64,000 nucleotides of DNA from Planomonospora sp. ID67723. GTDB lineage: Bacteria; Actinomycetota; Actinomycetes; Streptosporangiales; Streptosporangiaceae. The notes beneath the pieces were generated by a model. That model was not told the origin of the DNA and searched no databases. It saw only the letters and a list, made by a program, of their open reading frames with translations. Location: positions 558,001-622,000 of the forward strand of contig NZ_JABTEZ010000003.1 of the NCBI RefSeq assembly GCF_015711605.1, written 5' to 3'. How positions within the stretch are numbered: position 1 is the first letter of the stretch; the number at the start of each line of letters is the position of its first letter. Made by a program: the position numbers and the translations under genes. This document shows, piece after piece, positions 1-64,000 of the stretch.

Positions 1-491
1 GTGGTGGACAGGCCCACCGCCTCCAGCCGCCGCCAGATGTCCGGGACGGACTCGATCTCGATCCAGTGGAGCTGGATGTTCTGCCGGTCGGTGACGTCGG
101 CGGTGCCGCGGCCGTACTCGTTGGAGATGTCGGCGATGACGCGCAGCTGCTCCAGGTTGAGCCGGCCGCCGTCGATCCGGACGCGGAGCATGAAGTAGCG
201 GTCGTCGAGCTCCTCCGGCTCCAGGACCGCGGTCTTGCCGCCGTCGATCCCGGGCTTGCGCTGGGTGTAGAGCCCGTACCAGCGCATCCGGCCCCGCAGG
301 TCGGCCGGATCGATGGAGTCGAACCCGCCCTTGGAGTAGATGTCGATGATCCGCTGGCGGACGTTGAGCCCGTCGTCGTTCTTCTTGAGCTCTTCGTTCT
401 TGTTCAGCGGCTCGCGGTAGCCGAGAGCCCACTGACCTTCGCCTCGCGGGCGCTTGTGGTGGCGGTTGGCCGGACGGGCCGGGGTCGTCAT
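1..491 (-). CDS. Ferredoxin-dependent sulfite/nitrite reductase, N-terminal part (runs off the left edge)
   Basis: The first 163 codons of a gene read leftward from an ATG at 491, with AAGGA about eight bases upstream. The protein has the nitrite/sulfite reductase N-terminal pattern: GEGQWALGYREPLN near residues 18-31, then RGRMRWYGLYTQRKPGIDGG, then DRYFMLRVRIDGG and TADVTDRQNIQLHW (the ferredoxin-like half-domain). The family reduces sulfite to sulfide, or nitrite to ammonia, with six electrons from ferredoxin using siroheme and a 4Fe-4S cluster. The cluster cysteines lie outside the window, so sulfite cannot be separated from nitrite on this sequence alone. The cysteine-type leader upstream favours sulfite. 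Confidence 0.9.
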   Translation of the reverse strand, partial: MTTPARPANRHHKRPRGEGQWALGYREPLNKNEELKKNDDGLNVRQRIIDIYSKGGFDSIDPADLRGRMRWYGLYTQRKPGIDGGKTAVLEPEELDDRYFMLRVRIDGGRLNLEQLRVIADISNEYGRGTADVTDRQNIQLHWIEIESVPDIWRRLEAVGLST

Positions 492-648
492 GTGCGCGTC
501 CTTATCGGATCGTGGGTGATTTCCGGGCACACGCACAGGCACCTCCCGCCTCGTCGTTGAGTACGGGGGTCGATCGCTCAGAGAAGGTCACTCGGAGAAG
601 AACGCCTGTCACGCGCCCGAGCTGGCAGAAATCAGCGAGGGGCGACGG

Positions 649-738
649 TCAACGGACGTCACAACAGATGGCGCTGCGGACACGCAGAAGGTCGACGTGG
701 CGTCGCACGACGAGCATGGGGTCCGCTGGCATGTCCAT
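649..738 (-). CDS. Cysteine-type leader peptide upstream of the sulfite reductase
   Basis: A 29-codon ORF on the minus strand with the motif RRHVDLLRVRSAICC near its C-terminus and a stop three codons later. Actinobacterial leader peptides of the RRHVDL...RV.SAIC type sit in front of sulfur-assimilation operons. The paired Cys codons near the end are what a cysteine-sensing attenuator would use. The start could be 738 (AAGG upstream), 732 or 717. The reductase start lies 157 bases downstream of the leader stop. The motif match is seen; attenuation is inferred from the family. Confidence 0.82.
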   Translation of the reverse strand: MDMPADPMLVVRRHVDLLRVRSAICCDVR

Positions 739-774
739 GACGATACCTTGGCGGCCCGAGATGTCCAATATAAA

Positions 775-789
775 GTCCACACTCTGGAC
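775..789. promoter_or_regulatory. Inverted repeat upstream of the leader peptide
   Basis: GTCCA-N5-TGGAC, a perfect 5-bp-arm palindrome 37 bases upstream of the leader start. A further TGGAC half-site lies next to a TATATT (minus strand, about 765-770) that could be the -10 of the leader/reductase promoter. It is a candidate operator; the regulator is unknown. Confidence 0.35.
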
Positions 790-835
790 GCCGGGCGACC
801 CGCGCGACCTCCTCCGACGCCGCTCCGGATGCGGT

Positions 836-964
836 TCAGCCCTGGCGGGGCCAGACCAGCGGGGACTCGCGGGGCTCCTCCGCGGCGATCTGGTGCTGGC
901 AGTCGCACCACGACCCGCCCCGGCACTTCTCGTGGCGGCGGTCCTTGCACTCCCGACAGATCAT
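836..964 (-). CDS. Small Cys-rich putative zinc-binding protein
   Basis: A 42-residue protein starting MICRECKDRRHEKCRGGSWC and then DCQH. Four of the cysteines form two CxxC/CxC-like pairs (C3/C6, C14, C20/C22), typical of a short zinc ribbon. Similar short actinobacterial hypotheticals exist, but I know no assigned function. It is transcribed alone between the sulfur leader and the divergent YihY gene. A possible leaderless signal (CACAAT six bases before the ATG) is visible. It is shorter than most gene callers accept. Confidence 0.7.
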   Translation of the reverse strand: MICRECKDRRHEKCRGGSWCDCQHQIAAEEPRESPLVWPRQG

Positions 965-1148
965 GTCTCCATTGTGCCCCCGTCCCCCGGTCGCGCACGG
1001 GGCCGGGACGGGCCGCCGGCGCGCGGGCCCGCGGCGCGTCCCGCCGGGTGAGGGGGTTTCTCCGCAGGTGGCCCGGGCAGTGACACGGGGTCGGGTCGCC
1101 CGTGATCGGACTCGTTATAGCGGACCGCAAGGAATACCGTTGGGTGCC

Positions 1149-2150
1149 ATGACGTCCACTGAGGCCTCGCCGCAGCGGCCCGGGCCCGGCAAGCGCGCGC
1201 GGCGCCGGGGCCACTCCCGGCTGCGCCGGCACAGCGCCAGGCTCCGGGCCGGGCTGTCGTGGGTGCGCGGCACCGACACCTGGACGCTGCTCGTCGCCAC
1301 GACCAACGCCGGCGTCAACTACCGGGTCACCGGCCTGGCGGGGGAGGCGGCCTTCTTCGCGCTGCTGTCGCTGCCGCCGTTCGTGCTCGGCCTGATCGGC
1401 GTGGTCGGCCAGCTCACCGGCGTCTTCGGCCCGGAGACCGTGCAGGACGTCAGGACCTGGATCGAGGCGCAGGCGCACCTGCTGTTCACCGACAACGCCG
1501 TGGACACCGTCGTCACCCCGCTCATCAGCGACGTGCTGAAACCGGAGAACCAGGTCTCGCTGATCTCGCTGGGCTTCCTGCTCGCCCTCTGGTCGGGTTC
1601 GCGGGCGCTGTTCGTCTACGTGGACCTGATCGCCCTGGCCTACGGGCTCGGCGAGGAGCGCGGCATCATCCGCACCCGCCTGATGTCCTTCGGGCTCTAT
1701 CTCGCGGGCCTGCTGAGCGGCCTGTTCGTCATGCCGGTCCTGGTGCTGGGCCCGGCGGCGCTGCAGGGCGCGCTGCCGCCCGACTACACCATGCTGGTGG
1801 ACATCCTCTACTGGCCGGTCGTCGTCGTCGGCTCGGTCTTCTTCCTCACCCTGCTCTACCACGTGAGCGTCCCGGTGCGCACGCGCTGGTGGCGGGAGAC
1901 GCCCGGGGCCGTGCTCGCGCTCATCATCTGGATCGCCTGCGCCGCGGTGCTGCGCGAGGTCCTCGCCGCGTGGTTCTCCCCGGTCTCCATCTACGGCTCG
2001 CTGGCCGCCCCCGTCGCGGTGCTGCTCTGGCTCTACATCACCGCCCTGGCCGTGCTCATCGGCGCCACGCTCAACGCCGAGGTGGACCGGCTCTGGCCGG
2101 CGGACGGCACCGGCCGCGTCGGCCGGACGGGCGAGTCCGCTATCGTCTAA
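1149..2150 (+). CDS. YihY/BrkB-family (UPF0761) inner-membrane protein
   Basis: A 333-residue protein with a basic, Arg/Pro-rich N-terminus of about 40 residues. The family core follows (NAGVNYRVTGLAGEAAFFALLSLPP, about residues 53-77) and then some six hydrophobic segments. The family was once annotated as RNase BN, is now treated as an integral membrane protein of unclear function, and is usually 280-350 residues. The ATG at 1149 has its best Shine-Dalgarno (AAGGA, 1129-1133) 15 bases away. The in-frame TTG at 1140 is spaced 6 bases from that site and may be the true start. The gene ends just where the glyA riboswitch begins. Confidence 0.82.
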   Translation: MTSTEASPQRPGPGKRARRRGHSRLRRHSARLRAGLSWVRGTDTWTLLVATTNAGVNYRVTGLAGEAAFFALLSLPPFVLGLIGVVGQLTGVFGPETVQDVRTWIEAQAHLLFTDNAVDTVVTPLISDVLKPENQVSLISLGFLLALWSGSRALFVYVDLIALAYGLGEERGIIRTRLMSFGLYLAGLLSGLFVMPVLVLGPAALQGALPPDYTMLVDILYWPVVVVGSVFFLTLLYHVSVPVRTRWWRETPGAVLALIIWIACAAVLREVLAAWFSPVSIYGSLAAPVAVLLWLYITALAVLIGATLNAEVDRLWPADGTGRVGRTGESAIV

Positions 2151-2215
2151 GCCGCGACTGGCGCATTGGGTGGGCAACCACCGGGGAGCGGAATGGCGGA
2201 GGCCGCGCGCCTGGG
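2151..2215 (+). promoter_or_regulatory. ZTP (pfl) riboswitch controlling glyA
   Basis: The conserved pfl blocks occur in order. GACTGGCG is at 2156-2163. The P2 hairpin is GGTGG (2169-2173) with CCACC (2178-2182). GGGGAGCG is at 2183-2190, and CGCCTGGG at 2208-2215. P1 can form from CCGC (2152-2155) and GCGG (2188-2191). The pseudoknot pairs GGCG (2160-2163) with CGCC (2208-2211). The class binds ZTP/ZMP and turns on one-carbon and purine genes when 10-formyl-THF is short; glyA is a known target. The aptamer starts directly after the yihY stop, so glyA transcription probably begins inside or before the end of yihY. Confidence 0.85.
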
Positions 2216-2255
2216 TCTTCGCGCGTTGTCAACGATGACAAGGAGTGAAGGCGCA

Positions 2256-3512
2256 ATGAGTTCTCTTTCCAGTGTCGATCCGCAGATCGCCGAACTCGTC
2301 AAGGCGGAGGAACGCCGCCAGGCCGACACCGTCAAGCTGATCGCCTCGGAGAACTACGTCTCCAAGGCCGTGCTCGAGGCCACGGGGACCGTTCTCACGA
2401 ACAAGTACTCCGAGGGTTACGCCGGCAAGCGCTACTACGAGGGCCAGCAGGTCATCGACCAGATCGAGACCCTCGCCATCGACCGCGCCAAGTCGCTGTT
2501 CGGCGTGAACCACGCCAACGTCCAGCCCTACTCGGGCTCGCCCGCCAACCTCGCCGTCTACATGGCCTTCCTCAACCCCGGCGACACCGTGATGGGCATG
2601 GGCCTGCCCTTCGGCGGCCACCTCACCCACGGCTGGTCGGTCTCGGCCACCGGCAAGTGGTTCAACCCGGTCCGGTACGGCGTGCGCAAGGACACCGGCC
2701 GCGTCGACATGGACGAGGTCCGTGAGATCGCGCTGCGCGAGCGCCCCAAGCTGATCTTCTGCGGCGGCACCGCCATCCCGCGCACGATCGACTTCCCGGC
2801 CTTCGCGGAGATCGCCCGCGAGGTCGGCGCCGTCCTCGCCGCCGACATCGCCCACATCGCCGGCCTGGTCGCCGGTGGCGCCCACCCCTCGCCGGTCGGC
2901 CACGCCGACGTCATCTCCACCACCACCCACAAGACGCTGCGCGGCCCCCGCGGCGCCATGCTCATGGCCACCTCCGACGAGCACGCCACCGCGCTGAACA
3001 AGGCCGTCTTCCCCGGCCTGCAGGGCGGCCCGCACAACCACACCACCGCGGCCATCGCGGTGGCGCTCAAGGAGGCCTCCACCGACGAGTTCAAGGCCTA
3101 CGCCCGCCAGGTCGTCCTGAACGCGCAGGCGCTGGCCGAGGAACTCAAGGGCCGCGGCTTCGACCTCGTCTCCGGCGGCACCGACAACCACCTCATCCTG
3201 TTCGACCTGACCCCCAAGGGCATCGGCGGCAAGCCGGCCGCCCAGGCGCTGGACCGGGCCGGCCTGGAGACCAACTACAACACCGTGCCGTTCGACACGC
3301 GCAAGCCGTTCGACCCCTCGGGCATCCGGATCGGCACCGCCGGTGTCACCAGCCGGGGCATGGGCGTGGCCGAGATGCGGCAGATCGGCGCCTGGATCGA
3401 CCAGGTCGTCACGGCCCTGGCCAAGGGCGAGGACGAGGCCGAGCACGTCATCGGCCGCGTGCACGCCGAGGTGCTCGAGCTGACCTCGCAGTTCCCGGCT
3501 CCGGGCCTGTGA
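2256..3512 (+). CDS. glyA: Serine hydroxymethyltransferase
   Basis: A 418-residue PLP enzyme converting serine plus tetrahydrofolate to glycine plus 5,10-methylene-THF. Full family length. Visible motifs are LIASENYVS near residue 27, TNKYSEGYAGKRYY near 48, HGW/GHLTHG around 120, and the PLP-lysine motif STTTHKTLRGPRGA near residue 225. The ATG at 2256 has AAGGAG ten bases upstream, which rejects longer in-frame starts lying inside the riboswitch. Control by the upstream ZTP riboswitch links one-carbon supply to purine synthesis. Confidence 0.97.
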   Translation: MSSLSSVDPQIAELVKAEERRQADTVKLIASENYVSKAVLEATGTVLTNKYSEGYAGKRYYEGQQVIDQIETLAIDRAKSLFGVNHANVQPYSGSPANLAVYMAFLNPGDTVMGMGLPFGGHLTHGWSVSATGKWFNPVRYGVRKDTGRVDMDEVREIALRERPKLIFCGGTAIPRTIDFPAFAEIAREVGAVLAADIAHIAGLVAGGAHPSPVGHADVISTTTHKTLRGPRGAMLMATSDEHATALNKAVFPGLQGGPHNHTTAAIAVALKEASTDEFKAYARQVVLNAQALAEELKGRGFDLVSGGTDNHLILFDLTPKGIGGKPAAQALDRAGLETNYNTVPFDTRKPFDPSGIRIGTAGVTSRGMGVAEMRQIGAWIDQVVTALAKGEDEAEHVIGRVHAEVLELTSQFPAPGL

Positions 3513-3542
3513 GGGACGGCCGCGGTTAACCCCTTGCGATCG

Positions 3543-3576
3543 GAAGCCGGGTCCGCGCTATAGTGGACCCGGCTTC
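3543..3576 (+). terminator. glyA terminator hairpin
   Basis: A perfect 12-bp inverted repeat (GAAGCCGGGTCC / GGACCCGGCTTC) with a 10-base loop, 30 bases after the glyA stop. No U-tract follows, as is common for actinobacterial terminators. The loop contains TATAGT with TTGCGA 19 bases before it, so it could also double as the rsgA promoter. Confidence 0.6.
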
Positions 3577-3622
3577 GTCGCTGCGTCGAGAGCAGCGGCC
3601 ATGACACCGGGAGGTGAGGACT

Positions 3623-3676
3623 ATGCGGGTTTTTCTGGTGAGCCTGCCGTCCATCAACCCCCGGGTGTCCCTCTAG
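3623..3676 (+). CDS. 17-residue upstream leader ORF of rsgA
   Basis: An ATG at 3623 preceded by a strong GGAGG (3610-3614, spacing 8), reading MRVFLVSLPSINPRVSL and stopping at TAG 3674-3676, 46 bases before rsgA. Its last codons lie in the left arm of a hairpin whose right arm can alternatively pair next to the rsgA ribosome-binding site. That is the layout of a translated regulatory leader. The ribosome-binding site and ORF are seen; translation is inferred. Confidence 0.5.
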   Translation: MRVFLVSLPSINPRVSL

Positions 3677-3719
3677 CCGCTTCCAGCGCGGGCACCCGGC
3701 TTTCGAAAAGGGTGTACCC
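3661..3719 (+). promoter_or_regulatory. Alternative hairpins between leader ORF and rsgA (possible translational attenuator)
   Basis: Segment 1 (3661-3670) pairs with segment 2 (3690-3699) as a 10-bp stem with one G-U. The core CACCC of segment 2 (3693-3697) can instead pair with GGGTG at 3710-3714, which overlaps the purine-rich AAAAGGG that serves the rsgA TTG start at 3723. The two foldings exclude each other. A ribosome on the leader ORF would cover segment 1 and shift the balance. Confidence 0.45.
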
Positions 3720-3722
3720 ACG

Positions 3723-4841
3723 TTGTCCTCGCCAGTTCTCTCTGGTTCTTACGATCTTTCTTCGCTCGGCTGGAACGACTCTCTCGCCGCCGAGCTCCCC
3801 GCCGGTACGATTCCCGCCCGAGTGGCCCGCGTCGACCGCGGCGCCGCCGAGGCGCTCTGTGCCGACGGCCATCTGACGGTCCACTACAGCGCGCGGGTAC
3901 GGCGGGCCGCCGCGGCCGACCCGGTGGCCCTGCCCTGCGTGGGCGACTGGGCCGCGCTCCGGCGGTTGCCCGAGGGGCGTTTCGAGCTCGACGCGCTCCT
4001 GCCGCGCCGTACCGCCTTCGTCAGGGGAGGGGTGGGCCGCACCTCGCAGGGCGGGCTGTCCGGCGACTCCCAGGGGCAGGTCCTGGCCGCCAACGTCGAC
4101 GTCGTCTTCGTCGCCGAGCCCGCTCTGCACGCCACCGACACCGCCGACCTGGGCCGGATCGAGCGGCTGCTCGCGCTGGCCTGGGAGAGCGGCGGGCAGC
4201 CGGTGGTGCTCGTCACCAAAGCCGACCTCGTCGGTGACAGCCTCGACTACCTGATGGGCGAGGTCGCCGCGGCCGCACCAGGCGTGGACGTCCATGCGGT
4301 CTGCTCCCTCACCGGACAGGGCGTGGACATCGTCCGCGGCTACCTGGGCGGGACCCGCACCGCCGTGGTGCTGGGCGCCTCGGGCGCGGGCAAATCCACC
4401 CTGGTCAACGCGCTGGCGGGGGAGGCGGTGATGGAGACCCAGCAGGTCCGCGCCGGGGACGGCCGGGGACGGCACACCACCGTGCACCGTGAGCTCATCC
4501 CGCTCGGCGGGGGCGGGCTCGTCATCGACACCCCCGGCATCCGGCGGATCGGCCTGTACGACATGGGCGAGGGCGTGGACCTGGTCTTCTCCGACATCGA
4601 GGAGCTGGCGGCGCGGTGCAGGTTCGCCGACTGCGGGCACGACAGCGAGCCCGGTTGCGCCGTCATCGCCGCGATCGAGGACGGCACGCTCCCCGAGCGG
4701 CGGCTGGCGAGCTGGAACAAGCTCCAGCGGGAGGCCACCTGGATGGCGTCCAGGACCGACGCGAGGCTCCGCAAGGAGCTGCAGAACAAGTGGAAGGTCA
4801 TCCACAAGGAGATGCGGAAGCCCGGCCGTAACCGTCCCTGA
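3723..4841 (+). CDS. rsgA: Ribosome small-subunit-dependent GTPase A
   Basis: A 372-residue circularly permuted GTPase that helps mature the 30S subunit. An N-terminal OB-type region is followed by G4 (VTKAD near 160), G1/P-loop GASGAGKST near 220, the switch around GRGRHTTVHREL, and G3 DTPGIRR near 268. The C-terminal zinc knuckle reads CRFADCGHDSEPGC. All hallmark motifs are present and the length is normal. The TTG start at 3723 is preceded by AAAAGGG with a long 10-base spacing. Expression may be set by the leader ORF and hairpins upstream. A phosphoribosyltransferase gene follows after 64 bases. Confidence 0.93.
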   Translation: MSSPVLSGSYDLSSLGWNDSLAAELPAGTIPARVARVDRGAAEALCADGHLTVHYSARVRRAAAADPVALPCVGDWAALRRLPEGRFELDALLPRRTAFVRGGVGRTSQGGLSGDSQGQVLAANVDVVFVAEPALHATDTADLGRIERLLALAWESGGQPVVLVTKADLVGDSLDYLMGEVAAAAPGVDVHAVCSLTGQGVDIVRGYLGGTRTAVVLGASGAGKSTLVNALAGEAVMETQQVRAGDGRGRHTTVHRELIPLGGGGLVIDTPGIRRIGLYDMGEGVDLVFSDIEELAARCRFADCGHDSEPGCAVIAAIEDGTLPERRLASWNKLQREATWMASRTDARLRKELQNKWKVIHKEMRKPGRNRP

Positions 4842-4905
4842 GATGTGGGTATGACCGCTATGTGAGTTATGTGACAGTATCCCCGGTCCGGAAGGGGCCG
4901 GGCTC

Positions 4906-5580
4906 ATGAGCGGTGACCCGGGAGTGCGCCTGCCCTTCGCCGGCCGGGCGGAGGCGGGCGTCCTCCTGGGCGAGAGACTCTCGGCCCTGGGGCTGGAGGA
5001 CCCGATCGTGCTCGCGCTGCCGCGCGGGGGAGTGGAGGTGGCCGTTCCCGTCGCGGTGCGGCTGGGCGGCGTGCTCGACGTGCTGGTCAGCAGGAAGATC
5101 GGCCATCCGGCCAACCCGGAGTTCGGGGTGGGGGCGGTGGCCGAGGGCGGTGAGCCCGTCTTCGACGAGGGCGTGCTGGCACGCCTGGGGCTGACCGAGG
5201 AGGACCTCGCCCACGTGGTCGAGGCGGAGCGCGCCGAACTGGCCCGGCGCGTCGAGGTCTACCGGAGGGAACGGCGGCTGCCCGCGCCGGGCGGCAGGAA
5301 CGTGGTCGTGGTCGACGACGGGCTGGCCACGGGCGTCACCGCCCGGGCGGCGCTGCGCGCGGTCGGGGCGGGGCGTCCCGGGCGGCTGGTGCTCGCCGTC
5401 CCGGTGGCGGCGCCGGAGACGGCGCGGGCCATGCGGACGGAGGCCGACGAGGTGGTGACGCTCGCCACGCCTCCGGACTTCTACGCTGTGGGACAGTGGT
5501 ACCGGAGGTTCGACCAGCTCGGCGACGCCGATGTTCTCGACCTGCTCGACACCTGGGCCCGTGCGCGGGACAGCGTGTGA
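4906..5580 (+). CDS. Phosphoribosyltransferase-family protein
   Basis: A 224-residue protein with the type I phosphoribosyltransferase PRPP loop VVVVDDGLATGVTARAA near residues 135-151 and the N-terminal VLALPRGGVEVAVPVA block near 36-51. The family includes predicted PRTases of dienelactone-hydrolase-linked operons; substrate unknown. The ATG at 4906 follows a GGAAGGGG. It is probably cotranscribed with rsgA. The gene's stop lies inside a 12-bp inverted repeat that should terminate transcription. Confidence 0.85.
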   Translation: MSGDPGVRLPFAGRAEAGVLLGERLSALGLEDPIVLALPRGGVEVAVPVAVRLGGVLDVLVSRKIGHPANPEFGVGAVAEGGEPVFDEGVLARLGLTEEDLAHVVEAERAELARRVEVYRRERRLPAPGGRNVVVVDDGLATGVTARAALRAVGAGRPGRLVLAVPVAAPETARAMRTEADEVVTLATPPDFYAVGQWYRRFDQLGDADVLDLLDTWARARDSV

Positions 5581-5608
5581 TCTCGCAGGAACGTCAGCGA
5601 GATCACAC
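5575..5608. terminator. Bidirectional terminator between the PRTase gene and whiB
   Basis: A perfect 12-bp inverted repeat GTGTGATCTCGC / GCGAGATCACAC with a 10-base loop, overlapping the PRTase stop codon. It sits between two convergent genes. Confidence 0.7.
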
Positions 5609-5637
5609 GTGCGGGGGAAAGCCGGGTGGAGGTTTGT

Positions 5638-5952
5638 TCAGGCGACGGCGCTGATGCCGGCGCTGGCGGCGCGGCGCATGCGACGGCGGCGCTCGGAGGC
5701 GCGCTCGTCCTCGTTCAGGCCGCCCCAGGTGCCGTACTTCTCCGGACGGGACAGCGCGTAGTCAAGGCACTCGGCGCGGACGGGGCACTGGCCGCAGATG
5801 GCCTTGGCCTTACGCTCGCGGATATCACGCTCGGGCTGACGCTCGCCATCGGGACCGAAGAAGAGCACAAGGTCCTCGCCCCGGCACGCGGCGTCATCCT
5901 GCCAGCCCCAGCTGGGCCGAGGCCGGGCGGTCTGCCGACGTACCTGAGACAT
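5638..5952 (-). CDS. WhiB-family iron-sulfur transcription factor
   Basis: A 104-residue Wbl protein. The four 4Fe-4S cysteines are C23, C53, C56 and C62 (C-X29-C-X2-C-X5-C). They are followed by the turn GTWGG at 74-78 and a basic tail (ERRRRMRR) for DNA binding. Wbl proteins bind the primary sigma factor and sense redox or NO. I cannot place it in a named Wbl subclass with certainty. The ATG at 5952 has AGAAGGTGG upstream. Confidence 0.92.
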   Translation of the reverse strand: MSQVRRQTARPRPSWGWQDDAACRGEDLVLFFGPDGERQPERDIRERKAKAICGQCPVRAECLDYALSRPEKYGTWGGLNEDERASERRRRMRRAASAGISAVA

Positions 5953-6055
5953 GAGAAAACCACCTTCTAGTGAGAAGTATTTCGGGTTACTACCGCATTG
6001 GACGTTTTTGACATCCTTGGAGCCAACGCGTGGACCGGCCGCGATGTTCCCTCTG

Positions 6056-6994
6056 TCAGGTCAACACGGGCGTGGCATACCGCACAGGCAAAAGCCTGTC
6101 CAGCGAGACCAGCCGATAGGTGGTGATCGTGTCGGCGCAAGCCGTACCACATGGCGTCGTGAACGTCATGGGTTCAACCACTACCCGAAAACGGGCGCCG
6201 TCACCGAGCACGATGACTTCGGTGGCGGACCCGTCCGACCTGGAGGACTCCACGGCCACTCCGCCGACCGAGAGCTCACCCGTGTGGGCACGGACGAAAT
6301 GCTCGGCGGCTTGCAATGGCTCAGGGATGCCTGCGCGTCCCCGGAAACGGTCGAGGATGACCTCGCCGGACCGGTACGCGTTGGCTGCTGCGATCGCAGC
6401 AGCCTGAGACATGCTGCCGTAGTAAAGGCCGTGTGGCAAGCACACCAGATTGGCGGCGTAGCGATCGCCGCCAACATGTGATGTTTCCCATACTCTGTCC
6501 GGCAAAACCTCTGCCAGGGAACGAGCAAGGGGAAGTCCAATGCGGGCGCAGCACGCGTTGCGCTTGGCGTGCGTACAGACCAGAAAAACCGGCTCACTCA
6601 CAAGTATGCAGGACTCGGGGAGCACTCCGGCCACCAGAGCGTCCAAGTCAAGATCGTCCGGGTCGGCGAGCCAGGCCTCGGCGATCCAGGGCTCGGCCGC
6701 CGTGGAGTCGGCGACCATGACGTGGACGCCGTCCCGCGCGGGGCTTCTCCGGTCGGTCCTGCGGATCAGCTGGGGGCGGATGCCGAGGCGCGTCGCCCGT
6801 TTGATAAGGGTGTGAACGTCCTCGGGGAGGACGCAGTCCTCCAGGTGGGAGGCCCACGGTCCGGAGTGCTCGATGAGCAGCCAGAACCGGGCGCCGACCG
6901 TGGCACTGGCGTACACGGGCACATCGCCGGTGTGGCAGCCCGAGGGGTGCGTGCATCCCTTGGCCGCCCTGCCGGAAACGTTCACCGTGCTCAC
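6056..6994 (-). CDS. Sucrase/ferredoxin-like (thioredoxin-like 2Fe-2S) protein
   Basis: A 312-residue member of the Suc_Fer-like family, which has a thioredoxin-like ferredoxin fold. Visible signatures are LVCTHAKRNACCARIG near residue 160 (cluster Cys and paired CC) and SHVGGDRYAANLVCLPHGLYYG near 197. The role is presumably electron transfer. Its start lies 20 bases from a near-consensus iron box, so it is probably repressed by an IdeR/DmdR regulator in iron-replete cells. Its base composition looks less GC-rich than its neighbours, possibly a transferred gene. Confidence 0.85.
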   Translation of the reverse strand: MSTVNVSGRAAKGCTHPSGCHTGDVPVYASATVGARFWLLIEHSGPWASHLEDCVLPEDVHTLIKRATRLGIRPQLIRRTDRRSPARDGVHVMVADSTAAEPWIAEAWLADPDDLDLDALVAGVLPESCILVSEPVFLVCTHAKRNACCARIGLPLARSLAEVLPDRVWETSHVGGDRYAANLVCLPHGLYYGSMSQAAAIAAANAYRSGEVILDRFRGRAGIPEPLQAAEHFVRAHTGELSVGGVAVESSRSDGSATEVIVLGDGARFRVVVEPMTFTTPCGTACADTITTYRLVSLDRLLPVRYATPVLT

Positions 6995-7013
6995 ACACCC
7001 TCCCTATCCAGAC

Positions 7014-7032
7014 TTAGGTAAGACTAACCTAA
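7014..7032. promoter_or_regulatory. Iron box (IdeR/DmdR-type operator)
   Basis: TTAGGTAAGACTAACCTAA matches the 19-bp DtxR/IdeR consensus at 17 positions, with intact TTAGGT and ACCTAA arms. It lies just upstream of the minus-strand sucrase/ferredoxin-like gene. Confidence 0.85.
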
Positions 7033-7094
7033 GGGATTCGAGGGCATGTCGTAGGGGGGGCGGGATGGATGAAGGCATCCCGCGCGTGCCGGGT

Positions 7095-8600
7095 CTAATC
7101 CCGGTAGGTCAGCGCAGCCTCCGCCGCGGGCAGGGCCGCCTCCCGGTCCCGGGGGACGAGGCCGATCCGGGTCCTGCGGTCCAGCAGGTCGGCGGCGTCC
7201 AGGGCTCCCTCGTGCCGGACCGCCCACACCAGCTCGGCCACGGTGACCCCGGTCGGCAGCGTCTCGGCCAGCGCCGGATCGGAGAGCGCCAGCGCGTGCA
7301 CGCCTTCCGCCTCGCCTCCGTACCGCTCCACCAGCCGCGCGGGAGCGTCGACCCCCGGATGGAGGACGCCGACCAGGGGCAGCCGCGCCGTACGGCTCCC
7401 GCCCGCGTCCAGGCCGCGCAGCCGGACGGCGTGGTCCACCGCGTCCTCGGCCATCCGCCGGTAGGTGGTCAGCTTGCCGCCGACGACCGTGACCACCCCG
7501 CCGGGGGAGGTGAGCAGGGCGTGCCTGCGCGACAGGTCGGCGGTACGCCCCTCGGCGGCCAGCAGCGGCCGGAGCCCGGCGAAGGTGCCGGCCACCTCCT
7601 CGCGCCGGACGGCCGTGCCCAGCACCGAGTTGAGCACGCCGAGCAGGAACGCCACGTCCTCCTCCGGAGCCTCGGGGACGTCGGGGACCGGCCCCTCCAC
7701 CGGCTCGTCGGTCAGCCCGACGTAGATCCGCCCGTCGGCCTGGGGCAGCACCAGCGCGAAGCGGTTGCCCTCGCCGGGGATCGGGACGTGCAGGCCCGCC
7801 TTCAGACCGGGCAGGGTCTCCGGCCGGAGCACCAGGTGGGTGCCGCGCGAGGGACGCAGCCGGAGGTCCGGGTCGAGGCCCGCGGCCCAGACCCCCGCGG
7901 CGTTGATCACGGCTTTCGCCCGGATCGTGAAGGTCTCCCCGGTCAGCTCGTCGCGGACCAGTGCCCCGTCCCCGGCCAGCTCCAGCGCGCGGCACCGGGT
8001 CAGGACCCTGGCCCCCTGCGCGGCGGCCGTCCTGGCCAGCGCGACCACCAGCCGGGCGTCGTCGACCAGCCGCCCGTCCCAGGAGAGCAGGGCCCCGCGC
8101 AGCCCGCGCGGGTTCAGCGGCGCGGCCAGCTCCAGCGCCCGGGAGGCGGAGATCCGGGAGGGGCCCGGAAGCAGTCGGCGCGGCGTGCGGGCGGTGGCGC
8201 GCAGTCCGTCGCCCAGCCGGTAGCCGGTCATCACCAGCGCCGCCTGGGCTGTGGAGACCTCCGGGGTCAGCGGAAGGAGGTACGGCTGGGCCCGGACCAG
8301 GTGCGGGGCGGTGCGGCGGAGCAGCACGCCGCGTTCGACCGCGCTCTCGTGGGCCACCCCGAGCTGCCCCCTGGCGAGGTAGCGCAGGCCGCCGTGGATC
8401 ATCTTGGAGCTCCACCGCGAGGTGCCGAACGCCAGGTCGCAGGCGTCGATCGCGGCCACCGACAGGCCGCGGGAGGCCGCGTCGAGCGCCGCCCCCGCCC
8501 CGGTGGCGCCCAGCCCGACCACCAGCACGTCGACGGCCAGGCCGCCGGCCAGCTCGGCGAGCTCGCGGGAGCGGCGGGCGGCGTTGAGGGAGGATCTCAT
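7095..8600 (-). CDS. glpD: Aerobic glycerol-3-phosphate dehydrogenase (GlpD-type FAD enzyme)
   Basis: A 501-residue flavoprotein oxidising glycerol-3-phosphate to dihydroxyacetone phosphate. The dinucleotide site GLGATG is at 29-34, followed by the family block FGTSRWSSKMIHGGLRYL near 60, then NAAGVWA, and GGKLTTYRRMAEDA in the C-terminal third. The ATG (8600) overlaps the stop of the upstream TetR gene by ATGA, so the two are translationally coupled. Pairing with a divergent AGPS-like enzyme suggests glycerophosphate or ether-lipid metabolism; this is inference. Confidence 0.9.
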   Translation of the reverse strand: MRSSLNAARRSRELAELAGGLAVDVLVVGLGATGAGAALDAASRGLSVAAIDACDLAFGTSRWSSKMIHGGLRYLARGQLGVAHESAVERGVLLRRTAPHLVRAQPYLLPLTPEVSTAQAALVMTGYRLGDGLRATARTPRRLLPGPSRISASRALELAAPLNPRGLRGALLSWDGRLVDDARLVVALARTAAAQGARVLTRCRALELAGDGALVRDELTGETFTIRAKAVINAAGVWAAGLDPDLRLRPSRGTHLVLRPETLPGLKAGLHVPIPGEGNRFALVLPQADGRIYVGLTDEPVEGPVPDVPEAPEEDVAFLLGVLNSVLGTAVRREEVAGTFAGLRPLLAAEGRTADLSRRHALLTSPGGVVTVVGGKLTTYRRMAEDAVDHAVRLRGLDAGGSRTARLPLVGVLHPGVDAPARLVERYGGEAEGVHALALSDPALAETLPTGVTVAELVWAVRHEGALDAADLLDRRTRIGLVPRDREAALPAAEAALTYRD

Positions 8601-9235
8601 GGCGACAGGTACCTCTCCAGAAGGGTGGCGAGTTCGGCGTCCAGCTCGCCCTCGGTGACGGGGCCGAGCATGGTCGGCCCGGAGAGCAGGAAGGACTGGG
8701 CGGTCAGCAGCACGGCCCTGGCCATCGCCTCGGGCTCGCCCGGCCGTACGGTGCCCTGGTCCTGGCCCCGTGCGATCCCCAGTTCGATCAGGGCGAGCAT
8801 GGCGTCGTGGCTGGAGCCCCGGCGGTCCAGCAGGTACGGCAGGAGCAGCTCGGGGTCCACTTCGACGATCTTGCGCCAGAGCGGGTGGCCGCGCAGTGCC
8901 CGCACCACCCCGACGGCGGCGGTGACCGGGTCCTCTGTGGCGAAGCCGCCCGCGACGAGCACCCACTCGCGGGTCATCAGGTCGGCGACCAGACTCCGCA
9001 CGTCGGGCCAGTGGCGGTAGACGGTCATCCGGGAGACCCCGGCCCGGCGCGCCACGTCGGTGAGAGTGGTGCGCCGCACCCCGACGGCGAGCACCACCTC
9101 GCGCGCCGCGTCGAGGACGGCGTCGCCGTGCCCCCCGCGGCTCTCGCGCTCCCCGTGGCCCCTGTGCGCAGCGTTCCGGGGTTCGTCGGGGTCCTCGCCG
9201 CCATTGCTGACCGTATTGTGACGAATGGACGTCAT
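8597..9235 (-). CDS. TetR-family regulator
   Basis: A 212-residue protein. About 37 variable residues precede the TetR helix-turn-helix (AAREVVLAVGVRRTTLTDVA, then RAGVSRMTVYRHW, about residues 44-78), with a helical ligand domain after it. It is first in an operon with glpD and divergent from an AGPS-like flavoenzyme. An inverted repeat covering its own start codon is the likely operator, implying autoregulation and control of both directions. Confidence 0.88.
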   Translation of the reverse strand: MTSIRHNTVSNGGEDPDEPRNAAHRGHGERESRGGHGDAVLDAAREVVLAVGVRRTTLTDVARRAGVSRMTVYRHWPDVRSLVADLMTREWVLVAGGFATEDPVTAAVGVVRALRGHPLWRKIVEVDPELLLPYLLDRRGSSHDAMLALIELGIARGQDQGTVRPGEPEAMARAVLLTAQSFLLSGPTMLGPVTEGELDAELATLLERYLSP

Positions 9236-9245
9236 ATGTCACAGT
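9215..9245. promoter_or_regulatory. Candidate operator between TetR and the AGPS-like gene
   Basis: ATTGTGAC (9215-9222) and GTCACAGT (9238-9245) form a 7-of-8 inverted repeat with a 15-base spacer, centred between the divergent genes and overlapping the TetR start codon. Typical place and size for a TetR operator. Confidence 0.5.
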
Positions 9246-9251
9246 GTAGGG

Positions 9252-10907
9252 GTGGAAACTCATCGTGCGGAAGCGGTAACCCCGGAGAACCTGACGACCC
9301 CCAACACCCCGGCGACTCCGGCGACCGCCGCGGAACCCATGCTCTGGTCCGGCTGGGGCGACCCCGCCAGAGCCGCCGACCTGCCGGAACCGGTCCGCAA
9401 GCTGCTCCAGGAGATCCTGGGCGTGCGCGCGCCCGACGCGCCCGCGGTGAGCCTGGGCGAGGTGCGGCTGCCCGCCGCGGCGCTCCCCGCGGCCGTCTTC
9501 GCCGAGCTGGAGTCCGCCGTCGGCGCCGGGAACGTGCGCTCCGGCGAGGAAGCACGCGTCCGCCACACCCGGGGCAAGTCCACCCCCGACCTGATGCGCA
9601 TGCGCGCCGGGGACGGCTCCGACGCCCCCGACGCCGTGGTGCTGCCCGGCTCGCACGACGAGGTGCTGGAGCTGCTGCGGATCTGCGCCGCGAACCGGGT
9701 CGCGGTGGTCCCCTTCGGCGGGGGCACCTCGGTCGTCGGCGGGCTGACCCCGGTACGCGAAGGGTTCACCGGGGTCGTCGCGCTGGACCTGGCCCGGCTG
9801 AACCGGCTCGTCTCGGTGGACACCGAGTCGATGGTCGTGGAGGTGGAACCGGGCCTGCGAGGGCCGCAGGCCGAGGAACTGCTGGCCGCCCACGGGCTCA
9901 CTCTGGGGCACTTCCCCCAGTCGTTCGAATACGCCACGCTGGGCGGTTTCGCCGCGGCGCGCTCCAGCGGCCAGGCCTCGGCCGGGTACGGCCGCTTCGA
10001 CGACATGGTCGTCGGGATGACCGTGGCCACCCCGCGCGGGACCCTCGACCTCGGCCGCGCGCCCAAGTCCGCGGCCGGACCCGACCTGCGCCAGGTGATC
10101 CTCGGCTCGGAGGGCGCCTTCGGGGTGATCACCTCGCTCCGGCTCCGGGTGAACCGGATCCCCGCCGCGCGGATCTACGAGGGCTGGCGCTTCGCCTCCT
10201 TCGCCGAGGGCACGGCCGCGTTGCGCCGCCTGGCGCAGGACGGCCCGCTGCCGACCGTGCTGCGTCTGTCGGACGAGACCGAGACGATGATCGGCCTGGC
10301 CAAGCCCGGGGAACTCGGCGGCCCGGCGACCGACGCCGGCTGCCTGGTGATCGCGGGTTACGAGGGCGAGGCCGCCGAGGCGGCCGGGCGCCGCGAGCGG
10401 GCCGCCGCGGTCCTGGCCGGGCTCGGCGGGACCTGCCTGGGCGCCGGCCCCGGCGAGTCCTGGGCGCACGGCCGCTACTCGGCCCCCTACCTGCGCGACT
10501 CCCTGCTCGCCGCCGGCGCCACGGTGGAGACCCTGGAGACGGCCGGGTTCTGGTCCGGCCTGCCGCGCCTGTACGACGCCGTGCGGCTCTCGCTGCACGG
10601 CTCGCTCGGCTCGCCGCTGGTGATGTGCCACATCTCCCACGTGTACGGCACCGGCGCCTCGCTGTACTTCACCGTCGTCACGGCCCAGAGCGGGGACCCG
10701 GTCGGGCAGTGGGAGGCGGCCAAGCGCTCGGTCAACGAGGCGATCGTCGCGGCGGGCGGCACGATCTCCCACCACCACGGCGTCGGCCGCGACCACCGCG
10801 ACGCCTACGCCGCCGAGATCGGCGAGCTGGGAGCGGAGGTCCTGCGAGGGATCAAGGAGCGCCTCGACCCCGAAGGCGTCCTCAATCCCGGCGTGCTGGT
10901 CCCCTGA
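9252..10907 (+). CDS. FAD-binding oxidoreductase, alkyldihydroxyacetonephosphate synthase (AGPS)-like
   Basis: About 551 residues. The VAO-type FAD domain has VVPFGGGTSVVGG near residue 155, FPQSFEYATLGGFAA near 225 and LGSEGAFGVITS near 280. The C-terminus carries the AGPS His motif SHHHGVGRDHRD near 507. AGPS enzymes exchange an acyl for an alkyl group on acyl-DHAP in ether-lipid synthesis; bacterial homologues may act on other substrates. The GTG at 9252 is preferred because the upstream ATG at 9225 lies inside the TetR reading frame and in the operator. The longer form would add nine residues. Confidence 0.85.
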   Translation: METHRAEAVTPENLTTPNTPATPATAAEPMLWSGWGDPARAADLPEPVRKLLQEILGVRAPDAPAVSLGEVRLPAAALPAAVFAELESAVGAGNVRSGEEARVRHTRGKSTPDLMRMRAGDGSDAPDAVVLPGSHDEVLELLRICAANRVAVVPFGGGTSVVGGLTPVREGFTGVVALDLARLNRLVSVDTESMVVEVEPGLRGPQAEELLAAHGLTLGHFPQSFEYATLGGFAAARSSGQASAGYGRFDDMVVGMTVATPRGTLDLGRAPKSAAGPDLRQVILGSEGAFGVITSLRLRVNRIPAARIYEGWRFASFAEGTAALRRLAQDGPLPTVLRLSDETETMIGLAKPGELGGPATDAGCLVIAGYEGEAAEAAGRRERAAAVLAGLGGTCLGAGPGESWAHGRYSAPYLRDSLLAAGATVETLETAGFWSGLPRLYDAVRLSLHGSLGSPLVMCHISHVYGTGASLYFTVVTAQSGDPVGQWEAAKRSVNEAIVAAGGTISHHHGVGRDHRDAYAAEIGELGAEVLRGIKERLDPEGVLNPGVLVP

Positions 10908-10964
10908 GGCCCGGCGCCCGCCGGGAGGCGGTCACCCGGGCGCGCCGGCCGGATCGGACGACCC

Positions 10965-12092
10965 TCAGAAGACGATCACCTGGCGGACGGCCTCGCCGGT
11001 GTGCAGGCGGTCGAAGCCCTCGTTGACCTCGTCCAGGGTCAGCCGGTGCGACAGCAGCGCGTCCACCGGCAGGACCCCGGCCCGGTACATGTCGATGAAG
11101 CGCGGCACGTCCCGGCGGGGCACGCACGAGCCCAGGTAGCTGCCCCGGAGCGTGCGCTCCTCGGCGACCAGGCTGAGGGCGGGCAGGACCAGCTCGCGGG
11201 AGGGGTCCGGCAGGCCGACGGTCACCGTGGTGCCGCCCCGGGCCGTGGCCCGGTAGGCCTGCTCCAGGACCGGGACCACCCCGGTGGTGTCGACGACCTT
11301 CTCGGCCCCGCCGCGGGTGATCTCCCGGACCGCCTCGACGGCGTCCGGGCCGCCCGCGACGGTGTGCGTCGCGCCGAGCTTGCGCGCCAGCTCCAGCTTG
11401 GACTCCACCACGTCCACCGCGACCAGGGTCGCCGCCCCGGCGGCCTTCGCCGCCAGCAGCGCGGCCAGCCCGACCCCGCCCAGCCCGAACACCGCGACGC
11501 TGTCGCCGGGCGCGACCTGCGCGCTGTAGAAGGCGGCGCCCGCGCCGGTCAGCACGGCGCAGCCGAACAGGGCGGCGATCTCCGCGGGCAGCTCCGGATC
11601 GACCTTGACCGCCGAGCGCGCCGAGACGACCGTGTACTCCGAGAAGGCCGACACGCCGAGATGGTGCCAGGGGCGGCCGCCCTCGGCGTCGGCGAAGCGC
11701 AGCCCGCCGCCGAGCAGGGTGCCGCTCCCGTTGGCCGCCGCACCCGGCTCGCACAGCGCGGGACGGCCCCCGGCGCAGCGAGGGCAGTGCCCGCAGGCCG
11801 GGACGAAGGCCAGCACCACGTGGTCGCCGGGGGCGAACTCGGTGCCCTCGCCCGTCGCCACGACCTCGCCGGCGGCCTCGTGGCCGAGGGCCATCGGCAG
11901 CGGCCGGGGGCGGGAGCCGTTGATCACCGAGAGGTCCGAGTGGCACAGCCCCGCCGCCCGCACCCGGATCAGCAGCTCTCCGGGGCCGGGCGGGTCGAGT
12001 GTCAGCGGCATGACCTGCAGGGGGCGCGAGTCCGCGTAGGGGGCCGGGCGGCCCGCCTCCACCAGGACGGCCGTACGGGTGGACGTGCTCAT
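10965..12092 (-). CDS. Zinc-dependent alcohol dehydrogenase (medium-chain)
   Basis: A 375-residue MDR enzyme. Catalytic-zinc ligands are visible as AAGLCHSDLSV and LGHEAAGEV. The structural-zinc lobe is CGHCPRCAGGRPALC. The NAD(P) fold has VFGLGGVGLAALLAA near residue 200. The pattern resembles class III/NAD-dependent alcohol dehydrogenases; substrate unknown. Its start overlaps the stop of the upstream thioesterase gene by ATGA, so the two form a coupled operon. Confidence 0.9.
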   Translation of the reverse strand: MSTSTRTAVLVEAGRPAPYADSRPLQVMPLTLDPPGPGELLIRVRAAGLCHSDLSVINGSRPRPLPMALGHEAAGEVVATGEGTEFAPGDHVVLAFVPACGHCPRCAGGRPALCEPGAAANGSGTLLGGGLRFADAEGGRPWHHLGVSAFSEYTVVSARSAVKVDPELPAEIAALFGCAVLTGAGAAFYSAQVAPGDSVAVFGLGGVGLAALLAAKAAGAATLVAVDVVESKLELARKLGATHTVAGGPDAVEAVREITRGGAEKVVDTTGVVPVLEQAYRATARGGTTVTVGLPDPSRELVLPALSLVAEERTLRGSYLGSCVPRRDVPRFIDMYRAGVLPVDALLSHRLTLDEVNEGFDRLHTGEAVRQVIVF

Positions 12093-12499
12093 TCGTCGAT
12101 CACCAATTTCTCCATGGCGGCGCGCAGCGGCGCCGGGATCTCGGCGGGCCTGCGGGTCTCCCGGTCCACGAAGACGTGGACGAAGTGGCCCTCCGCCACG
12201 ACGGTCGCGCCGTCCTCGCGGAACAGGCCGAGCTCGTAGCGGACGCTGGAGCGGCCCAGCCTCCCGATCCGGAGCCCGACCCGGACGGCCTCGGGGAAGG
12301 AGACCGAGGCCTTGTAGACGCAGTGCGACTCCACGCACAGGCCGATGGCGTCACCCCCGTGGATGTCCAGGCCCGCGGTCCTGATCAGCCACGTGTTGAT
12401 CACCGTGTCCATCAACGAGTAATGGACGGCGTTGTTCATGTGGCCGTAGACGTCGTTGTCCTTCCACCGTGTGGGGACGGTCTCCCAGTGCGCGTACAC
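12089..12499 (-). CDS. Hot-dog acyl-CoA thioesterase (4HBT/YbgC type)
   Basis: A 136-residue protein with the family motif TRWKDNDVYGHMNNAVHYSLMD near the N-terminus (Asp and the GHMNN turn) and CVYKASVSFPEAVRVGLRIGRLGRSSVRYELGLF strand pairs. It hydrolyses acyl-CoA thioesters. The GTG at 12499 lies exactly seven bases after a TATAGT -10 element with no Shine-Dalgarno, so the transcript is probably leaderless. It is the first gene of a pair with the zinc alcohol dehydrogenase. Confidence 0.85.
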   Translation of the reverse strand: MYAHWETVPTRWKDNDVYGHMNNAVHYSLMDTVINTWLIRTAGLDIHGGDAIGLCVESHCVYKASVSFPEAVRVGLRIGRLGRSSVRYELGLFREDGATVVAEGHFVHVFVDRETRRPAEIPAPLRAAMEKLVIDE

Positions 12500-12506
12500 G
12501 GACAGA

Positions 12507-12512
12507 ACTATA
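12507..12512 (-). promoter_or_regulatory. -10 element of a leaderless transcript
   Basis: TATAGT on the minus strand, seven bases before the GTG start of the thioesterase gene. The start codon would be the first transcribed bases. Confidence 0.55.
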
Positions 12513-12583
12513 TTCCAGAGCTGTACGGCGGTCGCGCGGGGCTGGGATGATCGCCTCTCCGGCAGGCCGGGAGGGGAGCACCG

Positions 12584-13402
12584 ATGGGCGGACGCGGCGC
12601 CGTTCACCTGGCGAGGGCGCAGGCGGCGGGCCGTCGCGCCGGACGGCGGCCGCCCCCGTGGGCCGCCCGCGGGGGAGCGGCGCTGGCGCTGGCGCTGGCC
12701 GCCGCAGGGGCGTTCCTCTGGGCCGACGACGGGCCTCCCGATCCGGTGGAGACGGTGTTCGCCGACGACTTCGCCGCGGGGACGAAGGGCTGGACCGGCA
12801 CGCCGGGCGGTACATCCGAGCCTTCCGGACTCCCCGCTCCTCCCGCGCCCTCCGGCGCCGTCTCCTCCTCCGGCGCTGCCGGTCCCCCCGGCGCCGCAGG
12901 CCGCGGCCTCCGGCTGACCGCCGGCGCCGCGGCCCCCGACCGGCTCGCGCTCGCGCCGCTCACCGCCGCCCCGCCGGTGACCGCCCTCCTGAACGTCCGG
13001 ATGCGTGTCCACGAGGCGGGGAGCGGCGGCCGGGCCGGGCTTTCCTGCCGCTCGGGCCCGGGCGGCAGGAACGGCTACGACCTGTTCGTGGAAGGCGACG
13101 GGAGGGCCGTGATCGCCAAGGTGGCCGGCGGGGTCCAGGTCTCCCGCCTGGCGGTGGCCGGGCAGGCGCCGCGACGGCGGCTGGACGAGCCGGGCCGGGC
13201 CGTCGACCTGGAGGCGGTCTGCCTGACGGAGCCGCGCAGGACGCTGCTGACGCTCTGGGTGGACGGCAGGCGCGTGGCCGACGCCGTGGACGGCGGCGCG
13301 CCGTTCCCGGTGACCGCGGTGGGCGTGATGGCGGGGCGGGAGCCGGAGGGCGGGACCCCGACCCGGGTGGACTTCCACGACTTCCGCCTCAGCAGGTTCT
13401 GA
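12584..13402 (+). CDS. Membrane-anchored protein with a kinase-type ectodomain
   Basis: A 272-residue protein: a basic cytoplasmic start (about 30 residues), one transmembrane helix (GGAALALALAAAGAFLW, about 30-46), a Pro/Ser/Ala-rich stalk, then a beta-rich domain starting FADDFAAGTKGW and ending RVDFHDFRLSRF. The same opening (DDF...GW) and closing (VYFDDFRIGRL) motifs frame the ectodomain of the Ser/Thr kinase encoded next. The ATG has a strong GGGAGGGGAG upstream. No enzyme motif is seen. I infer an extracytoplasmic sensor or ligand-binding partner of that kinase. Confidence 0.7.
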   Translation: MGGRGAVHLARAQAAGRRAGRRPPPWAARGGAALALALAAAGAFLWADDGPPDPVETVFADDFAAGTKGWTGTPGGTSEPSGLPAPPAPSGAVSSSGAAGPPGAAGRGLRLTAGAAAPDRLALAPLTAAPPVTALLNVRMRVHEAGSGGRAGLSCRSGPGGRNGYDLFVEGDGRAVIAKVAGGVQVSRLAVAGQAPRRRLDEPGRAVDLEAVCLTEPRRTLLTLWVDGRRVADAVDGGAPFPVTAVGVMAGREPEGGTPTRVDFHDFRLSRF

Positions 13403-13501
13403 CCGGGATGCACGCCGTGCCCGGAAATTGCCGTGATTTGCCGTGTAATCAGATTTCTCGTTCCATCAGATGATCGTTCCAACCTAGGATCGTCCGCTGT
13501 G

Positions 13502-15138
<1,637 letters not shown>

Positions 15139-15142
<4 letters not shown>

Positions 15143-15195
15143 GCGACACCCCCCGGAACAGCCGCATGATCGCGGAATCGCGGCCAGAATACTGA
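15139..15195 (+). CDS. Micro-ORF bridging the kinase and metallophosphoesterase genes
   Basis: An 18-codon open frame whose ATG overlaps the kinase stop (ATGA) and whose TGA lies two bases before the next gene's ATG. One of seven such bridging frames in the window. No recognisable peptide. A role in passing ribosomes on is inferred. Confidence 0.3.
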
Positions 15196-15197
15196 CC

Positions 15198-16706
15198 ATG
15201 GTGGATGTCGGGCAGGCAGCGGAGCGCGGGCGTGAGGTCTCCTCCCGGGTCTCCGAGGAGGGGGCGGGCTGGGACTGCGTCGAGATCGGCACGTTCAAGG
15301 ACCTGCGGCCGCACCGGGAGTCGTTCTCCTGGCTCAACCTGCGCACGCTCTGGCGCTCCCGCAACGAGATCCTCGCCGGGCTGTTCGGCGACCCGTCGGG
15401 GCAGGTCCGGGCACGCTGGGTCGGGTCGCAGCGGGACCGGGGCATCGACCCCTCCTTCCGGATCCCGATGGACGTCGGGGAGGAGTTCTCCTTCCTGGTC
15501 CTGGGCGACACGGGGGAGGGCGACGCCTCGCAGTACGCCGTGGTCCCCGGCATGCTCAAGATCGGAGATGACACCGACTTCGCGGTCATCGCCAGCGACG
15601 TCATCTACCCCACCGGCTCCGGCAACGAGTACGACGACAAGTTCTTCCGCCCGTACCAGGACTACCGGGCGCCGATCTACGCGATCCCCGGCAACCACGA
15701 CTGGTACGACGGGCTCGGCGGCTTCATGCGCGTCTTCTGCGACGCCGAGGCGCTGAAGGCCCGCGAGGAGGGGTTCAAGCTCTCGCCGTCGGGACTGCGC
15801 GGGCTGCTCTGGCGCAAGCCCGAGGAGATCGACGAGGCGCGGCTGTCCAGGGCGCGCGAGCGCCGGTCGCTGCCCGGGCAGCGGGCCGTCCAGCCGGGGC
15901 CGTACTGGGCGATGGAGACCCCGGGCCTGCTCATCGTGGGTGTGGACACCGGCATCCGCGGCGACCTCGACCGCGAGCAGGCCAACTGGCTCAGGGAGGT
16001 CTCGCGCGACCCCCGGCCGAAGGTGCTGATCACCGGCAAGCCCATCTACACCCGCAACGAGTACAAGCCGTCGAAGCTGGAGGGCGGCGGCACGATCGAC
16101 GACGTCGTGCGCGACCCCCGGCACAACTACGTCGCGGCCATCGGCGGCGACGTGCACAACTACCAGCGCTTCCCGGTCAGGGTCGGCGACCGGACGATCC
16201 AGTACATCGTGGCGGGAGGGTCCGGGGCGTTCACCCACGCCACCCACACCATCCCCAGGATCACCGTCGGCGGCGTGGCCGAGGACGACTACAAGTGCTA
16301 CCCGCTCCGCGGCGACTCGTTGTCGTTCTACAGCAAGCTCTACAGCCGGCGGCTGCGCATGCGCTGGCTCTACCTCACGCCGGACGAGGCCCTGTGCCTG
16401 ATGTCCAGGCGCGTCGGCAACACCCCGCCGCGGCCGATCGCCGGGGTGCGGATCACCCGGCGGATGCGGTGGGCGGCGCGGTTGCTCGGCGCCTGGCCGC
16501 TGCCGCTCCGGCTGCCGGTGGACAAGGTCTTCCACCGCTACCTGTCGGAGTTGTCCGACTGGGACGAGCCGCCGTTCTTCAAGAGCTTCCTGCACGTGGC
16601 GGTGACGCCGGAGACCCTGCGGATCCGCTGCTTCGCCGCGACGGGCTGCCTGCCCCAGGAGATCGAACCCCCGCTCGAAGACGAGGTCTGCATCCCGCTC
16701 GCCTGA
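15198..16706 (+). CDS. Metallophosphoesterase
   Basis: A 502-residue protein with the calcineurin-like set of metal motifs: FLVLGDTGEGD near 101, IASDVIYP near 131, PGNHDWYDG near 158, and GGDVHNYQRFP near 315. The second motif has Ser where most family members have Gly (GDxxY), but the Asp metal ligand is kept. A further 190 residues follow the catalytic core without an assignable domain. Substrate unknown; no signal peptide or membrane segment. It is probably in an operon with the upstream kinase. Confidence 0.85.
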   Translation: MVDVGQAAERGREVSSRVSEEGAGWDCVEIGTFKDLRPHRESFSWLNLRTLWRSRNEILAGLFGDPSGQVRARWVGSQRDRGIDPSFRIPMDVGEEFSFLVLGDTGEGDASQYAVVPGMLKIGDDTDFAVIASDVIYPTGSGNEYDDKFFRPYQDYRAPIYAIPGNHDWYDGLGGFMRVFCDAEALKAREEGFKLSPSGLRGLLWRKPEEIDEARLSRARERRSLPGQRAVQPGPYWAMETPGLLIVGVDTGIRGDLDREQANWLREVSRDPRPKVLITGKPIYTRNEYKPSKLEGGGTIDDVVRDPRHNYVAAIGGDVHNYQRFPVRVGDRTIQYIVAGGSGAFTHATHTIPRITVGGVAEDDYKCYPLRGDSLSFYSKLYSRRLRMRWLYLTPDEALCLMSRRVGNTPPRPIAGVRITRRMRWAARLLGAWPLPLRLPVDKVFHRYLSELSDWDEPPFFKSFLHVAVTPETLRIRCFAATGCLPQEIEPPLEDEVCIPLA

Positions 16707-16741
16707 TCGAAACCGTCGGTGGCCCGTGGCACGCTGGGGCC

Positions 16742-18415
16742 ATGAACGTGGTGGTCGTGCCGGGGGCCGACGGAGGCGGCCTGCTGCGGCCCGGCGGGCG
16801 CGGGGCCGTGGCCGTCACGGACCTGGCGGCGGCCGTGCGGGAGCTGGAGGCCGGCGGCGGGGCGGGTCCGGAGCGCGATGAGGCCGACGGGGGCGCGAAC
16901 GGCGGCGTGAGCAGCGGTGCGAACGGCGCGGGGCCGCCGCGCTGGGTCTGGGCCGACACGGGGGAGGTCTATCCCGCCCTGCTCGCCCGAGGGGTACGGC
17001 TCTCGCGCTGCCACGACCTCGCACTGACCGAGGGCCTGCTCCTGGCGTACGAAGGCCGTTACGGCGAGCCCCGTTCGGCCCGGGCGGCCTACGCCCGGCT
17101 GCACGGCCTGCCGGTCCCGCAGGACCACCACGCGCCCGAGGCGCGGCAGGCCACGCTGTTCGAGGAGGAGCCCGACCCGCTGGGCGCGGAGCAGGCCGGG
17201 GAGGTCCACGCCGACCAGCTCCGGCGGATCGGGGCGCTGCCCGACCCGCACCGGTTCCGGCTGCTGGTCGCGGCCGAGTCGGCCGGGGCGCTGATCGCCG
17301 CGGAGATGGGCCACGACGGCATGCCCTGGCGGAGGGCCGAGCACGACGCGCTGCTGGCCGAGATGCTCGGCCCGCGCCCGGTGCACGGCATGCGCCCGGC
17401 CAAGCTTCAGGCGCTGGCCGACCAGGTCGCGGCCGCCTTCGGCACGGCGTTCAACCCCGACTCCTCGCAACAGATCATCAAGGCCTTCAAGTCCGCCGGC
17501 CTGACCCTCTCCTCGACCAGGGCCCACGAGCTGCGGCGGCTCGACCATCCCGGTGTCGCGCCGCTGCTGGCCTACAAGGAGCTGGCCAGGTTCCACAGCT
17601 TCCACGGCTGGGCCTGGGCCGATCAGTGGGTCCGCGACGACCGCTTCCGCCCGGAGTTCGTCGTGGCCGGCGTGGTGACCGGCAGGTGGGCGACCAGCGG
17701 GGGCGGCGCGCTGCAGATCCACAGGGCCATGCGCAGGGCCGTCGTGGCCGACGAGGGCTGGACGCTGGTGGTCGCCGACGCCGCCCAGCTCGAACCCCGG
17801 GTGCTGGCGGCGATGGCCGGGGACGGCGGGCTGGCCCGGGCGGCGGGGCAGGCCGACCTCTACCGGGCGCTCGCCCAGGCGTTCGGCGGCGAGCGCGACC
17901 ATGCGAAGATCGCCATGCTCTCGGCGATGTACGGCGGGACCAGCGGGGACGCCCCCAAGCTGCTGGCCGTGATGCGCCAGCGCTTTCCCGCCGCCTACCG
18001 GTTCGTGGAGGACGCGGCCCGGGCGGGGGAGGAGGGCAAGCTGGTCCGCTCCTGGCTGGGCCGCACCTGCCCGCCGCCCTCGGCCCGCTGGAGGGAGCTG
18101 GTCTCCGGTCCCGAGGGCGGCCGGGCGGCCCGCGACCGGGGGCGCTTCACCCGCAACTTCGTGGTGCAGGCGACCGCCGCCGAGTGGGCGCTCGCCCTGA
18201 TGGCGGTGCTGCGCGGGCTGCTGCCCGACCCTGCCCGGCTGGTGTTCTTCCAGCACGACGAGGTGATGGTGCACTGCCCGGCCGAGCAGGCGGACGAGGT
18301 GGTCGCAGCGGTCGGCCGGGCCGCCGAGGAGGCGAGCCGGCTGCTGTTCGGCCCGACCCCGGTCCGCTTCCCGATGGAGACCGCCGTGGTGCGCTGCTAC
18401 GCCGACGCCAAGTGA
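16742..18415 (+). CDS. Short family-A DNA polymerase (bifunctional exonuclease/polymerase type)
   Basis: A 557-residue protein. The polymerase motifs are present: motif A as VVADAAQLEPRVLA (canonical DYSQIELR), motif B as HAKIAMLSAMYGGTSGDAPKL, and motif C as FFQHDEVMVHC. The N-terminal third shows only a degenerate 3'-5' exonuclease-like region and no 5'-nuclease domain. It is far shorter than PolA. Actinomycetes carry this accessory enzyme besides PolA; its role in repair is presumed. The ATG is the first start that excludes a proline-rich out-of-gene extension. Confidence 0.85.
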   Translation: MNVVVVPGADGGGLLRPGGRGAVAVTDLAAAVRELEAGGGAGPERDEADGGANGGVSSGANGAGPPRWVWADTGEVYPALLARGVRLSRCHDLALTEGLLLAYEGRYGEPRSARAAYARLHGLPVPQDHHAPEARQATLFEEEPDPLGAEQAGEVHADQLRRIGALPDPHRFRLLVAAESAGALIAAEMGHDGMPWRRAEHDALLAEMLGPRPVHGMRPAKLQALADQVAAAFGTAFNPDSSQQIIKAFKSAGLTLSSTRAHELRRLDHPGVAPLLAYKELARFHSFHGWAWADQWVRDDRFRPEFVVAGVVTGRWATSGGGALQIHRAMRRAVVADEGWTLVVADAAQLEPRVLAAMAGDGGLARAAGQADLYRALAQAFGGERDHAKIAMLSAMYGGTSGDAPKLLAVMRQRFPAAYRFVEDAARAGEEGKLVRSWLGRTCPPPSARWRELVSGPEGGRAARDRGRFTRNFVVQATAAEWALALMAVLRGLLPDPARLVFFQHDEVMVHCPAEQADEVVAAVGRAAEEASRLLFGPTPVRFPMETAVVRCYADAK

Positions 18416-18452
18416 TGCCGTGCCGGGCCGGCGGGGCGGGGCCGGGCGGCGG

Positions 18453-19877
18453 TCAGCGGCGCAGGACCAGCCAGACGCCGGCGGCCGTCACCATGACGGC
18501 CACGGCCGTGCCGAGGGTGCCGTAGGACAGAGTCTCCACGATCACCCCGGCCGCCACCGTGCCGGTCGCGCCGCAGGCGTTCATCACCAGGTCCGACAGC
18601 CCCTGCACGGCGGGGCGCCGCTCCAGCGGCACCGACTCGGTGAGCATCGCCGATCCGGAGACCAGGCCGCAGGACCAGCCGAGTCCGAGCAGCACCAGCC
18701 CGGCGGTCACCTGCGGCACGCCGTGCTCGCCCGCCGTACCGGCCAGGACGGCGGCGGCGAGCAGCAGCGCCATGCCGAGCACCAGCACCTGGACCCGGCC
18801 GATCCGGTCGGCCAGCCAGCCGACCACCGGGGAGAGCACGTACATGCCGACGACGTGGAGGCTGATCACCAGGCCGATGACCGTGACGCCCGCGCCGTGG
18901 TGGTCGAGGTGGATCGGGGTCATCGACATGATCGACACCATGGCGGTGTGGCTGACCGCGATCGCGGCGAGCGCGCGCAGCGCGGCGGGGGACTCGCGCA
19001 GCGAGCGCCACGCGGCGCGCAGCGCGCCCTCGGCCTTCGCAGTTCCGGTCTTCACAGGGCCCAGCGGGCTCCCGTCCTCCGGGGCGACGGCCGGCTCCGT
19101 GCCCTTGAGGTCGGCCGCCGGGACCGCCGCGGCGCCGTCGTCCACCGCGGCGCCGTCGTCCGGAGCGGCACCGGTCCCGGGGGCGGCGCCGCTCCGGGGG
19201 ACCCTGCCGGGCCCGGAACCGGTGATCGAGCGGGCCAGGACCAGTGGGTCGGGACGCATGCCGATCATGATGATGCCCAGGGCGAGGGCGAAGGCCAGCA
19301 GGGCCAGGACGAACGGGCCGGTGTAGTCGGCCAGGCCGAACCGCCGGCCGAGGCCGTCGGCGGGACCGGCGAGGTTGGGCCCGGCGACCGAGCCGATCGT
19401 GGCCGCCCACACCACCCACGACAGGTGGCGGGCGGAGTGGCCGGGCGGGGAGAGGTCCGTGGCCGAGTAGCGCGAGGCCAGGTTGCCCGCGCTGCCGCTG
19501 CCGAACAGCACCAGCCCGGCCAGCAGCAGCGGCCAGGACCCGGCGGTGATGGCGAGCACCGTGATCAGGCAGCCGAGAATCGCGCAGGTGTAGGCCAGGG
19601 TCAGCCCGGTCCGCCGCCCTCCCCTGCCGGCGGCCTTGGCCGTGGGCAGCGCGAACAGCGCGGCGCCGAGCACGGTCGCGGTGCCGGCCAGTCCGCCGAT
19701 CGCCTCCGAGCCGGAGAGCTTGGTGACCACCACCGAGCTGAGCGTGAACCCCACGGCGACCCCCATCCCGCTGGTGATCTGCGCGGCGGTCAGAACACCC
19801 AGGGTCCGCCGCTGCACGGCGGTCACGGCTGGAGCACTCATGGGGGACAAATCAGTGTTCGCCTGGGTCGCGGTCAT
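18453..19877 (-). CDS. MFS transporter
   Basis: A 474-residue protein with 12 predicted hydrophobic segments in two halves, joined by an unusually long (about 75-residue) Ala/Asp/Gly-rich cytoplasmic loop near the middle. The second half has the MFS loop motif GWLADRIGR. Substrate unknown. It lies 73 bases downstream of the minus-strand Ser/Thr kinase gene and may share its transcript. Confidence 0.85.
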   Translation of the reverse strand: MTATQANTDLSPMSAPAVTAVQRRTLGVLTAAQITSGMGVAVGFTLSSVVVTKLSGSEAIGGLAGTATVLGAALFALPTAKAAGRGGRRTGLTLAYTCAILGCLITVLAITAGSWPLLLAGLVLFGSGSAGNLASRYSATDLSPPGHSARHLSWVVWAATIGSVAGPNLAGPADGLGRRFGLADYTGPFVLALLAFALALGIIMIGMRPDPLVLARSITGSGPGRVPRSGAAPGTGAAPDDGAAVDDGAAAVPAADLKGTEPAVAPEDGSPLGPVKTGTAKAEGALRAAWRSLRESPAALRALAAIAVSHTAMVSIMSMTPIHLDHHGAGVTVIGLVISLHVVGMYVLSPVVGWLADRIGRVQVLVLGMALLLAAAVLAGTAGEHGVPQVTAGLVLLGLGWSCGLVSGSAMLTESVPLERRPAVQGLSDLVMNACGATGTVAAGVIVETLSYGTLGTAVAVMVTAAGVWLVLRR

Positions 19878-19950
19878 GCGTGAAGTCTGCCATCACCCGT
19901 GATCACAACCCATGCGGGGTACCGGTATAACCCCCCCTCGGGCCGCGCCG

Positions 19951-22107
19951 TCAGGGCGTGGGGTCGAAGGTGCCGAAGAACGCCTCGATCAGCCCGGCGC
20001 TCTTCTCCCAGTCGATGTCCTTCACCCGGACCGCGATCTGGTAGGCGCTCTCGCCGTTCACCGCCACGTAACGGGTCAGCCCGTGCATCGGCACGACGCC
20101 GTCGACGTAGGTGTACTCCCAGTCCGCGGCCTTCCATCCGCCGTAGGAGACCGGGGCCACGCCGACCTCGGTGTACTCCTCCAGGCCCGCCTTGTCGACC
20201 TTGCCGAGCGCGGCCACCGGGTCGGCGACCGGCACCTCGGTGACGACGATGCTCCGGCCGCCGCTCTTCGGCCCGGAGAAGGTGACGGTGCCGTCGTCGC
20301 TCGCCTTCACCGTCCAGTTGTCGGGCACCGCGCCCGAGATGCCGCCTCCGCTCAGCTTCCTGAACCCCTTGGGGATCACGCCGTCCCTGCGCGAGGACGG
20401 CACGGGGTCGGCGGGTGCGGAGATCGCCGGTGCCGACGTGCCGGTCTCGGGGGCGGACGAGTCGCCGGGCAGCAGGATCAGCAGCGCGGCGACGACCACG
20501 CCCACCGCCCCGATCCCGGTCACCAGGAGCAGGCGCGGGGTCGGGCGCCCGTCGCGCATCCAGTCCTCGCCGGAGGAGCTCCTGCGGCGCGCGCTCCTGC
20601 GGCTCTCGGAGGTCGCGGTATCCCGGAACCTCCCGGCCCGCCGGGGCCCGGTGTCCAGAGCCTCGCGGGCGGAGGCAGTGGGGGGGAGGATCGGTGCCGG
20701 GGTGCCGGGGGCCGCGGCGGGCCGGGCGGTCGCGTTCGGGGAGATCTCGCCGGAGGCGCTGCGCAGCGGGTCGAAGCTGCGCATCGGGTCGAACGGGTCG
20801 GCGCCGGCGGTGCCGAACGGATCCGCGCCGTTCGTCCCGAACGGGTCCCCCGAGGCGCCGGGACCGGCGGCCCGGCCCAGCTCGGCGGAGGTGCTGCGCA
20901 GCGCGTCGTAGCCGCGCCGGTGCCCGCCGGAGGGGATGTGCGGGACGTCGGCCACCTGCCCGGAGGTGGACAGCAGGTCGGTGCGGTGCGCTCCCGACGG
21001 GCTGGACAGCGCGTCGTAGCCCACGGGGTGGCCGCCGGAGACGCTGCTCTGCGGGTCGTACGGCACGCGCACCGGGCCCGAGGGGGTCTCGATGATCCGG
21101 GAGGGCATCGGGCCGGACGGCGGGTCCAGCGGCGGCATGAGGTGCATCGGCATGGAGTTGCCGGGGACCGGCATCACCGTGGGCACCTGGGAGTTGGGCC
21201 CCCGGTTCGGGGTGTTGGAGCCGTGGCTGCGCAGCACCTGCTCCAGCATGTCGGAGACCTGGGCCGCGGAGATCCGGTCCGCGGGGTTCTTGCGGAGCAG
21301 CCCTTCGATGATGCCCGCCAGCGCCCCGGCGCGCAGCGGCCGGGCGGGCTCCTGGGTGAGGATCGCGCCGAGGACGGCCATCGCGTCGGGTCCCTCGTAC
21401 GGCGGGCGGCCCTCGACCGCCGCGTACAGGGTGGCGCCGAAGGACCACAGGTCGGCGGCCTGAGTGATCGGCTGGCCGGAGAGCCGCTCCGGCGGGATGT
21501 AGGCCGGAGAGCCCATCAGCAGGCCGGTCTGGGTGATCGTGACGTCACCCTCGATGGCGGCGATGCCGAAGTCGGTGAGTACCACCCGGTCGGCGGTGAG
21601 CAGCACGTTGCCCGGCTTGATGTCGCGGTGCAGGATCCCGGCGGCGTGCGCGTGGCGCAGCGCGTCCAGGACCCTGATGCCGATCTCGGCGGCCTGGGCC
21701 ACCGGCAGCGGCCCGCTCTGCCGTACGGCCTGCTCCAGAGACCAGGCGCGGACGAGCTCCATCACGATCCAGGGACGTCCGTCCTCCTCGACGACGTCGT
21801 GGACGGTCACGATCCCCGGATGGCTGATCCGGGCCGCCGAGCGCGCCTCGCGCATCATGCGCCGGTGCGCCACCTGCTTGCCGGCGTGGTCCAGGCCGTA
21901 GGGAAGGATCAGCTCCTTGACCGCGACGTCCCGGTCGAGCAGCACGTCGTGCGCGTGCCAGACCATGCCCATGCCGCCCCGGCCGACCGGCGACATCAGG
22001 CGGTAGCGCCTGCCCACCAGTCTTCCCTGTCCCTCCGGTGCGGTCCCCGTGATGTTCGCACCTTCCGGTCCAGGGGGTACCTTGCCGATCAAGCGGTCCG
22101 CCGACAT
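19951..22107 (-). CDS. Membrane-anchored Ser/Thr protein kinase
   Basis: A 718-residue protein. The kinase domain is at about 33-290 (VGRGGMGMVWHAHD, AVKELILP, LHRDIKPGNVLL, TDFGIA, GSPAYIPPERL). A 220-residue Pro/Ser/Gly-rich linker follows, with near-repeats of DALSSPSG and ADPFGT type. One transmembrane helix lies near 535 (LLLVTGIGAVGVVVAALLIL). The ectodomain has about 165 residues (GISGAVPDNWTVKASDDGTVTF to the end). The ectodomain is unrelated by eye to the one in the kinase encoded at 13.5 kb. Ligand unknown. Confidence 0.9.
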   Translation of the reverse strand: MSADRLIGKVPPGPEGANITGTAPEGQGRLVGRRYRLMSPVGRGGMGMVWHAHDVLLDRDVAVKELILPYGLDHAGKQVAHRRMMREARSAARISHPGIVTVHDVVEEDGRPWIVMELVRAWSLEQAVRQSGPLPVAQAAEIGIRVLDALRHAHAAGILHRDIKPGNVLLTADRVVLTDFGIAAIEGDVTITQTGLLMGSPAYIPPERLSGQPITQAADLWSFGATLYAAVEGRPPYEGPDAMAVLGAILTQEPARPLRAGALAGIIEGLLRKNPADRISAAQVSDMLEQVLRSHGSNTPNRGPNSQVPTVMPVPGNSMPMHLMPPLDPPSGPMPSRIIETPSGPVRVPYDPQSSVSGGHPVGYDALSSPSGAHRTDLLSTSGQVADVPHIPSGGHRRGYDALRSTSAELGRAAGPGASGDPFGTNGADPFGTAGADPFDPMRSFDPLRSASGEISPNATARPAAAPGTPAPILPPTASAREALDTGPRRAGRFRDTATSESRRSARRRSSSGEDWMRDGRPTPRLLLVTGIGAVGVVVAALLILLPGDSSAPETGTSAPAISAPADPVPSSRRDGVIPKGFRKLSGGGISGAVPDNWTVKASDDGTVTFSGPKSGGRSIVVTEVPVADPVAALGKVDKAGLEEYTEVGVAPVSYGGWKAADWEYTYVDGVVPMHGLTRYVAVNGESAYQIAVRVKDIDWEKSAGLIEAFFGTFDPTP

Positions 22108-22209
22108 ACCCCGCCCCCATGTCCAGCCCTATTTGTGAGGTTGAACACGATATATGGCTCACATTCGGTAATGGAAGCTGGGGCATGGAGAAAGCGTTGC
22201 AGGATATTT

Positions 22210-22260
22210 GTCAGAGGCTGATGTTCTTTGTGTGACGACGGCCGCCGGGCCGCCTCTGAC
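22210..22260. repeat. 9-bp inverted repeat downstream of the DUF1116 gene
   Basis: GTCAGAGGC (22210-22218) and GCCTCTGAC (22252-22260), perfect arms with a 33-base GC-rich loop, 66 bases after the DUF1116 stop and 103 bases before the kinase start. It may terminate the leftward allHFG operon. The rest of the 22108-22325 gap shows nothing else I recognise. Confidence 0.4.
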
Positions 22261-22325
22261 ATGGGCGGACGCTGAGCGCCGCGGACGCCCTCCCGGGCCG
22301 GCCGCGCTTTATCGGAAACGATCAC

Positions 22326-23720
22326 TTACCCGACCGGTACGGCCCGTGCCAGCGCGGCCAGCGCCTCGGTGAACGCCGAGGCAGGCGGGGTGACCAGGCC
22401 CGCGCCCACCTGCCCGGTGCCCGCGACCCGGCCCGCGATGCCGGTGTTCACCGTGGGCAGCACGCCGGTCCTGGCCACCAGCGTCACGTCCACGCCGACC
22501 GGCGTGCCCCGGAAGCCGAGACCGGGGATCTGGTAGGCCGGATGCTCGGCGAGGGTGATCTCGTACATCGACCGGGTGGCCGCGGTGGCCTCGGAGACGT
22601 CGCCCCCGACGAACCTGACGATCGCCGGGGCCGCCGCCATCGCGAAGCCGCCCAGCCCCGCCGTCTCGGTGATCGTCGAGTCGCCGATGTCGGGGTTGGC
22701 GTCCGCCGGGCCGTACGCGCCGAGGTAGAGCCCGTCCGGCACCCCCGCCGGGCCGGTGAACCAGCGCCCGCCGAGACCGGAGACCTGGATCCCGAAGTCG
22801 GTGCCGTTGCGCGCCATCGCGACGACCATGGTGGAGCCCGGCACGTCCCTGGCCGCGTCCGCGCTCACCTTGCACGCGGCCATGCCCGCGTTGAGGAAGA
22901 AGTGGTCGTTGCCGGCCGCGAAGCGCAGCACCTCGGCCGCGCGGGCGGGGGCGGCCTCCACCAGTCCCGGTGCCAGCTCGCGCACCAGGAGCGAGGTCGC
23001 GGCGCGGTTGCGGTTGTGCAGTTCGTCGCCCATCTGCAGGGCCTGCGCGATCAGCGCCCGCAGATCCAGTGGGCCGGTCAGCTCCAGGGCGGCCCGCAGG
23101 GCGGGGCCGAGCACCTCGTCCATCCAGCGCAGCCGGCCGATCACCTCGGGCCCGTAGGCGCCGTAGCGCAGCACCTTGCCGAGCCCCTCGTTGAGCGAGC
23201 AGTAGGCGGTGCCCCCGTGCTCGGCGTCGCGCACCTCGAACATCCACATCGACGGGCTGACCACGCCCGCCATCGGTCCCACCGTCCGGTGGTGGTGGCA
23301 GGGCTCCAGCCGGGCCCGCCCGGCGGCCAACCGGTCCTCCGCCTCCCGCGCGTCGGAGGCCAGGCCCTCCAGCAGCATCGCGCCGATCAGCGCGCCGCGC
23401 ATCGGTCCCGAGGCGCGTTCCCACTCGATCGGCGGCCCGGCGTGCAGGAACGTGCCCGGAGGCAGGTCCAGCACCTCGTGCGCGGGCCGTACCGCGACGA
23501 GCTGCGGGCGGGCGGAGACCAGCCTGCCCGCGGCCCGGGCGTTGGCGGCGGTCCTGCGGGGATCGGCCAGCACCCGGGCCAGGTCGTCCTCGGTGCCGGG
23601 CATCGGCGGGCGCCAGTCCACCGCCACGCGCGGTACGGCCTGCGCGTCCAGCGCCTGGCCGAGCACGTCCGCCCCGGCCGTGATCACGCGGGGCTCGCCG
23701 GAGAGCATGGACAACGTCAT
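22326..23720 (-). CDS. allG: DUF1116 protein, AllG/YlbE-like oxamate carbamoyltransferase subunit
   Basis: A 464-residue DUF1116 protein. Recognisable blocks are LVAVRPAHEVL, FLHAGPPIEWERASGPMRGA, GVVSPSMWMFEV, GDELHNRNRAA and FFLNAGMAACK. In E. coli the ylbE, fdrA and ylbF products together make the oxamate carbamoyltransferase that closes anaerobic allantoin breakdown. All three homologues lie side by side here (allH, allF, allG order), each close to or overlapping the next. The ATG has AGGAG upstream. The function is assigned from family and neighbours. Confidence 0.82.
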   Translation of the reverse strand: MTLSMLSGEPRVITAGADVLGQALDAQAVPRVAVDWRPPMPGTEDDLARVLADPRRTAANARAAGRLVSARPQLVAVRPAHEVLDLPPGTFLHAGPPIEWERASGPMRGALIGAMLLEGLASDAREAEDRLAAGRARLEPCHHHRTVGPMAGVVSPSMWMFEVRDAEHGGTAYCSLNEGLGKVLRYGAYGPEVIGRLRWMDEVLGPALRAALELTGPLDLRALIAQALQMGDELHNRNRAATSLLVRELAPGLVEAAPARAAEVLRFAAGNDHFFLNAGMAACKVSADAARDVPGSTMVVAMARNGTDFGIQVSGLGGRWFTGPAGVPDGLYLGAYGPADANPDIGDSTITETAGLGGFAMAAAPAIVRFVGGDVSEATAATRSMYEITLAEHPAYQIPGLGFRGTPVGVDVTLVARTGVLPTVNTGIAGRVAGTGQVGAGLVTPPASAFTEALAALARAVPVG

Positions 23721-23791
23721 CGAAGGCTCCTGAGAGGGAGAGGACGGGCCCGGGGCGTTCCCGGCGGGTCCTGCCCGGGGCCGCGGGTCAA
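23717..23791 (-). CDS. Micro-ORF bridging allF and allG
   Basis: A 24-codon open frame from a TTG that overlaps the allF stop (TTGA) to a TGA overlapping the allG start (ATGA). Arg/Pro-rich, no recognisable peptide. One of seven bridging frames; coding status uncertain. Confidence 0.25.
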   Translation of the reverse strand: MTRGPGQDPPGTPRARPLPLRSLR

Positions 23792-25215
23792 CGGGCACCC
23801 GCCAGGACGGCCGCGTGCCGGGCGGCCTGCGCGTTGGAGGCGAACACGTCCGCCCCGGCCGCGCGCAGCGCCTCGGCCTGGGCGCCGAGTCCCTGGGGGT
23901 CGCCCTCGGAGCCGACGAGGGCGGCGACCACGGGCACGCCCCGCGAGACGGCGGCGGCGATCGCGGGCGCGAGCCGTGCGGCGGGGTCGGGGTCGGCGCC
24001 GTGGCCGAGCACCACGTCGAGCAGGACGACGTCACCGGGGGCCGCCGCCGACAGGGCCTCCAGCCGGAGCGACGGGTCGATCATCGGGTGGGCGCGGCCC
24101 CGGGTGTAGGCGTCGTCGCCGTAGTCGGTGAACTCCCCGGCCCCGGCGGTCAGCCGGGCCTCGGTGCAGAGCGTGCCGCCCGAGTAGATCCCGCGCAGCC
24201 GTCCCGGCCGGCCGGCCGCCCGGCGCGGCGGGCCACCGGCGGCGGGCCACGACGGCCATTCGGGGACCGCCTTCCCCAGCGCCCGCAGGACGGTCTCCGC
24301 CGCGGCGGTCATGTCGTCCCCGGAACCGAGGAAGGAGGTCACCACGGGAGTGGCGAGCTTCTCCACCGCCTCCCGGACGGCCTGCGCGGTCTCCGGCGCG
24401 GCGGGCTTGGAGATCAGGACGATCAGCTCGGTCGCGGGATCGGCGTCGAGCGCGTCCAGGGCACGGAGTGTGGAGATCCCGCCCACCTCGGCGGAGAGGT
24501 CGCGCCCGCCGACGCCCAGCACGTGGCTGACCCCCACGCCCGCCAGGTCCAGCAGGCAGGTCACCTGCTGCGCGCCGGTCCCCGAGGCCGCCACCACCCC
24601 GACCGGTCCCGGCCGGAGGACGTTGGCGAATCCGAGACCCGCCCCGCCGATCACGGCGGTGCCGCAGTCGGGGCCCATGACCAGCACTCCGAGCTCCCCG
24701 GCCCGGCGCTTGAGCAGGACCTCCTGCTCGACGGGCACGTTGTCACTGAAGATCATGACGGAGTGGCCCGCCTCGATCGCGTCCAGCGCCTCGGCGAACG
24801 CGTGCGGGCCGGGAACCGAGATCAGGACCAGCGCCGACCGTTCCTCGCCGGCGGCGCTCCCGGCTCCCGCCCCGGCGACGGCCCTGAGGGCGGAACGGAC
24901 GGTGCGCGGCGGGTGCTCGGCGGCGGCCGGGCCCGCCGTCCGGAGGGAGAGGTCCGCCAGGAGACGGTCGAGCTCGGCGGCGGCCCGGGCGACGGCGGTC
25001 CCGTCGCCGGCGCGCAGCGCGACCAGGAGGTCCGCCGGGCCGGCGCCGGGGAGGGCGAAGCCCAGCTCGGCGGCGATGCCGAGGTTGAGCTCGGTGGCCA
25101 TGGCCACCACGGCGACCTCCACCCCGGGCAGCCCGGAGAGCGCCTGGCTGACCCGCATCAGGCTCACCGAGTCGTGGTACACCCCGGTGCGCACCTGGAC
25201 CAGATCGTCGCTCAC
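23788..25215 (-). CDS. allF: FdrA-family protein, AllF-like oxamate carbamoyltransferase subunit
   Basis: A 475-residue protein related to the succinyl-CoA-synthetase alpha fold. Seen are the N-terminal VRTGVYHDSVSLMRVS, then ISVPGPHAFAEALDAIEAGHSVMIFSDNV, VLVMGPDCGTAVIGGAGLGFAN, and LDVVLGHGADPDPA in the C-terminal half. These are FdrA hallmarks. The GTG start overlaps the stop of the DUF2877 gene (GTGA), so the two are coupled. Expected product of the complex is carbamoyl phosphate plus oxamate from oxalurate. A carbamate kinase, normally the partner, is not in this window. Confidence 0.85.
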   Translation of the reverse strand: MSDDLVQVRTGVYHDSVSLMRVSQALSGLPGVEVAVVAMATELNLGIAAELGFALPGAGPADLLVALRAGDGTAVARAAAELDRLLADLSLRTAGPAAAEHPPRTVRSALRAVAGAGAGSAAGEERSALVLISVPGPHAFAEALDAIEAGHSVMIFSDNVPVEQEVLLKRRAGELGVLVMGPDCGTAVIGGAGLGFANVLRPGPVGVVAASGTGAQQVTCLLDLAGVGVSHVLGVGGRDLSAEVGGISTLRALDALDADPATELIVLISKPAAPETAQAVREAVEKLATPVVTSFLGSGDDMTAAAETVLRALGKAVPEWPSWPAAGGPPRRAAGRPGRLRGIYSGGTLCTEARLTAGAGEFTDYGDDAYTRGRAHPMIDPSLRLEALSAAAPGDVVLLDVVLGHGADPDPAARLAPAIAAAVSRGVPVVAALVGSEGDPQGLGAQAEALRAAGADVFASNAQAARHAAVLAGAR

Positions 25216-26096
25216 TTCTCCCAGCCTCCGAGGTCGAGGACGGCGGCGAGGCCGATGCGCAGCCCCCACGCCAGGTCGGCGCCGGAGGTGTGGCCGAGCT
25301 GGAGCAGCCGGTGCAGCACGGGCTCCAGCGACTGCCGCCCGGCCAGGGCGCGCAGGACGGCCAGGACCTCTCCGCTGGCCTCGCCCCGCGCCGCACAGTG
25401 CAGCAGCGTCGCCGAGATGGGGGTGGTCCTGCTCCGGGCGTCGAAGGTCACCGCGGCGGCCAGCCAGTCGGCCAGCCAGACCGCGCGGCCCGCTCCGGCC
25501 GCCGCGCCCAGGTGGCGCAGCGCCACCAGCAACCCGGCGAGCACGTCGTCGCCGCTCGGGGTGAGCCCGGGACCCAGGCCGACGAGCTGTTCGGCGGCCA
25601 TGATGCTGTTCAGCAGTGAGGCCTCGGCGCACCCCTCGGCCAGCAGCGCGGCGGCGCCGTTGCCCTCCAGCCCGGGACGCCGGGGAGACCGGTCGCACAG
25701 CCCGGTCAGGGCGGGCAGCGAGCGCGCCAGTTGCGCCGGGTCCACCGGGCCGAGCGGCGGGGCCGGGTCCCACCAGCGGTGGGCCCGCAGGCTGAGCGGG
25801 CCGAACTCGATCGCGCCGTCCCCGACCGAGGCCTCGTCTCCCACGGCGACCCGCGGCAGGCGGTCGCCGAGGACCACCGCGTTGGGCAGCCGGGTGGCCT
25901 CCCCGGTGACCACCGCGATCACGTGCGGTTCGAGCTCCGCGCGGACCTCCAGGTAGACCCCGGCGGGGAAGGCCGCCAGCACCCGCGCGGGACGGCGGGG
26001 CGACTCGAGCATCGGGCGCAGGGCCGCACTGGCCGCGCCGGTCGTCTGCGTTCGCGGATGCGTCCGCGGCGCTCTCGGGCGCGTGCCAACCGTCAT
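25212..26096 (-). CDS. allH: DUF2877 protein, AllH/YlbF-like oxamate carbamoyltransferase subunit
   Basis: A 294-residue DUF2877 protein with LVGLGPGLTPSGDDVLAGLLVAL near residue 170 as the family signature, and FGPLSLRAHRWWDP near 120. First gene of the leftward allH-allF-allG operon. The first 25 residues are Arg/Thr-rich and may not be translated if a later start is used. It is transcribed divergently from the PucR gene, which is the obvious regulator. Confidence 0.82.
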   Translation of the reverse strand: MTVGTRPRAPRTHPRTQTTGAASAALRPMLESPRRPARVLAAFPAGVYLEVRAELEPHVIAVVTGEATRLPNAVVLGDRLPRVAVGDEASVGDGAIEFGPLSLRAHRWWDPAPPLGPVDPAQLARSLPALTGLCDRSPRRPGLEGNGAAALLAEGCAEASLLNSIMAAEQLVGLGPGLTPSGDDVLAGLLVALRHLGAAAGAGRAVWLADWLAAAVTFDARSRTTPISATLLHCAARGEASGEVLAVLRALAGRQSLEPVLHRLLQLGHTSGADLAWGLRIGLAAVLDLGGWEK

Positions 26097-26160
26097 CGGA
26101 CCTCACCATCCATGGCCCGACGGTAGAACGGCACTCGATCACCACCGTACGGAGAAAGCT

Positions 26161-26185
26161 GCCAACAGTACGTCCAAAGGTTGGC
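26161..26185. promoter_or_regulatory. Candidate PucR operator between allH and pucR
   Basis: An inverted repeat GCCAAC (26161-26166) / GTTGGC (26180-26185) in the 127-base divergent intergenic region. TTGG also occurs in known PucR boxes. A GCCA-N4-TGGC element precedes the NCS2 permease gene at 29042-29053, hinting at a shared site. Confidence 0.35.
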
Positions 26186-26223
26186 TCTTCCTGACAGACA
26201 GGTGCATCGGTCACAATCGCCTC

Positions 26224-27786
26224 ATGGAACCCCCTGTACGTCTGGCCAGCACCGGGACGATCACTCACGGCGTCTCCGTCGGTGAGGTCCTCGGTGCCTC
26301 GACGCTGGCCGGAGCCCGGCTGATCGCGGGGGAGCGGGGGCTGGACCGCATCGTGCAGCGGCTCAACGTGATGGAGGTCCCCGACATCCTCGCCTGGGTC
26401 AAACCGCACGAGCTGCTGCTCACCACGGGCTACCCGCTGCGCAACACGCCGCAGTCGCTCGACCGGCTCGTGACCGATCTCGACGAGCGGGGTCTGGCCG
26501 CGCTCGCCATCAAGCTCGGCCGCTACCTGGACGAGCTGCCGGACGAGATGGTGGAGCAGGCCGACAGGCTCGGGTTCCCGCTGATCCAGCTCCCCGACGA
26601 CGTCGGCTTCGACGACATCCTCAACCAGGTCCTCACCGACATCCTCAACCGGCAGGCCGCGGTGCTGGCCCGGGCGGAGGAGGCGCACCGGGCCCTGGTG
26701 GCGATCGTGCTGGCCGGGGGAGGGCTGCACGAGGTGACCGCCGAGGTGGCCGGGCTGCTCGACGTGGCCGTGGCCGTCCTCGACGACGCCGGCCAGACGC
26801 TGGCCTCGGCCGGGCCCGCCGAGTACGTGGCCGCGCTGGGCGGTGCCCCCGACGACCGCCGCACCGTCGTCCCCGTCGTCGCGGGCGGCCACCACCACGG
26901 CCGGATCGTCGCCTACGGCCCCGCCGGGGCGATCGACGAGCGGGACGTCGGCATCCTGGAACGTGCCGCCACGGTCGCGGCGCTCGTGGTCACCCGGCAG
27001 GAGGCGGTCAACGCGGTCGAGAGCAAGTACCGGGCCGACTTCCTGCGGGACGTGCTCACCGGCAGGGCGGGCGGCTCCGAGCGGATCGCCTCCCGGGCCA
27101 GGGCCTTCGGCTGGAACCTGGAGCGCCCGGTCACCGTCCTGGTGGCCGAGCTCGACCCGGACGGCGACGAGCGGACCGCCCAGGACCGCCTGGTGACCTG
27201 CTGGAGCGCGGCACTGCGCCGCCACGACCCGCGCGGCGCGGTGGCGGGCTTCTCCCACGAGGTGGTCGCCGTCGTGGACGCCGATTCCGACACCGCCCGG
27301 CTGGCCAGGGACGCCGCCGCGGCCTTCGCCGAGTGCCTGCCCGCGACCTTCTCCACCGGCGCAAGCCGTACGGCCACCGGGGCCGAGGCCATCCCCGAGG
27401 CGTACGGCCAGGCGCTGAAGGCGGCCAGGGTCGGCCGCCAGCTGCACGGACCCGGCGCGGTCGCCCACTTCGACCAGCTCGGCGTCTACCGCCTGCTCTC
27501 CCTGGTCAGCGACACCGGCGAGCTGCACGCTTTCGTCCGCGAGACCCTCGGCCCGCTCGCCTCCGACGACGACGCCGACAACGCCGACCTGCGCCGCACC
27601 CTCCAGGTGCTGCTGGAGACCAACCTCAACGTCGCCGAGACGGCCCGGCGGCTGCACTTCCACTACAACACCCTGCGTTACCGCATCGGCAAGCTGGAGC
27701 GCCTGCTCGGCAACTTCACCGAGGACGCCCACCTGCGGCTCAATCTGACCCTGGCGCTGCACGTCCTGCGCATGCGCGGCATCTGA
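26224..27786 (+). CDS. PucR-family purine-catabolism regulator
   Basis: A 520-residue protein. The N-terminal PucR domain is at about 15-135 (VSVGEVLGASTLAGARLIAG, DILAWVKPHELLLTTGYPL). A GGDEF-like CdaR-type middle follows. The C-terminal PucR helix-turn-helix is TLQVLLETNLNVAETARRL then HFHYNTLRYRIGKLERLLG. Members activate purine, allantoin and ureide genes under nitrogen limitation. Placed divergent from the allHFG set and upstream of a purine permease and molybdenum hydroxylase, it probably governs both. CACAAT six bases before the ATG suggests a leaderless transcript. Confidence 0.9.
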   Translation: MEPPVRLASTGTITHGVSVGEVLGASTLAGARLIAGERGLDRIVQRLNVMEVPDILAWVKPHELLLTTGYPLRNTPQSLDRLVTDLDERGLAALAIKLGRYLDELPDEMVEQADRLGFPLIQLPDDVGFDDILNQVLTDILNRQAAVLARAEEAHRALVAIVLAGGGLHEVTAEVAGLLDVAVAVLDDAGQTLASAGPAEYVAALGGAPDDRRTVVPVVAGGHHHGRIVAYGPAGAIDERDVGILERAATVAALVVTRQEAVNAVESKYRADFLRDVLTGRAGGSERIASRARAFGWNLERPVTVLVAELDPDGDERTAQDRLVTCWSAALRRHDPRGAVAGFSHEVVAVVDADSDTARLARDAAAAFAECLPATFSTGASRTATGAEAIPEAYGQALKAARVGRQLHGPGAVAHFDQLGVYRLLSLVSDTGELHAFVRETLGPLASDDDADNADLRRTLQVLLETNLNVAETARRLHFHYNTLRYRIGKLERLLGNFTEDAHLRLNLTLALHVLRMRGI

Positions 27787-27890
27787 GCCCGGCGACCGCG
27801 TCCCGGCGGCCGATCCCGGGCGGCCGGGCCCCGGAGGCGGGCCCGGCGTCCGCGGGCGGCCGGCTGACCGGGCGTCCTAAGCTGTGGGGC

Positions 27891-28112
27891 GTGAACGAGA
27901 CCTTTGAGCTGGAAACCGACTACATCCCCCTGTGCGACCTGCTGAAGTACTGCGCCGTCACCGACACCGGCGGCCAGGCCAAGCACTTCATCGCCGACGG
28001 GAACGTCATGGTCGACGGTCGGGTCGAGCTCCGCAAGACCTGCAAGATCCGCGCCGGTCAGGTCGTCACCGGCGACGGCTTCGAGATCCGCGTCGTCGCC
28101 CCGGGGGGCTAG
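27891..28112 (+). CDS. S4-domain RNA-binding protein (YbcJ/YaaA type)
   Basis: A 73-residue protein with a single S4-like fold: IPLCDLLKYCAVTDTGGQAKHFIADGNVMVDGRVELRKTCKI. Family members bind structured RNA and are thought to act in ribosome assembly. TAAGCT ends seven bases before the GTG and no Shine-Dalgarno exists, so it is probably leaderless. It interrupts the presumed purine region and need not belong to it. Confidence 0.85.
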   Translation: MNETFELETDYIPLCDLLKYCAVTDTGGQAKHFIADGNVMVDGRVELRKTCKIRAGQVVTGDGFEIRVVAPGG

Positions 28113-28211
28113 ACCCGCCCGCGTCGTTCGAGCCGGAGGTTGATTACGGGCGGTAGTGGATTGATCGCCCTTCGTTCGCTATTCTTATTCGAACTGGTGG
28201 TCGAAAAAGAA

Positions 28212-28253
28212 ACGGCCCCCGGAGGGGCCGTAGAGCCAGGGGGAGTAGCCCCC
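28212..28253. promoter_or_regulatory. Two tandem GC hairpins in the NYN-gene leader; one is a minus-strand terminator
   Basis: ACGGCCCC/GGGGCCGT (28212-28231, four-base loop) and GGGGG/CCCCC (28239-28253, five-base loop) lie 35-75 bases before the NYN start. Read on the minus strand, the first hairpin is followed by TTTCTTTTT, a textbook intrinsic terminator. No minus-strand gene precedes it for several kilobases. Confidence 0.5.
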
Positions 28254-28287
28254 GGCGTGATTGACTCCATGCTAGGAGACGGTGGCC

Positions 28288-28935
28288 ATGCGCGACAAAC
28301 CGACTGGCGGGCCGGCTCGGGCTGGCGTCTACGTCGACGGCTACAACCTCTACTACTCCCTGCGGCGGCTGGGCGGGCGCCGCTACCTCTGGCTCGATCT
28401 CGCCGGGCTGGCCGCCCGCCTCCTCCGGGAGGACCAGGTCCTCGAGGCGGTGCGCTACTTCACCGCGCCGGTGCGGCGCGACCCCGGCGCGGTGACCCGG
28501 CAGCGGAGATACCTCGCGGCCCTGGAGTGCGGCGGCGCCCTGAAGGTGGTGCTGGGCAGGTTCCAGGAGAAGCGGATGCGGTGCCGCGACTGCGGGGCCT
28601 GCTGGCGGACCTACGAGGAGAAGCAGACCGACGTCGCGATCGCCACGGCCATGGTCGCCGACGTCGCGCTCGACCGGGTCGACGTCGTCCTGCTGATCTC
28701 GGCCGACTCCGACCTGTGCGCCGCCGTCCACACCATCCGGGAGATCGACGCGCACCGCGGCACGAAGACGCGGATCGTCACCGTGTTCCCGCCGGGCAAG
28801 AGCTCCGACCGCCTGAGGGGGGTCTCCGACGCCTGGTTCCCCCTCGGCGAGGCGGTCATCCGCCGGTGCCAGCTGCCGGACGTCGTCCGCGGCGGGGACG
28901 GAAGCTCTTACCGCAGGCCGTCCCACTGGAGCTGA
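28288..28935 (+). CDS. NYN (PIN-like, DUF88) domain nuclease
   Basis: A 215-residue protein. VYVDGYNLYYSLR near residue 14 carries the first acidic residue. KQTDVAIATAMVADV near 113 and VLLISADSDLCAAV near 134 give the remaining NYN acidic set. A CRDCGACW zinc-knuckle-like insert lies near 98. NYN proteins are RNA-cleaving or RNA-processing nucleases. The ATG at 28288 has AGGAG nine bases upstream; the GTG at 28282 is too close to it. Two strong hairpins precede the gene. Confidence 0.88.
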   Translation: MRDKPTGGPARAGVYVDGYNLYYSLRRLGGRRYLWLDLAGLAARLLREDQVLEAVRYFTAPVRRDPGAVTRQRRYLAALECGGALKVVLGRFQEKRMRCRDCGACWRTYEEKQTDVAIATAMVADVALDRVDVVLLISADSDLCAAVHTIREIDAHRGTKTRIVTVFPPGKSSDRLRGVSDAWFPLGEAVIRRCQLPDVVRGGDGSSYRRPSHWS

Positions 28936-29041
28936 TCCCCGCCGGGCCCCGGCGTGTCACGGGTGGTGAACGGGGAAGAAGACGCTCATCCCTCACCGGG
29001 CGTCATCGCCGGCGGTGCGCAAGGGATTCTCTGGTCGGCAG

Positions 29042-29053
29042 GCCAGTTTTGGC
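29042..29053. promoter_or_regulatory. GCCA-N4-TGGC element upstream of the NCS2 permease
   Basis: A short palindrome in the 237-base gap before the permease gene. It shares the GCCA/TGGC core with the allH-pucR intergenic repeat. TAATGT near 29088 is a possible -10. Apart from a small GC hairpin right after the NYN stop (28940-28954), nothing else is recognised in the gap. Confidence 0.25.
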
Positions 29054-29172
29054 AGATCATGACGGTGTGAGGCCGGGTTCGCGGTCCTAATGTGCCCGCA
29101 AGGCAGAAAGTGATCCGCCGGAGGGAGCCTGCGGGGCGGCCACCGACCGACGGCCCGGGAAAGGTGGGCTTG

Positions 29173-30537
29173 ATGGTTGCAGGTTGGACGAAACACGGAG
29201 ACGGTCGCACCCTCGCGCCGGGGGAGGTCGTCAAGCCCTCAGAACGCCTGTCCTGGCCGCGCATGGTCGGGTTCGGGGCGCAGCACGTCATCGCGATGTT
29301 CGGCGCGACCTTCGTCTTCCCCGTCGTCATGGGACTCGACCCCAACGTCGCGATCATGATGTCGGGAGTCACGACGATCATCTTCCTGCTCATCGTGAAC
29401 GGGAAGATCCCCAGCTATCTCGGCACCTCGGCCTCGTTCGTCGGGGCGGTCGCGGCCATCCGCGCGGGCGGCGGCGACGACGCGACGGTCACCAGCGCGA
29501 TCCTGGTGGCGGGGGCGGTGCTCGCCCTGGTCGGCTACGCCATCCACCGGATGGGCGTGCAGGTCATCCACCGGATCTTCCCCCCGGTGGTCACCGGCGC
29601 GGTGGTCATGCTGATCGGCTTCGGCCTGGCCTACGTGGTGGCCCGGTTCTACTGGCCGGCCGACCAGTGGATCGCCCTCATCACGATGCTCGTCACCTTC
29701 ATGGTGATCGTGCTGTTCAAGGGGTTCATCGGCCGGATCGGCATCCTGATCGGCCTGGTGGTGGGCTTCGTCCTCTCCTGGGCGGCGGACCGGATCTTCG
29801 GCGACATCACCGCGTTCAACGGCTCCACCGGCCGGGTCGACACCCACCCGCGGGTCAGCTTCGACAAGGTGGCCGAGGCCGACTGGATCGGCCTGCCGGA
29901 CTTCCACCTGCCCACCGACTTCAAGGCCTCGGCGATCCTGCTCGTGCTGCCCGCGGTCATCGCGCTCATCGCGGAGAACATCGGGCACGTCAAGGCCGTC
30001 GGCGAGATGACCGGCACCGACTCCGACCCCTACGTGGGCAGGGCGCTGGTGGGCGACGGCGTCGGCACCGTGATCGCCAGCGCCGTGGGCGGCTCGCCGA
30101 CCACCACCTACGCGGAGAACATCGGCGTCATGGCGGCGACCCGGGTCTACTCCACCCTCGCCTACTACATCGCGGGCGTCATCGCGATCCTGTTCGGCCT
30201 GTGCCCGAAGTTCGGCGCGCTGGTCGCGGCCACGCCGAACGGCGTGCTGGGCGGCGTCACCGTCATCCTCTACGGGATGATCGGCCTGCTGGGCGCCAAG
30301 ATCTGGATCGAGAACCGGGTCGACTTCGCCGACCCGGTGAACATGGTGCCCGTCGGCGCGGGCATCATCATGGCCATCGGCCCGATCGACATGACGATCA
30401 CCAAGGACTTCACGCTCTCCGGGATCGCGCTCGGCACCATCGTGGTGCTCGGCGGCTACCACCTGCTCCGGGCCGTCTCGCGCCGCGAGAGCGGGCCCGG
30501 ACGAGAGAGCCATCCCAAACGAGAGGTGACCGGTTGA
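29173..30537 (+). CDS. NCS2-family xanthine/uracil permease
   Basis: A 454-residue membrane protein with about 12-14 hydrophobic segments and the NCS2 motifs GFGAQHVIAMFGATFVFPVV near 35, LIAENIGHVKAVGEMTG near 265 and VGGSPTTTYAENIGVM near 300. It imports a nucleobase (xanthine, urate or uracil) with protons. The start at 29173 has AAAGGTGG upstream. Its TGA overlaps the TTG of the next gene, so the uptake gene and the hydroxylase genes form one operon. Confidence 0.92.
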   Translation: MVAGWTKHGDGRTLAPGEVVKPSERLSWPRMVGFGAQHVIAMFGATFVFPVVMGLDPNVAIMMSGVTTIIFLLIVNGKIPSYLGTSASFVGAVAAIRAGGGDDATVTSAILVAGAVLALVGYAIHRMGVQVIHRIFPPVVTGAVVMLIGFGLAYVVARFYWPADQWIALITMLVTFMVIVLFKGFIGRIGILIGLVVGFVLSWAADRIFGDITAFNGSTGRVDTHPRVSFDKVAEADWIGLPDFHLPTDFKASAILLVLPAVIALIAENIGHVKAVGEMTGTDSDPYVGRALVGDGVGTVIASAVGGSPTTTYAENIGVMAATRVYSTLAYYIAGVIAILFGLCPKFGALVAATPNGVLGGVTVILYGMIGLLGAKIWIENRVDFADPVNMVPVGAGIIMAIGPIDMTITKDFTLSGIALGTIVVLGGYHLLRAVSRRESGPGRESHPKREVTG

Positions 30538-31403
30538 AGCCACCCCCCTTCACCTACCACGCTCCCGGCTCTCTGGGCGAGGCCCTCGACGTCCTCGCCG
30601 GGACCGGGGAGGACGGCAAGGTGCTCGCGGGCGGCCAGAGCCTCATCCCGCTGCTGAACATGCGGCTGGCCGCCCCGGCGCACCTGGTCGACATCAACCG
30701 GCTGGCCGGGCTGGCCGCCGTCGAGGTGGAGCCGGGCGGGGTCCGGGTCGGGGCGCTGGCCCGCCACGCCCGGGTGGAGCGCTCCGAGCCGGTGGCCGCC
30801 GCCCAGCCCCTGCTCCGCCAGGCGCTGCGGCTGGTGGCCCACCCGGTGATCCGCAACCGCGGCACCGTCGTCGGCAGCCTGGTCCACGCCGACCCGGCCG
30901 CCGAGCTGCCCGCGGTGCTGGCGCTGCTCGGCGGTTCGGTACGGCTGGCGCGGCGCGGCGGCACCCGGGACGTCCCGGCGGGGGAGTTCTTCACCGGCCC
31001 GCTGGAGTCGGCGGCCGGTCCCGGCGAGCTGGCCGTCTCCGCCTTCTTCCCGGCGCTGCCCCCGCGCTCGGGAACGGCCTTCCGCGAGGTGGCCAGGCGG
31101 CACGGCGACTACGCCCTGGCCGGGATCGCGGCCCTGGTCGGCCTGGACGAGGACCTGCGGATCACCGCCGCGCGGGTGGCGTGCGTGAGCGCGGGCCCGG
31201 TCCCGGTGCTCGCCGACGTCACCGGCGTGTGCGGGCACCGGCCGCCCGCCTCCGCCGACTGGGCCGCCGCGGCGCGGGCCGTACAGGACCGGGCCGAGCC
31301 GGAGGACGACATCCACGCGACCGCCGCCTACCGGCGGCACCTGATCGGCGTCCTCGCCGAGCGGGCGCTCCGCGACGCGGCCAGGGAGGCCCTGAATGCC
31401 TGA
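30534..31403 (+). CDS. Molybdenum hydroxylase FAD subunit (CoxM/xanthine dehydrogenase middle type)
   Basis: A 289-residue FAD-binding subunit. VLAGGQSLIPLLNMRLA near residue 30 and HPVIRNRGTVVGSLVHADPAAELPAVL near 100 are the two FAD motifs (the second has VGS where GGS is usual), with a CODH_C-like C-terminus. The TTG start is supported by GAGG seven bases upstream and a four-base TTGA overlap with the permease stop. It passes electrons from the Fe-S subunit to FAD and on to the acceptor. Confidence 0.9.
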   Translation: MKPPPFTYHAPGSLGEALDVLAGTGEDGKVLAGGQSLIPLLNMRLAAPAHLVDINRLAGLAAVEVEPGGVRVGALARHARVERSEPVAAAQPLLRQALRLVAHPVIRNRGTVVGSLVHADPAAELPAVLALLGGSVRLARRGGTRDVPAGEFFTGPLESAAGPGELAVSAFFPALPPRSGTAFREVARRHGDYALAGIAALVGLDEDLRITAARVACVSAGPVPVLADVTGVCGHRPPASADWAAAARAVQDRAEPEDDIHATAAYRRHLIGVLAERALRDAAREALNA

Positions 31404-31881
31404 GCAGGCCCACGAGATCACGCTGGTCGTCAACGGCACGCTCCGGCGGGCCGAGGTGCCGGGGCGGCGGCTGCTGTCGGACTGCCTCCGGCACGACCTG
31501 GGGCTGACCGGCACCCACGTCGGGTGCGAGCACGGGGTGTGCGGGTGCTGCACGGTGCTGCTGGACGGCGAGCCGGTCCGTTCCTGCCTGACGTTCGCGG
31601 TCACCGTGGACGGCCGCGAGATCACCACGGTGGAGGGGCTCGCCGACGGCGAGCGGATGTCACCGGTGCAGCGGGCCTTCGCCGAGTGCCACGGCCTGCA
31701 GTGCGGGTTCTGCACCCCGGGCTTCCTGTGCACGGTCACCGCGCTGCTGCGGGAGAACCCGGCGCCGACCGAGGAGGAGGTGCTGGAGGGCATCTCCGGG
31801 AACCTGTGCCGGTGCACCGGTTACCAGAACATCGTCAAGGCCGTGCACCGCGCGGCCGAGATCATGGCGGAGGAGTCGTGA
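31396..31881 (+). CDS. Molybdenum hydroxylase 2Fe-2S subunit (CoxS type)
   Basis: A 161-residue subunit with two clusters. The plant-type motif is GCEHGVCGCCTVLLDGEPVRSC near residue 43. The alpha-helical domain has CGFCTPGF near 101 and GNLCRCTGYQNIV near 134. All eight Cys are present. It overlaps the FAD gene by eight bases. Confidence 0.95.
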   Translation: MPEQAHEITLVVNGTLRRAEVPGRRLLSDCLRHDLGLTGTHVGCEHGVCGCCTVLLDGEPVRSCLTFAVTVDGREITTVEGLADGERMSPVQRAFAECHGLQCGFCTPGFLCTVTALLRENPAPTEEEVLEGISGNLCRCTGYQNIVKAVHRAAEIMAEES

Positions 31882-31946
31882 CCACCATGGGCGAACGCTG
31901 CCGCCCCGGGACCTCGACGGACGCGTTCGAGGAGGCCGGGCGGTGA
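31878..31946 (+). CDS. Micro-ORF bridging the Fe-S and Mo subunit genes
   Basis: A 22-codon open frame from a GTG overlapping the upstream stop (GTGA), with GGAGGAG before it, to a TGA overlapping the GTG of the Mo-subunit gene (GTGA). The peptide has no recognisable motif. Best explained as a translational relay; coding value unproven. Confidence 0.4.
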   Translation: MTTMGERCRPGTSTDAFEEAGR

Positions 31947-34330
31947 CGACCAAGCTGTTCGGGGAGCCCGTCCAGCGCAGGGAGGACCCGCGGCTGCTCA
32001 CCGGCCGGGGCCGCTACCTGGACGACCTCGGGCCGGACGCGCTGGCCGCGGCCTTCGTCCGCTCCCCGCACGCGCACGCGCTGATCCGGGACATCGACGT
32101 CTCGGCCGCGCTCGACGTGGACGGGCTGGTGGCGATCTACACCTGGGAGGACCTGCCGGACCGGCTCGCCGAGCCGCTGCCGCTGCTCATCCCGCACCCG
32201 GCGCTGACCCACGGCCGCACCGCCTACCCGCTGGCCCGCGAGCGCGTCCGGCACGTCGGCGAGCCGGTCGTCATGGTCGTCGCCCGCGACCGCTATCTCG
32301 CCGAGGACGCCTGCGCGCTGATCCGGGTGGACTACGAGCTCCTCAAGCCGGTCGTCGGCGTGGAGGAGGCGGCGCAGTCCGCGCAGCTCGTCCACGACGA
32401 CGTGCCGGGCAACGTCGGCGCGCACCTGGTTCAGGAGGTGGCCTCGGCGGACGGGCGCGGCGCCCGCGAGGTCATCGAGAGCGCCCCCCACACGCTGGCC
32501 TTCCGGCTGGACGTCGAGCGCAGCGCGTCCATGCCGCTGGAGGGGCGCGGCGTGCACGCCCGGTGGGACGCCGACGACTCCTCCCTGCGCGTGTACTCCA
32601 GCACCCAGACCTCCACCAGCGTCCGGATGGCCGTCGCCGCCAAGCTCGGCCTGCCGCTGCCCAAGGTCGAGGTCGTCGCGCCGGACGTGGGCGGCGGGTT
32701 CGGCGTGAAGATCATGCACCCGTGGCCCGAGGAGGTCCTCGTCCCCTGGGCGGCGATGCTGCTGGGCCGGGAGGTCAAGTGGACCGAGGACCGGCGCGAG
32801 CACTTCGTCTCCTCGGCCCACGAGCGGGCCCAGGTGCAGTTCGTCCGGGTCGGCTTCGACGGCGGCGGCCGGGTGCTCGGCCTGGAGGTGACCATCCTGC
32901 ACGACCACGGCGCCTACACGCCGTACGGGATCATCGTGCCGATCATCACCTCCACCCAGTTGCCGGGGCCGTACCGGATCGGGTCCTACCGGGTCGAGTT
33001 CTCCTCGATCTACACCAACACGGTGCAGGTCACGCCGTACCGGGGGGCGGGCCGCCCGCAGGCGGTCTTCTGCATGGAGCGGACCATGGACCGCATCGCC
33101 GCCCATCTCGGGCTGGACCGTACGGCGGTGCGCGCGGCGAACTTCATCCAGCCCGACGAGTTCCCCTACGACCAGGGCCTGATCTTCCAGGACGGCCGCC
33201 CGCTGATCTACGACAGCGGGGACTACCCCGAGTCGCTGCGCATGCTCAAGGAGCTGATCGGCTGGGACGCCTTCCCCGAGGCCAAGGCCGAGGCCGCGCG
33301 GGAGGGCCGCCGGATCGGCATCGGCATCGGCTGCTACGTCGAAGGCACCGGCGTCGGGCCGTACGAGGGCGGCCACGTCCAGATCACCTCCGACGGCCGG
33401 GTGCACGTCTCCACCGGGCTCACCTCGCAGGGCCAGGGGCACGAGACCTCGTTCGCGCAGATCGCCGCGGCCGAGCTGGGCGTGCCGCTGGAGCGGGTCT
33501 CGGTCGTCACCGGCGACACCCGCAGGTTCGGCTACGCGGTCGGCACCTTCGCCTCCCGCGCCGCGGTGATGAGCGGCAACGCGATCGCCCTGGCCTGCCG
33601 GAAGGTCCGCGAGAAGGCCCTGCGGATCGCCGCCGACGCGCTGGAGGCCGACCCGCGCGACCTGGAGATCACCGACGGCGTGGTGCACGTGGCGGGCTCC
33701 CCGCACGCCTCCGTCCCGCTGGCCACCGTGGCCGTGCTGTCCAATCCGCTGCGGTACGCCTTCGACGAGGAGGCGGTCCGGGCGACGCAGTTCGCGGGCG
33801 GTTCCTCCTTCGACCGGCCTCCGGTGGAGGAGGGCCAGGAGCCGGGCCTGGAGGGACGCGACTACTACTCGCCGATCCGCTCCACCTTCGCCTCGGGCAT
33901 GCACGCGGCGATCGTGGAGACCGACCCGCTCACCGCCGAGATCCGCATCCTGCGCTACGCCGTCGTCCACGACTGCGGCAACCTCATCAACCCGATGATC
34001 GTCGAGGGGCAGATCCACGGCGGCGTCGCGCAGGGCGTCGGCGGCGCGCTGTACGAGCGGATGGTCTACGACAGCCACGGCCAGTTGCTCAACGCCTCGT
34101 TCATGGACTTCCTGATGCCGTACGCGACGGAGGTCCCGAGAGTGGAGACCGCACACCTGCAGACCCCGTCCCCGCTCAACCCGCTCGGCATCAAGGGCGC
34201 GGGGGAGGCGGGGGTCATCCCGGTCTCGGCGGTGATCGCCTCGGCGATCGAGGACGCCGAGGGCATCCCGATCGACCGCATGCCCATCTCCCCGTCCGAT
34301 CTGTTCGGCCTGCGCCGCGCAGCCTCCTGA
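31943..34330 (+). CDS. Molybdenum hydroxylase large subunit (form II, CoxL/XdhA type)
   Basis: A 795-residue Mo-cytosine-dinucleotide subunit with QRREDPRLLTGRGRYLDD at the start, VAPDVGGGFGVKIM near 250 and TPYRGAGRPQAVFCMER near 362. That last motif is the form II loop, not the AYxCSFR of true CO dehydrogenase. The C-terminal GIKGAGEAGVIPVSAV carries the catalytic Glu. The likely activity is hydroxylation of a purine or other N-heterocycle, consistent with the permease in the same operon and PucR nearby. The GTG start has GGAGG seven bases before it. Confidence 0.92.
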   Translation: MTTKLFGEPVQRREDPRLLTGRGRYLDDLGPDALAAAFVRSPHAHALIRDIDVSAALDVDGLVAIYTWEDLPDRLAEPLPLLIPHPALTHGRTAYPLARERVRHVGEPVVMVVARDRYLAEDACALIRVDYELLKPVVGVEEAAQSAQLVHDDVPGNVGAHLVQEVASADGRGAREVIESAPHTLAFRLDVERSASMPLEGRGVHARWDADDSSLRVYSSTQTSTSVRMAVAAKLGLPLPKVEVVAPDVGGGFGVKIMHPWPEEVLVPWAAMLLGREVKWTEDRREHFVSSAHERAQVQFVRVGFDGGGRVLGLEVTILHDHGAYTPYGIIVPIITSTQLPGPYRIGSYRVEFSSIYTNTVQVTPYRGAGRPQAVFCMERTMDRIAAHLGLDRTAVRAANFIQPDEFPYDQGLIFQDGRPLIYDSGDYPESLRMLKELIGWDAFPEAKAEAAREGRRIGIGIGCYVEGTGVGPYEGGHVQITSDGRVHVSTGLTSQGQGHETSFAQIAAAELGVPLERVSVVTGDTRRFGYAVGTFASRAAVMSGNAIALACRKVREKALRIAADALEADPRDLEITDGVVHVAGSPHASVPLATVAVLSNPLRYAFDEEAVRATQFAGGSSFDRPPVEEGQEPGLEGRDYYSPIRSTFASGMHAAIVETDPLTAEIRILRYAVVHDCGNLINPMIVEGQIHGGVAQGVGGALYERMVYDSHGQLLNASFMDFLMPYATEVPRVETAHLQTPSPLNPLGIKGAGEAGVIPVSAVIASAIEDAEGIPIDRMPISPSDLFGLRRAAS

Positions 34331-34335
34331 GGACT

Positions 34336-34361
34336 CGCCGGCTCCGGAGCCTACTCCGGCG
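34336..34361. terminator. Hairpin between the convergent hydroxylase and histidine-kinase genes
   Basis: CGCCGG (34336-34341) / CCGGCG (34356-34361) within a GC-rich run spanning the 20-base gap and the stop codon of the kinase gene. Plausible bidirectional terminator. Confidence 0.4.
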
Positions 34362-35535
34362 CCGGGTCACCGGCGGGCAGGACCACGGTGAAGCAGGCGC
34401 CGGGGTCGGCGGGGGTGTAGCGGGCGTCCCCGCCGTGCGCGAGGGCCAGCTCCCGGGTGATCCACAGCCCCAGTCCGACCGAGTCGGGGCTGGTGTCGGC
34501 GCTGCTGAAGCGGGCGAACAGCTGGTCCCGCTTCTCCTCGGGCACGCCCGGGCCGTGATCGCGGATGTGGACGGCGACCATGCCGGGAGCCTCGCGCCCG
34601 GCGCTGACGACGATCGGCGGGGAGCCGTGACGGATGGCGTTGGCGGCGAGGTTGACCAGGATCTGCTCCAGCCGCTCCGGGTCGGCCAGGACGGTCAGGC
34701 CGGGGTCCACCGCCACCTCCACCGGGGCGGCCAGGTAGCCGGCGGCCTCCTCGGCCGCGGTGCTCAGCCGGACCGGTCGCATGTCGAGCTGGAGCCCGCG
34801 GCTGTCGACGCGCTCGGCGTCCAGCAGGTTGGTGGCCAGCCGCCGGATCCGGCCGGCCTGCCGCAGCGCCATGGTGACGATCTCGTGCCGCTGCGCCTTC
34901 GGCAGGTCGTCCTCCTCGTCGAGCGTCTCCAGGGCGAACTGCACCGCGGTCAGCGGGGAGCGCACGTCGTGGGCGAGCGTGGCGGTCAGCGCCGCCCGCC
35001 AGCGCTCCATCCGCCGGATCGTGTCGCGGTCCCGGCGCTGGTAGCCGATCTGCTGGGAGATCAGCGCGCCCACGCCCATCACCGCCGGGACGAACAGCGC
35101 CGCGCCGCTGATCACCACCGCCCCGCGTTCGTCGAGGACCAGGGGGGTCACGTAGGCCAGAGCCGCGACCGGTCCCAGCGCCAGCACGGTCGTGACCGTG
35201 AAGTGCAGGCCCACCCAGACGAACAGCATCGTCAGGAACGGCGCGGTGCCGATCGAACCCCCCACGAGCGCCCACGTGCAGTAGGAGAGCAGCGCCAGCA
35301 CGGGCAGGCACAGGGCCAGCGGCGCCAGCCGGTCGAACCGGGCCCAGGGGAGCCACCACGCCGCCGCGGCCACGGCCAGGGCGACCGCGGCGATCACGAC
35401 GAGCGGGCCGCGCTGGTCGTCCGGCGCCGTCAGCAGTCCTACCGTGGACAGGATCGTACCCAGGGCGAACACGAGCGCCATCTGGCGCGCGGCATGTCCC
35501 GGATTCTCCCCCAGCACGGATCTCTGCTCCGACAT
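34351..35535 (-). CDS. Orphan sensor histidine kinase
   Basis: A 394-residue membrane kinase. Five or six hydrophobic segments fill the first 160 residues with no large external domain. The H-box is ALTATLAHDVRSPLTAVQ near 190, the N-box ILVNLAANAIRHG near 300, then G1 RDHGPGVP and G2 VGLGLWITREL. No response regulator is adjacent. ACCAAT-N8-ATTGGT (35575-35594) in the upstream gap may be its operator. Confidence 0.9.
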   Translation of the reverse strand: MSEQRSVLGENPGHAARQMALVFALGTILSTVGLLTAPDDQRGPLVVIAAVALAVAAAAWWLPWARFDRLAPLALCLPVLALLSYCTWALVGGSIGTAPFLTMLFVWVGLHFTVTTVLALGPVAALAYVTPLVLDERGAVVISGAALFVPAVMGVGALISQQIGYQRRDRDTIRRMERWRAALTATLAHDVRSPLTAVQFALETLDEEDDLPKAQRHEIVTMALRQAGRIRRLATNLLDAERVDSRGLQLDMRPVRLSTAAEEAAGYLAAPVEVAVDPGLTVLADPERLEQILVNLAANAIRHGSPPIVVSAGREAPGMVAVHIRDHGPGVPEEKRDQLFARFSSADTSPDSVGLGLWITRELALAHGGDARYTPADPGACFTVVLPAGDPAPE

Positions 35536-35638
35536 ACGACCCCCCGTTGCGAGTTTTCAGAACCCTCCATGATAACCAATGGCAGTCAATTGGTGACATA
35601 AGGTGATCGCCGGGTGCCTCCCCGGAGGCGTTCGGCGG

Positions 35639-36883
35639 TCAGGGGGCGGCCTCGTCCGGGGTGGGAAGGTCACGCATCCCGCGCAGCGGGGAGAGCAGCA
35701 GCGGCACCACGGACAGCGTGGTCAGGCCGGCGCTGACCCAGAGCGTGGCGCGGGCGTCGAGGACCTCGCCCAGCACACCCCCGGCGAGGCCGCCGAGCGG
35801 GAGGGTGCCCCACACCACGAAGCGCATGGTGGCGTTCATCCGGCCCAGCATGTGCTCCGGCGTGACGCCCTGGCGGAAGCTGACCTGGCTGACGTTGTAG
35901 AGCACCACGCCGACGGAGTTCACGAACGTCCCGATCACGAACAGTGCGAGCTTCCAGCCGGGTTCGGTGAGCGGCACCAGGAACATGAACGGCTGGGTGA
36001 CCAGGATGGAGAGCCAGATGAGCCGGGCCGAGCCGATCCGGCGGCTCATCCGGCCCACGATCACCGCTCCGGTCAGGCCGCCCACGGCGGCCGCCGAGAA
36101 CATCAGGCCGATCAGGCCGGGGGCGAGGCCGAGCACCCGGGCCAGGAAGATCATCTCGACGGCGGCGAAGATGCCGTTGGCGAAGTTGGCGGTCGCGGTG
36201 GCCGCGGCGATCATCCGCAGGATCCGGTGCGTGGCCACGAAGCGCAGACCCTCGCCGATCTCCTTCAGCAGCCCCCGGCGCTCTGTACGGTCCGGGACCT
36301 GCTCGGTGGCGTCGATCCGCCACAGCAGCAGCGCCGAGCCGAGGAAGCTGACCGCGTCGGCGAGCACCGCGACCGGCGCGGTGAGCAGCTGGACCAGCCC
36401 GCCGCCCATGCCGGGCCCGGCCACGCCCGCCGTCGAACGGACGATCTCCAGCTTGGCGTTGCCGTCCACCAGCCGGTCACGGGTGACCAGGCTCGGCAGG
36501 TAGCTCTGGTAGGCGATGTCGAAGAAGACCGTGGCCAGGCCGGTGCCGAGTGCCACGCCGTACAGCTGGAGCATGGTCAGCACGTCCAGCCACCACGCGA
36601 CCGGGACCGAGGCCAGCAGCGCCCCGCGGACCAGGTCCGCGGTGACCAGGATCCGGCGCCGGGCCATCCGGTCCACCCACACCCCGGCGGGCAGTCCGAC
36701 CAGCAGGAACGCCGCGGTCTCCGCCGCCACCAGCAGCCCCATCTCGAACTCGCCGGCGCCCAGCGCGGTCAGGGCCACGAACGGCAGGGCGATCAGGCTG
36801 ATCTGGGTGCCGGCCTGGCTGATCGTGTCGGCTCCGAACAGGAGCATGAAGTTCCGGTGCCGGAACAGGCTGGGAGAGGTCAT
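35639..36883 (-). CDS. MFS exporter (paralogue 1)
   Basis: A 414-residue, 12-segment MFS protein of the EntS-like/MFS_3 type, starting SLFRHRNFMLLFGADTISQAGTQI. The loop motif is GLPAGVWVDRMARRR. It shares the SLFRHRNF start, the PAGVW.DR loop and overall alignment with the protein encoded just upstream on the same strand, so the two are tandem paralogues. Substrate unknown; drugs or siderophores are typical. CGTGA-N6-TCACG at 36892-36907 lies at its start. Confidence 0.85.
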   Translation of the reverse strand: MTSPSLFRHRNFMLLFGADTISQAGTQISLIALPFVALTALGAGEFEMGLLVAAETAAFLLVGLPAGVWVDRMARRRILVTADLVRGALLASVPVAWWLDVLTMLQLYGVALGTGLATVFFDIAYQSYLPSLVTRDRLVDGNAKLEIVRSTAGVAGPGMGGGLVQLLTAPVAVLADAVSFLGSALLLWRIDATEQVPDRTERRGLLKEIGEGLRFVATHRILRMIAAATATANFANGIFAAVEMIFLARVLGLAPGLIGLMFSAAAVGGLTGAVIVGRMSRRIGSARLIWLSILVTQPFMFLVPLTEPGWKLALFVIGTFVNSVGVVLYNVSQVSFRQGVTPEHMLGRMNATMRFVVWGTLPLGGLAGGVLGEVLDARATLWVSAGLTTLSVVPLLLSPLRGMRDLPTPDEAAP

Positions 36884-36997
36884 CGGGGCATCGTGACGAA
36901 GCTCACGTTCCCCCGCAACTTTTTTCTCATCGTTCAGGCGGCGACGAGGCGCCGGTGCCGGACCGCGCTGGTCCCGTGCGACGCGCGATGTCCCGCG

Positions 36998-38266
36998 CTA
37001 GTGATCCACGCCCTCGGCCTCGGCGCGAGGCGTATCGCTCACCGGCGACGACAGCGCCCGCCACGCGATGACTCCGGCCAGGGTCAGGCTCACCCCGCAG
37101 GCCATGATGACGGGTTCCTCGGTGAAGGTCTCGCTGAGCACGGCTCCGGCGAAGGGGGCGGGGATCGTGGCCAGGGTGGAGAGGAAGACCTGGACGGCGA
37201 GCACGCGGCCGCGCAGGCCGTCCGGGATCTCCCGCTGGAGGTAGCTGGTCTGCGCGATCACTGCGATGGTGAAACCGGCACCCTGGACGAACGTCGGGGC
37301 CAGGTGGAGGAGAGCCGGCCAGTCGTCCGGGACGAACGGGATCAGCAGCAGGAACGGCTGGGTGACCACCAGGGGAAGCCAGGCCGTCCGGACGCCGCCG
37401 AGCCGGCGCGCGAGCGGCCAGGCGACGAGCGCACCGGCCAGCGCGCCCAGGGGTTCGCCTCCGATGAGCCAGGCGTGAGCGGCGGGGTCCTGCTTCTCGC
37501 CGAGGAAGCGCCACGCCACGGCCAGCATGCCGTAGACGGTGCTGAGGACGAGAAGGCAGAAGTATCCGAGGGCGCCGGCGATGACCAGCCCGCGCAGATC
37601 GCGCCGGCTCAGCAGGAAGCCGACCCCCGCACCCAGCTCCCGCAGCAGCGGGCGGCGGGCAGCCCGGTCGGGCGCCTCCTCGGGAACGTCGATCCGCCTG
37701 ACCAGCAGCGCCGAGGCGAGCATGGCGAGAACCTTGAGCAGGGGACCGGCGGACGCGGACATGGACCGGAAGAGCGCATCCAGCGGCTTGTCCAGCGCGT
37801 GGTGCAGGGCCAGGCCCTGCACCTCGGCAGCGGTGGACAGGGCGGCGTTGGCGGGCAGCAGCCGGTCGGCGTCCACGATGCGGGGCAGGTAGCTCGCCCA
37901 GGCGACGGTGCCGAAGGCCGAGGCGATCCCGGAGCCGATGCCCGCCAGCTGGAGGTGGAGCGGCGAGAGCGCCTCCGCCCACCAGGCGATCGGGACGGTG
38001 ACGGTCAGGACGGCCTGGGCGAGGGCGGTGTTCACCAGGACGGATCGGTGGGAGAGCCGGTCGATCCACACTCCGGCGGGGAGCAGGAAGAGCAGGGTGG
38101 CCATGGCCTCCGGGAGGAGCAGTGCCGCGAGATCCGACGGACCCGCCTCCGTGGCGGTCACCGCCAGCAGCGGCAGCGCGATCCACCCGAGGCCGGCACC
38201 CACCGAGTATGTCGTCTGTGCGCCGAGGAACAGCAGGAAGTTCCGATGCCGGAACAGGGAGATCAT
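36998..38266 (-). CDS. MFS exporter (paralogue 2)
   Basis: A 422-residue MFS protein starting MISLFRHRNFLLFLGAQTTYSVG, with the loop LLPAGVWIDRLSHRS, paralogous to the neighbour downstream. It lies 25 bases after cydB on the same strand and its ATGA start overlaps a nine-codon micro-ORF. It is therefore probably transcribed with cydAB. A link between respiration and this exporter is unproven. Confidence 0.85.
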   Translation of the reverse strand: MISLFRHRNFLLFLGAQTTYSVGAGLGWIALPLLAVTATEAGPSDLAALLLPEAMATLLFLLPAGVWIDRLSHRSVLVNTALAQAVLTVTVPIAWWAEALSPLHLQLAGIGSGIASAFGTVAWASYLPRIVDADRLLPANAALSTAAEVQGLALHHALDKPLDALFRSMSASAGPLLKVLAMLASALLVRRIDVPEEAPDRAARRPLLRELGAGVGFLLSRRDLRGLVIAGALGYFCLLVLSTVYGMLAVAWRFLGEKQDPAAHAWLIGGEPLGALAGALVAWPLARRLGGVRTAWLPLVVTQPFLLLIPFVPDDWPALLHLAPTFVQGAGFTIAVIAQTSYLQREIPDGLRGRVLAVQVFLSTLATIPAPFAGAVLSETFTEEPVIMACGVSLTLAGVIAWRALSSPVSDTPRAEAEGVDH

Positions 38267-38292
38267 TCCGGCATCGTAGTGTCCTGGAACAT
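38263..38292 (-). CDS. Nine-codon micro-ORF between cydB and the MFS gene
   Basis: MFQDTTMPE: its ATG overlaps the cydB stop (TGATG) and its stop overlaps the MFS start (ATGA). Same frame geometry as the other bridging frames. Confidence 0.3.
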   Translation of the reverse strand: MFQDTTMPE

Positions 38293-39233
38293 CAGGAGGG
38301 TTCGGCGACGAGGCGCCTGCGGAAGACCCAGTAGGACCAGGTCTGGTAACCCACCACGAAGGGCAGGGCGATCAGGCCGATCCAGGTGAGCACGCCGAGC
38401 GTGTACGGGCCCGAGGCGGCCTCGGCGACGGTCAGACCGGGAAGCGGGGCGGGCCACAGGGCGCTGAACACGGCGGCGCCGGTCAGGGCGACCGACGAGG
38501 CGGTGGCGGTGAACGCCCAGCCGTCCCGGCCTCGCCAGGTCAGGGCCGTTCCGGCGGCCAGGGCGGCCATCGCGGCCAGCGCGCACCCCCACAGCCAGGG
38601 CGAGGCGCCCCACTCGGCGACGGCCGTACCGGTCGCCGGGATGCCGGACAGCGCCACCACCCCGGCGGGCAGCGCCGCCGCGGAGACGGCCATGGCGGTA
38701 CGGCGGGCGCGGGCGCGCACCGGCCCGGAGGTCTTGAGGGCGACGAAGACCGCGCCGTGCAGCAGGCAGAGCGTGAGCGAGAAGACCCCGCCGATCAGCG
38801 CGGCGAGTGCGCTGTCGTGCAGCAGGTCGGCGAAGACCGCTCCCCAGAGGAAGGCCGGGAGCGCGCTGCCGGCCGTGATCCCCAGGTCGCACCAGGTCCG
38901 GTCGGAGGCGTGGTGGACCTTGCCCCGCCACTCCAGCCCGACGCCGCGCACGATCAGCCCGACCAGGACCAGCACGATCGGCAGGTAGAACTCGCTGAGG
39001 AAGCCGGCGTACCAGGCGGGGAAGGCGGCGAACATCGCCCCCACCGCGCTGATCAGCCATACCTCGTTGCCGTCCCAGACCGGGCCGATCGTGCCGAGGA
39101 CCTGCTTGCGGTCGGCCTCGTCGCGAGACAGCACCGGGAGCAGCATGCCGACGCCGAAGTCGAAGCCCTCCAGGACGAAGAAACCCGTCCAGAGAAATGC
39201 GATGACCGCGAACCAGAAGGTGGTGAGTTCCAT
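38292..39233 (-). CDS. cydB: Cytochrome bd oxidase subunit II
   Basis: A 313-residue, roughly nine-segment membrane protein. It starts MELTTFWFAVIAFLWTGFFVLEGFDFGVGML and continues with GPVWDGNEVWLI, both CydB signatures; the C-terminus has YQTWSYWVFRRR. It forms the quinol oxidase with CydA. The ATG at 39233 is preferred over the TTG three bases earlier because AGGAGG lies five bases upstream of the ATG. It follows cydA by ten bases. Confidence 0.95.
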   Translation of the reverse strand: MELTTFWFAVIAFLWTGFFVLEGFDFGVGMLLPVLSRDEADRKQVLGTIGPVWDGNEVWLISAVGAMFAAFPAWYAGFLSEFYLPIVLVLVGLIVRGVGLEWRGKVHHASDRTWCDLGITAGSALPAFLWGAVFADLLHDSALAALIGGVFSLTLCLLHGAVFVALKTSGPVRARARRTAMAVSAAALPAGVVALSGIPATGTAVAEWGASPWLWGCALAAMAALAAGTALTWRGRDGWAFTATASSVALTGAAVFSALWPAPLPGLTVAEAASGPYTLGVLTWIGLIALPFVVGYQTWSYWVFRRRLVAEPS

Positions 39234-39243
39234 CAAGCCCTCC

Positions 39244-40671
39244 TCAGTACATCAGGGTCGGCTGGAGCACGGCGGCCGTGGTCCCGTCGCCGCTCACGGG
39301 CGGGGCGGGCTCGGAGGGGGCGGCGGGCTCCGGCCCCGCCTTGACGTGGCGGACCAGCAGTACGGCCTCGGCCACGGCGAGCAGGCCGTACAGGAGGGTG
39401 AAGACCGCGAGGGAGACGGCCACCTCGGTCAGGCTGACGCCGGGCGAGACGCTCGCCGCGGTGAGCAGCTCGCCCTGGACGGTCCAGGGCTGGCGGCCGA
39501 TCTCGCTGAGCAGCCAGCCCGCGATCATCGCGATGGTCGGCAGCGGGAGCGCCAGCAGGCAGGCGCGGGCGAACCAGCCGGGGACCGGGCGGCGGCGCCG
39601 GGTCAGCCAGAGGCCGAGGACCGACAGGGCCACCGTGGCCAGCCCGAAGGTGATCATGACGCGGAAGGACGCGTAGACCACCGGCACGTTGGGCCGGTAG
39701 TCCCCGGGGCCGAACCTCTCGGCGAACTCGGCCTGCAGGTCCTCGGTGCCCCGCACGACCGCGTCCGGATCGTTGGTGGCCAGGAGGCTGAGCAGCATCG
39801 GCACCTCGATCCCCGGAACCGGGGAGAAGGCCGCGCCCGCGGTGTCGCGATCGAGTCCCTCGGCGGCGGCCAGCTTCATGGGCTGCTGCTCGTGCAGGAG
39901 CTTGCCTGACAGGTCACCGCTGCCCGCGACGACCGCCCCCGCGATCGCCGTCATGACCAGGGCGGCCCGCATCGGCGTGCGCCACATGTCCGCTGCTCCG
40001 CGCCGCAGCGGGACGGTCCGGTCGGGGTCGGCCCTGCGCTCCTTGCGGATGTTGTAGCCGCAGACCGCCAGCACGAACCCGCCCGCGACGATGAAGGCCG
40101 CCGCCACCACGTGGGGGACCTGGGCGAGCGCGGTGGAGTTGGTGAGCACGGCCCACAGGTCCGTCATCCGGGCTCTGCCGCCTCCTGGGCCGCCCGTCAC
40201 CTCGTAGCCGACCGGGTGCTTCATCCAGGCGTTGGCGGCCAGGATGAAGTAGGCCGACAGGTTGGAGCCGATGACCGCGGCCCAGATCGTGGCCAGGTGC
40301 ACGCGCTTGGGCAGCTTGTCCCAGCCGAAGATCCACAGGCCGAGGAAGGTCGACTCCAGGAAGAACGCGAGCAGCGCCTCCAGCGCCAGCGGGGCGCCGA
40401 AGACGTCGCCGACGAAGACCGAGTACTCACTCCAGTTCATCCCGAACTGGAACTCCTGCACGATGCCGGTGACCACGCCCATCGCGAAGTTGATCAGGAA
40501 GAGCTTCCCGAAGAACTTCGTCAGCCGCAGGTAGTGCTCGGATCCCGTGCGGTGCCAGGCGGTCTGCAGGCCGGCCACGAAGACGCCGAGCCCGATCGTC
40601 AGGGGTACGAAGAGAAAGTGGTACACGGTGGTGACCCCGAACTGCCACCGTGCAAGGTCCAGCGCTTCCAT
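39244..40671 (-). CDS. cydA: Cytochrome bd oxidase subunit I
   Basis: A 475-residue haem subunit of the high-affinity quinol oxidase that reduces O2 to water. The start LARWQFGVTTVYHFLFVPLTIG holds the haem His. GVVTGIVQEFQFGMNWSEYS, LESTFLGLWIFGWDKLP and WTVQGELLTA follow. The ATG at 40671 is preferred; an in-frame TTG at 40692 would add seven residues. A 47-bp palindrome built of three CTAC-N5-GTAG sites begins 22 bases upstream and probably controls the operon. cydCD are not in the window. Confidence 0.95.
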   Translation of the reverse strand: MEALDLARWQFGVTTVYHFLFVPLTIGLGVFVAGLQTAWHRTGSEHYLRLTKFFGKLFLINFAMGVVTGIVQEFQFGMNWSEYSVFVGDVFGAPLALEALLAFFLESTFLGLWIFGWDKLPKRVHLATIWAAVIGSNLSAYFILAANAWMKHPVGYEVTGGPGGGRARMTDLWAVLTNSTALAQVPHVVAAAFIVAGGFVLAVCGYNIRKERRADPDRTVPLRRGAADMWRTPMRAALVMTAIAGAVVAGSGDLSGKLLHEQQPMKLAAAEGLDRDTAGAAFSPVPGIEVPMLLSLLATNDPDAVVRGTEDLQAEFAERFGPGDYRPNVPVVYASFRVMITFGLATVALSVLGLWLTRRRRPVPGWFARACLLALPLPTIAMIAGWLLSEIGRQPWTVQGELLTAASVSPGVSLTEVAVSLAVFTLLYGLLAVAEAVLLVRHVKAGPEPAAPSEPAPPVSGDGTTAAVLQPTLMY

Positions 40672-40693
40672 GCCCAACCCCCAACGAATCAAG

Positions 40694-40740
40694 CTCTACA
40701 AGCCGTAGTGCTACATCTAGTAGTACTACGGCTTGTAGAG
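40694..40740. promoter_or_regulatory. Triple-site palindromic operator upstream of cydA
   Basis: Three copies of CTAC-N5-GTAG at 40696-40708, 40711-40723 and 40726-40738, each separated by two bases (15-base period). The outer arms form a perfect 16-bp inverted repeat. A helically offset array of dyads like this suggests cooperative repressor binding over the cydAB promoter. The CTACA/TGTAG ends resemble BlaI/MecI-family half-sites; the regulator is not encoded in the window. Confidence 0.7.
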
Positions 40741-41188
40741 TAAAAGGAAGGAATGGTGCCGCGAGCTGCTGCGATCTTCGTCACACGGCCCGGTTCGGGA
40801 CCGCACTTCCCTCGCGGGCCAGATCGTCCCCTCTGGCTCGCGGCACCGGTCCCTTCCTGTGCCGCCGGGGCTCTTCCCCGGCGTCTCCGATGGTGTGGGC
40901 TGGCGGCCCTGTTCACCGGAGCGCTTTGCGGGTCCGCCAGGCCCCCGCAAGGCGCATGGCCCAATCGTGCGGCATACGGTGGAGATGGGGCGTCCGCCGC
41001 CCGGGTGATTTCTGGGTACGCCGGGCGACGGACATGATCGGGCTCGCTTGCAAGAGTTGCGACGGAGCGTGCAAGCGCAGATAAAGCGCGGATAAGGAGA
41101 GATGAAAGCGGGCCCGGCTATCAATGACTCACAAGCCCGGGGGGGAACCGGCAAGGAGCCGGTCCGAGGGGCTGAGGGAGAGATCACC
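40741..41188 (+). other. 448-base gap with a weak ORF and a structured leader
   Basis: AAAAGGAAGGA followed by an ATG at 40753 opens a 94-codon frame to 41037 that matches no family I know; it may be spurious or decayed. Further right are an 8-bp inverted repeat (CGCTTGCA/TGCAAGCG, about 41045-41077), a purine-rich ribosome-binding site before an ATG at 41102 that is in frame with the secreted protein, and a GGC/GCC hairpin near 41150. I read 41102-41188 as untranslated leader because the signal peptide starts at 41189. Confidence 0.3.
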
Positions 41189-41695
41189 ATGAAGCGACTG
41201 ACCGTCGGCCTGCTGGCCACCGCCGCCACCGCCACCGCGTTCGCGCTCGCCGTACCGGCGACTGCGCAGGCCGCCACGCCCGCGACGACGTCCGCCGCGT
41301 CCGACTACGACTACGAGGACCGCTGGGGCCAGGTCTACTCATCCAACTACAAGGCCAAGGCCAGGGGCTGGATCGGCGTCGACTGGGACCGCCACCAGGA
41401 GTCCAACGAGGTGCACCTCAACGGCAGGCTGTACGACCTCGACCACCGCACCTACAGCCAGGGCGGCAAGTGCGCCTACCTGAAGATCCAGGCCCACGGG
41501 TTCGGCGACCACCACAACTACTGGGCCGACAGCAGGTCCTACAAGTACTGCGGTGCCGGCGGCCACAAGAAGTTCTCCTTCTCCAGCCACGACACCGACG
41601 CCGTCCGGGTGAAGGTCTGCCAGATCGGACTGCACAGCTCCCACCCGACCCGCTGCGGCGACTGGGACTACCTCTACACCGCCGAGAGCGAGTGA
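41189..41695 (+). CDS. Small secreted protein
   Basis: A 168-residue protein with a clear Sec signal peptide (MKRLTVGLLATAATATAFAL, cleavage after AQA near residue 28). The mature part is about 140 residues, rich in Tyr, His and Asp (DYDYEDRWGQVYSS, GFGDHHNYW, HSSHPTRCGDWDYLY) with four cysteines that could form two disulfides. No family recognised. The ATG at 41189 has GGGAGAG seven bases upstream. A terminator hairpin follows. Confidence 0.75.
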   Translation: MKRLTVGLLATAATATAFALAVPATAQAATPATTSAASDYDYEDRWGQVYSSNYKAKARGWIGVDWDRHQESNEVHLNGRLYDLDHRTYSQGGKCAYLKIQAHGFGDHHNYWADSRSYKYCGAGGHKKFSFSSHDTDAVRVKVCQIGLHSSHPTRCGDWDYLYTAESE

Positions 41696-41710
41696 CCGCA
41701 CATCCCGGAC

Positions 41711-41737
41711 GGCCCGTTCCCCGCCAGGGAGCGGGCC
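41711..41737. terminator. Terminator between the secreted-protein and deacetylase genes
   Basis: GGCCCGTTCCC (41711-41721) pairs with GGGAGCGGGCC (41727-41737) over 11 positions, one a G-U, with a five-base loop. The flanking genes converge. Confidence 0.65.
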
Positions 41738-41757
41738 GCTCCGCGTCGGGGCCCGGA

Positions 41758-42636
41758 TCAGCGGGTGACGCCGGCGGCTCTGAGGTAGGCGTCGAGGTTG
41801 CCCAGCTCGAAGCCGCGGCGCCTGATCTTGTCGACGAGGATGCGGAAGTCCCGCGACAGGTTCGGGCGGAAGTGCAGGAGCAGCACGTCGCCGGGGCGGA
41901 GCTTCTTGTCCGGGACCTGGTAGGCGATCTTCCCGCCCGGCTGGACGGTCGCCGTCCACAGCAGCAGGGCCTGCATCCCGCAGGCTCCGGCCGCCCGCCG
42001 GGTCAGCGTGTTGTGGTTGCCGAACGGCGGGCGCAGCAGCGTCGGCGCGGTCCCGGTCTGCCTGCGGATCAGCCTGGTGGCCCCGCAGATCTCCGCCCGC
42101 TGCCCTTCGTAGCCGAGTGCGGGCAGGTCGGGGTGGGTCAGCGTGTGGTTCTCGACCGTCGCGCCCGCCTCGCGCATGCTCCGGACGTAGTCCCACTTGC
42201 CGGCGCCGAGATACCTGCCGCCCTGGGCGGTCGGGTCGGCCGCACCCTGCGCCTCGACGGCGTCGCGGGTGACGAACGCGGCGATGGGGATCCGCTCCTG
42301 GCGGACCTGCCTGACGAAGCCCGGATCCTGCTCCCAGCCGTCGTCGATGGTGAGGAAGACCACTTTCCTCCTGGTCGGGATGGAGCTGATCACCGGCGGC
42401 AGCCCGTCGGCGGGCCGGGGGATGCGTCTCACCTCGCCCGGTCCGGGCGTCACGCCCGGCGGTCCCGGGGGCTTCGCCGGCGAGGCGGACGGGCCGGCGG
42501 GGGCCGTACCGCCGACCTGGGGGGACGCCTCGGCGGCGGCGCCGGGACCGTGCTTCCCGGTGGCCCCGCAACCGGCCGCGGCCAGAAGCGCCAGCACGGT
42601 CATTAACCTGATTTTTCGTGATTTATCCCCTGGCAT
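41758..42636 (-). CDS. Polysaccharide deacetylase-family lipoprotein
   Basis: A 292-residue protein. A KSRKIR n-region and hydrophobic stretch end in the lipobox LLAAAGC (Cys about residue 21), followed by a Pro/Gly/Ala linker. The NodB domain has KVVFLTIDDGWEQDP (Asp pair), TVENHTLTHPDL (His motif), LLRPPFGNHN and DVLLLHF. Such enzymes deacetylate peptidoglycan, chitin or other N-acetyl sugars at the cell surface. The start at 42636 gives the basic n-region; an ATG at 42603 would remove it. Confidence 0.85.
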   Translation of the reverse strand: MPGDKSRKIRLMTVLALLAAAGCGATGKHGPGAAAEASPQVGGTAPAGPSASPAKPPGPPGVTPGPGEVRRIPRPADGLPPVISSIPTRRKVVFLTIDDGWEQDPGFVRQVRQERIPIAAFVTRDAVEAQGAADPTAQGGRYLGAGKWDYVRSMREAGATVENHTLTHPDLPALGYEGQRAEICGATRLIRRQTGTAPTLLRPPFGNHNTLTRRAAGACGMQALLLWTATVQPGGKIAYQVPDKKLRPGDVLLLHFRPNLSRDFRILVDKIRRRGFELGNLDAYLRAAGVTR

Positions 42637-42715
42637 AACCGACCATCCTGTCAGGGGCTCGAAGTGAGGTCCACGCCTTCCCGCGCAGCCCTCCGGCGCG
42701 CCTATCCTCTCCGCC

Positions 42716-43501
42716 ATGACCTTCAGCGGAACTCCCCGGCCGCGCCTGCGCTGGCACCACGCCGAGACCGAGCTCGACGACTTCGCCATCGTCAGCTACC
42801 GGGTGCCCGCCGGTGCCCTCGCCCGGATGCTGCCCGCCGGGTTCGCCCCGATGGAGTTCGCCTTCGCCGACGGGGAGACATCCGCCATGGTATCCGCGGT
42901 CGCCTTCCGCGACCGGGATTTCCACTTCCGCTTCTGCCCGCCGGCGGCGATCAGCTGCGGCCAGATCAACTATCGCGCCTACGTCACGGCGGACGGCGAG
43001 CCCGGCGTCTGGTTCTTCGGCACGAGCCTGGACCATCCGGTGGTCGCGGTGCCCCGGCTGCTGTGGGGCATGCCCTGGAGCCGCGCCCGGATCGGCATCA
43101 CCGCCGACTGGGACGCCGCCCCGGCGCGCTGGCGGCTGGACGGCGACGGCGCTCGCTGCGAGGCCGCCGAGCTCGCCGCACCCCCCGAGACCCTGGACGG
43201 GTTCACCGGGGAGAGCCACTGGATGGCCATGCTCACCCACCCCACCCTCGGCTGGTACCGCCGCCGGGACGGCCGCGTCGGCACCTACAGCATCTGGCAC
43301 CCGCCGATGCGCCCCCGCCACCTGGCCGCCTCGTCCGCCCGGTTCCACGTCTTCGAGGAGCTCGGGCTGACCGCGCCGGAGTCGGAGCCGCACTCGATCC
43401 TGGCCCAGGAGAGCATCCACTTCGACGTCCACACCCCGCCGCGCCGGTCGCGGGAGGGGTCCGCGCGCTCCGCCGGGCGATCCGATCGAGCAAATGCTTG
43501 A
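42716..43501 (+). CDS. DUF2071 (YqjF-like acetoacetate-decarboxylase fold) protein
   Basis: A 261-residue protein with the DUF2071 pattern (YRVPAGALARMLPAGFAPME, GVWFFGTSLDHP, TGESHWMAMLTHPTLGWYRRRDG). Function unknown; the fold is related to acetoacetate decarboxylase. TATCCT ends seven bases before the ATG, so the transcript is probably leaderless. Just after the stop lies a relic of a molybdenum hydroxylase FAD subunit. Confidence 0.8.
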   Translation: MTFSGTPRPRLRWHHAETELDDFAIVSYRVPAGALARMLPAGFAPMEFAFADGETSAMVSAVAFRDRDFHFRFCPPAAISCGQINYRAYVTADGEPGVWFFGTSLDHPVVAVPRLLWGMPWSRARIGITADWDAAPARWRLDGDGARCEAAELAAPPETLDGFTGESHWMAMLTHPTLGWYRRRDGRVGTYSIWHPPMRPRHLAASSARFHVFEELGLTAPESEPHSILAQESIHFDVHTPPRRSREGSARSAGRSDRANA

Positions 43502-43510
43502 TTTCGCCCC

Positions 43511-43600
43511 TCCTCATCTCCCGCGGTCCGCAACCGGGGCACGGTCGGCGGCTCGCTCTGCCAGGCCGACCGGCGCGGCCTCCCGGCACGGGGCGGGGCA
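43511..43600 (+). pseudogene. Relic of a CoxM-type FAD-binding subunit
   Basis: The plus-strand frame reads PAVRNRGTVGGSLCQAD at about 43520-43570, the FAD-binding signature of CoxM/xanthine dehydrogenase middle subunits (the intact copy at 30.8 kb has HPVIRNRGTVVGSLVHAD). No start and no conserved flanks remain. It lies 100 bases before coxG, so a cox operon probably once stood here. Confidence 0.6.
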
Positions 43601-43705
43601 CGCCGGGCCCGTTCCCGGCGCCGCCAGGGCTGACAATCCCGGGATGCGCCGGAGGGCAGATGTTGCTCTTAACCGCGCCGGCGGGGATTGCCTAGGGTGC
43701 TGGGT

Positions 43706-44389
43706 GTGAAAGTCGTAGGCAGCGCCGTGCTCGGCGCCGACAGGGACAGGGTGTGGTCGGCCCTCCAGGACCCGGCTGTGCTGGTGCGCACCATCCCGGG
43801 GTGCGAGCGGCTTGAGGAGACGGGGCCCGACACCTACCGGATGACGGTCACCGCGGGGGTGGCCTCGATCAAGGGCCTCTACCAGGGCGAGGTCTCCTTG
43901 TCCGAGCCCGACGCCCCGCACCGTTTCGTGCTGCGGGCCCGGGGCCAGGGCGCCCCCGGCACCGTGGAGGCCACGGTGGAGGTACGGCTCAGCGAGGTCG
44001 ACGGCGGCACCCGGGTCGACTACGACGCCGAGGCCGTGGTCGGAGGCATGATCGGCGGGGTGGGCCAGCGCATGCTCGGCACGGTGGCGAAGCGGACCGC
44101 CGGGGAGTTCTTCTCCGCCGTCGAGAGCCACCTGGCCTCCGGAGAGCACGACCCGGTGCCCGGTACGGCCGCCGCCCCGGCGCTCCCCGCCCGGCCGGAG
44201 ACGCTCCCGGCCGGCAGGCCCGAGCCCGTCCGGTCCGGAGAGGCGCAGGTCTTCGAGCGGCCCGCTCCGGCTCCGCGCCAGGGCGTCCCCGCGTGGACGG
44301 TGGTGACCGCCTTCGGCATGGGCGCGGGCGTCGCGCTCGGCAGCGCCGTGATCGGCTGGCTGCTCGGCCGCGCCGGCCGGAAGGGCTGA
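43706..44389 (+). CDS. coxG: CoxG-family (SRPBCC) protein
   Basis: A 227-residue protein. A START/SRPBCC domain fills the first 150 residues (GADRDRVWSALQDPAVLVRTIPGCERLEETGPDTYRM, VGGMIGGVGQRMLG). A Pro/Ala linker and a C-terminal transmembrane helix (TAFGMGAGVALGSAVIGWLLG) follow. CoxG proteins recruit CO dehydrogenase to the membrane. TAGGGT ends seven bases before the GTG, so it is probably leaderless. It is 9 kb from the intact cox-like operon but next to the coxM relic. Confidence 0.85.
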   Translation: MKVVGSAVLGADRDRVWSALQDPAVLVRTIPGCERLEETGPDTYRMTVTAGVASIKGLYQGEVSLSEPDAPHRFVLRARGQGAPGTVEATVEVRLSEVDGGTRVDYDAEAVVGGMIGGVGQRMLGTVAKRTAGEFFSAVESHLASGEHDPVPGTAAAPALPARPETLPAGRPEPVRSGEAQVFERPAPAPRQGVPAWTVVTAFGMGAGVALGSAVIGWLLGRAGRKG

Positions 44390-44487
44390 CCGCCGCAGCC
44401 TGGCCGGAGGCCGGTCGCGGCGCCGGTCAGAAGGGATGATTTTCCCGAACCCTCGCGATGGGGGATCTTCCGGCGTAACGTGACGGT

Positions 44488-45390
44488 ATGCGCGAGGCAC
44501 GTGCGGAGGATGCCCGGACCGAGGCCAGACGACTGATCTACGACCTTCTCGGTGAGGAGCGGCCGTCCGCCGGCGCCCTGCTGCGTGAGGCGACGGCGGT
44601 GCTGGGCGCCGGCCGCGTCGCGCGCTGCGCCGAGCTCGCCCGCGGAGCCCCGCTGACCCGCCGGTCCGCCGAGCTCGCCTCGCTGGCCGGGCTGCTGGTC
44701 GGCACCCGCGAGCTGGGGGAGGAGTGGTGGGAGCGGAGCCGGGGCGGCAAGCAGCCCGCTCCCGACGAGGTGCTCCGCACCGCCACCGCGGTCGACCCGT
44801 GGACCGACCTGACCGTGCTGGAGATGCTGGCCGCCTGGATCGCCGACGACGCCGCGGACCGGGCCTGGGGCCCGCCCGCCGCGGTCACCGACCTGAACTC
44901 CTGGCAGGCAGAGGACCGGGTCGAGCTCCCGGACGACGCCGTTCCCGGCCGGCGGATCGTGGTCTCCTTCGACGCGGGCGGGCGGCTCGACGCCGTGGTG
45001 ATCCGCCGCTCCGACGACGACCTCGGCTCGAACCTGGACTTCAACTCGCTGCGCTACTCACGCCCGGCCGAGGCCCAGTGGAGCTGGGGCGTCGCGGCGG
45101 GCCTGGGCCCGCACCGCCTCGAGGGCGAGGACCCTGACCCGTACGCCGCCCCGGTGGACGCCGCGGCCGCCGACGTCCTGCACGCCTGGACGCTGCGCCA
45201 CGGCGCCACGGCCGAGCAGGCGGGCCCGGAGTGGCGGGTCAAGGGCGACGTCGTCGCCGCGATCGAGCGGGTCGACTGGATGTGGCGCAGCGGCGAGTGG
45301 TTCGCCTGGTGGCGCGGGGTCTGCGCGCTGGTCGACGGGGACCCCGCCCAGCTCGCCGCCCGCCTGGAGGAGATCGCCGCCGCCCCCTGA
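44488..45390 (+). CDS. Conserved hypothetical protein
   Basis: A 300-residue soluble acidic protein rich in Trp (LGEEWWERSRGG, VDWMWRSGEWFAWWRGV) and Ala. No domain, signal peptide or catalytic motif is recognised. TAACGT ends six bases before the ATG, suggesting a leaderless transcript. It follows coxG by 98 bases and converges with a TetR gene. Confidence 0.65.
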   Translation: MREARAEDARTEARRLIYDLLGEERPSAGALLREATAVLGAGRVARCAELARGAPLTRRSAELASLAGLLVGTRELGEEWWERSRGGKQPAPDEVLRTATAVDPWTDLTVLEMLAAWIADDAADRAWGPPAAVTDLNSWQAEDRVELPDDAVPGRRIVVSFDAGGRLDAVVIRRSDDDLGSNLDFNSLRYSRPAEAQWSWGVAAGLGPHRLEGEDPDPYAAPVDAAAADVLHAWTLRHGATAEQAGPEWRVKGDVVAAIERVDWMWRSGEWFAWWRGVCALVDGDPAQLAARLEEIAAAP

Positions 45391-45411
45391 TCCGGCCCGG
45401 ACGCCGAGGGC

Positions 45412-46173
45412 CTACCTCTGCGCGATCAGGGCCGCGACCCCGTCGAGGATCCGGGCCAGCCCGAAGGTGAGCGCGTGCACCGGGTCGGAGGCTCCCTGGT
45501 GCGCCTGGCCCGCGGCCTGGCCGACCCGGGAGGCCACCGGGAAGTGGGAGGGATCCATGACCTTGTCGAGGACGGGCGCGCTCGCCAGCCACCACTCCGT
45601 CTCGCTCATCCCGGTGTCCTGCTGGACCTGGTCCAGGCTCGCCTGGACCCTGGCGGTGCCCTCGACGTGGGTCAGGATCAGGGTGAGGACGGAGTCCATC
45701 TCGACGTCGGTGAGGCCGATGCCGTCCAGCGGGCGCAGCTCGGCCTCGTACTTGAGCGAGACGTTCGGGCCGAGCACCGGCCGGGCGGTGATGATCTGCA
45801 GCATCCAGGGGTGCCGTCGGTACAGCTCCCAGTTGCGCACGGCGACGAACTCCATCGCTCCCCGCCACCCGCCGGGCTGCGCGGACGGCGCGCCGACGTC
45901 GTCGTAGAGCTCCCCGTAGGCCCTGTCGACCATCAGGTCGGTCAGCTCGCTCTTGCCCGGCACGTGCGTGTAGAGGGACATGGTGCCCACTCCCAGCCGC
46001 TCGGCGACGTGGCGCATGGACAGGGCGTCGAGCCCTTCGGCGTCGGCGATCCCGATGGCGGCATCCACGATGGCGCGCACCGTCAGGCCGGACCGGCCCG
46101 GCTTGGTGTGCGAACCCCACAGCAGCGCCAGGCTGCGAGCCGGATCAGTGCCGGAGCTTTTCTTCCCGTCCAT
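45412..46173 (-). CDS. TetR-family regulator of the adjacent ABC exporter
   Basis: A 253-residue repressor with an N-terminal helix-turn-helix (DAAIGIADAEGLDALSMRHV then ERLGVGTMSLYTHVPGK, about 37-74) and a TetR_C-type ligand domain. It is divergent from a DrrAB-type exporter. A 35-bp palindrome between the two is the expected operator, with release on binding an export substrate. Confidence 0.9.
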   Translation of the reverse strand: MDGKKSSGTDPARSLALLWGSHTKPGRSGLTVRAIVDAAIGIADAEGLDALSMRHVAERLGVGTMSLYTHVPGKSELTDLMVDRAYGELYDDVGAPSAQPGGWRGAMEFVAVRNWELYRRHPWMLQIITARPVLGPNVSLKYEAELRPLDGIGLTDVEMDSVLTLILTHVEGTARVQASLDQVQQDTGMSETEWWLASAPVLDKVMDPSHFPVASRVGQAAGQAHQGASDPVHALTFGLARILDGVAALIAQR

Positions 46174-46208
46174 CGGAGCAGACCCCCACCCTCGTCGTTG
46201 CCGTTATC

Positions 46209-46243
46209 GTACCTTGTCCCGTACGATGTACGGTACAAGGTAC
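46209..46243. promoter_or_regulatory. 35-bp palindromic TetR operator
   Basis: Outer arms GTACCTTGT (46209-46217) and ACAAGGTAC (46235-46243), inner arms CGTAC (46220-46224) and GTACG (46228-46232), all centred on 46226. It lies 36 bases from the TetR start and 50 from the ABC gene start, where it can block both promoters. Confidence 0.8.
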
Positions 46244-46292
46244 GGTAGGGCGTGCGCCGCAGCCGGACCGGCGACCGGAGGGAAGGGCGACC

Positions 46293-47297
46293 ATGCAAGA
46301 GGCGGAGAACGCGATCACCGCGCACGGGGTGCGGAAGAACTACCCGGGAGCCGCGGGCGACGCCGGGCTGAACGGGTTCGACCTGAGGGTCCCGGCGGGT
46401 TCCGTCTGCGGGCTGCTGGGCCCGAACGGCGCGGGGAAGACGACGGCGGTCCGGATCCTGGCCACGTTGCTGGAGATGGACGAGGGCAGGGCGAGTGTCG
46501 CGGGGTTCGACGTGCGGACGCAGGGGCGGCGGGTCCGCGAGCGCATCGGGCTGGTGGGCCAGTACGCCGCGGTCGACGAGATCCTGACCGGGCGGCAGAA
46601 CCTGGTGATGTTCGGCAGGCTGAACCACCTGCCCGTCCCGGTGGCCAGGAGGCGGGCGGACGAGCTGCTTGAGCGGTTCTCGCTCACCGAGGCCGCGGGG
46701 AGGCCGGCGGGCGGCTACTCGGGCGGCATGCGCCGCAGGCTCGACCTCGCGGCCAGCCTCATCGTCTCGCCGCCGGTGCTGTTCGTCGACGAGCCGACCA
46801 CCGGGCTCGATCCGGCCGCCCGCCAGGAGGTCTGGACGGCCGTGCGAGAGCTGGTGGGTGCCGGCACCACGGTGCTGCTGACCACGCAGTACCTGGAGGA
46901 GGCCGACCGGCTGGCGGATCGCGTCTGCATGCTCAGGGCGGGCAAGGTCGTCGCCGAGGGCACTCCGGACGAGCTCAAGTCCGCCCTCGGCGGGGACTGG
47001 ATCGAGATCGTGCTCGCCGGCCCGGCGGACGCCGAGGCCGCCCGGCCCATCGCCGCCCGGATCGCCTCCGGAGAGCTGCGCCTCGACGGCCCCGCCCACC
47101 GGATCGGCGTCCCCGTCACCGAGCGCACCAGGGCGCTGGTGAAGGTCGCGACCGCGCTGAACGAGGCGGGGATCGAGCCGGAGGACATCACGCTCCGCCG
47201 TCCCACCCTCGACGAGGTCTTCCTCCACCTGACGGGCGACGGGGCGGGGGAGACGCGCGAGCACCGGAACGGGAACCCGGAGGAGGCGCTCACATGA
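46293..47297 (+). CDS. DrrA-type ABC exporter ATPase
   Basis: A 334-residue ATPase with Walker A GPNGAGKTT near residue 48, signature YSGGMRRRLDLAASL near 145, Walker B VLFVDEPTTGLDP near 165, and the DrrA-family C-terminal extension after 230 (RRPTLDEVFLHLTG). It drives export with the permease encoded downstream. Likely substrates are drugs or lipids, judged only by family. Controlled by the divergent TetR. Confidence 0.92.
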   Translation: MQEAENAITAHGVRKNYPGAAGDAGLNGFDLRVPAGSVCGLLGPNGAGKTTAVRILATLLEMDEGRASVAGFDVRTQGRRVRERIGLVGQYAAVDEILTGRQNLVMFGRLNHLPVPVARRRADELLERFSLTEAAGRPAGGYSGGMRRRLDLAASLIVSPPVLFVDEPTTGLDPAARQEVWTAVRELVGAGTTVLLTTQYLEEADRLADRVCMLRAGKVVAEGTPDELKSALGGDWIEIVLAGPADAEAARPIAARIASGELRLDGPAHRIGVPVTERTRALVKVATALNEAGIEPEDITLRRPTLDEVFLHLTGDGAGETREHRNGNPEEALT

Positions 47298-47383
47298 GCG
47301 CGGCGGCCGTACCCGGAAGCCCGACTGCGGCCGGCGCGAACGTGACCGCCGGATCCGAGAACGCGACACAGGAGTCCGAATGA
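47294..47383 (+). CDS. Micro-ORF bridging the ABC ATPase and permease genes
   Basis: A 29-codon open frame. Its ATG overlaps the ATPase stop (ATGA) and has GGAGG eight bases upstream. Its TGA overlaps the permease ATG (ATGA). Ala/Ser/Thr-rich and without a motif. It is the best-supported of the seven bridging frames because it has its own ribosome-binding site. Confidence 0.45.
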   Translation: MSAAAVPGSPTAAGANVTAGSENATQESE

Positions 47384-48210
47384 GCATCCCCATCCACCCC
47401 GTTTCCTCAGGTTCGCCGCTGTCCCGGCTCGGCTGGGCCCTGGCGGACGCCTGGACGATCACCCTGCGCGACCTGAGCCACTGGGCGCTGCGGCCCGGCA
47501 CGGTCATCGTCGGGTGGCTCTTCCCCGTCATGATCGTGCTGATGTTCGGCGGCCTGTTCGGCGGCGCGATCGGCGTGCCCGGCGGGGGCGGCTACTTCGA
47601 GTTCCTGATGCCCGGCATGTTCGCCATGACCATGCTCTTCGGCCTGGAGACCACCATGATGGCGGTGACCACGGACGCGGCCAAGGGAGTGACCGACAGG
47701 TTCCGCTCGCTGCCGATGAGCTCCTCGGCCGTCGTGCTGGGCCGCTGCGCCGCCGACATGCTCAACTCGGTCGTCGGCCTGGCCGTCATGATCGGTGCCG
47801 GCCTGCTGCTGGGGTGGGGCTGGCACGGCGGGCCGGGCGCCGCGCTCGCAGCCGTCGGGCTGCTGCTCCTGCTGCGCTTCGCCTTCCTGTGGGTGGGCGT
47901 CTTCATCGGTCTCGCCGCGGGCGGGCCGGAGGTGGTGGCCTCGGTCCAGATCCTCGTCTGGCCCGTGGGATTCCTGTCCGGCGTCTTCGTCGACCCGGCC
48001 ACCATGCCCGCCTGGCTCGGCGCGATCGCCGCGTGGAACCCGCTCTCGGCGACGGCCGCGGCCACGCGCGAGCTCTTCGGCAACCCCGGGTTCGGGGCAG
48101 GCTCCTGGACCGGCCAGCACGCGACGCTCATGGCGATCGGGTGGCCGGTGCTGCTCGTCGCCGTCTTCCTCCCGCTCTCGGCTCGCACGTTCCGGAGACT
48201 GAGAGGCTGA
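47380..48210 (+). CDS. DrrB-type ABC exporter permease
   Basis: A 276-residue ABC-2 membrane protein with six hydrophobic segments and the family motifs FEFLMPGMFAMTMLFG and DRFRSLPMSSSAVVLGR. It pairs with the preceding ATPase. AGGAG lies six bases before the ATG. Confidence 0.9.
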   Translation: MSIPIHPVSSGSPLSRLGWALADAWTITLRDLSHWALRPGTVIVGWLFPVMIVLMFGGLFGGAIGVPGGGGYFEFLMPGMFAMTMLFGLETTMMAVTTDAAKGVTDRFRSLPMSSSAVVLGRCAADMLNSVVGLAVMIGAGLLLGWGWHGGPGAALAAVGLLLLLRFAFLWVGVFIGLAAGGPEVVASVQILVWPVGFLSGVFVDPATMPAWLGAIAAWNPLSATAAATRELFGNPGFGAGSWTGQHATLMAIGWPVLLVAVFLPLSARTFRRLRG

Positions 48211-48211
48211 T

Positions 48212-48230
48212 CCCCGGCCGGAATCCGGGG
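48212..48230. terminator. Terminator after the ABC permease gene
   Basis: CCCCGG / CCGGGG with a seven-base loop, immediately after the permease stop and before the convergent thymidine kinase gene. Confidence 0.55.
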
Positions 48231-48294
48231 CGTTCGTGACGGCCGCCACCGAGGCCGCGGTGGTCGCCGCTCCGGGGATCTGGGCGGCCAGGCG

Positions 48295-48924
48295 TCAGGC
48301 GTCGCCGAGGTCGCCGGAGCGGTAGTGGCGGCGGCAGAGGACCTGGTAGCGGATCGGATCGGCGCCGGTGTCGCCGATGACGACCTGCTCGCCGGTGCGG
48401 GCGAGCTCGCCGTGCACTACGCGGGCGTTCAGCCGGCCGGGCCGGCCGCACCAGCACAGGACCTCGACCTGCAGGCGACTGATCTCGTCGGCCAGTTCGA
48501 ACAGGCGCTGCGCGGCGGGGAACATCCGGGAACGGAAGTCGGAGGCCAGGCCGAAGGCGTAGACGTCGATGCCGTGGTCGTCGGCCAGGTCGGCGAGCTG
48601 CTCGATCTGGGGGACCGTGTAGAAGCAGGCCTCGTCGCAGATCACGTAGTCGATGGGCTTGTGCGCCAGGACCAGCGCCACCAGGTCGAGGTCGTCCTCG
48701 ACCTCGACGGCCTCGCTGCCCAGGCCGATCCGGCTGGTGATCCGGGCTCCGCCCGAGCGGTCGTGCTTGGTCAGCACCAGACCGCGCCTGCCCTGACGGC
48801 CGTGGTTGTAGTTGAGCTGCAGGGCCAGGGTGGACTTGCCGCAGTCCATGGGGCCGAAGTAGAAACGCAGCACCCCGTCCCGGGTTCCGGTGGGGACGGC
48901 GGAGAGCGCAGACAATTCGGTCAC
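48295..48924 (-). CDS. tdk: Thymidine kinase (TK1 type)
   Basis: A 209-residue salvage enzyme phosphorylating thymidine. P-loop FYFGPMDCGKSTLALQ near residue 19, the DEACFY motif near 90, and the zinc-binding CWCGRPGRLNARVV and CRRHY pairs near the C-terminus. The GTG at 48924 is chosen because TAAGCT ends eight bases upstream and no Shine-Dalgarno is present. An ATG at 48951 would overlap that promoter. Confidence 0.92.
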   Translation of the reverse strand: MTELSALSAVPTGTRDGVLRFYFGPMDCGKSTLALQLNYNHGRQGRRGLVLTKHDRSGGARITSRIGLGSEAVEVEDDLDLVALVLAHKPIDYVICDEACFYTVPQIEQLADLADDHGIDVYAFGLASDFRSRMFPAAQRLFELADEISRLQVEVLCWCGRPGRLNARVVHGELARTGEQVVIGDTGADPIRYQVLCRRHYRSGDLGDA

Positions 48925-49073
48925 GGGGCGCCAGCTTAGTGGGTCCGGCATGTGTGTTTGGGCAGGCCCGGTCTTGGTAGGTATGTCAGGTCCCGCGCTG
49001 GTCAAGGTCTGACTTGGCTTGTTTCGGTAAAGCGTGGGAGATTCTTTTTGGCCGACCGAACCTGGGAGAACCC

Positions 49074-49550
49074 GTGACGACAGCCAAGACCCCCACCCTG
49101 CCCGCTTCCCCCCTGCCCGTCTCCGGACCTGCCCCCGAGCCTTCCTCCAGGCCCGGTGTCGTGGCCGCCCCGGCGGCGGAGAGCGCGGAGATGCCCCCTG
49201 CGCTCGCCGCGATGATGACCGAGGACGAGCGGGTCGCGGCCGAGTCGGAGGCGGCCCGCTGGCGGTACGGGTTCTACGTGGTCCTCACCGGCCTGGTCGT
49301 CATCCTGGTCGGGTTCGTGGTGATCGCGTTGCACAACGGCGACGGGAACGCCTCGTTCGCCGGTCTCGTCGGGGTCTCCGGGGCGATCATCGGAGCCTAC
49401 TTCGGCGTCCAGGTCGGCCAGTCGGGCAAGGCCCGGGTCGAGGCCGAGCTGCGCCGGGCCAACGAGATGGCGATCCGGCTCGCCGCCAAGGTGCACGCGC
49501 ACGACGCGGACGCCGTGATCAACGCCACCATGGGGATCCGCCGCCGCTAG
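49074..49550 (+). CDS. Membrane protein with coiled-coil tail
   Basis: A 158-residue protein: a Pro/Ala-rich cytoplasmic start, two hydrophobic segments (FYVVLTGLVVILVGFVVIAL and FAGLVGVSGAIIGAYFGVQVG), then a helical tail (KARVEAELRRANEMAIRLAAKVHAH). The family is not recognised. The GTG has GGGAG five bases upstream. Nothing in the surroundings suggests a role. Confidence 0.65.
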   Translation: MTTAKTPTLPASPLPVSGPAPEPSSRPGVVAAPAAESAEMPPALAAMMTEDERVAAESEAARWRYGFYVVLTGLVVILVGFVVIALHNGDGNASFAGLVGVSGAIIGAYFGVQVGQSGKARVEAELRRANEMAIRLAAKVHAHDADAVINATMGIRRR

Positions 49551-49589
49551 GGGAGGGTTCCGGGGTCCGCCGGCGCTGGCGGCCCACAC

Positions 49590-49613
49590 CGCCCCGCACC
49601 GGCGCCCGGGGCG
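49590..49613. terminator. Hairpin between convergent genes
   Basis: CGCCCCG (49590-49596) / CGGGGCG (49607-49613), a seven-bp stem with a ten-base loop between the membrane-protein and AIM24 genes. Confidence 0.4.
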
Positions 49614-49630
49614 GGTCCCGCCCGCGACGG

Positions 49631-50299
49631 TCAGCCGGTGGACTGCGGGATGACCGGGCCCTCGCTGGCCTGGACCAGCACGAAGCCCTGCCCCTGGAAG
49701 GCGAGCTGCACGGCCTCGCCGCTCCCGCGTCCGATGAGCGCGCCCGCCTTGAACGTGCGGTTGACGCCCACGCGCAACCCGGCGCTCCAGCACACCGCGG
49801 ACTGGCCGTCGGCGAAGGTCGGGGCCTGGGAGGCGTCCAGCAGCACCGGCGTGCCGTGCGCGGTGACCGCCACCCAGCCGGTGCCGGTGAGCGTGGTGTT
49901 GAACAGGCCGCCGGCGGCGACCCCGGCACCCTGCACCCGCTGGATGTCCCAGGTGAGCTGGGGATCGAAGGCCAGCAGGCTGCTCCCGTTGACGGTGAGC
50001 GCCTCGTTCTCCAGATAGAACAGATGCACGTCCTGGGCCTTGTCGGCGAGGAAGAGCATGCCCTGGCCCCGCACGCGCATCAACGGCGCGCCCTCACCGG
50101 TCATCATCTTCTTGAGGAACTTGCCGACCCCGCCGGAACCCTCGTAGTCGAAGTCCATCTGTCCCTGGAAGGCGACCATCGAGCCCTGCCGGGCCAGCAC
50201 CTCGCCGTTGAGCTGCACCCGCAACATCTTGTTGTTCTGCAGGACGAAGTGGCCGGGAACCTGGCCCTGGTCCAGGTTTCCGAAGAACGCGCTGCGCAC
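49631..50299 (-). CDS. AIM24-family (TIGR00266-like) protein
   Basis: A 222-residue protein of the AIM24 beta-sandwich family, recognised by the LQNNKMLRVQLNGEVLARQGSMVAFQGQMDF and VNGSSLLAFDPQLTWDIQRVQGAG blocks and the repeated Gly turns. Function unknown (a mitochondrial biogenesis homologue exists in yeast). GTG start with a GAGG region upstream. Divergent from hyuA. Confidence 0.85.
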   Translation of the reverse strand: MRSAFFGNLDQGQVPGHFVLQNNKMLRVQLNGEVLARQGSMVAFQGQMDFDYEGSGGVGKFLKKMMTGEGAPLMRVRGQGMLFLADKAQDVHLFYLENEALTVNGSSLLAFDPQLTWDIQRVQGAGVAAGGLFNTTLTGTGWVAVTAHGTPVLLDASQAPTFADGQSAVCWSAGLRVGVNRTFKAGALIGRGSGEAVQLAFQGQGFVLVQASEGPVIPQSTG

Positions 50300-50565
50300 G
50301 GAGGCCGCCTCTCAAGCGTCGGTCGGGGAGTCGTGTTCGGTTGGGGAGTCGCACCAGCAGTGACGAAGCGGCGGGATCCGAAGTTCCCGCCGGGCCGCCA
50401 CGCCGGGCCACCCCGCCATTCAACTCCTCCCGCCTCCGCGGCCGCACCAGGGGGTGGCCCGGCGCGGCGGGGATGGACGGGCCGACGAGGTTGCCAAGGA
50501 TTCGGGCCGGTTTCGGCAGGGTCCGCCGATTTGCCGACGCGGTGCGACTGGGTAGACACGGGGGC

Positions 50566-52644
50566 ATGCGCAGCGTCCGTATCGGCGTCGACACCGGGGG
50601 CACGTTCACCGACGTGGTCGCGGTGGACGAACAGACCGGTGAGATCACCACCACCAAGACCCCGTCCACGCCCGCCAACCCCGCCGACGGGTTCATGACG
50701 GGCGTGCGGAAGGTCCTCGGCGAGCACGGCCTGGAAGCCGCGCCGCAGGCGGCGCCGGGCTCCAGGGTGTCGGAGACGGCGCCGGGCTCCAGGGTGTCGG
50801 CGGTGGTGCACGGCACCACGGTCGCCACCAACCAGCTCCTGGAGGACCGTATCGCCGACCTCGGCTTCGTCACCACCGAGGGCTTCGAGTTCGTCCTGGA
50901 GATCGCCCGGCAGAGCGTGCCGGACGGTTACGGCAACTCCTACTTCTGGGTGAAGCCGCCCCGCATCGTCCCGGTGCACCGGGTCAGGACCGTCGGCGGG
51001 AGGCTGGACCACACCGGGGCGGAGGTCCGGCCGTTCGACGAGGCGCAGGCCGTCGAGGCCGCCCGGTGGTTCCGGGAGCGGGGGATCACCGCGATCGGCG
51101 TGTGCTTCCTGCACTCCTACGCCAACCCGGAGCACGAACTGCGCATGCGCGAGGTCCTGGCCCGCGAGCACCCCGAGGCGGTCGTCTCGATCTCCAGCGA
51201 CGTGCTGCGCGAGTACCGCGAGTACGAGCGGTCGGTCACCACCCTCGTCGACGCGGCGGTCAAGCCGACCATGCGCCGCTACATCGCCAACCTCTCCGAC
51301 CGGCTCGGCATGCCGTTCTCGGTGATGAAGAGCAACGGCGGGGTGCTCTCGGCGGCCGAGGTCGTGCACCAGCCGATCACCACCGTGCTCTCCGGCCCGG
51401 CCGCGGGGGCGCTCGGCGCGGCGCTGATCGCCTCCACCGCCGGCCACCCCTCGGTGATCACACTGGACGGCGGCGGCACCTCCACCGACGTCGCGGTCGT
51501 GGTCGACGGGGAGCCCTCGCTCACCACCGAGGGCAGCGTCGGCCGGTACCCGTGCAAGATACCGATGATCGACATCGTGACCGTCGGCGCGGGCGGGGGG
51601 TCCGTCGCCTGGATCTCGCCCGAGGGCACGCTCAAGGTCGGTCCCCGGTCCGCCGGGGCCGATCCGGGCCCGATCTGCTACGGCCGGGGCGGCACCGAGG
51701 TCACCGTCACCGACGCGCACGTCTTCCTCGGCCGGGTCCCGCCCCACCTGCTCGGCGGGGAGATCCCGCTCGACGCCGGGGCCGCCCGGCAGGGCGTCGA
51801 GGCGCTGGCGGCCAAGCTGGGGCTGAGCCCGGAGCGGACCGCGACCGGCATCCTGGAGATCAGCGCGTTCAACCAGTCGAACGCCATCCGTCAGATCACC
51901 GTCAAGCGCGGCCTGGACGTGCGGGACTTCCCGATGGTCGCCTTCGGCGGCTCCGGCCCGTTGCTGGTCTGCCGCCTGATCGACATCCTCGGACTGCCTG
52001 CGGTGCTCGTCCCGCCCGACCCGGGCAACGTCTCGGCGTTCGGCCTGCTCACCGTGGACGTCAAGAACGACTACGTGCGCACCTTCGTCACCCGCGACCT
52101 GTCCCTCGACACCGCCGGCGAGATCTTCGGCGAGCTGGAGGGCCAGGCTGCCGAGGCCCTCGACCGCGAGGGCTTCACCGACCACGTCTTCGCGCGCAGC
52201 GCCGACCTGCGCTACTACGGCCAGGCCTACGAGGTCCGGGTCCCCGCTCCGGCCGGGCCGCTGGACGGGGCCTGGCGCGCCGAGGTGCTGGAGCGCTTCC
52301 ACAGCGAGCACGAGAAGCTCTACGGCTACGGCTACCGCGACGACCCCCGGCACGGAGTCGAGTGGGTCAACCTCCGCGTCTCCGGCATCGGACCGATCAC
52401 CCGCCCGGCGATCGGGCGCAGGCCGTACGGCACCGCGGAGCCGAGGCCGGCGGGAACCCGCGAGGTCTTCTACGACGTCTGGGGCCCGGCCCCCCTCTAC
52501 CGCCGCGCCGAGCTGGGCGCCGGCGCGATGGTCGCCGGGCCCGCGGTCATCGAGGAGTACGGCTCCACGCTCCCGGTGCACCCCGGCTTCACGGCGACCA
52601 TGGACGAGTTCGGCAACCTGGAGGTACGGCGTGAGCGCGAGTGA
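50566..52644 (+). CDS. hyuA: Hydantoinase/oxoprolinase subunit A
   Basis: A 692-residue ATP-dependent amidohydrolase subunit. IGVDTGGTFTDVVAVDE at the start, VVHGTTVATNQLLE near 85, LSGPAAGALGA near 275, TLDGGGTSTDVAVV near 300 and AFGGSGPLLVCRLI near 460 are the hydantoinase-A/oxoprolinase signatures. TTGCCG and TAGACA (spacing 16) end seven bases before the ATG, giving a probable leaderless start. A 27-base duplication lies just before the first catalytic block. The substrate could be hydantoin, oxoproline, acetone or a related ring. Confidence 0.92.
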   Translation: MRSVRIGVDTGGTFTDVVAVDEQTGEITTTKTPSTPANPADGFMTGVRKVLGEHGLEAAPQAAPGSRVSETAPGSRVSAVVHGTTVATNQLLEDRIADLGFVTTEGFEFVLEIARQSVPDGYGNSYFWVKPPRIVPVHRVRTVGGRLDHTGAEVRPFDEAQAVEAARWFRERGITAIGVCFLHSYANPEHELRMREVLAREHPEAVVSISSDVLREYREYERSVTTLVDAAVKPTMRRYIANLSDRLGMPFSVMKSNGGVLSAAEVVHQPITTVLSGPAAGALGAALIASTAGHPSVITLDGGGTSTDVAVVVDGEPSLTTEGSVGRYPCKIPMIDIVTVGAGGGSVAWISPEGTLKVGPRSAGADPGPICYGRGGTEVTVTDAHVFLGRVPPHLLGGEIPLDAGAARQGVEALAAKLGLSPERTATGILEISAFNQSNAIRQITVKRGLDVRDFPMVAFGGSGPLLVCRLIDILGLPAVLVPPDPGNVSAFGLLTVDVKNDYVRTFVTRDLSLDTAGEIFGELEGQAAEALDREGFTDHVFARSADLRYYGQAYEVRVPAPAGPLDGAWRAEVLERFHSEHEKLYGYGYRDDPRHGVEWVNLRVSGIGPITRPAIGRRPYGTAEPRPAGTREVFYDVWGPAPLYRRAELGAGAMVAGPAVIEEYGSTLPVHPGFTATMDEFGNLEVRRERE
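50751..50800 (+). repeat. 27-base tandem duplication inside hyuA
   Basis: A 23-base segment at 50751-50773 recurs exactly at 50778-50800, doubling the residues APGSRVS. It is in frame (nine residues) and in a variable loop, so probably neutral. Confidence 0.8.
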
Positions 52645-54736
52645 GCCCGACGGAGTGAGTGGAGTGGGTCGCGAGGGACGAGCGGGCCGCGGAGCGAGTG
52701 AGGAGGGTGAGGGAGTCATAAGCACGGGTGAGCCCGACGGAGTGAGTGGAGTGGGTCGCGAGGGACGAGCGGGCCGCGGAGCGAGTGAGGAGGGTGAGGG
52801 AGTCATAAGCACGGGTGAGCCCGACGGAGTGAGTGGAGTGGGTCGCGAGGGACGAGCGGGCCGCGGAGCGAGTGAGGAGGGTGAGCGGGTCGTGGGTGCT
52901 GAGCGGGCCGCCGACCCGGTGCTGGTGGAGATCGTCGAGGGCACCCTCGCCTCGGTGGAGAGGGAGGTCGAGACCGCGATCGCGCGCACGGCCCGATCCC
53001 CGATGATCCGTGACGCCCACGACTTCCGTGCGGGCATCCACGACGTACGGCTGCGCAAGCTGACCGGCCGGTCCTACTCGGCGCTGGTCCAGCCGATCGT
53101 GCGGGACTTCCCGGTCGAGGAGATGAACCCCGGCGACGTCTTCTTCCACAACGACGTCTACCTGTCCGAAGGCGGCATCGGCCACCTGCCCGATCTGTGC
53201 GTCACCGTCCCGGTCTTCCACGACGGGGCGGTGGTCGCGTTCGTGCAGGCCTTCGGGCACCACGACGACATCGGAGGGGCGGTCCCGGGGTCGATGCCCT
53301 CGCACGCGCGCAGCGTGTTCGAGGAAGGGCTGATGGTCCCGCCGATCAAGCTCTGGGACCGGGGCGTGCCCAACCGCGCCGCCCTGACGATCATGACGCG
53401 GAACTCCCGGATGCCCGACTCGCTCGCGGGGGACCTGGACGCCGAGTGCTCGGCCTGCCTGATGGGCGCCCAGCGGCTCGGCGAGCTGTTCGCCCGCTAC
53501 GGGCGCGAGGCCGTGGAGGCGTGCTTCGACGCGATCATCTCCAAGACCACCGAGACGTTCCGCCGCGAGCTGCTGGCCAAGATCCCCGAGGGCACGTACG
53601 TCTGGGAGGACTACGCCGAGCACGACGGGGTCGACGCGCCCCGCCTGCACGTCCAGCGCATCACCCTCACCGTCGACCACTCCGCCGGCGTCCCCCTGGT
53701 CGTCGACTTCACCGGCACGTCCCCGCAGGCCAAGGGGCCGATCAACCACGCGGGCGACTACGCGGACGGGGTCTTCCTGAAGAAGTGGCTCGCCCCGATC
53801 CTGCGCAACCTCGCCGACACCCCCGAGCGCATGGCCGAGCTCGACGTCAACGAGGGCGTCGTCCCGCTGATCGAGATGCGCTTCCCGGAGAAGGGCACCC
53901 TGCTCACCCCGGTCTTCCCCGCGCCCACCAACGCCCGCACGTTCGTGATCCTGCGGTTGCTGGGCGTGCTGGCCGGGGTGCTGGCCAAGGCCACCGGCGG
54001 CCGGATGCCCGCCGACCAGGAGACGATCCGCTACACCGGGGTCTACGGCGACGACGCCTCCGGCACGCCGTACCTGATGCGGGAGGTCCTGGGCGGCGGC
54101 TCCGGCGGGCGCTGGTACGCCGACGGGGAGGACACGATCCACGTCGTGCCCGACTCGCGCAACATCCCCGTGGAGTTCGCCGAGTCCCGCTGGCCGTTCC
54201 GCGTCGAGCGCCTCGGCCTCGCCGTCGACTCCGGCGGGCCCGGCCTTTACCGGGGCGGCCTCGGCTACGACAAGCACCTGCGGATGCTCCGCGACGCCTC
54301 GTTCATGTCCATCGCCGACCGCTCCATCCTGTCGTGCTGGGGCGTGAACGGCGGCGGGGCCGGGCGGCCGTTCACCGTCGAGATCGAGGGCCGCCGGATG
54401 GAGGGACTGGTCGACGACTCACCGGTCCGCGCGGGCGAGGTCATCCGGATCCGCACGACCGGGGGCGGCGGCTGGGGCTGCCCGCTGGAGCGCGCCCCGG
54501 AGGCGGTCGCCGCCGACGTCCGGGACGGCAAGGTCTCGGTGGAAGGCGCCCGCGACGACTACGGGGTCGTCCTGTACGGCCCGCGCGACGACCCGAGGGT
54601 GGACGCCGGGGCGACCGAGGCCCGCCGCGCCGGACTCCGCGCCCTCCTCCCGCAGGACGCCCCCTTCTTCGACCGGGGCCCGGGGTTCCCGTCCCTGTCG
54701 GGCGGCCTGCCGTACGCGGAGGTGGACACGGTGTGA
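52631..54736 (+). CDS. hyuB: Hydantoinase/oxoprolinase subunit B with a repeat-expanded N-terminus
   Basis: A 701-residue subunit. The family part begins near residue 95 (DPVLVEIVEGTLASVEREVETAIARTARSPMI). It continues with FFHNDVYLSEGGIGHLPD, FGHHDDIGGAVPGSMP, PAPTNARTFVI and the C-terminal TTGGGGWGCPLERAPEAVAADV. The GTG at 52631 has GGAGG six bases upstream and overlaps hyuA by 14 bases. That start makes the 87-bp tandem repeats code for an 85-residue Gly/Glu/Arg-rich extension. A downstream GTG at 52892 would give a normal-length protein but has a poorly spaced ribosome-binding site. Confidence 0.88.
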   Translation: MSASEPDGVSGVGREGRAGRGASEEGEGVISTGEPDGVSGVGREGRAGRGASEEGEGVISTGEPDGVSGVGREGRAGRGASEEGERVVGAERAADPVLVEIVEGTLASVEREVETAIARTARSPMIRDAHDFRAGIHDVRLRKLTGRSYSALVQPIVRDFPVEEMNPGDVFFHNDVYLSEGGIGHLPDLCVTVPVFHDGAVVAFVQAFGHHDDIGGAVPGSMPSHARSVFEEGLMVPPIKLWDRGVPNRAALTIMTRNSRMPDSLAGDLDAECSACLMGAQRLGELFARYGREAVEACFDAIISKTTETFRRELLAKIPEGTYVWEDYAEHDGVDAPRLHVQRITLTVDHSAGVPLVVDFTGTSPQAKGPINHAGDYADGVFLKKWLAPILRNLADTPERMAELDVNEGVVPLIEMRFPEKGTLLTPVFPAPTNARTFVILRLLGVLAGVLAKATGGRMPADQETIRYTGVYGDDASGTPYLMREVLGGGSGGRWYADGEDTIHVVPDSRNIPVEFAESRWPFRVERLGLAVDSGGPGLYRGGLGYDKHLRMLRDASFMSIADRSILSCWGVNGGGAGRPFTVEIEGRRMEGLVDDSPVRAGEVIRIRTTGGGGWGCPLERAPEAVAADVRDGKVSVEGARDDYGVVLYGPRDDPRVDAGATEARRAGLRALLPQDAPFFDRGPGFPSLSGGLPYAEVDTV
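52641..52884 (+). repeat. 87-bp tandem repeat, 2.8 copies, at the hyuA-hyuB junction
   Basis: Units start at 52641, 52728 and 52815 with an exact 87-base period; the third is cut near 52884. By eye the copies are identical. The unit begins on the last base before the hyuA stop, is a multiple of three and keeps the hyuB frame open. It contains several purine-rich GAGTGAG/GAGGAGGGTGAG motifs, and both strands are free of stops in the relevant frames. Confidence 0.9.
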
Positions 54737-54754
54737 TCGCGGGCGCCGGCCGTG

Positions 54755-54885
54755 CAGCTCGAACGGGTTGACCACAAAGATCCCGTGCCGTCGAAGTCCT
54801 TGGCGTTGCGGCTCACCGGTGTCCGGCCGTTCACTCCGGCCGTCGCGGCGATGAGGCCGCCGTCCGGAAGCGGATGCCGTCGCCC
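54755..54885 (-). pseudogene. Degenerate PIN-domain (VapC) toxin remnant
   Basis: The minus strand encodes HPLPDGGLIAATAGVNG then RNAKDFDGTG in one frame, and IFVVNPFEL in the next frame. Joined across a single frameshift, they reproduce the VapC C-terminus (DxLIAATA...TRNxxDFxGTG..xxNPFE). The N-terminal half is missing and no antitoxin gene is seen in the 287-base gap. Confidence 0.65.
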
Positions 54886-55026
54886 GCTCTCCCTGAGACG
54901 AGGCGTCGGCCATCTGGAGGACGCGCCGGTTCAGGACACGTTTTCGCATGATTCATTGACGAGACACCGGATTCTGGGATCTGCTGTGGGAATCTTCGTC
55001 GGGGGTGAGGTCCGAGGAGGAGTCGC

Positions 55027-57060
55027 ATGCGTCTGCGCATGATCGTGGCAAGTCTCGCGCTGGCCGTGACATCGGTGGCGGCCGCGCCCGCCGGGGCCGG
55101 TCCCGCCCCCGGCGCGTGGACCGATCCCGAGCCCGCCGCGACCCCCGCCGCACCGGCCGTGCCGGGCTGCGACCCGATCGCCGGGGACGAGTGCCTGCTG
55201 CCCTTCCCCAACGACTGGTTCACCGAGGCCGCGCGCACCCCCACCGGACGCCGGGTCTCCCTCGCCCCCGAGGCCATGCCGGAGAACGCCGCGGGCAGGC
55301 CGGTCGACCCGGCGCAGTGGAACGCCGCCGACGGGTTCTCGCCGGGTTCGATGCTCCTGGTCCACCTGCCCGGCCTCGACCTCGCCGCGAGCGGGGCCGC
55401 GCCCGTCACCGACATCGGCTGGTCGCTGCGGCGCGACGCCCCCATCGTGATCGTCGACACCCGCACCGGGGAGCGCTGGCCGTACTGGGCGGAGCTCGAC
55501 GCGAACGCCGCCGACCCGGCCCGGCAGGCGCTGATCGTCAGACCGGCGAAGAACTTCCGGGAGGGGCACCGCTACGCCGTCGCCCTGCGGAACCTGAAGA
55601 ACGCCACGGGTGAGGACCTCCCCACCTCCTCGGTCTTCGCCCGGCTCCTGGGCGACAGGCTCCCGCCGGGCGACCCGCTCGCCGCCCGCCAGCACGCGCT
55701 CCGCCGCACCCTCGGCGACCTCGCCCGCGCGGGGGTGGTGGCGGACGGCCTCCAGCTCGCCTGGGAGTTCACCGTCGCCAGCGAGAAGGGCATCGCCGGG
55801 CCCGTGCTGGCCATGCGCGACCAGACACTGCGCGCCCTGCGCGGGCGTTCGCCGGAGTTCACGGTCACCTCCGTCACCGACCTCGCCCCCGAGCAGGACC
55901 GGCACGTCGCACGTGAGGTGGCCGGCGAGATCGAGGTTCCCAACTACCTCGACAAGCCGGGCGGCCCGCCCGGTTCGAACCTCAACCGGAGCGCCGACGG
56001 GCTGCCCCGCCCGCTCGGCGACACCCTCAGGGCCCAGTACCACTGCGTGATCCCGCGCTCGGCCTTCGCCCGGCCCGCCCACCCCTCCCTGTACGGCCAC
56101 GGCCTGCTCGGCAGGGCCACCGAGGTCCGGGCCCGCAACGTCCGGGCGATGGCCGGGGAGCACAACTTCGTCTTCTGCGCCACCAAGTGGATCGGCATGT
56201 CCGACGAGGACGTGCAGCACGTCGCGGGCGTCTTCAGTGACTTCTCCCGGTTCGGCACGGTCACCGACCGGCTCCAGCAGAGCCTGCTCAACTTCGTCCT
56301 GCTCGGCCGGGCCATGACCGCCAAGGACGGGCTGGCGAGCCACGAGGCCTTCCGGGACGCCAAGGGCAGGTCCCTGCTCGACCGGAAGGCCGCCCTGGCC
56401 TATGACGGCAACAGCCAGGGCGGCATCGCGGGCGGCGCGCTCGTCGCCGTCTCGCCCGACGTCCGCAACGCCGTGCTCGGCGTGCCGGGCATGAACTACA
56501 GCACGCTGCTCAACCGCAGCGTCGACTTCCAGCCGTTCCAGCAGCTCCTGGACCGGAGCTACCCGGACAAGCTGACCCAGCAGATCTGCTTCGCGCTGCT
56601 GCAGATGCTCTGGGACCGGGCCGAGGCGAACGGATACGCCCAGCACCTGACCGCAGACCCGCTGCCCGGCTCGCCCCGGCACCGCGTGCTCCTGCACGTC
56701 GCCTTCGGCGACCACCAGGTCTCCACCGTGACCGCCGAGGTCGAGGCCCGCACCGTCGGTGCCCGCATCCACCGGCCCGCCGTCGCGGAGGGGCGCAATC
56801 CCGACGTGGCGCCGTACTGGGGGATCCGGGCACTGCCGCGCTGGTCGTACCCCGGTTCGGCGATCATCGTCTGGGACAGCGGCACCCCCGCGCCGCCCAC
56901 GGCCAACATCCCGCCGCTCGGCCCCGAGTACGGCCGGGACTCCCACGAGGACCCGCGCCACGATCCCGACGCCCGTACCCAGAAGGCCTACTTCCTCCGG
57001 CACGGCGTGGTCGTGAACGTCTGCGGCGACGCCCCCTGCACGGCCGCCCGGGCGGACTGA
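55027..57060 (+). CDS. Large secreted alpha/beta-hydrolase-like protein
   Basis: A 677-residue protein with a Sec signal peptide (MIVASLALAVTSVAAAPAGA, about residues 5-24). CDPIAGDECLLPFPNDWFT follows at the mature N-terminus. SLYGHGLLG near 355 and YDGNSQGGIAGGAL near 460 give the nucleophile elbow (G-N-S-Q-G), and HVAFGDHQV near 560 is a possible acid/His region. The fold is probably hydrolase; substrate unknown. GGAGGAG lies four bases before the ATG. It stands alone. Confidence 0.7.
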   Translation: MRLRMIVASLALAVTSVAAAPAGAGPAPGAWTDPEPAATPAAPAVPGCDPIAGDECLLPFPNDWFTEAARTPTGRRVSLAPEAMPENAAGRPVDPAQWNAADGFSPGSMLLVHLPGLDLAASGAAPVTDIGWSLRRDAPIVIVDTRTGERWPYWAELDANAADPARQALIVRPAKNFREGHRYAVALRNLKNATGEDLPTSSVFARLLGDRLPPGDPLAARQHALRRTLGDLARAGVVADGLQLAWEFTVASEKGIAGPVLAMRDQTLRALRGRSPEFTVTSVTDLAPEQDRHVAREVAGEIEVPNYLDKPGGPPGSNLNRSADGLPRPLGDTLRAQYHCVIPRSAFARPAHPSLYGHGLLGRATEVRARNVRAMAGEHNFVFCATKWIGMSDEDVQHVAGVFSDFSRFGTVTDRLQQSLLNFVLLGRAMTAKDGLASHEAFRDAKGRSLLDRKAALAYDGNSQGGIAGGALVAVSPDVRNAVLGVPGMNYSTLLNRSVDFQPFQQLLDRSYPDKLTQQICFALLQMLWDRAEANGYAQHLTADPLPGSPRHRVLLHVAFGDHQVSTVTAEVEARTVGARIHRPAVAEGRNPDVAPYWGIRALPRWSYPGSAIIVWDSGTPAPPTANIPPLGPEYGRDSHEDPRHDPDARTQKAYFLRHGVVVNVCGDAPCTAARAD

Positions 57061-57136
57061 CCCCGGTCCGGCCCATGACCGCCGGAGCCCGCCCCGGCCG
57101 GTGGGCGAGGGGGCCCGGCCCCGGGAGGCCGCGCCG

Positions 57137-57709
57137 TCAGAGCCGGACGAACTCGCCCGGGACCGTCGCGCCGTGCACCAGGAGGTCGGCGCGGGCCCGG
57201 GTGCCGTCGGCGGCGAACCACTCGTCCTCGGCGCGCATCCAGGCGTGCCACTGGGGCTCCAGTGCCGCGCCGTCCCTGGCCAGGGCGCGGGCCAGCCGGA
57301 GCTCCCGGGGCGCCTCGACCCACACCGCGTAGGCGATCGGGGCCCCGAGCCGGGCCGTGCTCACCCCCTCCAGCAGCAGGACCGGAGCCACCGGGACCTC
57401 CACCCGCTCGGCGAACGCACCGCGCGCCCAGTCGTAGCGCCGGTAGCCGCCCGGCTCCCCGGCCGAGAGCGGGCCGAGCACCTGGTCCTCCACCTGCCTG
57501 AACCACGCCTCCAGCGGCCCGTCCCACGGCACCGGGAAGTCGTCGCTGTGGACCACCTGGCAGTCCAGAGCGCGGCCGAGCCGTCCGGCGAAGGTCGTCT
57601 TCCCCGATCCGCCCGGCCCGTCCACCGCGACGACCCGCACCGGCCCGCACGACGGCGGCAGCGCGCGGACCGCCGACGCCAGGCCGCGGAAGGAGATCGG
57701 GGTCTTCAC
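57137..57709 (-). CDS. Uridine kinase-like P-loop protein
   Basis: A 190-residue NTPase with VVAVDGPGGSGKTTFAGRLG near residue 26 (Walker A), VVHSDDFPVPWDG near 52 and the substrate block LLLEGVSTAR near 110. It resembles actinobacterial uridine kinase/phosphoribulokinase-family proteins; the exact substrate is unproven. The GTG at 57709 fits the family N-terminus. No normal ribosome-binding site is seen, so it may be leaderless. Confidence 0.8.
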   Translation of the reverse strand: MKTPISFRGLASAVRALPPSCGPVRVVAVDGPGGSGKTTFAGRLGRALDCQVVHSDDFPVPWDGPLEAWFRQVEDQVLGPLSAGEPGGYRRYDWARGAFAERVEVPVAPVLLLEGVSTARLGAPIAYAVWVEAPRELRLARALARDGAALEPQWHAWMRAEDEWFAADGTRARADLLVHGATVPGEFVRL

Positions 57710-57732
57710 CTTCCCAGGATGGCACCCGATGC

Positions 57733-57773
57733 GCCCGGACCTGTGGGGGAGGAAGTCTCCCGCAGGTCCGGGC
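57733..57773. promoter_or_regulatory. 41-base hairpin in the divergent gap before the CaiB gene
   Basis: GCCCGGACCTG (57733-57743) / CAGGTCCGGGC (57763-57773), perfect 11-bp arms, with an inner GGGAG/CTCCC stem. It sits 24 bases from the kinase start in a 357-base divergent region (57710-58066). The rest of that region shows nothing I can identify apart from the CaiB ribosome-binding site. Confidence 0.5.
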
Positions 57774-58066
57774 GGATCACACCGCCGAGGAGGAGCCGAG
57801 GAGGAGAGGTGGCCGCCGGAGGACCCCACCGCCGAAGAAGACGCCGAAGGCCCCTCCCGGCTCCACGGCCCGATTCCCGGTGATCGTCGAAACGCCTGTC
57901 CCCGGAGCGGGGATCCGGAAGCCCGGCCGCCGGTCCTCCATGGGAAACCGAGGTTACCTCTGGGTATCGTTCCGGGCGGGGGACCTGGCACGCTTGCTGT
58001 GCGTCCCCCCGTGCCCTTCCCGGCCCGTCTCGGCTAGGATCGGCGACTCTCACCCGGAGGTTGATC

Positions 58067-59224
58067 TTGCAGGGAGCCCTTGGCGACATCGTCGTCCTCG
58101 ACCTGTCCCGCGCGCTGGCCGGGCCGCACGCCGCCCAGATGCTCGGTGACCTGGGCGCACGGGTGATCAAGGTGGAGCATCCGGAGGGCGGCGACGAGTC
58201 GCGCGGCTGGGGACCGCCCTTCGTCGGCCCGGACCACGACATCTCCACCTACTTCCTCGCCGCCAACCGCAACAAGCTCTCGATCACCGTGGACCTCAAG
58301 TCCGGCGAGGGCAAAGCGCTGGTCGAGCGCCTGGTACGGCAGAGCGACGTGCTGATCGAGAACTTCAGGACCGGGGTCCTGGACCGGCTCGGCTTCACCG
58401 CGGAACGGCTGCACGAGCTCAACCCCCGCCTGATCGTGCTCTCGATCACCGGCTTCGGTCACGACGGGCCGGAGGGCGGCCGGCCCGGGTACGACCAGAT
58501 CGCTCAGGGCGAGGCGGGCCTGATGAGCCTCACCGGTCCCTCGCCCGCCGAGCCGTACCGGGTGGGAGCCTCGATCGCCGACCTGCTGGCGGGCATCCAC
58601 GGCGCGTACGGCGTGGTCGCGGCCCTCTACGAGCGCGAGCGGACAGGCCGGGGGAAAGTGGTGCGGACCTCGCTGCTGGCCGCGGTGACCGGTGTGCACT
58701 CCTACCACGGCACCGCCTGGACGGTCGGCGGCCGGGTTCCGGGAGCGGGGGGCAACCACCATGCCTCGATCGCCCCCTACGGCGCGTTCCGCTGCGCCGA
58801 CGGCATGATCCAGATCGCGGTGGCCAACGAGGGGCAGTGGAGGAAAGTGGCCGCCCTCCTCGACATCGATCCTGACATGGCGAAATATGCGACGAACAGG
58901 GAAAGATTCGCGCACCGGGATGAGCTGATCGCCGACATGGAGCGGGCACTCGCCAAGCACGGCCGTGAGCACTGGCTGGCCGCGCTCGGCGGACTCGGCG
59001 TGCCCGCCGGGGCGATCCGTTCCATCGACGAGGTCTACGCCTGGGAGCAGACCCGCTCCCAGGGACTGCTGGTCGAGGTCGACCACCCCGTGCTCGGCCC
59101 GATCGAGCTGCCCGGCCCGCCGCTCCGCTTCGACGGCGAGGGCCCCCGCGCGCACACCGCCCCGCCCGCCCTCGGCCAGCACAACGACGAGGTGCTCGCC
59201 TGGCTCGCGGAGCGCGAACGATGA
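58067..59224 (+). CDS. CaiB/BaiF-family CoA transferase
   Basis: A 385-residue family III CoA transferase. VLDLSRALAGPHAAQMLGDLGARVIKVE at the start, LIENFRTGVLDRLG near 104, GYDQIAQGEAGLMSLTG near 143 and the catalytic Asp in VGASIADLLAG near 169. It moves CoA between carboxylic acids. The TTG at 58067 is preferred because GGAGG is six bases upstream; the TTG at 58061 is adjacent to it. A carboxyltransferase gene follows, suggesting an acyl-CoA pathway. Confidence 0.9.
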   Translation: MQGALGDIVVLDLSRALAGPHAAQMLGDLGARVIKVEHPEGGDESRGWGPPFVGPDHDISTYFLAANRNKLSITVDLKSGEGKALVERLVRQSDVLIENFRTGVLDRLGFTAERLHELNPRLIVLSITGFGHDGPEGGRPGYDQIAQGEAGLMSLTGPSPAEPYRVGASIADLLAGIHGAYGVVAALYERERTGRGKVVRTSLLAAVTGVHSYHGTAWTVGGRVPGAGGNHHASIAPYGAFRCADGMIQIAVANEGQWRKVAALLDIDPDMAKYATNRERFAHRDELIADMERALAKHGREHWLAALGGLGVPAGAIRSIDEVYAWEQTRSQGLLVEVDHPVLGPIELPGPPLRFDGEGPRAHTAPPALGQHNDEVLAWLAERER

Positions 59225-59322
59225 GCGTCCGCCGCCCGGCCCTCCCGGCCCGCCCGCCCCGCCGTACGGCCCCGGCCCGCCCGTGCCGCCGTACGCTCCC
59301 GGGACCCGGAGCGCCGCGATGA
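59221..59322 (+). CDS. Micro-ORF bridging the CaiB and carboxyltransferase genes
   Basis: A 33-codon open frame, Arg/Pro-rich. Its ATG overlaps the CaiB stop (ATGA) and its TGA overlaps the next gene's ATG (ATGA). Same geometry as the other bridging frames; no peptide motif. Confidence 0.3.
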   Translation: MSVRRPALPARPPRRTAPARPCRRTLPGPGAPR

Positions 59323-60806
59323 ACCGGCCGGACGCGCGAGCCCTGATCGGCGCCGTCCTCGACCCCGGGACCTGGCGGTCGTGGGACGCGCCCCCCTCCG
59401 ACCCCGCCGAGCCCGGATCCGACTACGCCGAGGAACTGGCCGCCGCCCGGGCCAAGACCGGATACGACGAGTCGGTGATCTCCGGTGAGGGTCTGCTCGA
59501 CGGGCGCAGGGTGGCCGTCGTCGCCTGTGAGTTCTCCTTCCTCGCCGGGTCGATCGGGGTGGCCGCCGCCGAGCGGCTCACCGCCGCCGTCGAGCGCGCC
59601 ACCGCCGAGCGGCTCCCGCTGCTGGCCGCCCCCGCCTCCGGAGGCACCCGCATGCAGGAGGGCGCGCTGGCCTTCACCCAGATGGTGAAGATCACCGCCG
59701 CGGTCGCCGCGCACCGCGCCGCCGGCCTGCCGTACGTCGTCTACCTGCGTCACCCCACCACCGGCGGGGTCCTCGCGTCCTGGGGCTCGCTCGGCCACGT
59801 CACCGCGGCCGAGCCGGGCGCGCTGATCGGGTTCCTCGGGCCGCGGGTGTTCGAGTCGCTGCACGGCTACCCGTTCCCCGAGGGCGTGCAGGTCGCCGAG
59901 AACCTCTTCGCCCACGGCCTGGTCGACGCCGTCGTCTCCGCCGAGGACGCCCGCGCGATCGCGATCAGGGCGCTGGCCGTGCTGTGCGCGCCGCGCGAGG
60001 GCCTGCAGCGCGGCCCCGAGCCGGACGGGGACGTGCAGGCGGTCCAGGCGTGGGAGGCGATCACCCGCTCCCGCCGCGACGACCGGCCCGGGGTACGGGC
60101 GCTGCTCAAGCTCGGCGCGGCCGACGTCACCCCGCTCAACGGCACCGGCGAGGGCGAGAACGACCCCAGCCTGCTGCTCGCCCTGGCCCGCTTCGGCGCG
60201 GCCCCCGCGGTCGTGCTCGGCCAGGACCGCCGCCGCCAGCGGGCCGAGGCCCCGCTCGGCCCGGCCGGGCTCCGGGTGGCGCGCCGGGGCATGCGCCTGG
60301 CCTCCGAGCTGGGCCTGCCGCTGGTCACCGTGATCGACACCGCCGGGGCGGCGCTCTCCAAGGCGGCCGAGGAGGGCGGTCTGGCCGCCGAGATCGCCCG
60401 GTGCCTGGCCGACCTGGTGATGCTCGACGCCCCCACCGTCTGCCTGCTGCTCGGCGAGGGCGCGGGCGGCGCGGCCCTCGCACTGCTCCCGGCCGACCGG
60501 GTGCTGGCCGCCCAGCACGGCTGGCTCTCGCCGCTGCCCCCCGAGGGGGCCTCGGCGATCCTCTACCGCAGCGTGGACTTCGCCCCGGAGATCGCCTCCG
60601 CCCAGGGCGTGAAGTCCACCGACCTGAAGCGGGACGGCATCGTGGACCGGATCGTCCCGGAGTTCCCCGACGCCGCCTACGAGCCGGAGGCGTTCTGCCG
60701 CCGGGTGGCCGCCGCGCTGGAGTACGAGATCACCGGGCTGCTGGGGCAGGCCCCCGCGGACCGCCTCGCCGCCCGGCTCTCCCGCTACCGCACCCTCGGC
60801 CGCTGA
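59319..60806 (+). CDS. Acetyl/propionyl-CoA carboxylase carboxyltransferase-like protein
   Basis: A 495-residue fused AccD/AccA-type carboxyltransferase. The crotonase-fold N-half has SGEGLLDGRRVAVVACEFSFLAGSIGVAAAERL near 54 and ASGGTRMQEGALAFTQM near 108. The C-half has LGLPLVTVIDTAGAALSKAAEEGG and LLGEGAGGAALALLPADRVLA. No zinc ribbon. It should transfer carboxyl from biotin to an acyl-CoA. The biotin carrier and carboxylase are not nearby. The start has GGAG seven bases upstream. Confidence 0.85.
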   Translation: MNRPDARALIGAVLDPGTWRSWDAPPSDPAEPGSDYAEELAAARAKTGYDESVISGEGLLDGRRVAVVACEFSFLAGSIGVAAAERLTAAVERATAERLPLLAAPASGGTRMQEGALAFTQMVKITAAVAAHRAAGLPYVVYLRHPTTGGVLASWGSLGHVTAAEPGALIGFLGPRVFESLHGYPFPEGVQVAENLFAHGLVDAVVSAEDARAIAIRALAVLCAPREGLQRGPEPDGDVQAVQAWEAITRSRRDDRPGVRALLKLGAADVTPLNGTGEGENDPSLLLALARFGAAPAVVLGQDRRRQRAEAPLGPAGLRVARRGMRLASELGLPLVTVIDTAGAALSKAAEEGGLAAEIARCLADLVMLDAPTVCLLLGEGAGGAALALLPADRVLAAQHGWLSPLPPEGASAILYRSVDFAPEIASAQGVKSTDLKRDGIVDRIVPEFPDAAYEPEAFCRRVAAALEYEITGLLGQAPADRLAARLSRYRTLGR

Positions 60807-60991
60807 CCGGCTCCCCGGCCCGGCGGCGCTCTCCGCGATCGGCGTGCCGGCCGTGGAGCGGGCCGTCACCGGGGCCGCCGTGCGCTACGACCGGCAGGGA
60901 GACCAGCGTTACGACGTCAGCCGCGTCTGGCGCCTGCCGGTGTGGAGCGGTCCGAATCGCGTCGGCGGCGGCCCGCAGAAGGCGGCAACCC
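60807..60991 (+). other. Orphan coding-like stretch between convergent genes
   Basis: One plus-strand frame from about 60830 to 60985 reads like the end of a protein (GVPAVERAVTGAAVRYDRQG, RYDVSRVWRLPVW) but has no stop of its own before entering the WYL gene and no start. I do not recognise the family; it may be a gene remnant. Confidence 0.25.
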
Positions 60992-61966
60992 TCACGATGA
61001 CACTCCGTAGCGGGCGGCGATCGCGGCGGCGCGGTCGCGCAGGGAGTCGCGCAGCCACTGCGGGGTCAGGGCTTCCGCGTTCGTGGTGAGCTGCCACAGC
61101 GCCCACTCGGCGTGTCTCGGATCCTGGAAGGTCACCTCCAGCCGCAGCCAGCCGTCTGAGTCGGCTTCTTCGGCGAGGACGGCCAGCGCGGTGCCCACCA
61201 GGTCCTCCCGCCGCGCCGGGTCCACCCGCACCAGCACGGTGACCTGGTCGCCGCCGGTCCGGAACCGGGTGCTGCGTTCCTGCCAGGCCCGGTCCAGATC
61301 GACCCGGTCCGGTCGCTGCGCGGGTTCGGCGAGCTTCTCGGCGGCCATGATCCGGGACAGCCGGTAGGTGCGGTCCGCGCCGGACCTCGTGGCCAGCAAG
61401 TAACCCCGGTCGCGTACGGTGACCAGGCCGATCGGGTCCACCGTGCGCCACTTCGGGGCCTGGTCCACAGCCGCGTAGCGGATGCGCAGCCTGCGTCCGG
61501 CGAACACCGCGCGCAGGACCTCGGCCACTATGGCGTCAGGCACCTCCTCAGCGGCCAGCCGACGCGAGAGGAGGTCGGTCTCCGGGTCGATGAGCAGTCG
61601 CTCGGCCGCGCCGGCCGCGGTGTCCCGATAGCTTTCGGGCAGCGCGTCGACCACCTTGAGCATCGCCGACGCGAGCGCCGAGCCGAGGCCGAACGCCTGC
61701 GCGCCGCGCCGTGATCCGGCGACCAGCAGGGCGAGGGCCTCGTCGTGGTTCAGTCCGGTGAGCTCGGTCCGGAAGCCGGGCAACAACGCGAAACCGCCGT
61801 GCCGGCCGCGTTCGGCGTAGACCGGGACGCCGGCCGCGGACAGCGCCTCGATGTCGCGCAGGACGGTGCGGGTGGACACCTCCAGCTCGCGGGCCAGCGC
61901 GGCGGCGGACAGCCGGCCGTGCTGCCGCAGCAGCAGCACCAGCGAGACCAACCGGTCGGCGCGCAC
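60992..61966 (-). CDS. WYL-domain (DeoR-like HTH) regulator
   Basis: A 324-residue protein. The N-terminal helix-turn-helix (RADRLVSLVLLLRQHGRLSAAALARELEVSTRTVLRDI) is followed by a WYL ligand domain (LRIRYAA, VDPIGLVTVRDRGYLLA, RTYRLSRI). TAAAGT ends seven bases before the GTG at 61966, a leaderless start matching the family N-terminus; a GTG at 61990 would add eight residues. Divergent from a RidA gene, with a palindrome between. Confidence 0.88.
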   Translation of the reverse strand: MRADRLVSLVLLLRQHGRLSAAALARELEVSTRTVLRDIEALSAAGVPVYAERGRHGGFALLPGFRTELTGLNHDEALALLVAGSRRGAQAFGLGSALASAMLKVVDALPESYRDTAAGAAERLLIDPETDLLSRRLAAEEVPDAIVAEVLRAVFAGRRLRIRYAAVDQAPKWRTVDPIGLVTVRDRGYLLATRSGADRTYRLSRIMAAEKLAEPAQRPDRVDLDRAWQERSTRFRTGGDQVTVLVRVDPARREDLVGTALAVLAEEADSDGWLRLEVTFQDPRHAEWALWQLTTNAEALTPQWLRDSLRDRAAAIAARYGVSS

Positions 61967-61987
61967 ACGGAAAACTTTACCGGGATA

Positions 61988-62006
61988 CACGACACAGGAT
62001 GTCGTG
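61988..62006. promoter_or_regulatory. Palindrome between the WYL regulator and RidA gene
   Basis: CACGACA (61988-61994) / TGTCGTG (62000-62006), perfect seven-bp arms with a five-base spacer, just upstream of the WYL regulator's promoter. Likely its operator. Confidence 0.6.
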
Positions 62007-62097
62007 ATTTTCCGGGAGGCTTGTCGACATCACGAAAAAGACGGTGGCTTCCGAGCCGATGGACGTACGTGATGTCGACGAATCGAATGGAGCTGAT

Positions 62098-62499
62098 GTG
62101 GCAATGGAGCGGACGGCGGTCAACCCGTGGGCGTGGTCGGTGGAGATGGGGTACAACCAGGGTGAGATCGTCTCCGGGCACACCCGGACCCTGTACTGCG
62201 CCGGGCAGACAGCGATGAGCGGCGACGGCAAGCCCCAGCACGCCGGTGACATGGCGGCGCAGCTGGCACTGAGCCTCGACAACCTGGAGGCCGTGCTCGG
62301 CGAGGCCGGCATGTCCCTCGCGAACCTCGTCCGGCTCAACGTCTACACCACCGACGTCGACCGGCTCTTCGAGCACTACGGCGTGCTGGCGTCGCGGTTG
62401 GGCGCCGCCGAGGTGGCACCGTCCACCACGATGCTCGGGGTGGCACGGCTGGCGATCCCCGACCTGATGGTCGAGCTTGAGGGGACGGCCGTCGCGTGA
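62098..62499 (+). CDS. RidA (YjgF/YER057c)-family protein
   Basis: A 133-residue protein: NPWAWSVEMGYNQGEIVSG, TLYCAGQTAMSGDGKPQHAGD, ALSLDNLEAVLGEAGMSLANLVRLNVYTTDVD. RidA proteins deaminate reactive enamine/imine intermediates; the subgroup is not certain. The GTG at 62098 has GGAG five bases upstream; an ATG two codons later is also possible. Probably controlled by the divergent WYL regulator. Confidence 0.88.
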   Translation: MAMERTAVNPWAWSVEMGYNQGEIVSGHTRTLYCAGQTAMSGDGKPQHAGDMAAQLALSLDNLEAVLGEAGMSLANLVRLNVYTTDVDRLFEHYGVLASRLGAAEVAPSTTMLGVARLAIPDLMVELEGTAVA

Positions 62500-62579
62500 T
62501 GCGGCCTCGCCGCCTCCGGCGGGGCTGCCGGTCGGACCGGCACGAGGAGGAGACGGGTGGGTGATTTCCGGTGCTCGGG

Positions 62580-63056
62580 ATGGTGACGATCGGCGTCTAC
62601 GGCTTCAGTGGCGAGTCCTTCCTGCGACGGCTGCGGCAGGCGAACGTTCGTCTGCTGCTCGACGTACGCCAGCGCCGCGGTGTCCGCGGACCCGAGTACG
62701 CCTGGGCGAACTCACGCCGGCTGCAGGCGGCCCTCGCCCATGCCGGGATCGCCTACGAGCACCATCCCGAGCTCGCCCCGACCACCGAGTTGCGCCGGCT
62801 CCAGTACGCCGAAGACGACCGCCAAGGGGTCGGCAAGCGTTCGCGCCGCGAACTCGCCGCCGAGTACACCCGCCGCTACACCACCGAGATCCTCGACCGC
62901 GCCGACCTCACGCCGATCGTGTCGGAGCTGCCGGGCAGTGGGACCGCAGCGCTGCTCTGCGTCGAGCGCGACCCCGAGGCCTGCCACCGCTCGCTGATCG
63001 CCCAGCGGCTGACCGGGCAGCACCACATCGCGATCGAGCACCTGCGCCCGTTGTGA
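62580..63056 (+). CDS. DUF488 protein
   Basis: A 158-residue protein with VTIGVYGFSGESFLRRL, LLLDVRQRRGVRGPEYAWANSRRLQ and the C-terminal LLCVERDPEACHRSLIAQRL with its conserved Cys/His, all DUF488 marks. Function unknown. The ATG at 62580 matches relatives; a GTG at 62571 would add three residues. The clear GGAGGAG is 28 bases away. Confidence 0.82.
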   Translation: MVTIGVYGFSGESFLRRLRQANVRLLLDVRQRRGVRGPEYAWANSRRLQAALAHAGIAYEHHPELAPTTELRRLQYAEDDRQGVGKRSRRELAAEYTRRYTTEILDRADLTPIVSELPGSGTAALLCVERDPEACHRSLIAQRLTGQHHIAIEHLRPL

Positions 63057-63139
63057 CGCGTGAACTCCCAGGAGCCGCGGCAGCGGTGATCGCCGCCCGG
63101 CCCCGGTCCGGTGCCGTCGTCGGTCCGCAGCTCGACCCG

Positions 63140-63242
63140 GGATGTCCTCCGGGTCGTCGGCGCCGAGGAGCCCGGCCAGGCGCGCCATCGAGTGGTAGTG
63201 CTCGGCGAACGAGGGAGGCGCCGCGGTCGGAACGTCTGTCAC
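63140..63242 (-). pseudogene. Truncated ECF sigma-factor remnant
   Basis: From an ATG at 63242 the minus strand reads SFAEHYHSMARLAGLLGADD then PEDI, the start of sigma-70 region 2 of ECF factors, then diverges into unrelated Arg-rich sequence. Regions 2.4 and 4 are absent. The 63057-63281 gap shows nothing else. Confidence 0.6.
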
Positions 63243-63281
63243 ATCAGCGAGACACCTGGGAGGCCCGCGGGTTGACAGAGG

Positions 63282-63713
63282 TCACGGTTCCGATCGTGAC
63301 GGGGAGAGCGGGACCGGGATCCGCTCGACCCGCAGGGAGAAGACCTCCTCGCGGGGGACGACCACCTCGTAGGCGCCGTGGTCGACCATCCAGTAGCCCA
63401 GCGCCTCGGCCTTCATCCCGCTGTGCCCGGTGTAGGCGATGTGCAGGACCTCCTCGCCGCCCTCCTCGGAGACGTCCAGGACCAGGCAGGGCTCGCCGCC
63501 GAACGCGCCGACCGTGCGGACCAGCACCAGCCAGTCGAGGTCCGCCCGGCGGACCACGGCCCGCCAGTAACCGGAGACGGGTTCGAACCCCTCCCGGGGC
63601 TCCTCGCTGAACAGCACGACGTCGGCCGGGCCCGGGCCCAGGGCGGCCGCGTAGGTGCGCTCGCCGTGGTGGGCGACGAACCCCGACGCCACCGGCTCCA
63701 TCTCCTCGCTCAT
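63282..63713 (-). CDS. Hypothetical protein, possible partner of the next gene
   Basis: A 143-residue acidic protein with alternating hydrophobic beta-like stretches (LDWLVLVRTVGAFGGEPCLVLDVSE, YEVVVPREEVFSLRVERIP). No family recognised. Its ATG overlaps the stop of the upstream gene (ATGA), so the pair is translationally coupled. Size and coupling would suit an immunity protein, but nothing proves that. Confidence 0.6.
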   Translation of the reverse strand: MSEEMEPVASGFVAHHGERTYAAALGPGPADVVLFSEEPREGFEPVSGYWRAVVRRADLDWLVLVRTVGAFGGEPCLVLDVSEEGGEEVLHIAYTGHSGMKAEALGYWMVDHGAYEVVVPREEVFSLRVERIPVPLSPSRSEP

Positions 63714-64000
63714 GCGGCGGGCCGCCAGGAGAGGCCGTCGTAGAGACCGAAGAGTCGTTCCTGCGCGTCGGTGGTCACGTGGATGATCTCTGCCCCCGGG
63801 GGGATCGGCATCGGCATGGTGTGGAACTGCGGCACCACGTGCTCGCGGGAGGTGGTGAAGCCGTTGCCGGCGAACGGCGGCGAATCGTTCCAGTCGCCGC
63901 CCATGTGCGGGCCGTACGGGACGACGTAGGTGTCGACGTCGCGGGCGAACCAGCGCAGGAGGTACAGCTCGGGAACGGTGACGGTCAGCTCGGAACCATC
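63710..64000 (-). CDS. C-terminal part of an unidentified protein (runs off the right edge)
   Basis: The last 96 codons of a gene entering from the right. They read LTVTVPELYLLRWFARDVDTY, PYGPHMGGDWNDSPPFAGNG, TTSREHVVPQFHTMPMPIPPG, then EIIHVTTDAQERLFGLYDG. No family recognised. There is no start in the window; the ATG at 63904 is internal. The coupled small acidic gene downstream is compatible with an effector/immunity arrangement. Confidence 0.65.
   Translation of the reverse strand, partial: DGSELTVTVPELYLLRWFARDVDTYVVPYGPHMGGDWNDSPPFAGNGFTTSREHVVPQFHTMPMPIPPGAEIIHVTTDAQERLFGLYDGLSWRPAA

What the first reader, a model, noticed from the sequence alone, without database searches (positions are those of the whole stretch)
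4838..59322. Seven bridging micro-ORFs with the same frame geometry link operon genes
At seven same-strand junctions a short stop-free frame starts in the overlap with the upstream stop codon and ends at the downstream start codon. They are 4838-4909 (rsgA-PRTase, CTG start), 15139-15195 (kinase-phosphoesterase), 23717-23791 (allF-allG, TTG), 31878-31946 (Fe-S-Mo subunit, GTG), 38263-38292 (cydB-MFS), 47294-47383 (ABC ATPase-permease) and 59221-59322 (CaiB-carboxyltransferase). Six end in an exact ATGA/GTGA overlap. The gaps (64, 55, 67, 61, 25, 82, 94) are all 1 modulo 3, and the peptides are unrelated. Ribosomes could terminate and reinitiate across each gap as they do at the directly overlapping pairs in this window (allH/allF, TetR/glpD, thioesterase/ADH). 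Some starts are my choice and CTG/TTG initiation is uncertain.
Basis: partly seen in the sequence, partly recalled or inferred. Interest (0 to 1): 0.72.

Follow-up and report, generated by a model that had tools for sequence, protein, structure and literature searches.

The report
Tiny relay ORFs bridge separated genes
When neighbouring bacterial genes that used to share a stop/start signal drift apart, a tiny throw-away reading frame often fills the gap, so that ribosomes can probably still be handed from one gene to the next.

Summary
All seven open frames exist as described, and all seven gaps are 1 mod 3. Much of that is forced: any TGA stop supplies an NTG, and NTGA at both ends requires gap = 1 mod 3.

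A real subset is hidden in that average. Where ATG/GTG with a Shine-Dalgarno motif overlaps the upstream TGA, the micro-ORF ends exactly on the downstream start in 14 of 36 own gaps, against 14 of 140 with CTG/TTG. Junction 4 is a direct 4-nt overlap in 52 of 81 sequences; all 15 gaps of 10 nt or more keep NTGA at both ends, 11 being 1 mod 3. In usually-overlapped junction families, ATG/GTG micro-ORFs end exactly on the start in 28 of 57 gaps (shuffles 10.7) and overrun out of frame in 1 (shuffles 18.7).

Best reading: ribosome-relay ORFs replacing lost overlaps. Mycobacterial MIRUs are the known precedent, but these are not repeats. Junctions 4, 6 and 7 fit, 3 probably; 1 fails; 2 and 5 are unsupported. 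No translation data were available.

The parts
31878..31946 (+). Junction 4: relay micro-ORF (GTG, 22 codons) between the [2Fe-2S] subunit and the molybdopterin subunit; GTGA at both ends, Shine-Dalgarno before each
   Evidence: 52 of 81 sequences have a direct -4 overlap here; all 15 gaps of 10 nt or more have NTGA at both ends, 11 of 15 are 1 mod 3, 10 of those 11 open
31396..31881 (+). upstream gene of junction 4, [2Fe-2S] subunit (Fer2, Fer2_2)
31943..34330 (+). downstream gene of junction 4, molybdopterin-binding subunit
47294..47383 (+). Junction 6: micro-ORF (ATG, SD of 4 or more) between ABC ATPase and ABC-2 permease; in the same-genus relative the ATPase runs straight into the permease ATGA with no gap
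59221..59322 (+). Junction 7: micro-ORF (ATG, SD of 4 or more) between CoA-transferase III and carboxyltransferase; frame kept in the relative (gap 94 against 85)
   Evidence: implied gap phase 0/1/2 in 61 family genomes is 3/13/45
23717..23791 (-). Junction 3: micro-ORF (TTG) between AllF-like and AllG; the relative has ATGA and gap 79, frame kept; 24 of 52 orthologous junctions are direct -4 overlaps
4838..4909 (+). Junction 1: CTG frame between rsgA and a phosphoribosyltransferase; frame broken by 1 nt in the relative, not a relay; the gap holds a conserved stretch of DNA
15139..15195 (+). Junction 2: ATG frame between protein kinase and metallophosphoesterase, ends 2 nt before the downstream ATG; the relative has CTGA, gap 88 and a downstream ATGA; undecided
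38263..38292 (-). Junction 5: short frame between cydB and an MFS gene; in the relative the similarity stops at the end of cydB; undecided

Best explanation
A subset of the bridging frames are ribosome-relay ORFs. The two flanking genes were once directly coupled by a 4-nt NTGA overlap. DNA gained at the overlap, or a shifted tail of the upstream gene, pushed them apart but left NTGA with a Shine-Dalgarno motif at the upstream stop and NTGA at the downstream start. The ancestral start is still used: a ribosome finishing the upstream gene reinitiates there, translates a short peptide of no fixed sequence, ends on the downstream NTGA and reinitiates on the downstream gene. Gap length 1 mod 3 and an open frame are what this needs. 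Shown: geometry, overlap as the commonest state in relatives (junction 4), enrichment, near absence of out-of-frame overruns. Inferred: that overlap is ancestral, translation, reinitiation and any gain for the downstream gene.
For: Own genome: ATG/GTG + SD of 4 or more at the upstream TGA (S+) occurs in 14 of 35 full bridges, 22 of 211 other TGA gaps (Fisher 5e-5) and 21 of 449 convergent TGA stops; exact ending in 14 of 36 S+ gaps against 6.3 in shuffles, reached by 1 of 300. Junction 4 over 81 sequences: 52 direct overlaps; 15 of 15 gaps keep NTGA at both ends, 11 are 1 mod 3; in 11 of 15 the upstream protein still ends as in overlapped species. Usually-coupled families, ATG/GTG, 57 gaps: exact 28 (shuffled 10.7), overrun 1 (shuffled 18.7), exact share of exact + in-gap 0.64 against 0.45 (4 of 300). 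AllH-AllF: seven exact bridges of 16, 16, 28, 49, 73, 100 and 106 nt. Junction 7: phase 1 in 13 against phase 0 in 3. Of 10 S+ full bridges paired with the relative, 6 are full in both (one of them with a 1-nt gap there), 3 are direct -4 overlaps there, 1 is broken.
Against: Own-genome gaps as a whole are even mod 3 and openness is not special. All full bridges pooled show no frame keeping: gap change mod 3 is 8/7/2 of 17 against 35/31/36 of 102 for the others. CTG/TTG bridges match chance in the own genome (14 against 12.9), and in coupled families they overrun in 15 of 33. In permease-FAD, 16 of 29 gaps are 0 mod 3, all with CTG or TTG at the stop, 13 of the 16 in Microbispora or Microtetraspora. 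The SD at the first site lies in upstream coding sequence and may be kept for the protein. Species are not independent; by family x clade it is 13 units of 35 with an exact bridge against 1 with an overrun, and 56 of the 57 gaps come from four families. The downstream start usually has its own SD (14 of 15 in junction 4), and the literature also reports partial coupling across 50-nt and longer gaps (passages of PMC6728339 and PMC10666635), so a relay may be dispensable.
Confidence: 0.6

Rival explanations
1. Fossil starts with overrun avoidance: the old start overlapping the upstream stop is still used, but selection only removes frames that run out of phase into the downstream gene. The micro-ORF has no relay function.
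For: Overruns are nearly absent (1 of 57) and in-gap stops are also common (16 of 57); the downstream gene usually has its own SD.
Against: Exact endings are over-represented even among harmless outcomes (0.64 against 0.45 in shuffles, 4 of 300), though for own-genome S+ gaps alone this share is not clearly raised (0.58 against 0.44, 45 of 300). Seven AllH-AllF bridges of six lengths end exactly on the start.
Confidence: 0.27
2. Chance plus selection by the reader: any TGA gives an NTG, open frames are common at 73% G+C, and the seven were picked for one geometry.
For: Even mod 3 and equal openness in the own genome; 35 of 346 gaps meet the whole criterion; junctions 1, 2 and 5 show no independent support.
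Against: SD + ATG/GTG enrichment, overlaps in relatives and the deficit of overruns are independent of the selection rule.
Confidence: 0.1
3. Coding remnants: the bridging frame is a shifted tail of the upstream gene or a shifted head of the downstream gene. In G+C-rich codon usage the nearest out-of-frame stop should often be NTG-A (reasoned, not measured), which gives the same geometry without any function.
For: In the relative the junction 6 ATPase runs through to the permease ATGA; 4 of 20 full own bridges and 4 of 21 full relative bridges are -4 overlaps in the partner genome, against 7 of 152 and 3 of 147 of the others.
Against: In 11 of 15 junction 4 gaps the upstream protein end is unchanged, so nothing was shifted there; it does not explain SD + ATG/GTG at the new stop. 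It may be an origin rather than an alternative.
Confidence: 0.1
4. The micro-ORFs encode functional small proteins.
For: The S+ ones have starts, stops and SD motifs like ordinary genes.
Against: Peptides and lengths differ even between close relatives.
Confidence: 0.03

Closest known systems
Termination-reinitiation at -4/-1 overlaps (ATGA, TGATG): Huber et al. 2019 (PMC6728339, passages seen) and Front Microbiol 2023 (PMC10666635, abstract and passages seen)
   Same: NTGA stop/start overlap; SD inside the upstream gene
   Different: Here two overlaps in series are joined by a throw-away ORF across 16-120 nt or more; PMC10666635 finds coupling almost abolished at about 20 nt in its constructs, while citing other work that saw it across longer gaps
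MIRUs (mycobacterial interspersed repetitive units), per the review PMC12548453 (passage seen; the 1997 original not read)
   Different: MIRUs are a mobile repeat family; the bridges tested here are not repeats and are found in different species with different lengths and peptides
uPPE2 uORF of M. tuberculosis (PMC11260477, passages seen)
   Same: A short ORF with an AUGA overlap on which translation of the next gene depends
   Different: A riboswitch-controlled leader ORF, not a bridge between two operon genes
Synthetic non-functional upstream ORFs that boost translation (PMC13255528, abstract and outline seen)
   Same: Nonsense peptide, internal RBS next to its stop codon
   Different: Engineered, placed before a target gene, E. 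coli
axe-txe minigene (PMC8708949, abstract and outline seen)
   Same: A mini-ORF inside an operon that affects translation of the next gene; frame and distance matter
   Different: Two codons; possibly acts through mRNA stability

Membership tests
Termination-reinitiation coupled gene pair | -4 or -1 stop/start overlap at the coupled site | tested here: met
   Met at both ends in six of the seven window frames if CTG and TTG count as starts; 52 of 81 sequences of junction 4 are direct -4 overlaps
Termination-reinitiation coupled gene pair | SD motif for the second start inside the upstream ORF | tested here: met
   Junction 4: SD of 4 or more before the first NTG in 13 of 15 gaps and before the downstream start in 14 of 15; junctions 4, 6 and 7 are S+ at the first start, junctions 1, 2, 3 and 5 are not
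[quoted passage not shown]
   Needs reporters or ribosome profiling
MIRU | Member of an interspersed repeat family | tested here: not met
   39 full own bridges (gaps of 10-140) compared with 2.85 Mb of own and relative DNA at E 0.01: orthologues and weak short matches only; the junction 7 bridge alone has 47 listed matches, its own place included, which look like G+C-rich low complexity
[quoted passage not shown]
   Geometry only
MIRU | Sequence similarity to known MIRUs | not tested
   No MIRU sequence was fetched

The most novel reading that the evidence does not exclude
Relay ORFs are a widespread, continually re-created device in these Actinobacteria: whenever a coupled NTGA overlap is pulled apart, a sequence-independent micro-ORF with NTGA at both ends is kept by selection, so that operon genes tens of bases apart remain translationally coupled although annotation shows a plain intergenic gap.
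Probability: 0.5. Interest if true: 0.75.

Novelty: new variant of a known kind. Interest (0 to 1): 0.58.

Why it matters
Coupling is often judged by gap length; PMC10666635, for one, treats pairs more than 20 nt apart as independently translated (passage seen). If relay ORFs work, a share of such pairs are coupled, many short translated ORFs seen in profiling gain a plain function that does not depend on their peptide, and how coupling survives insertions becomes directly testable at about a dozen junctions seen here.

Tried and rejected
Gap mod 3 and frame openness over all gaps: negative in the own genome. A run of five frame-preserving length changes in and near the window did not hold for all full bridges in fresh data (4/6/1 of 11); only the S+ subset and the coupled families carry the signal. 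Before looking at fresh stretches I wrote down a prediction (note: phase 1 above one third among TGA + NTGA gaps); the result was weak (15/21/12 of 48, one-sided p 0.086). The S+ split was devised after that, on the pooled data, so its own-genome p-value is not that of a fixed prediction; the wide comparison came later. GC by codon phase in the bridging frame: only a slight rise at position 3 in own full bridges (0.738, 0.742, 0.788), not used. Repeat or mobile-element origin: rejected. Tandem duplication of the start region as a general origin: mixed; in coupled families the 20 nt before the two starts are more alike than permuted (1 of 500), the 11 nt after are not (213 of 500); single cases such as L230, L232 and L240 suggest it. 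My first shuffle table could not class a mean of 24.0 of 57 shuffled cases and was replaced. One search stopped on a script error after writing its files; one search finished the job. One phase comparison is biased: a phase-2 open S+ junction would be called a -4 overlap, so phases 1 and 0 are the fair comparison. Junction 5 was not followed in the 80 loci.
Full report
The window lies in an 8.34-Mb, 9-contig genome. G+C is 72.9% in the window. The closest named records by its molybdopterin subunit are Planomonospora and Planobispora.

Observation. All seven frames are present as described, with flanking genes as named. The regularity is partly built in. If the upstream stop is TGA, the base before it always makes an NTG codon, and NTGA at both ends can only happen when the gap is 1 mod 3. 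Own genome: 910 same-strand junctions, 346 gaps of 10-120, mod 3 = 108/120/118; frames open 240 (upstream frame), 223 (+1) and 227 (bridging). The relative is less even: 71/106/73 of 250. Full geometry (upstream TGA, downstream NTGA, 1 mod 3, open) is found in 35 of 346 own and 33 of 250 relative gaps.

A hidden subset. Two features are not part of that rule: whether the NTG at the stop is ATG/GTG, and whether a Shine-Dalgarno motif (4 or more bases) precedes it. Both together (S+) occur in 14 of 35 full bridges, 22 of 211 other TGA gaps (Fisher 5e-5) and 21 of 449 convergent TGA stops. In the relative: 10 of 33 against 13 of 150 (p 0.002). Own S+ gaps end exactly on the downstream start in 14 of 36 (6.3 in shuffles) and overrun in 6 (12.3 in shuffles); CTG/TTG gaps match shuffles (14 against 12.9; 48 against 49.4). 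ATG/GTG gaps with a weak SD show no excess of exact endings (9 against 8.6) but fewer overruns (15 against 24.7). Leaving the window out, exact endings are 11 of 33 (S+) against 10 of 132 (CTG/TTG).

Conservation, close pair. Of 172 paired own gaps, 20 are full; length differs in 17 and the change mod 3 is 8/7/2, against 35/31/36 of 102 for the rest: no general frame keeping. Split by start signal (lists), the 10 paired S+ bridges are full in both genomes in 6 cases (one with a 1-nt gap in the relative), direct -4 overlaps in the relative in 3, and broken in 1; 4 further S+ bridges are not in the paired list. The other 10 full bridges are full in both in 4. Full bridges are often direct overlaps in the partner: 4 of 20 and 4 of 21, against 7 of 152 and 3 of 147 of the rest.

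Conservation, wide. A scan of species genomes with the molybdopterin subunit gave 80 loci, the best of 568. Junction 4 was found in 81 of 81 sequences, the window included: 52 direct -4 overlaps, 3 at -1, 1 other overlap, 10 gaps of 0-9, 15 of 10 or more. All 15 have TGA and NTGA; mod 3 is 11 (=1), 3 (=0), 1 (=2); 10 of the 11 are open. In 11 of the 15 the upstream protein still ends in a RAA...EEx motif, as in overlapped L188 and L212; L202 and L209 have four more residues, L195 and L207 a different end. The downstream start (VTTKLFGEPV and close forms) is kept in all 15. So in most cases the genes were moved apart without damage. In Planomonospora/Planobispora the gap is 61, 97, 73, 58, 55 (all 1 mod 3) and 66 (0 mod 3). 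These numbers take starts by homology; with called starts L194 has gap 52 instead of 40.

Over 27 junction families present in 6 or more species, the seven in which at least 30% of members are -4 overlaps hold 57 gaps of 10-250 with ATG/GTG at the stop, 56 of them in four families: phase 0/1/2 = 7/34/16; exact 28, in-gap 16, overrun 1, in-frame 12; shuffles give 10.7, 13.1, 18.7 and 14.6. In the same families 33 gaps with CTG/TTG give exact 3, in-gap 9, overrun 15, in-frame 6. In 20 other families, 44 ATG/GTG gaps give exact 2. Counting family x clade units (clades set by hand from record names), 13 of 35 hold an exact bridge and 1 an overrun. AllH-AllF shows seven exact bridges of six lengths; its two phase-0 gaps both stop inside the gap. 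Permease-FAD shows the reverse in one group: 16 of 29 gaps are phase 0, all with CTG or TTG at the stop, although three ATG/GTG bridges there are exact.

Junction 7 in the family, from hit coordinates alone (loci were withheld): I used 64 genomes whose listed hits cover both sides, 61 of them with an implied gap of 250 or less; phase 0/1/2 = 3/13/45, where phase 2 is that of a direct overlap. Genomes listed with a hit on one side only were not usable, and the listing was cut. Relatedness was not corrected for.

The seven, one by one. Junction 4: relay, strongest. Junction 7: S+, frame kept. Junction 6: S+; direct overlap in the relative, the bridge being partly the old ATPase tail. Junction 3: TTG, but the relative has ATGA with frame kept and the pair is often overlapped: probable. 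Junction 1: CTG, frame broken by one base in the relative; its gap is conserved as DNA instead. Junction 2: start and end differ between the two genomes. Junction 5: similarity to the relative stops at the end of cydB.

Mechanism. Shown: overlap as the commonest state at junction 4, retained double NTGA, SD at the first site, exact endings, lack of overruns. The lack of overruns means that the first start behaves as a used start. Inferred: reinitiation at the end and benefit to the downstream gene. The excess of exact over in-gap endings (0.64 against 0.45, 4 of 300 shuffles) favours relay over mere avoidance, modestly.

Known background. Coupling at -4/-1 overlaps is published (PMC6728339, passages), and PMC10666635 (abstract and passages) reports that about 20 nt almost abolishes it, while citing studies that saw coupling over longer gaps. 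The review PMC12548453 (passages) states that a short ORF may serve only to deliver a ribosome and cites MIRUs, mobile mycobacterial repeats inserted at start codons with a -4 coupled ORF. The bridges here match that architecture but are not repeats. Seven literature searches listed no paper whose title or abstract start describes recurrent non-repeat bridges that replace lost overlaps; this covers open-licence PubMed Central papers only, and the lists were capped.

Noticed in passing
window 4843-4880: Inside the rsgA-phosphoribosyltransferase gap, nearly 40 nt with a direct repeat (TATGTGAG/TTATGTGAC) are almost unchanged in the same-genus relative; it looks like a binding site or promoter. 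A 20-nt piece of it has no second copy within 3 mismatches in the own-genome sample.
   Followed up: partly
window 46293-47380: The C-terminal tail of the DrrA-like ABC ATPase differs by several indels between two close species, so that one has a direct overlap with the permease and the other an 82-nt gap.
   Followed up: partly
L230, 209-nt gap before 10001: The junction (SD, GTGA, first downstream codons) looks tandemly duplicated, with further short repeats in the gap: a possible snapshot of how bridges begin.
   Followed up: partly
L189-L257, permease-FAD subunit junction: In Microbispora, Microtetraspora and a few others this junction has gaps 0 mod 3 with CTG or TTG at the upstream stop, as if the old start had been lost and coupling given up.
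   Followed up: no
own C1 and relative C1/C2, bridge 3' ends (X3 204400, Y1 391958, Y3 387696): Three bridges at different places share their 3' ends at 82-90% over 30-39 nt; in the one I read (Y1 391958) it is GGAGGAGG-rich just before ATGA, so the last residues of such peptides may be set by the next gene's SD.
   Followed up: no
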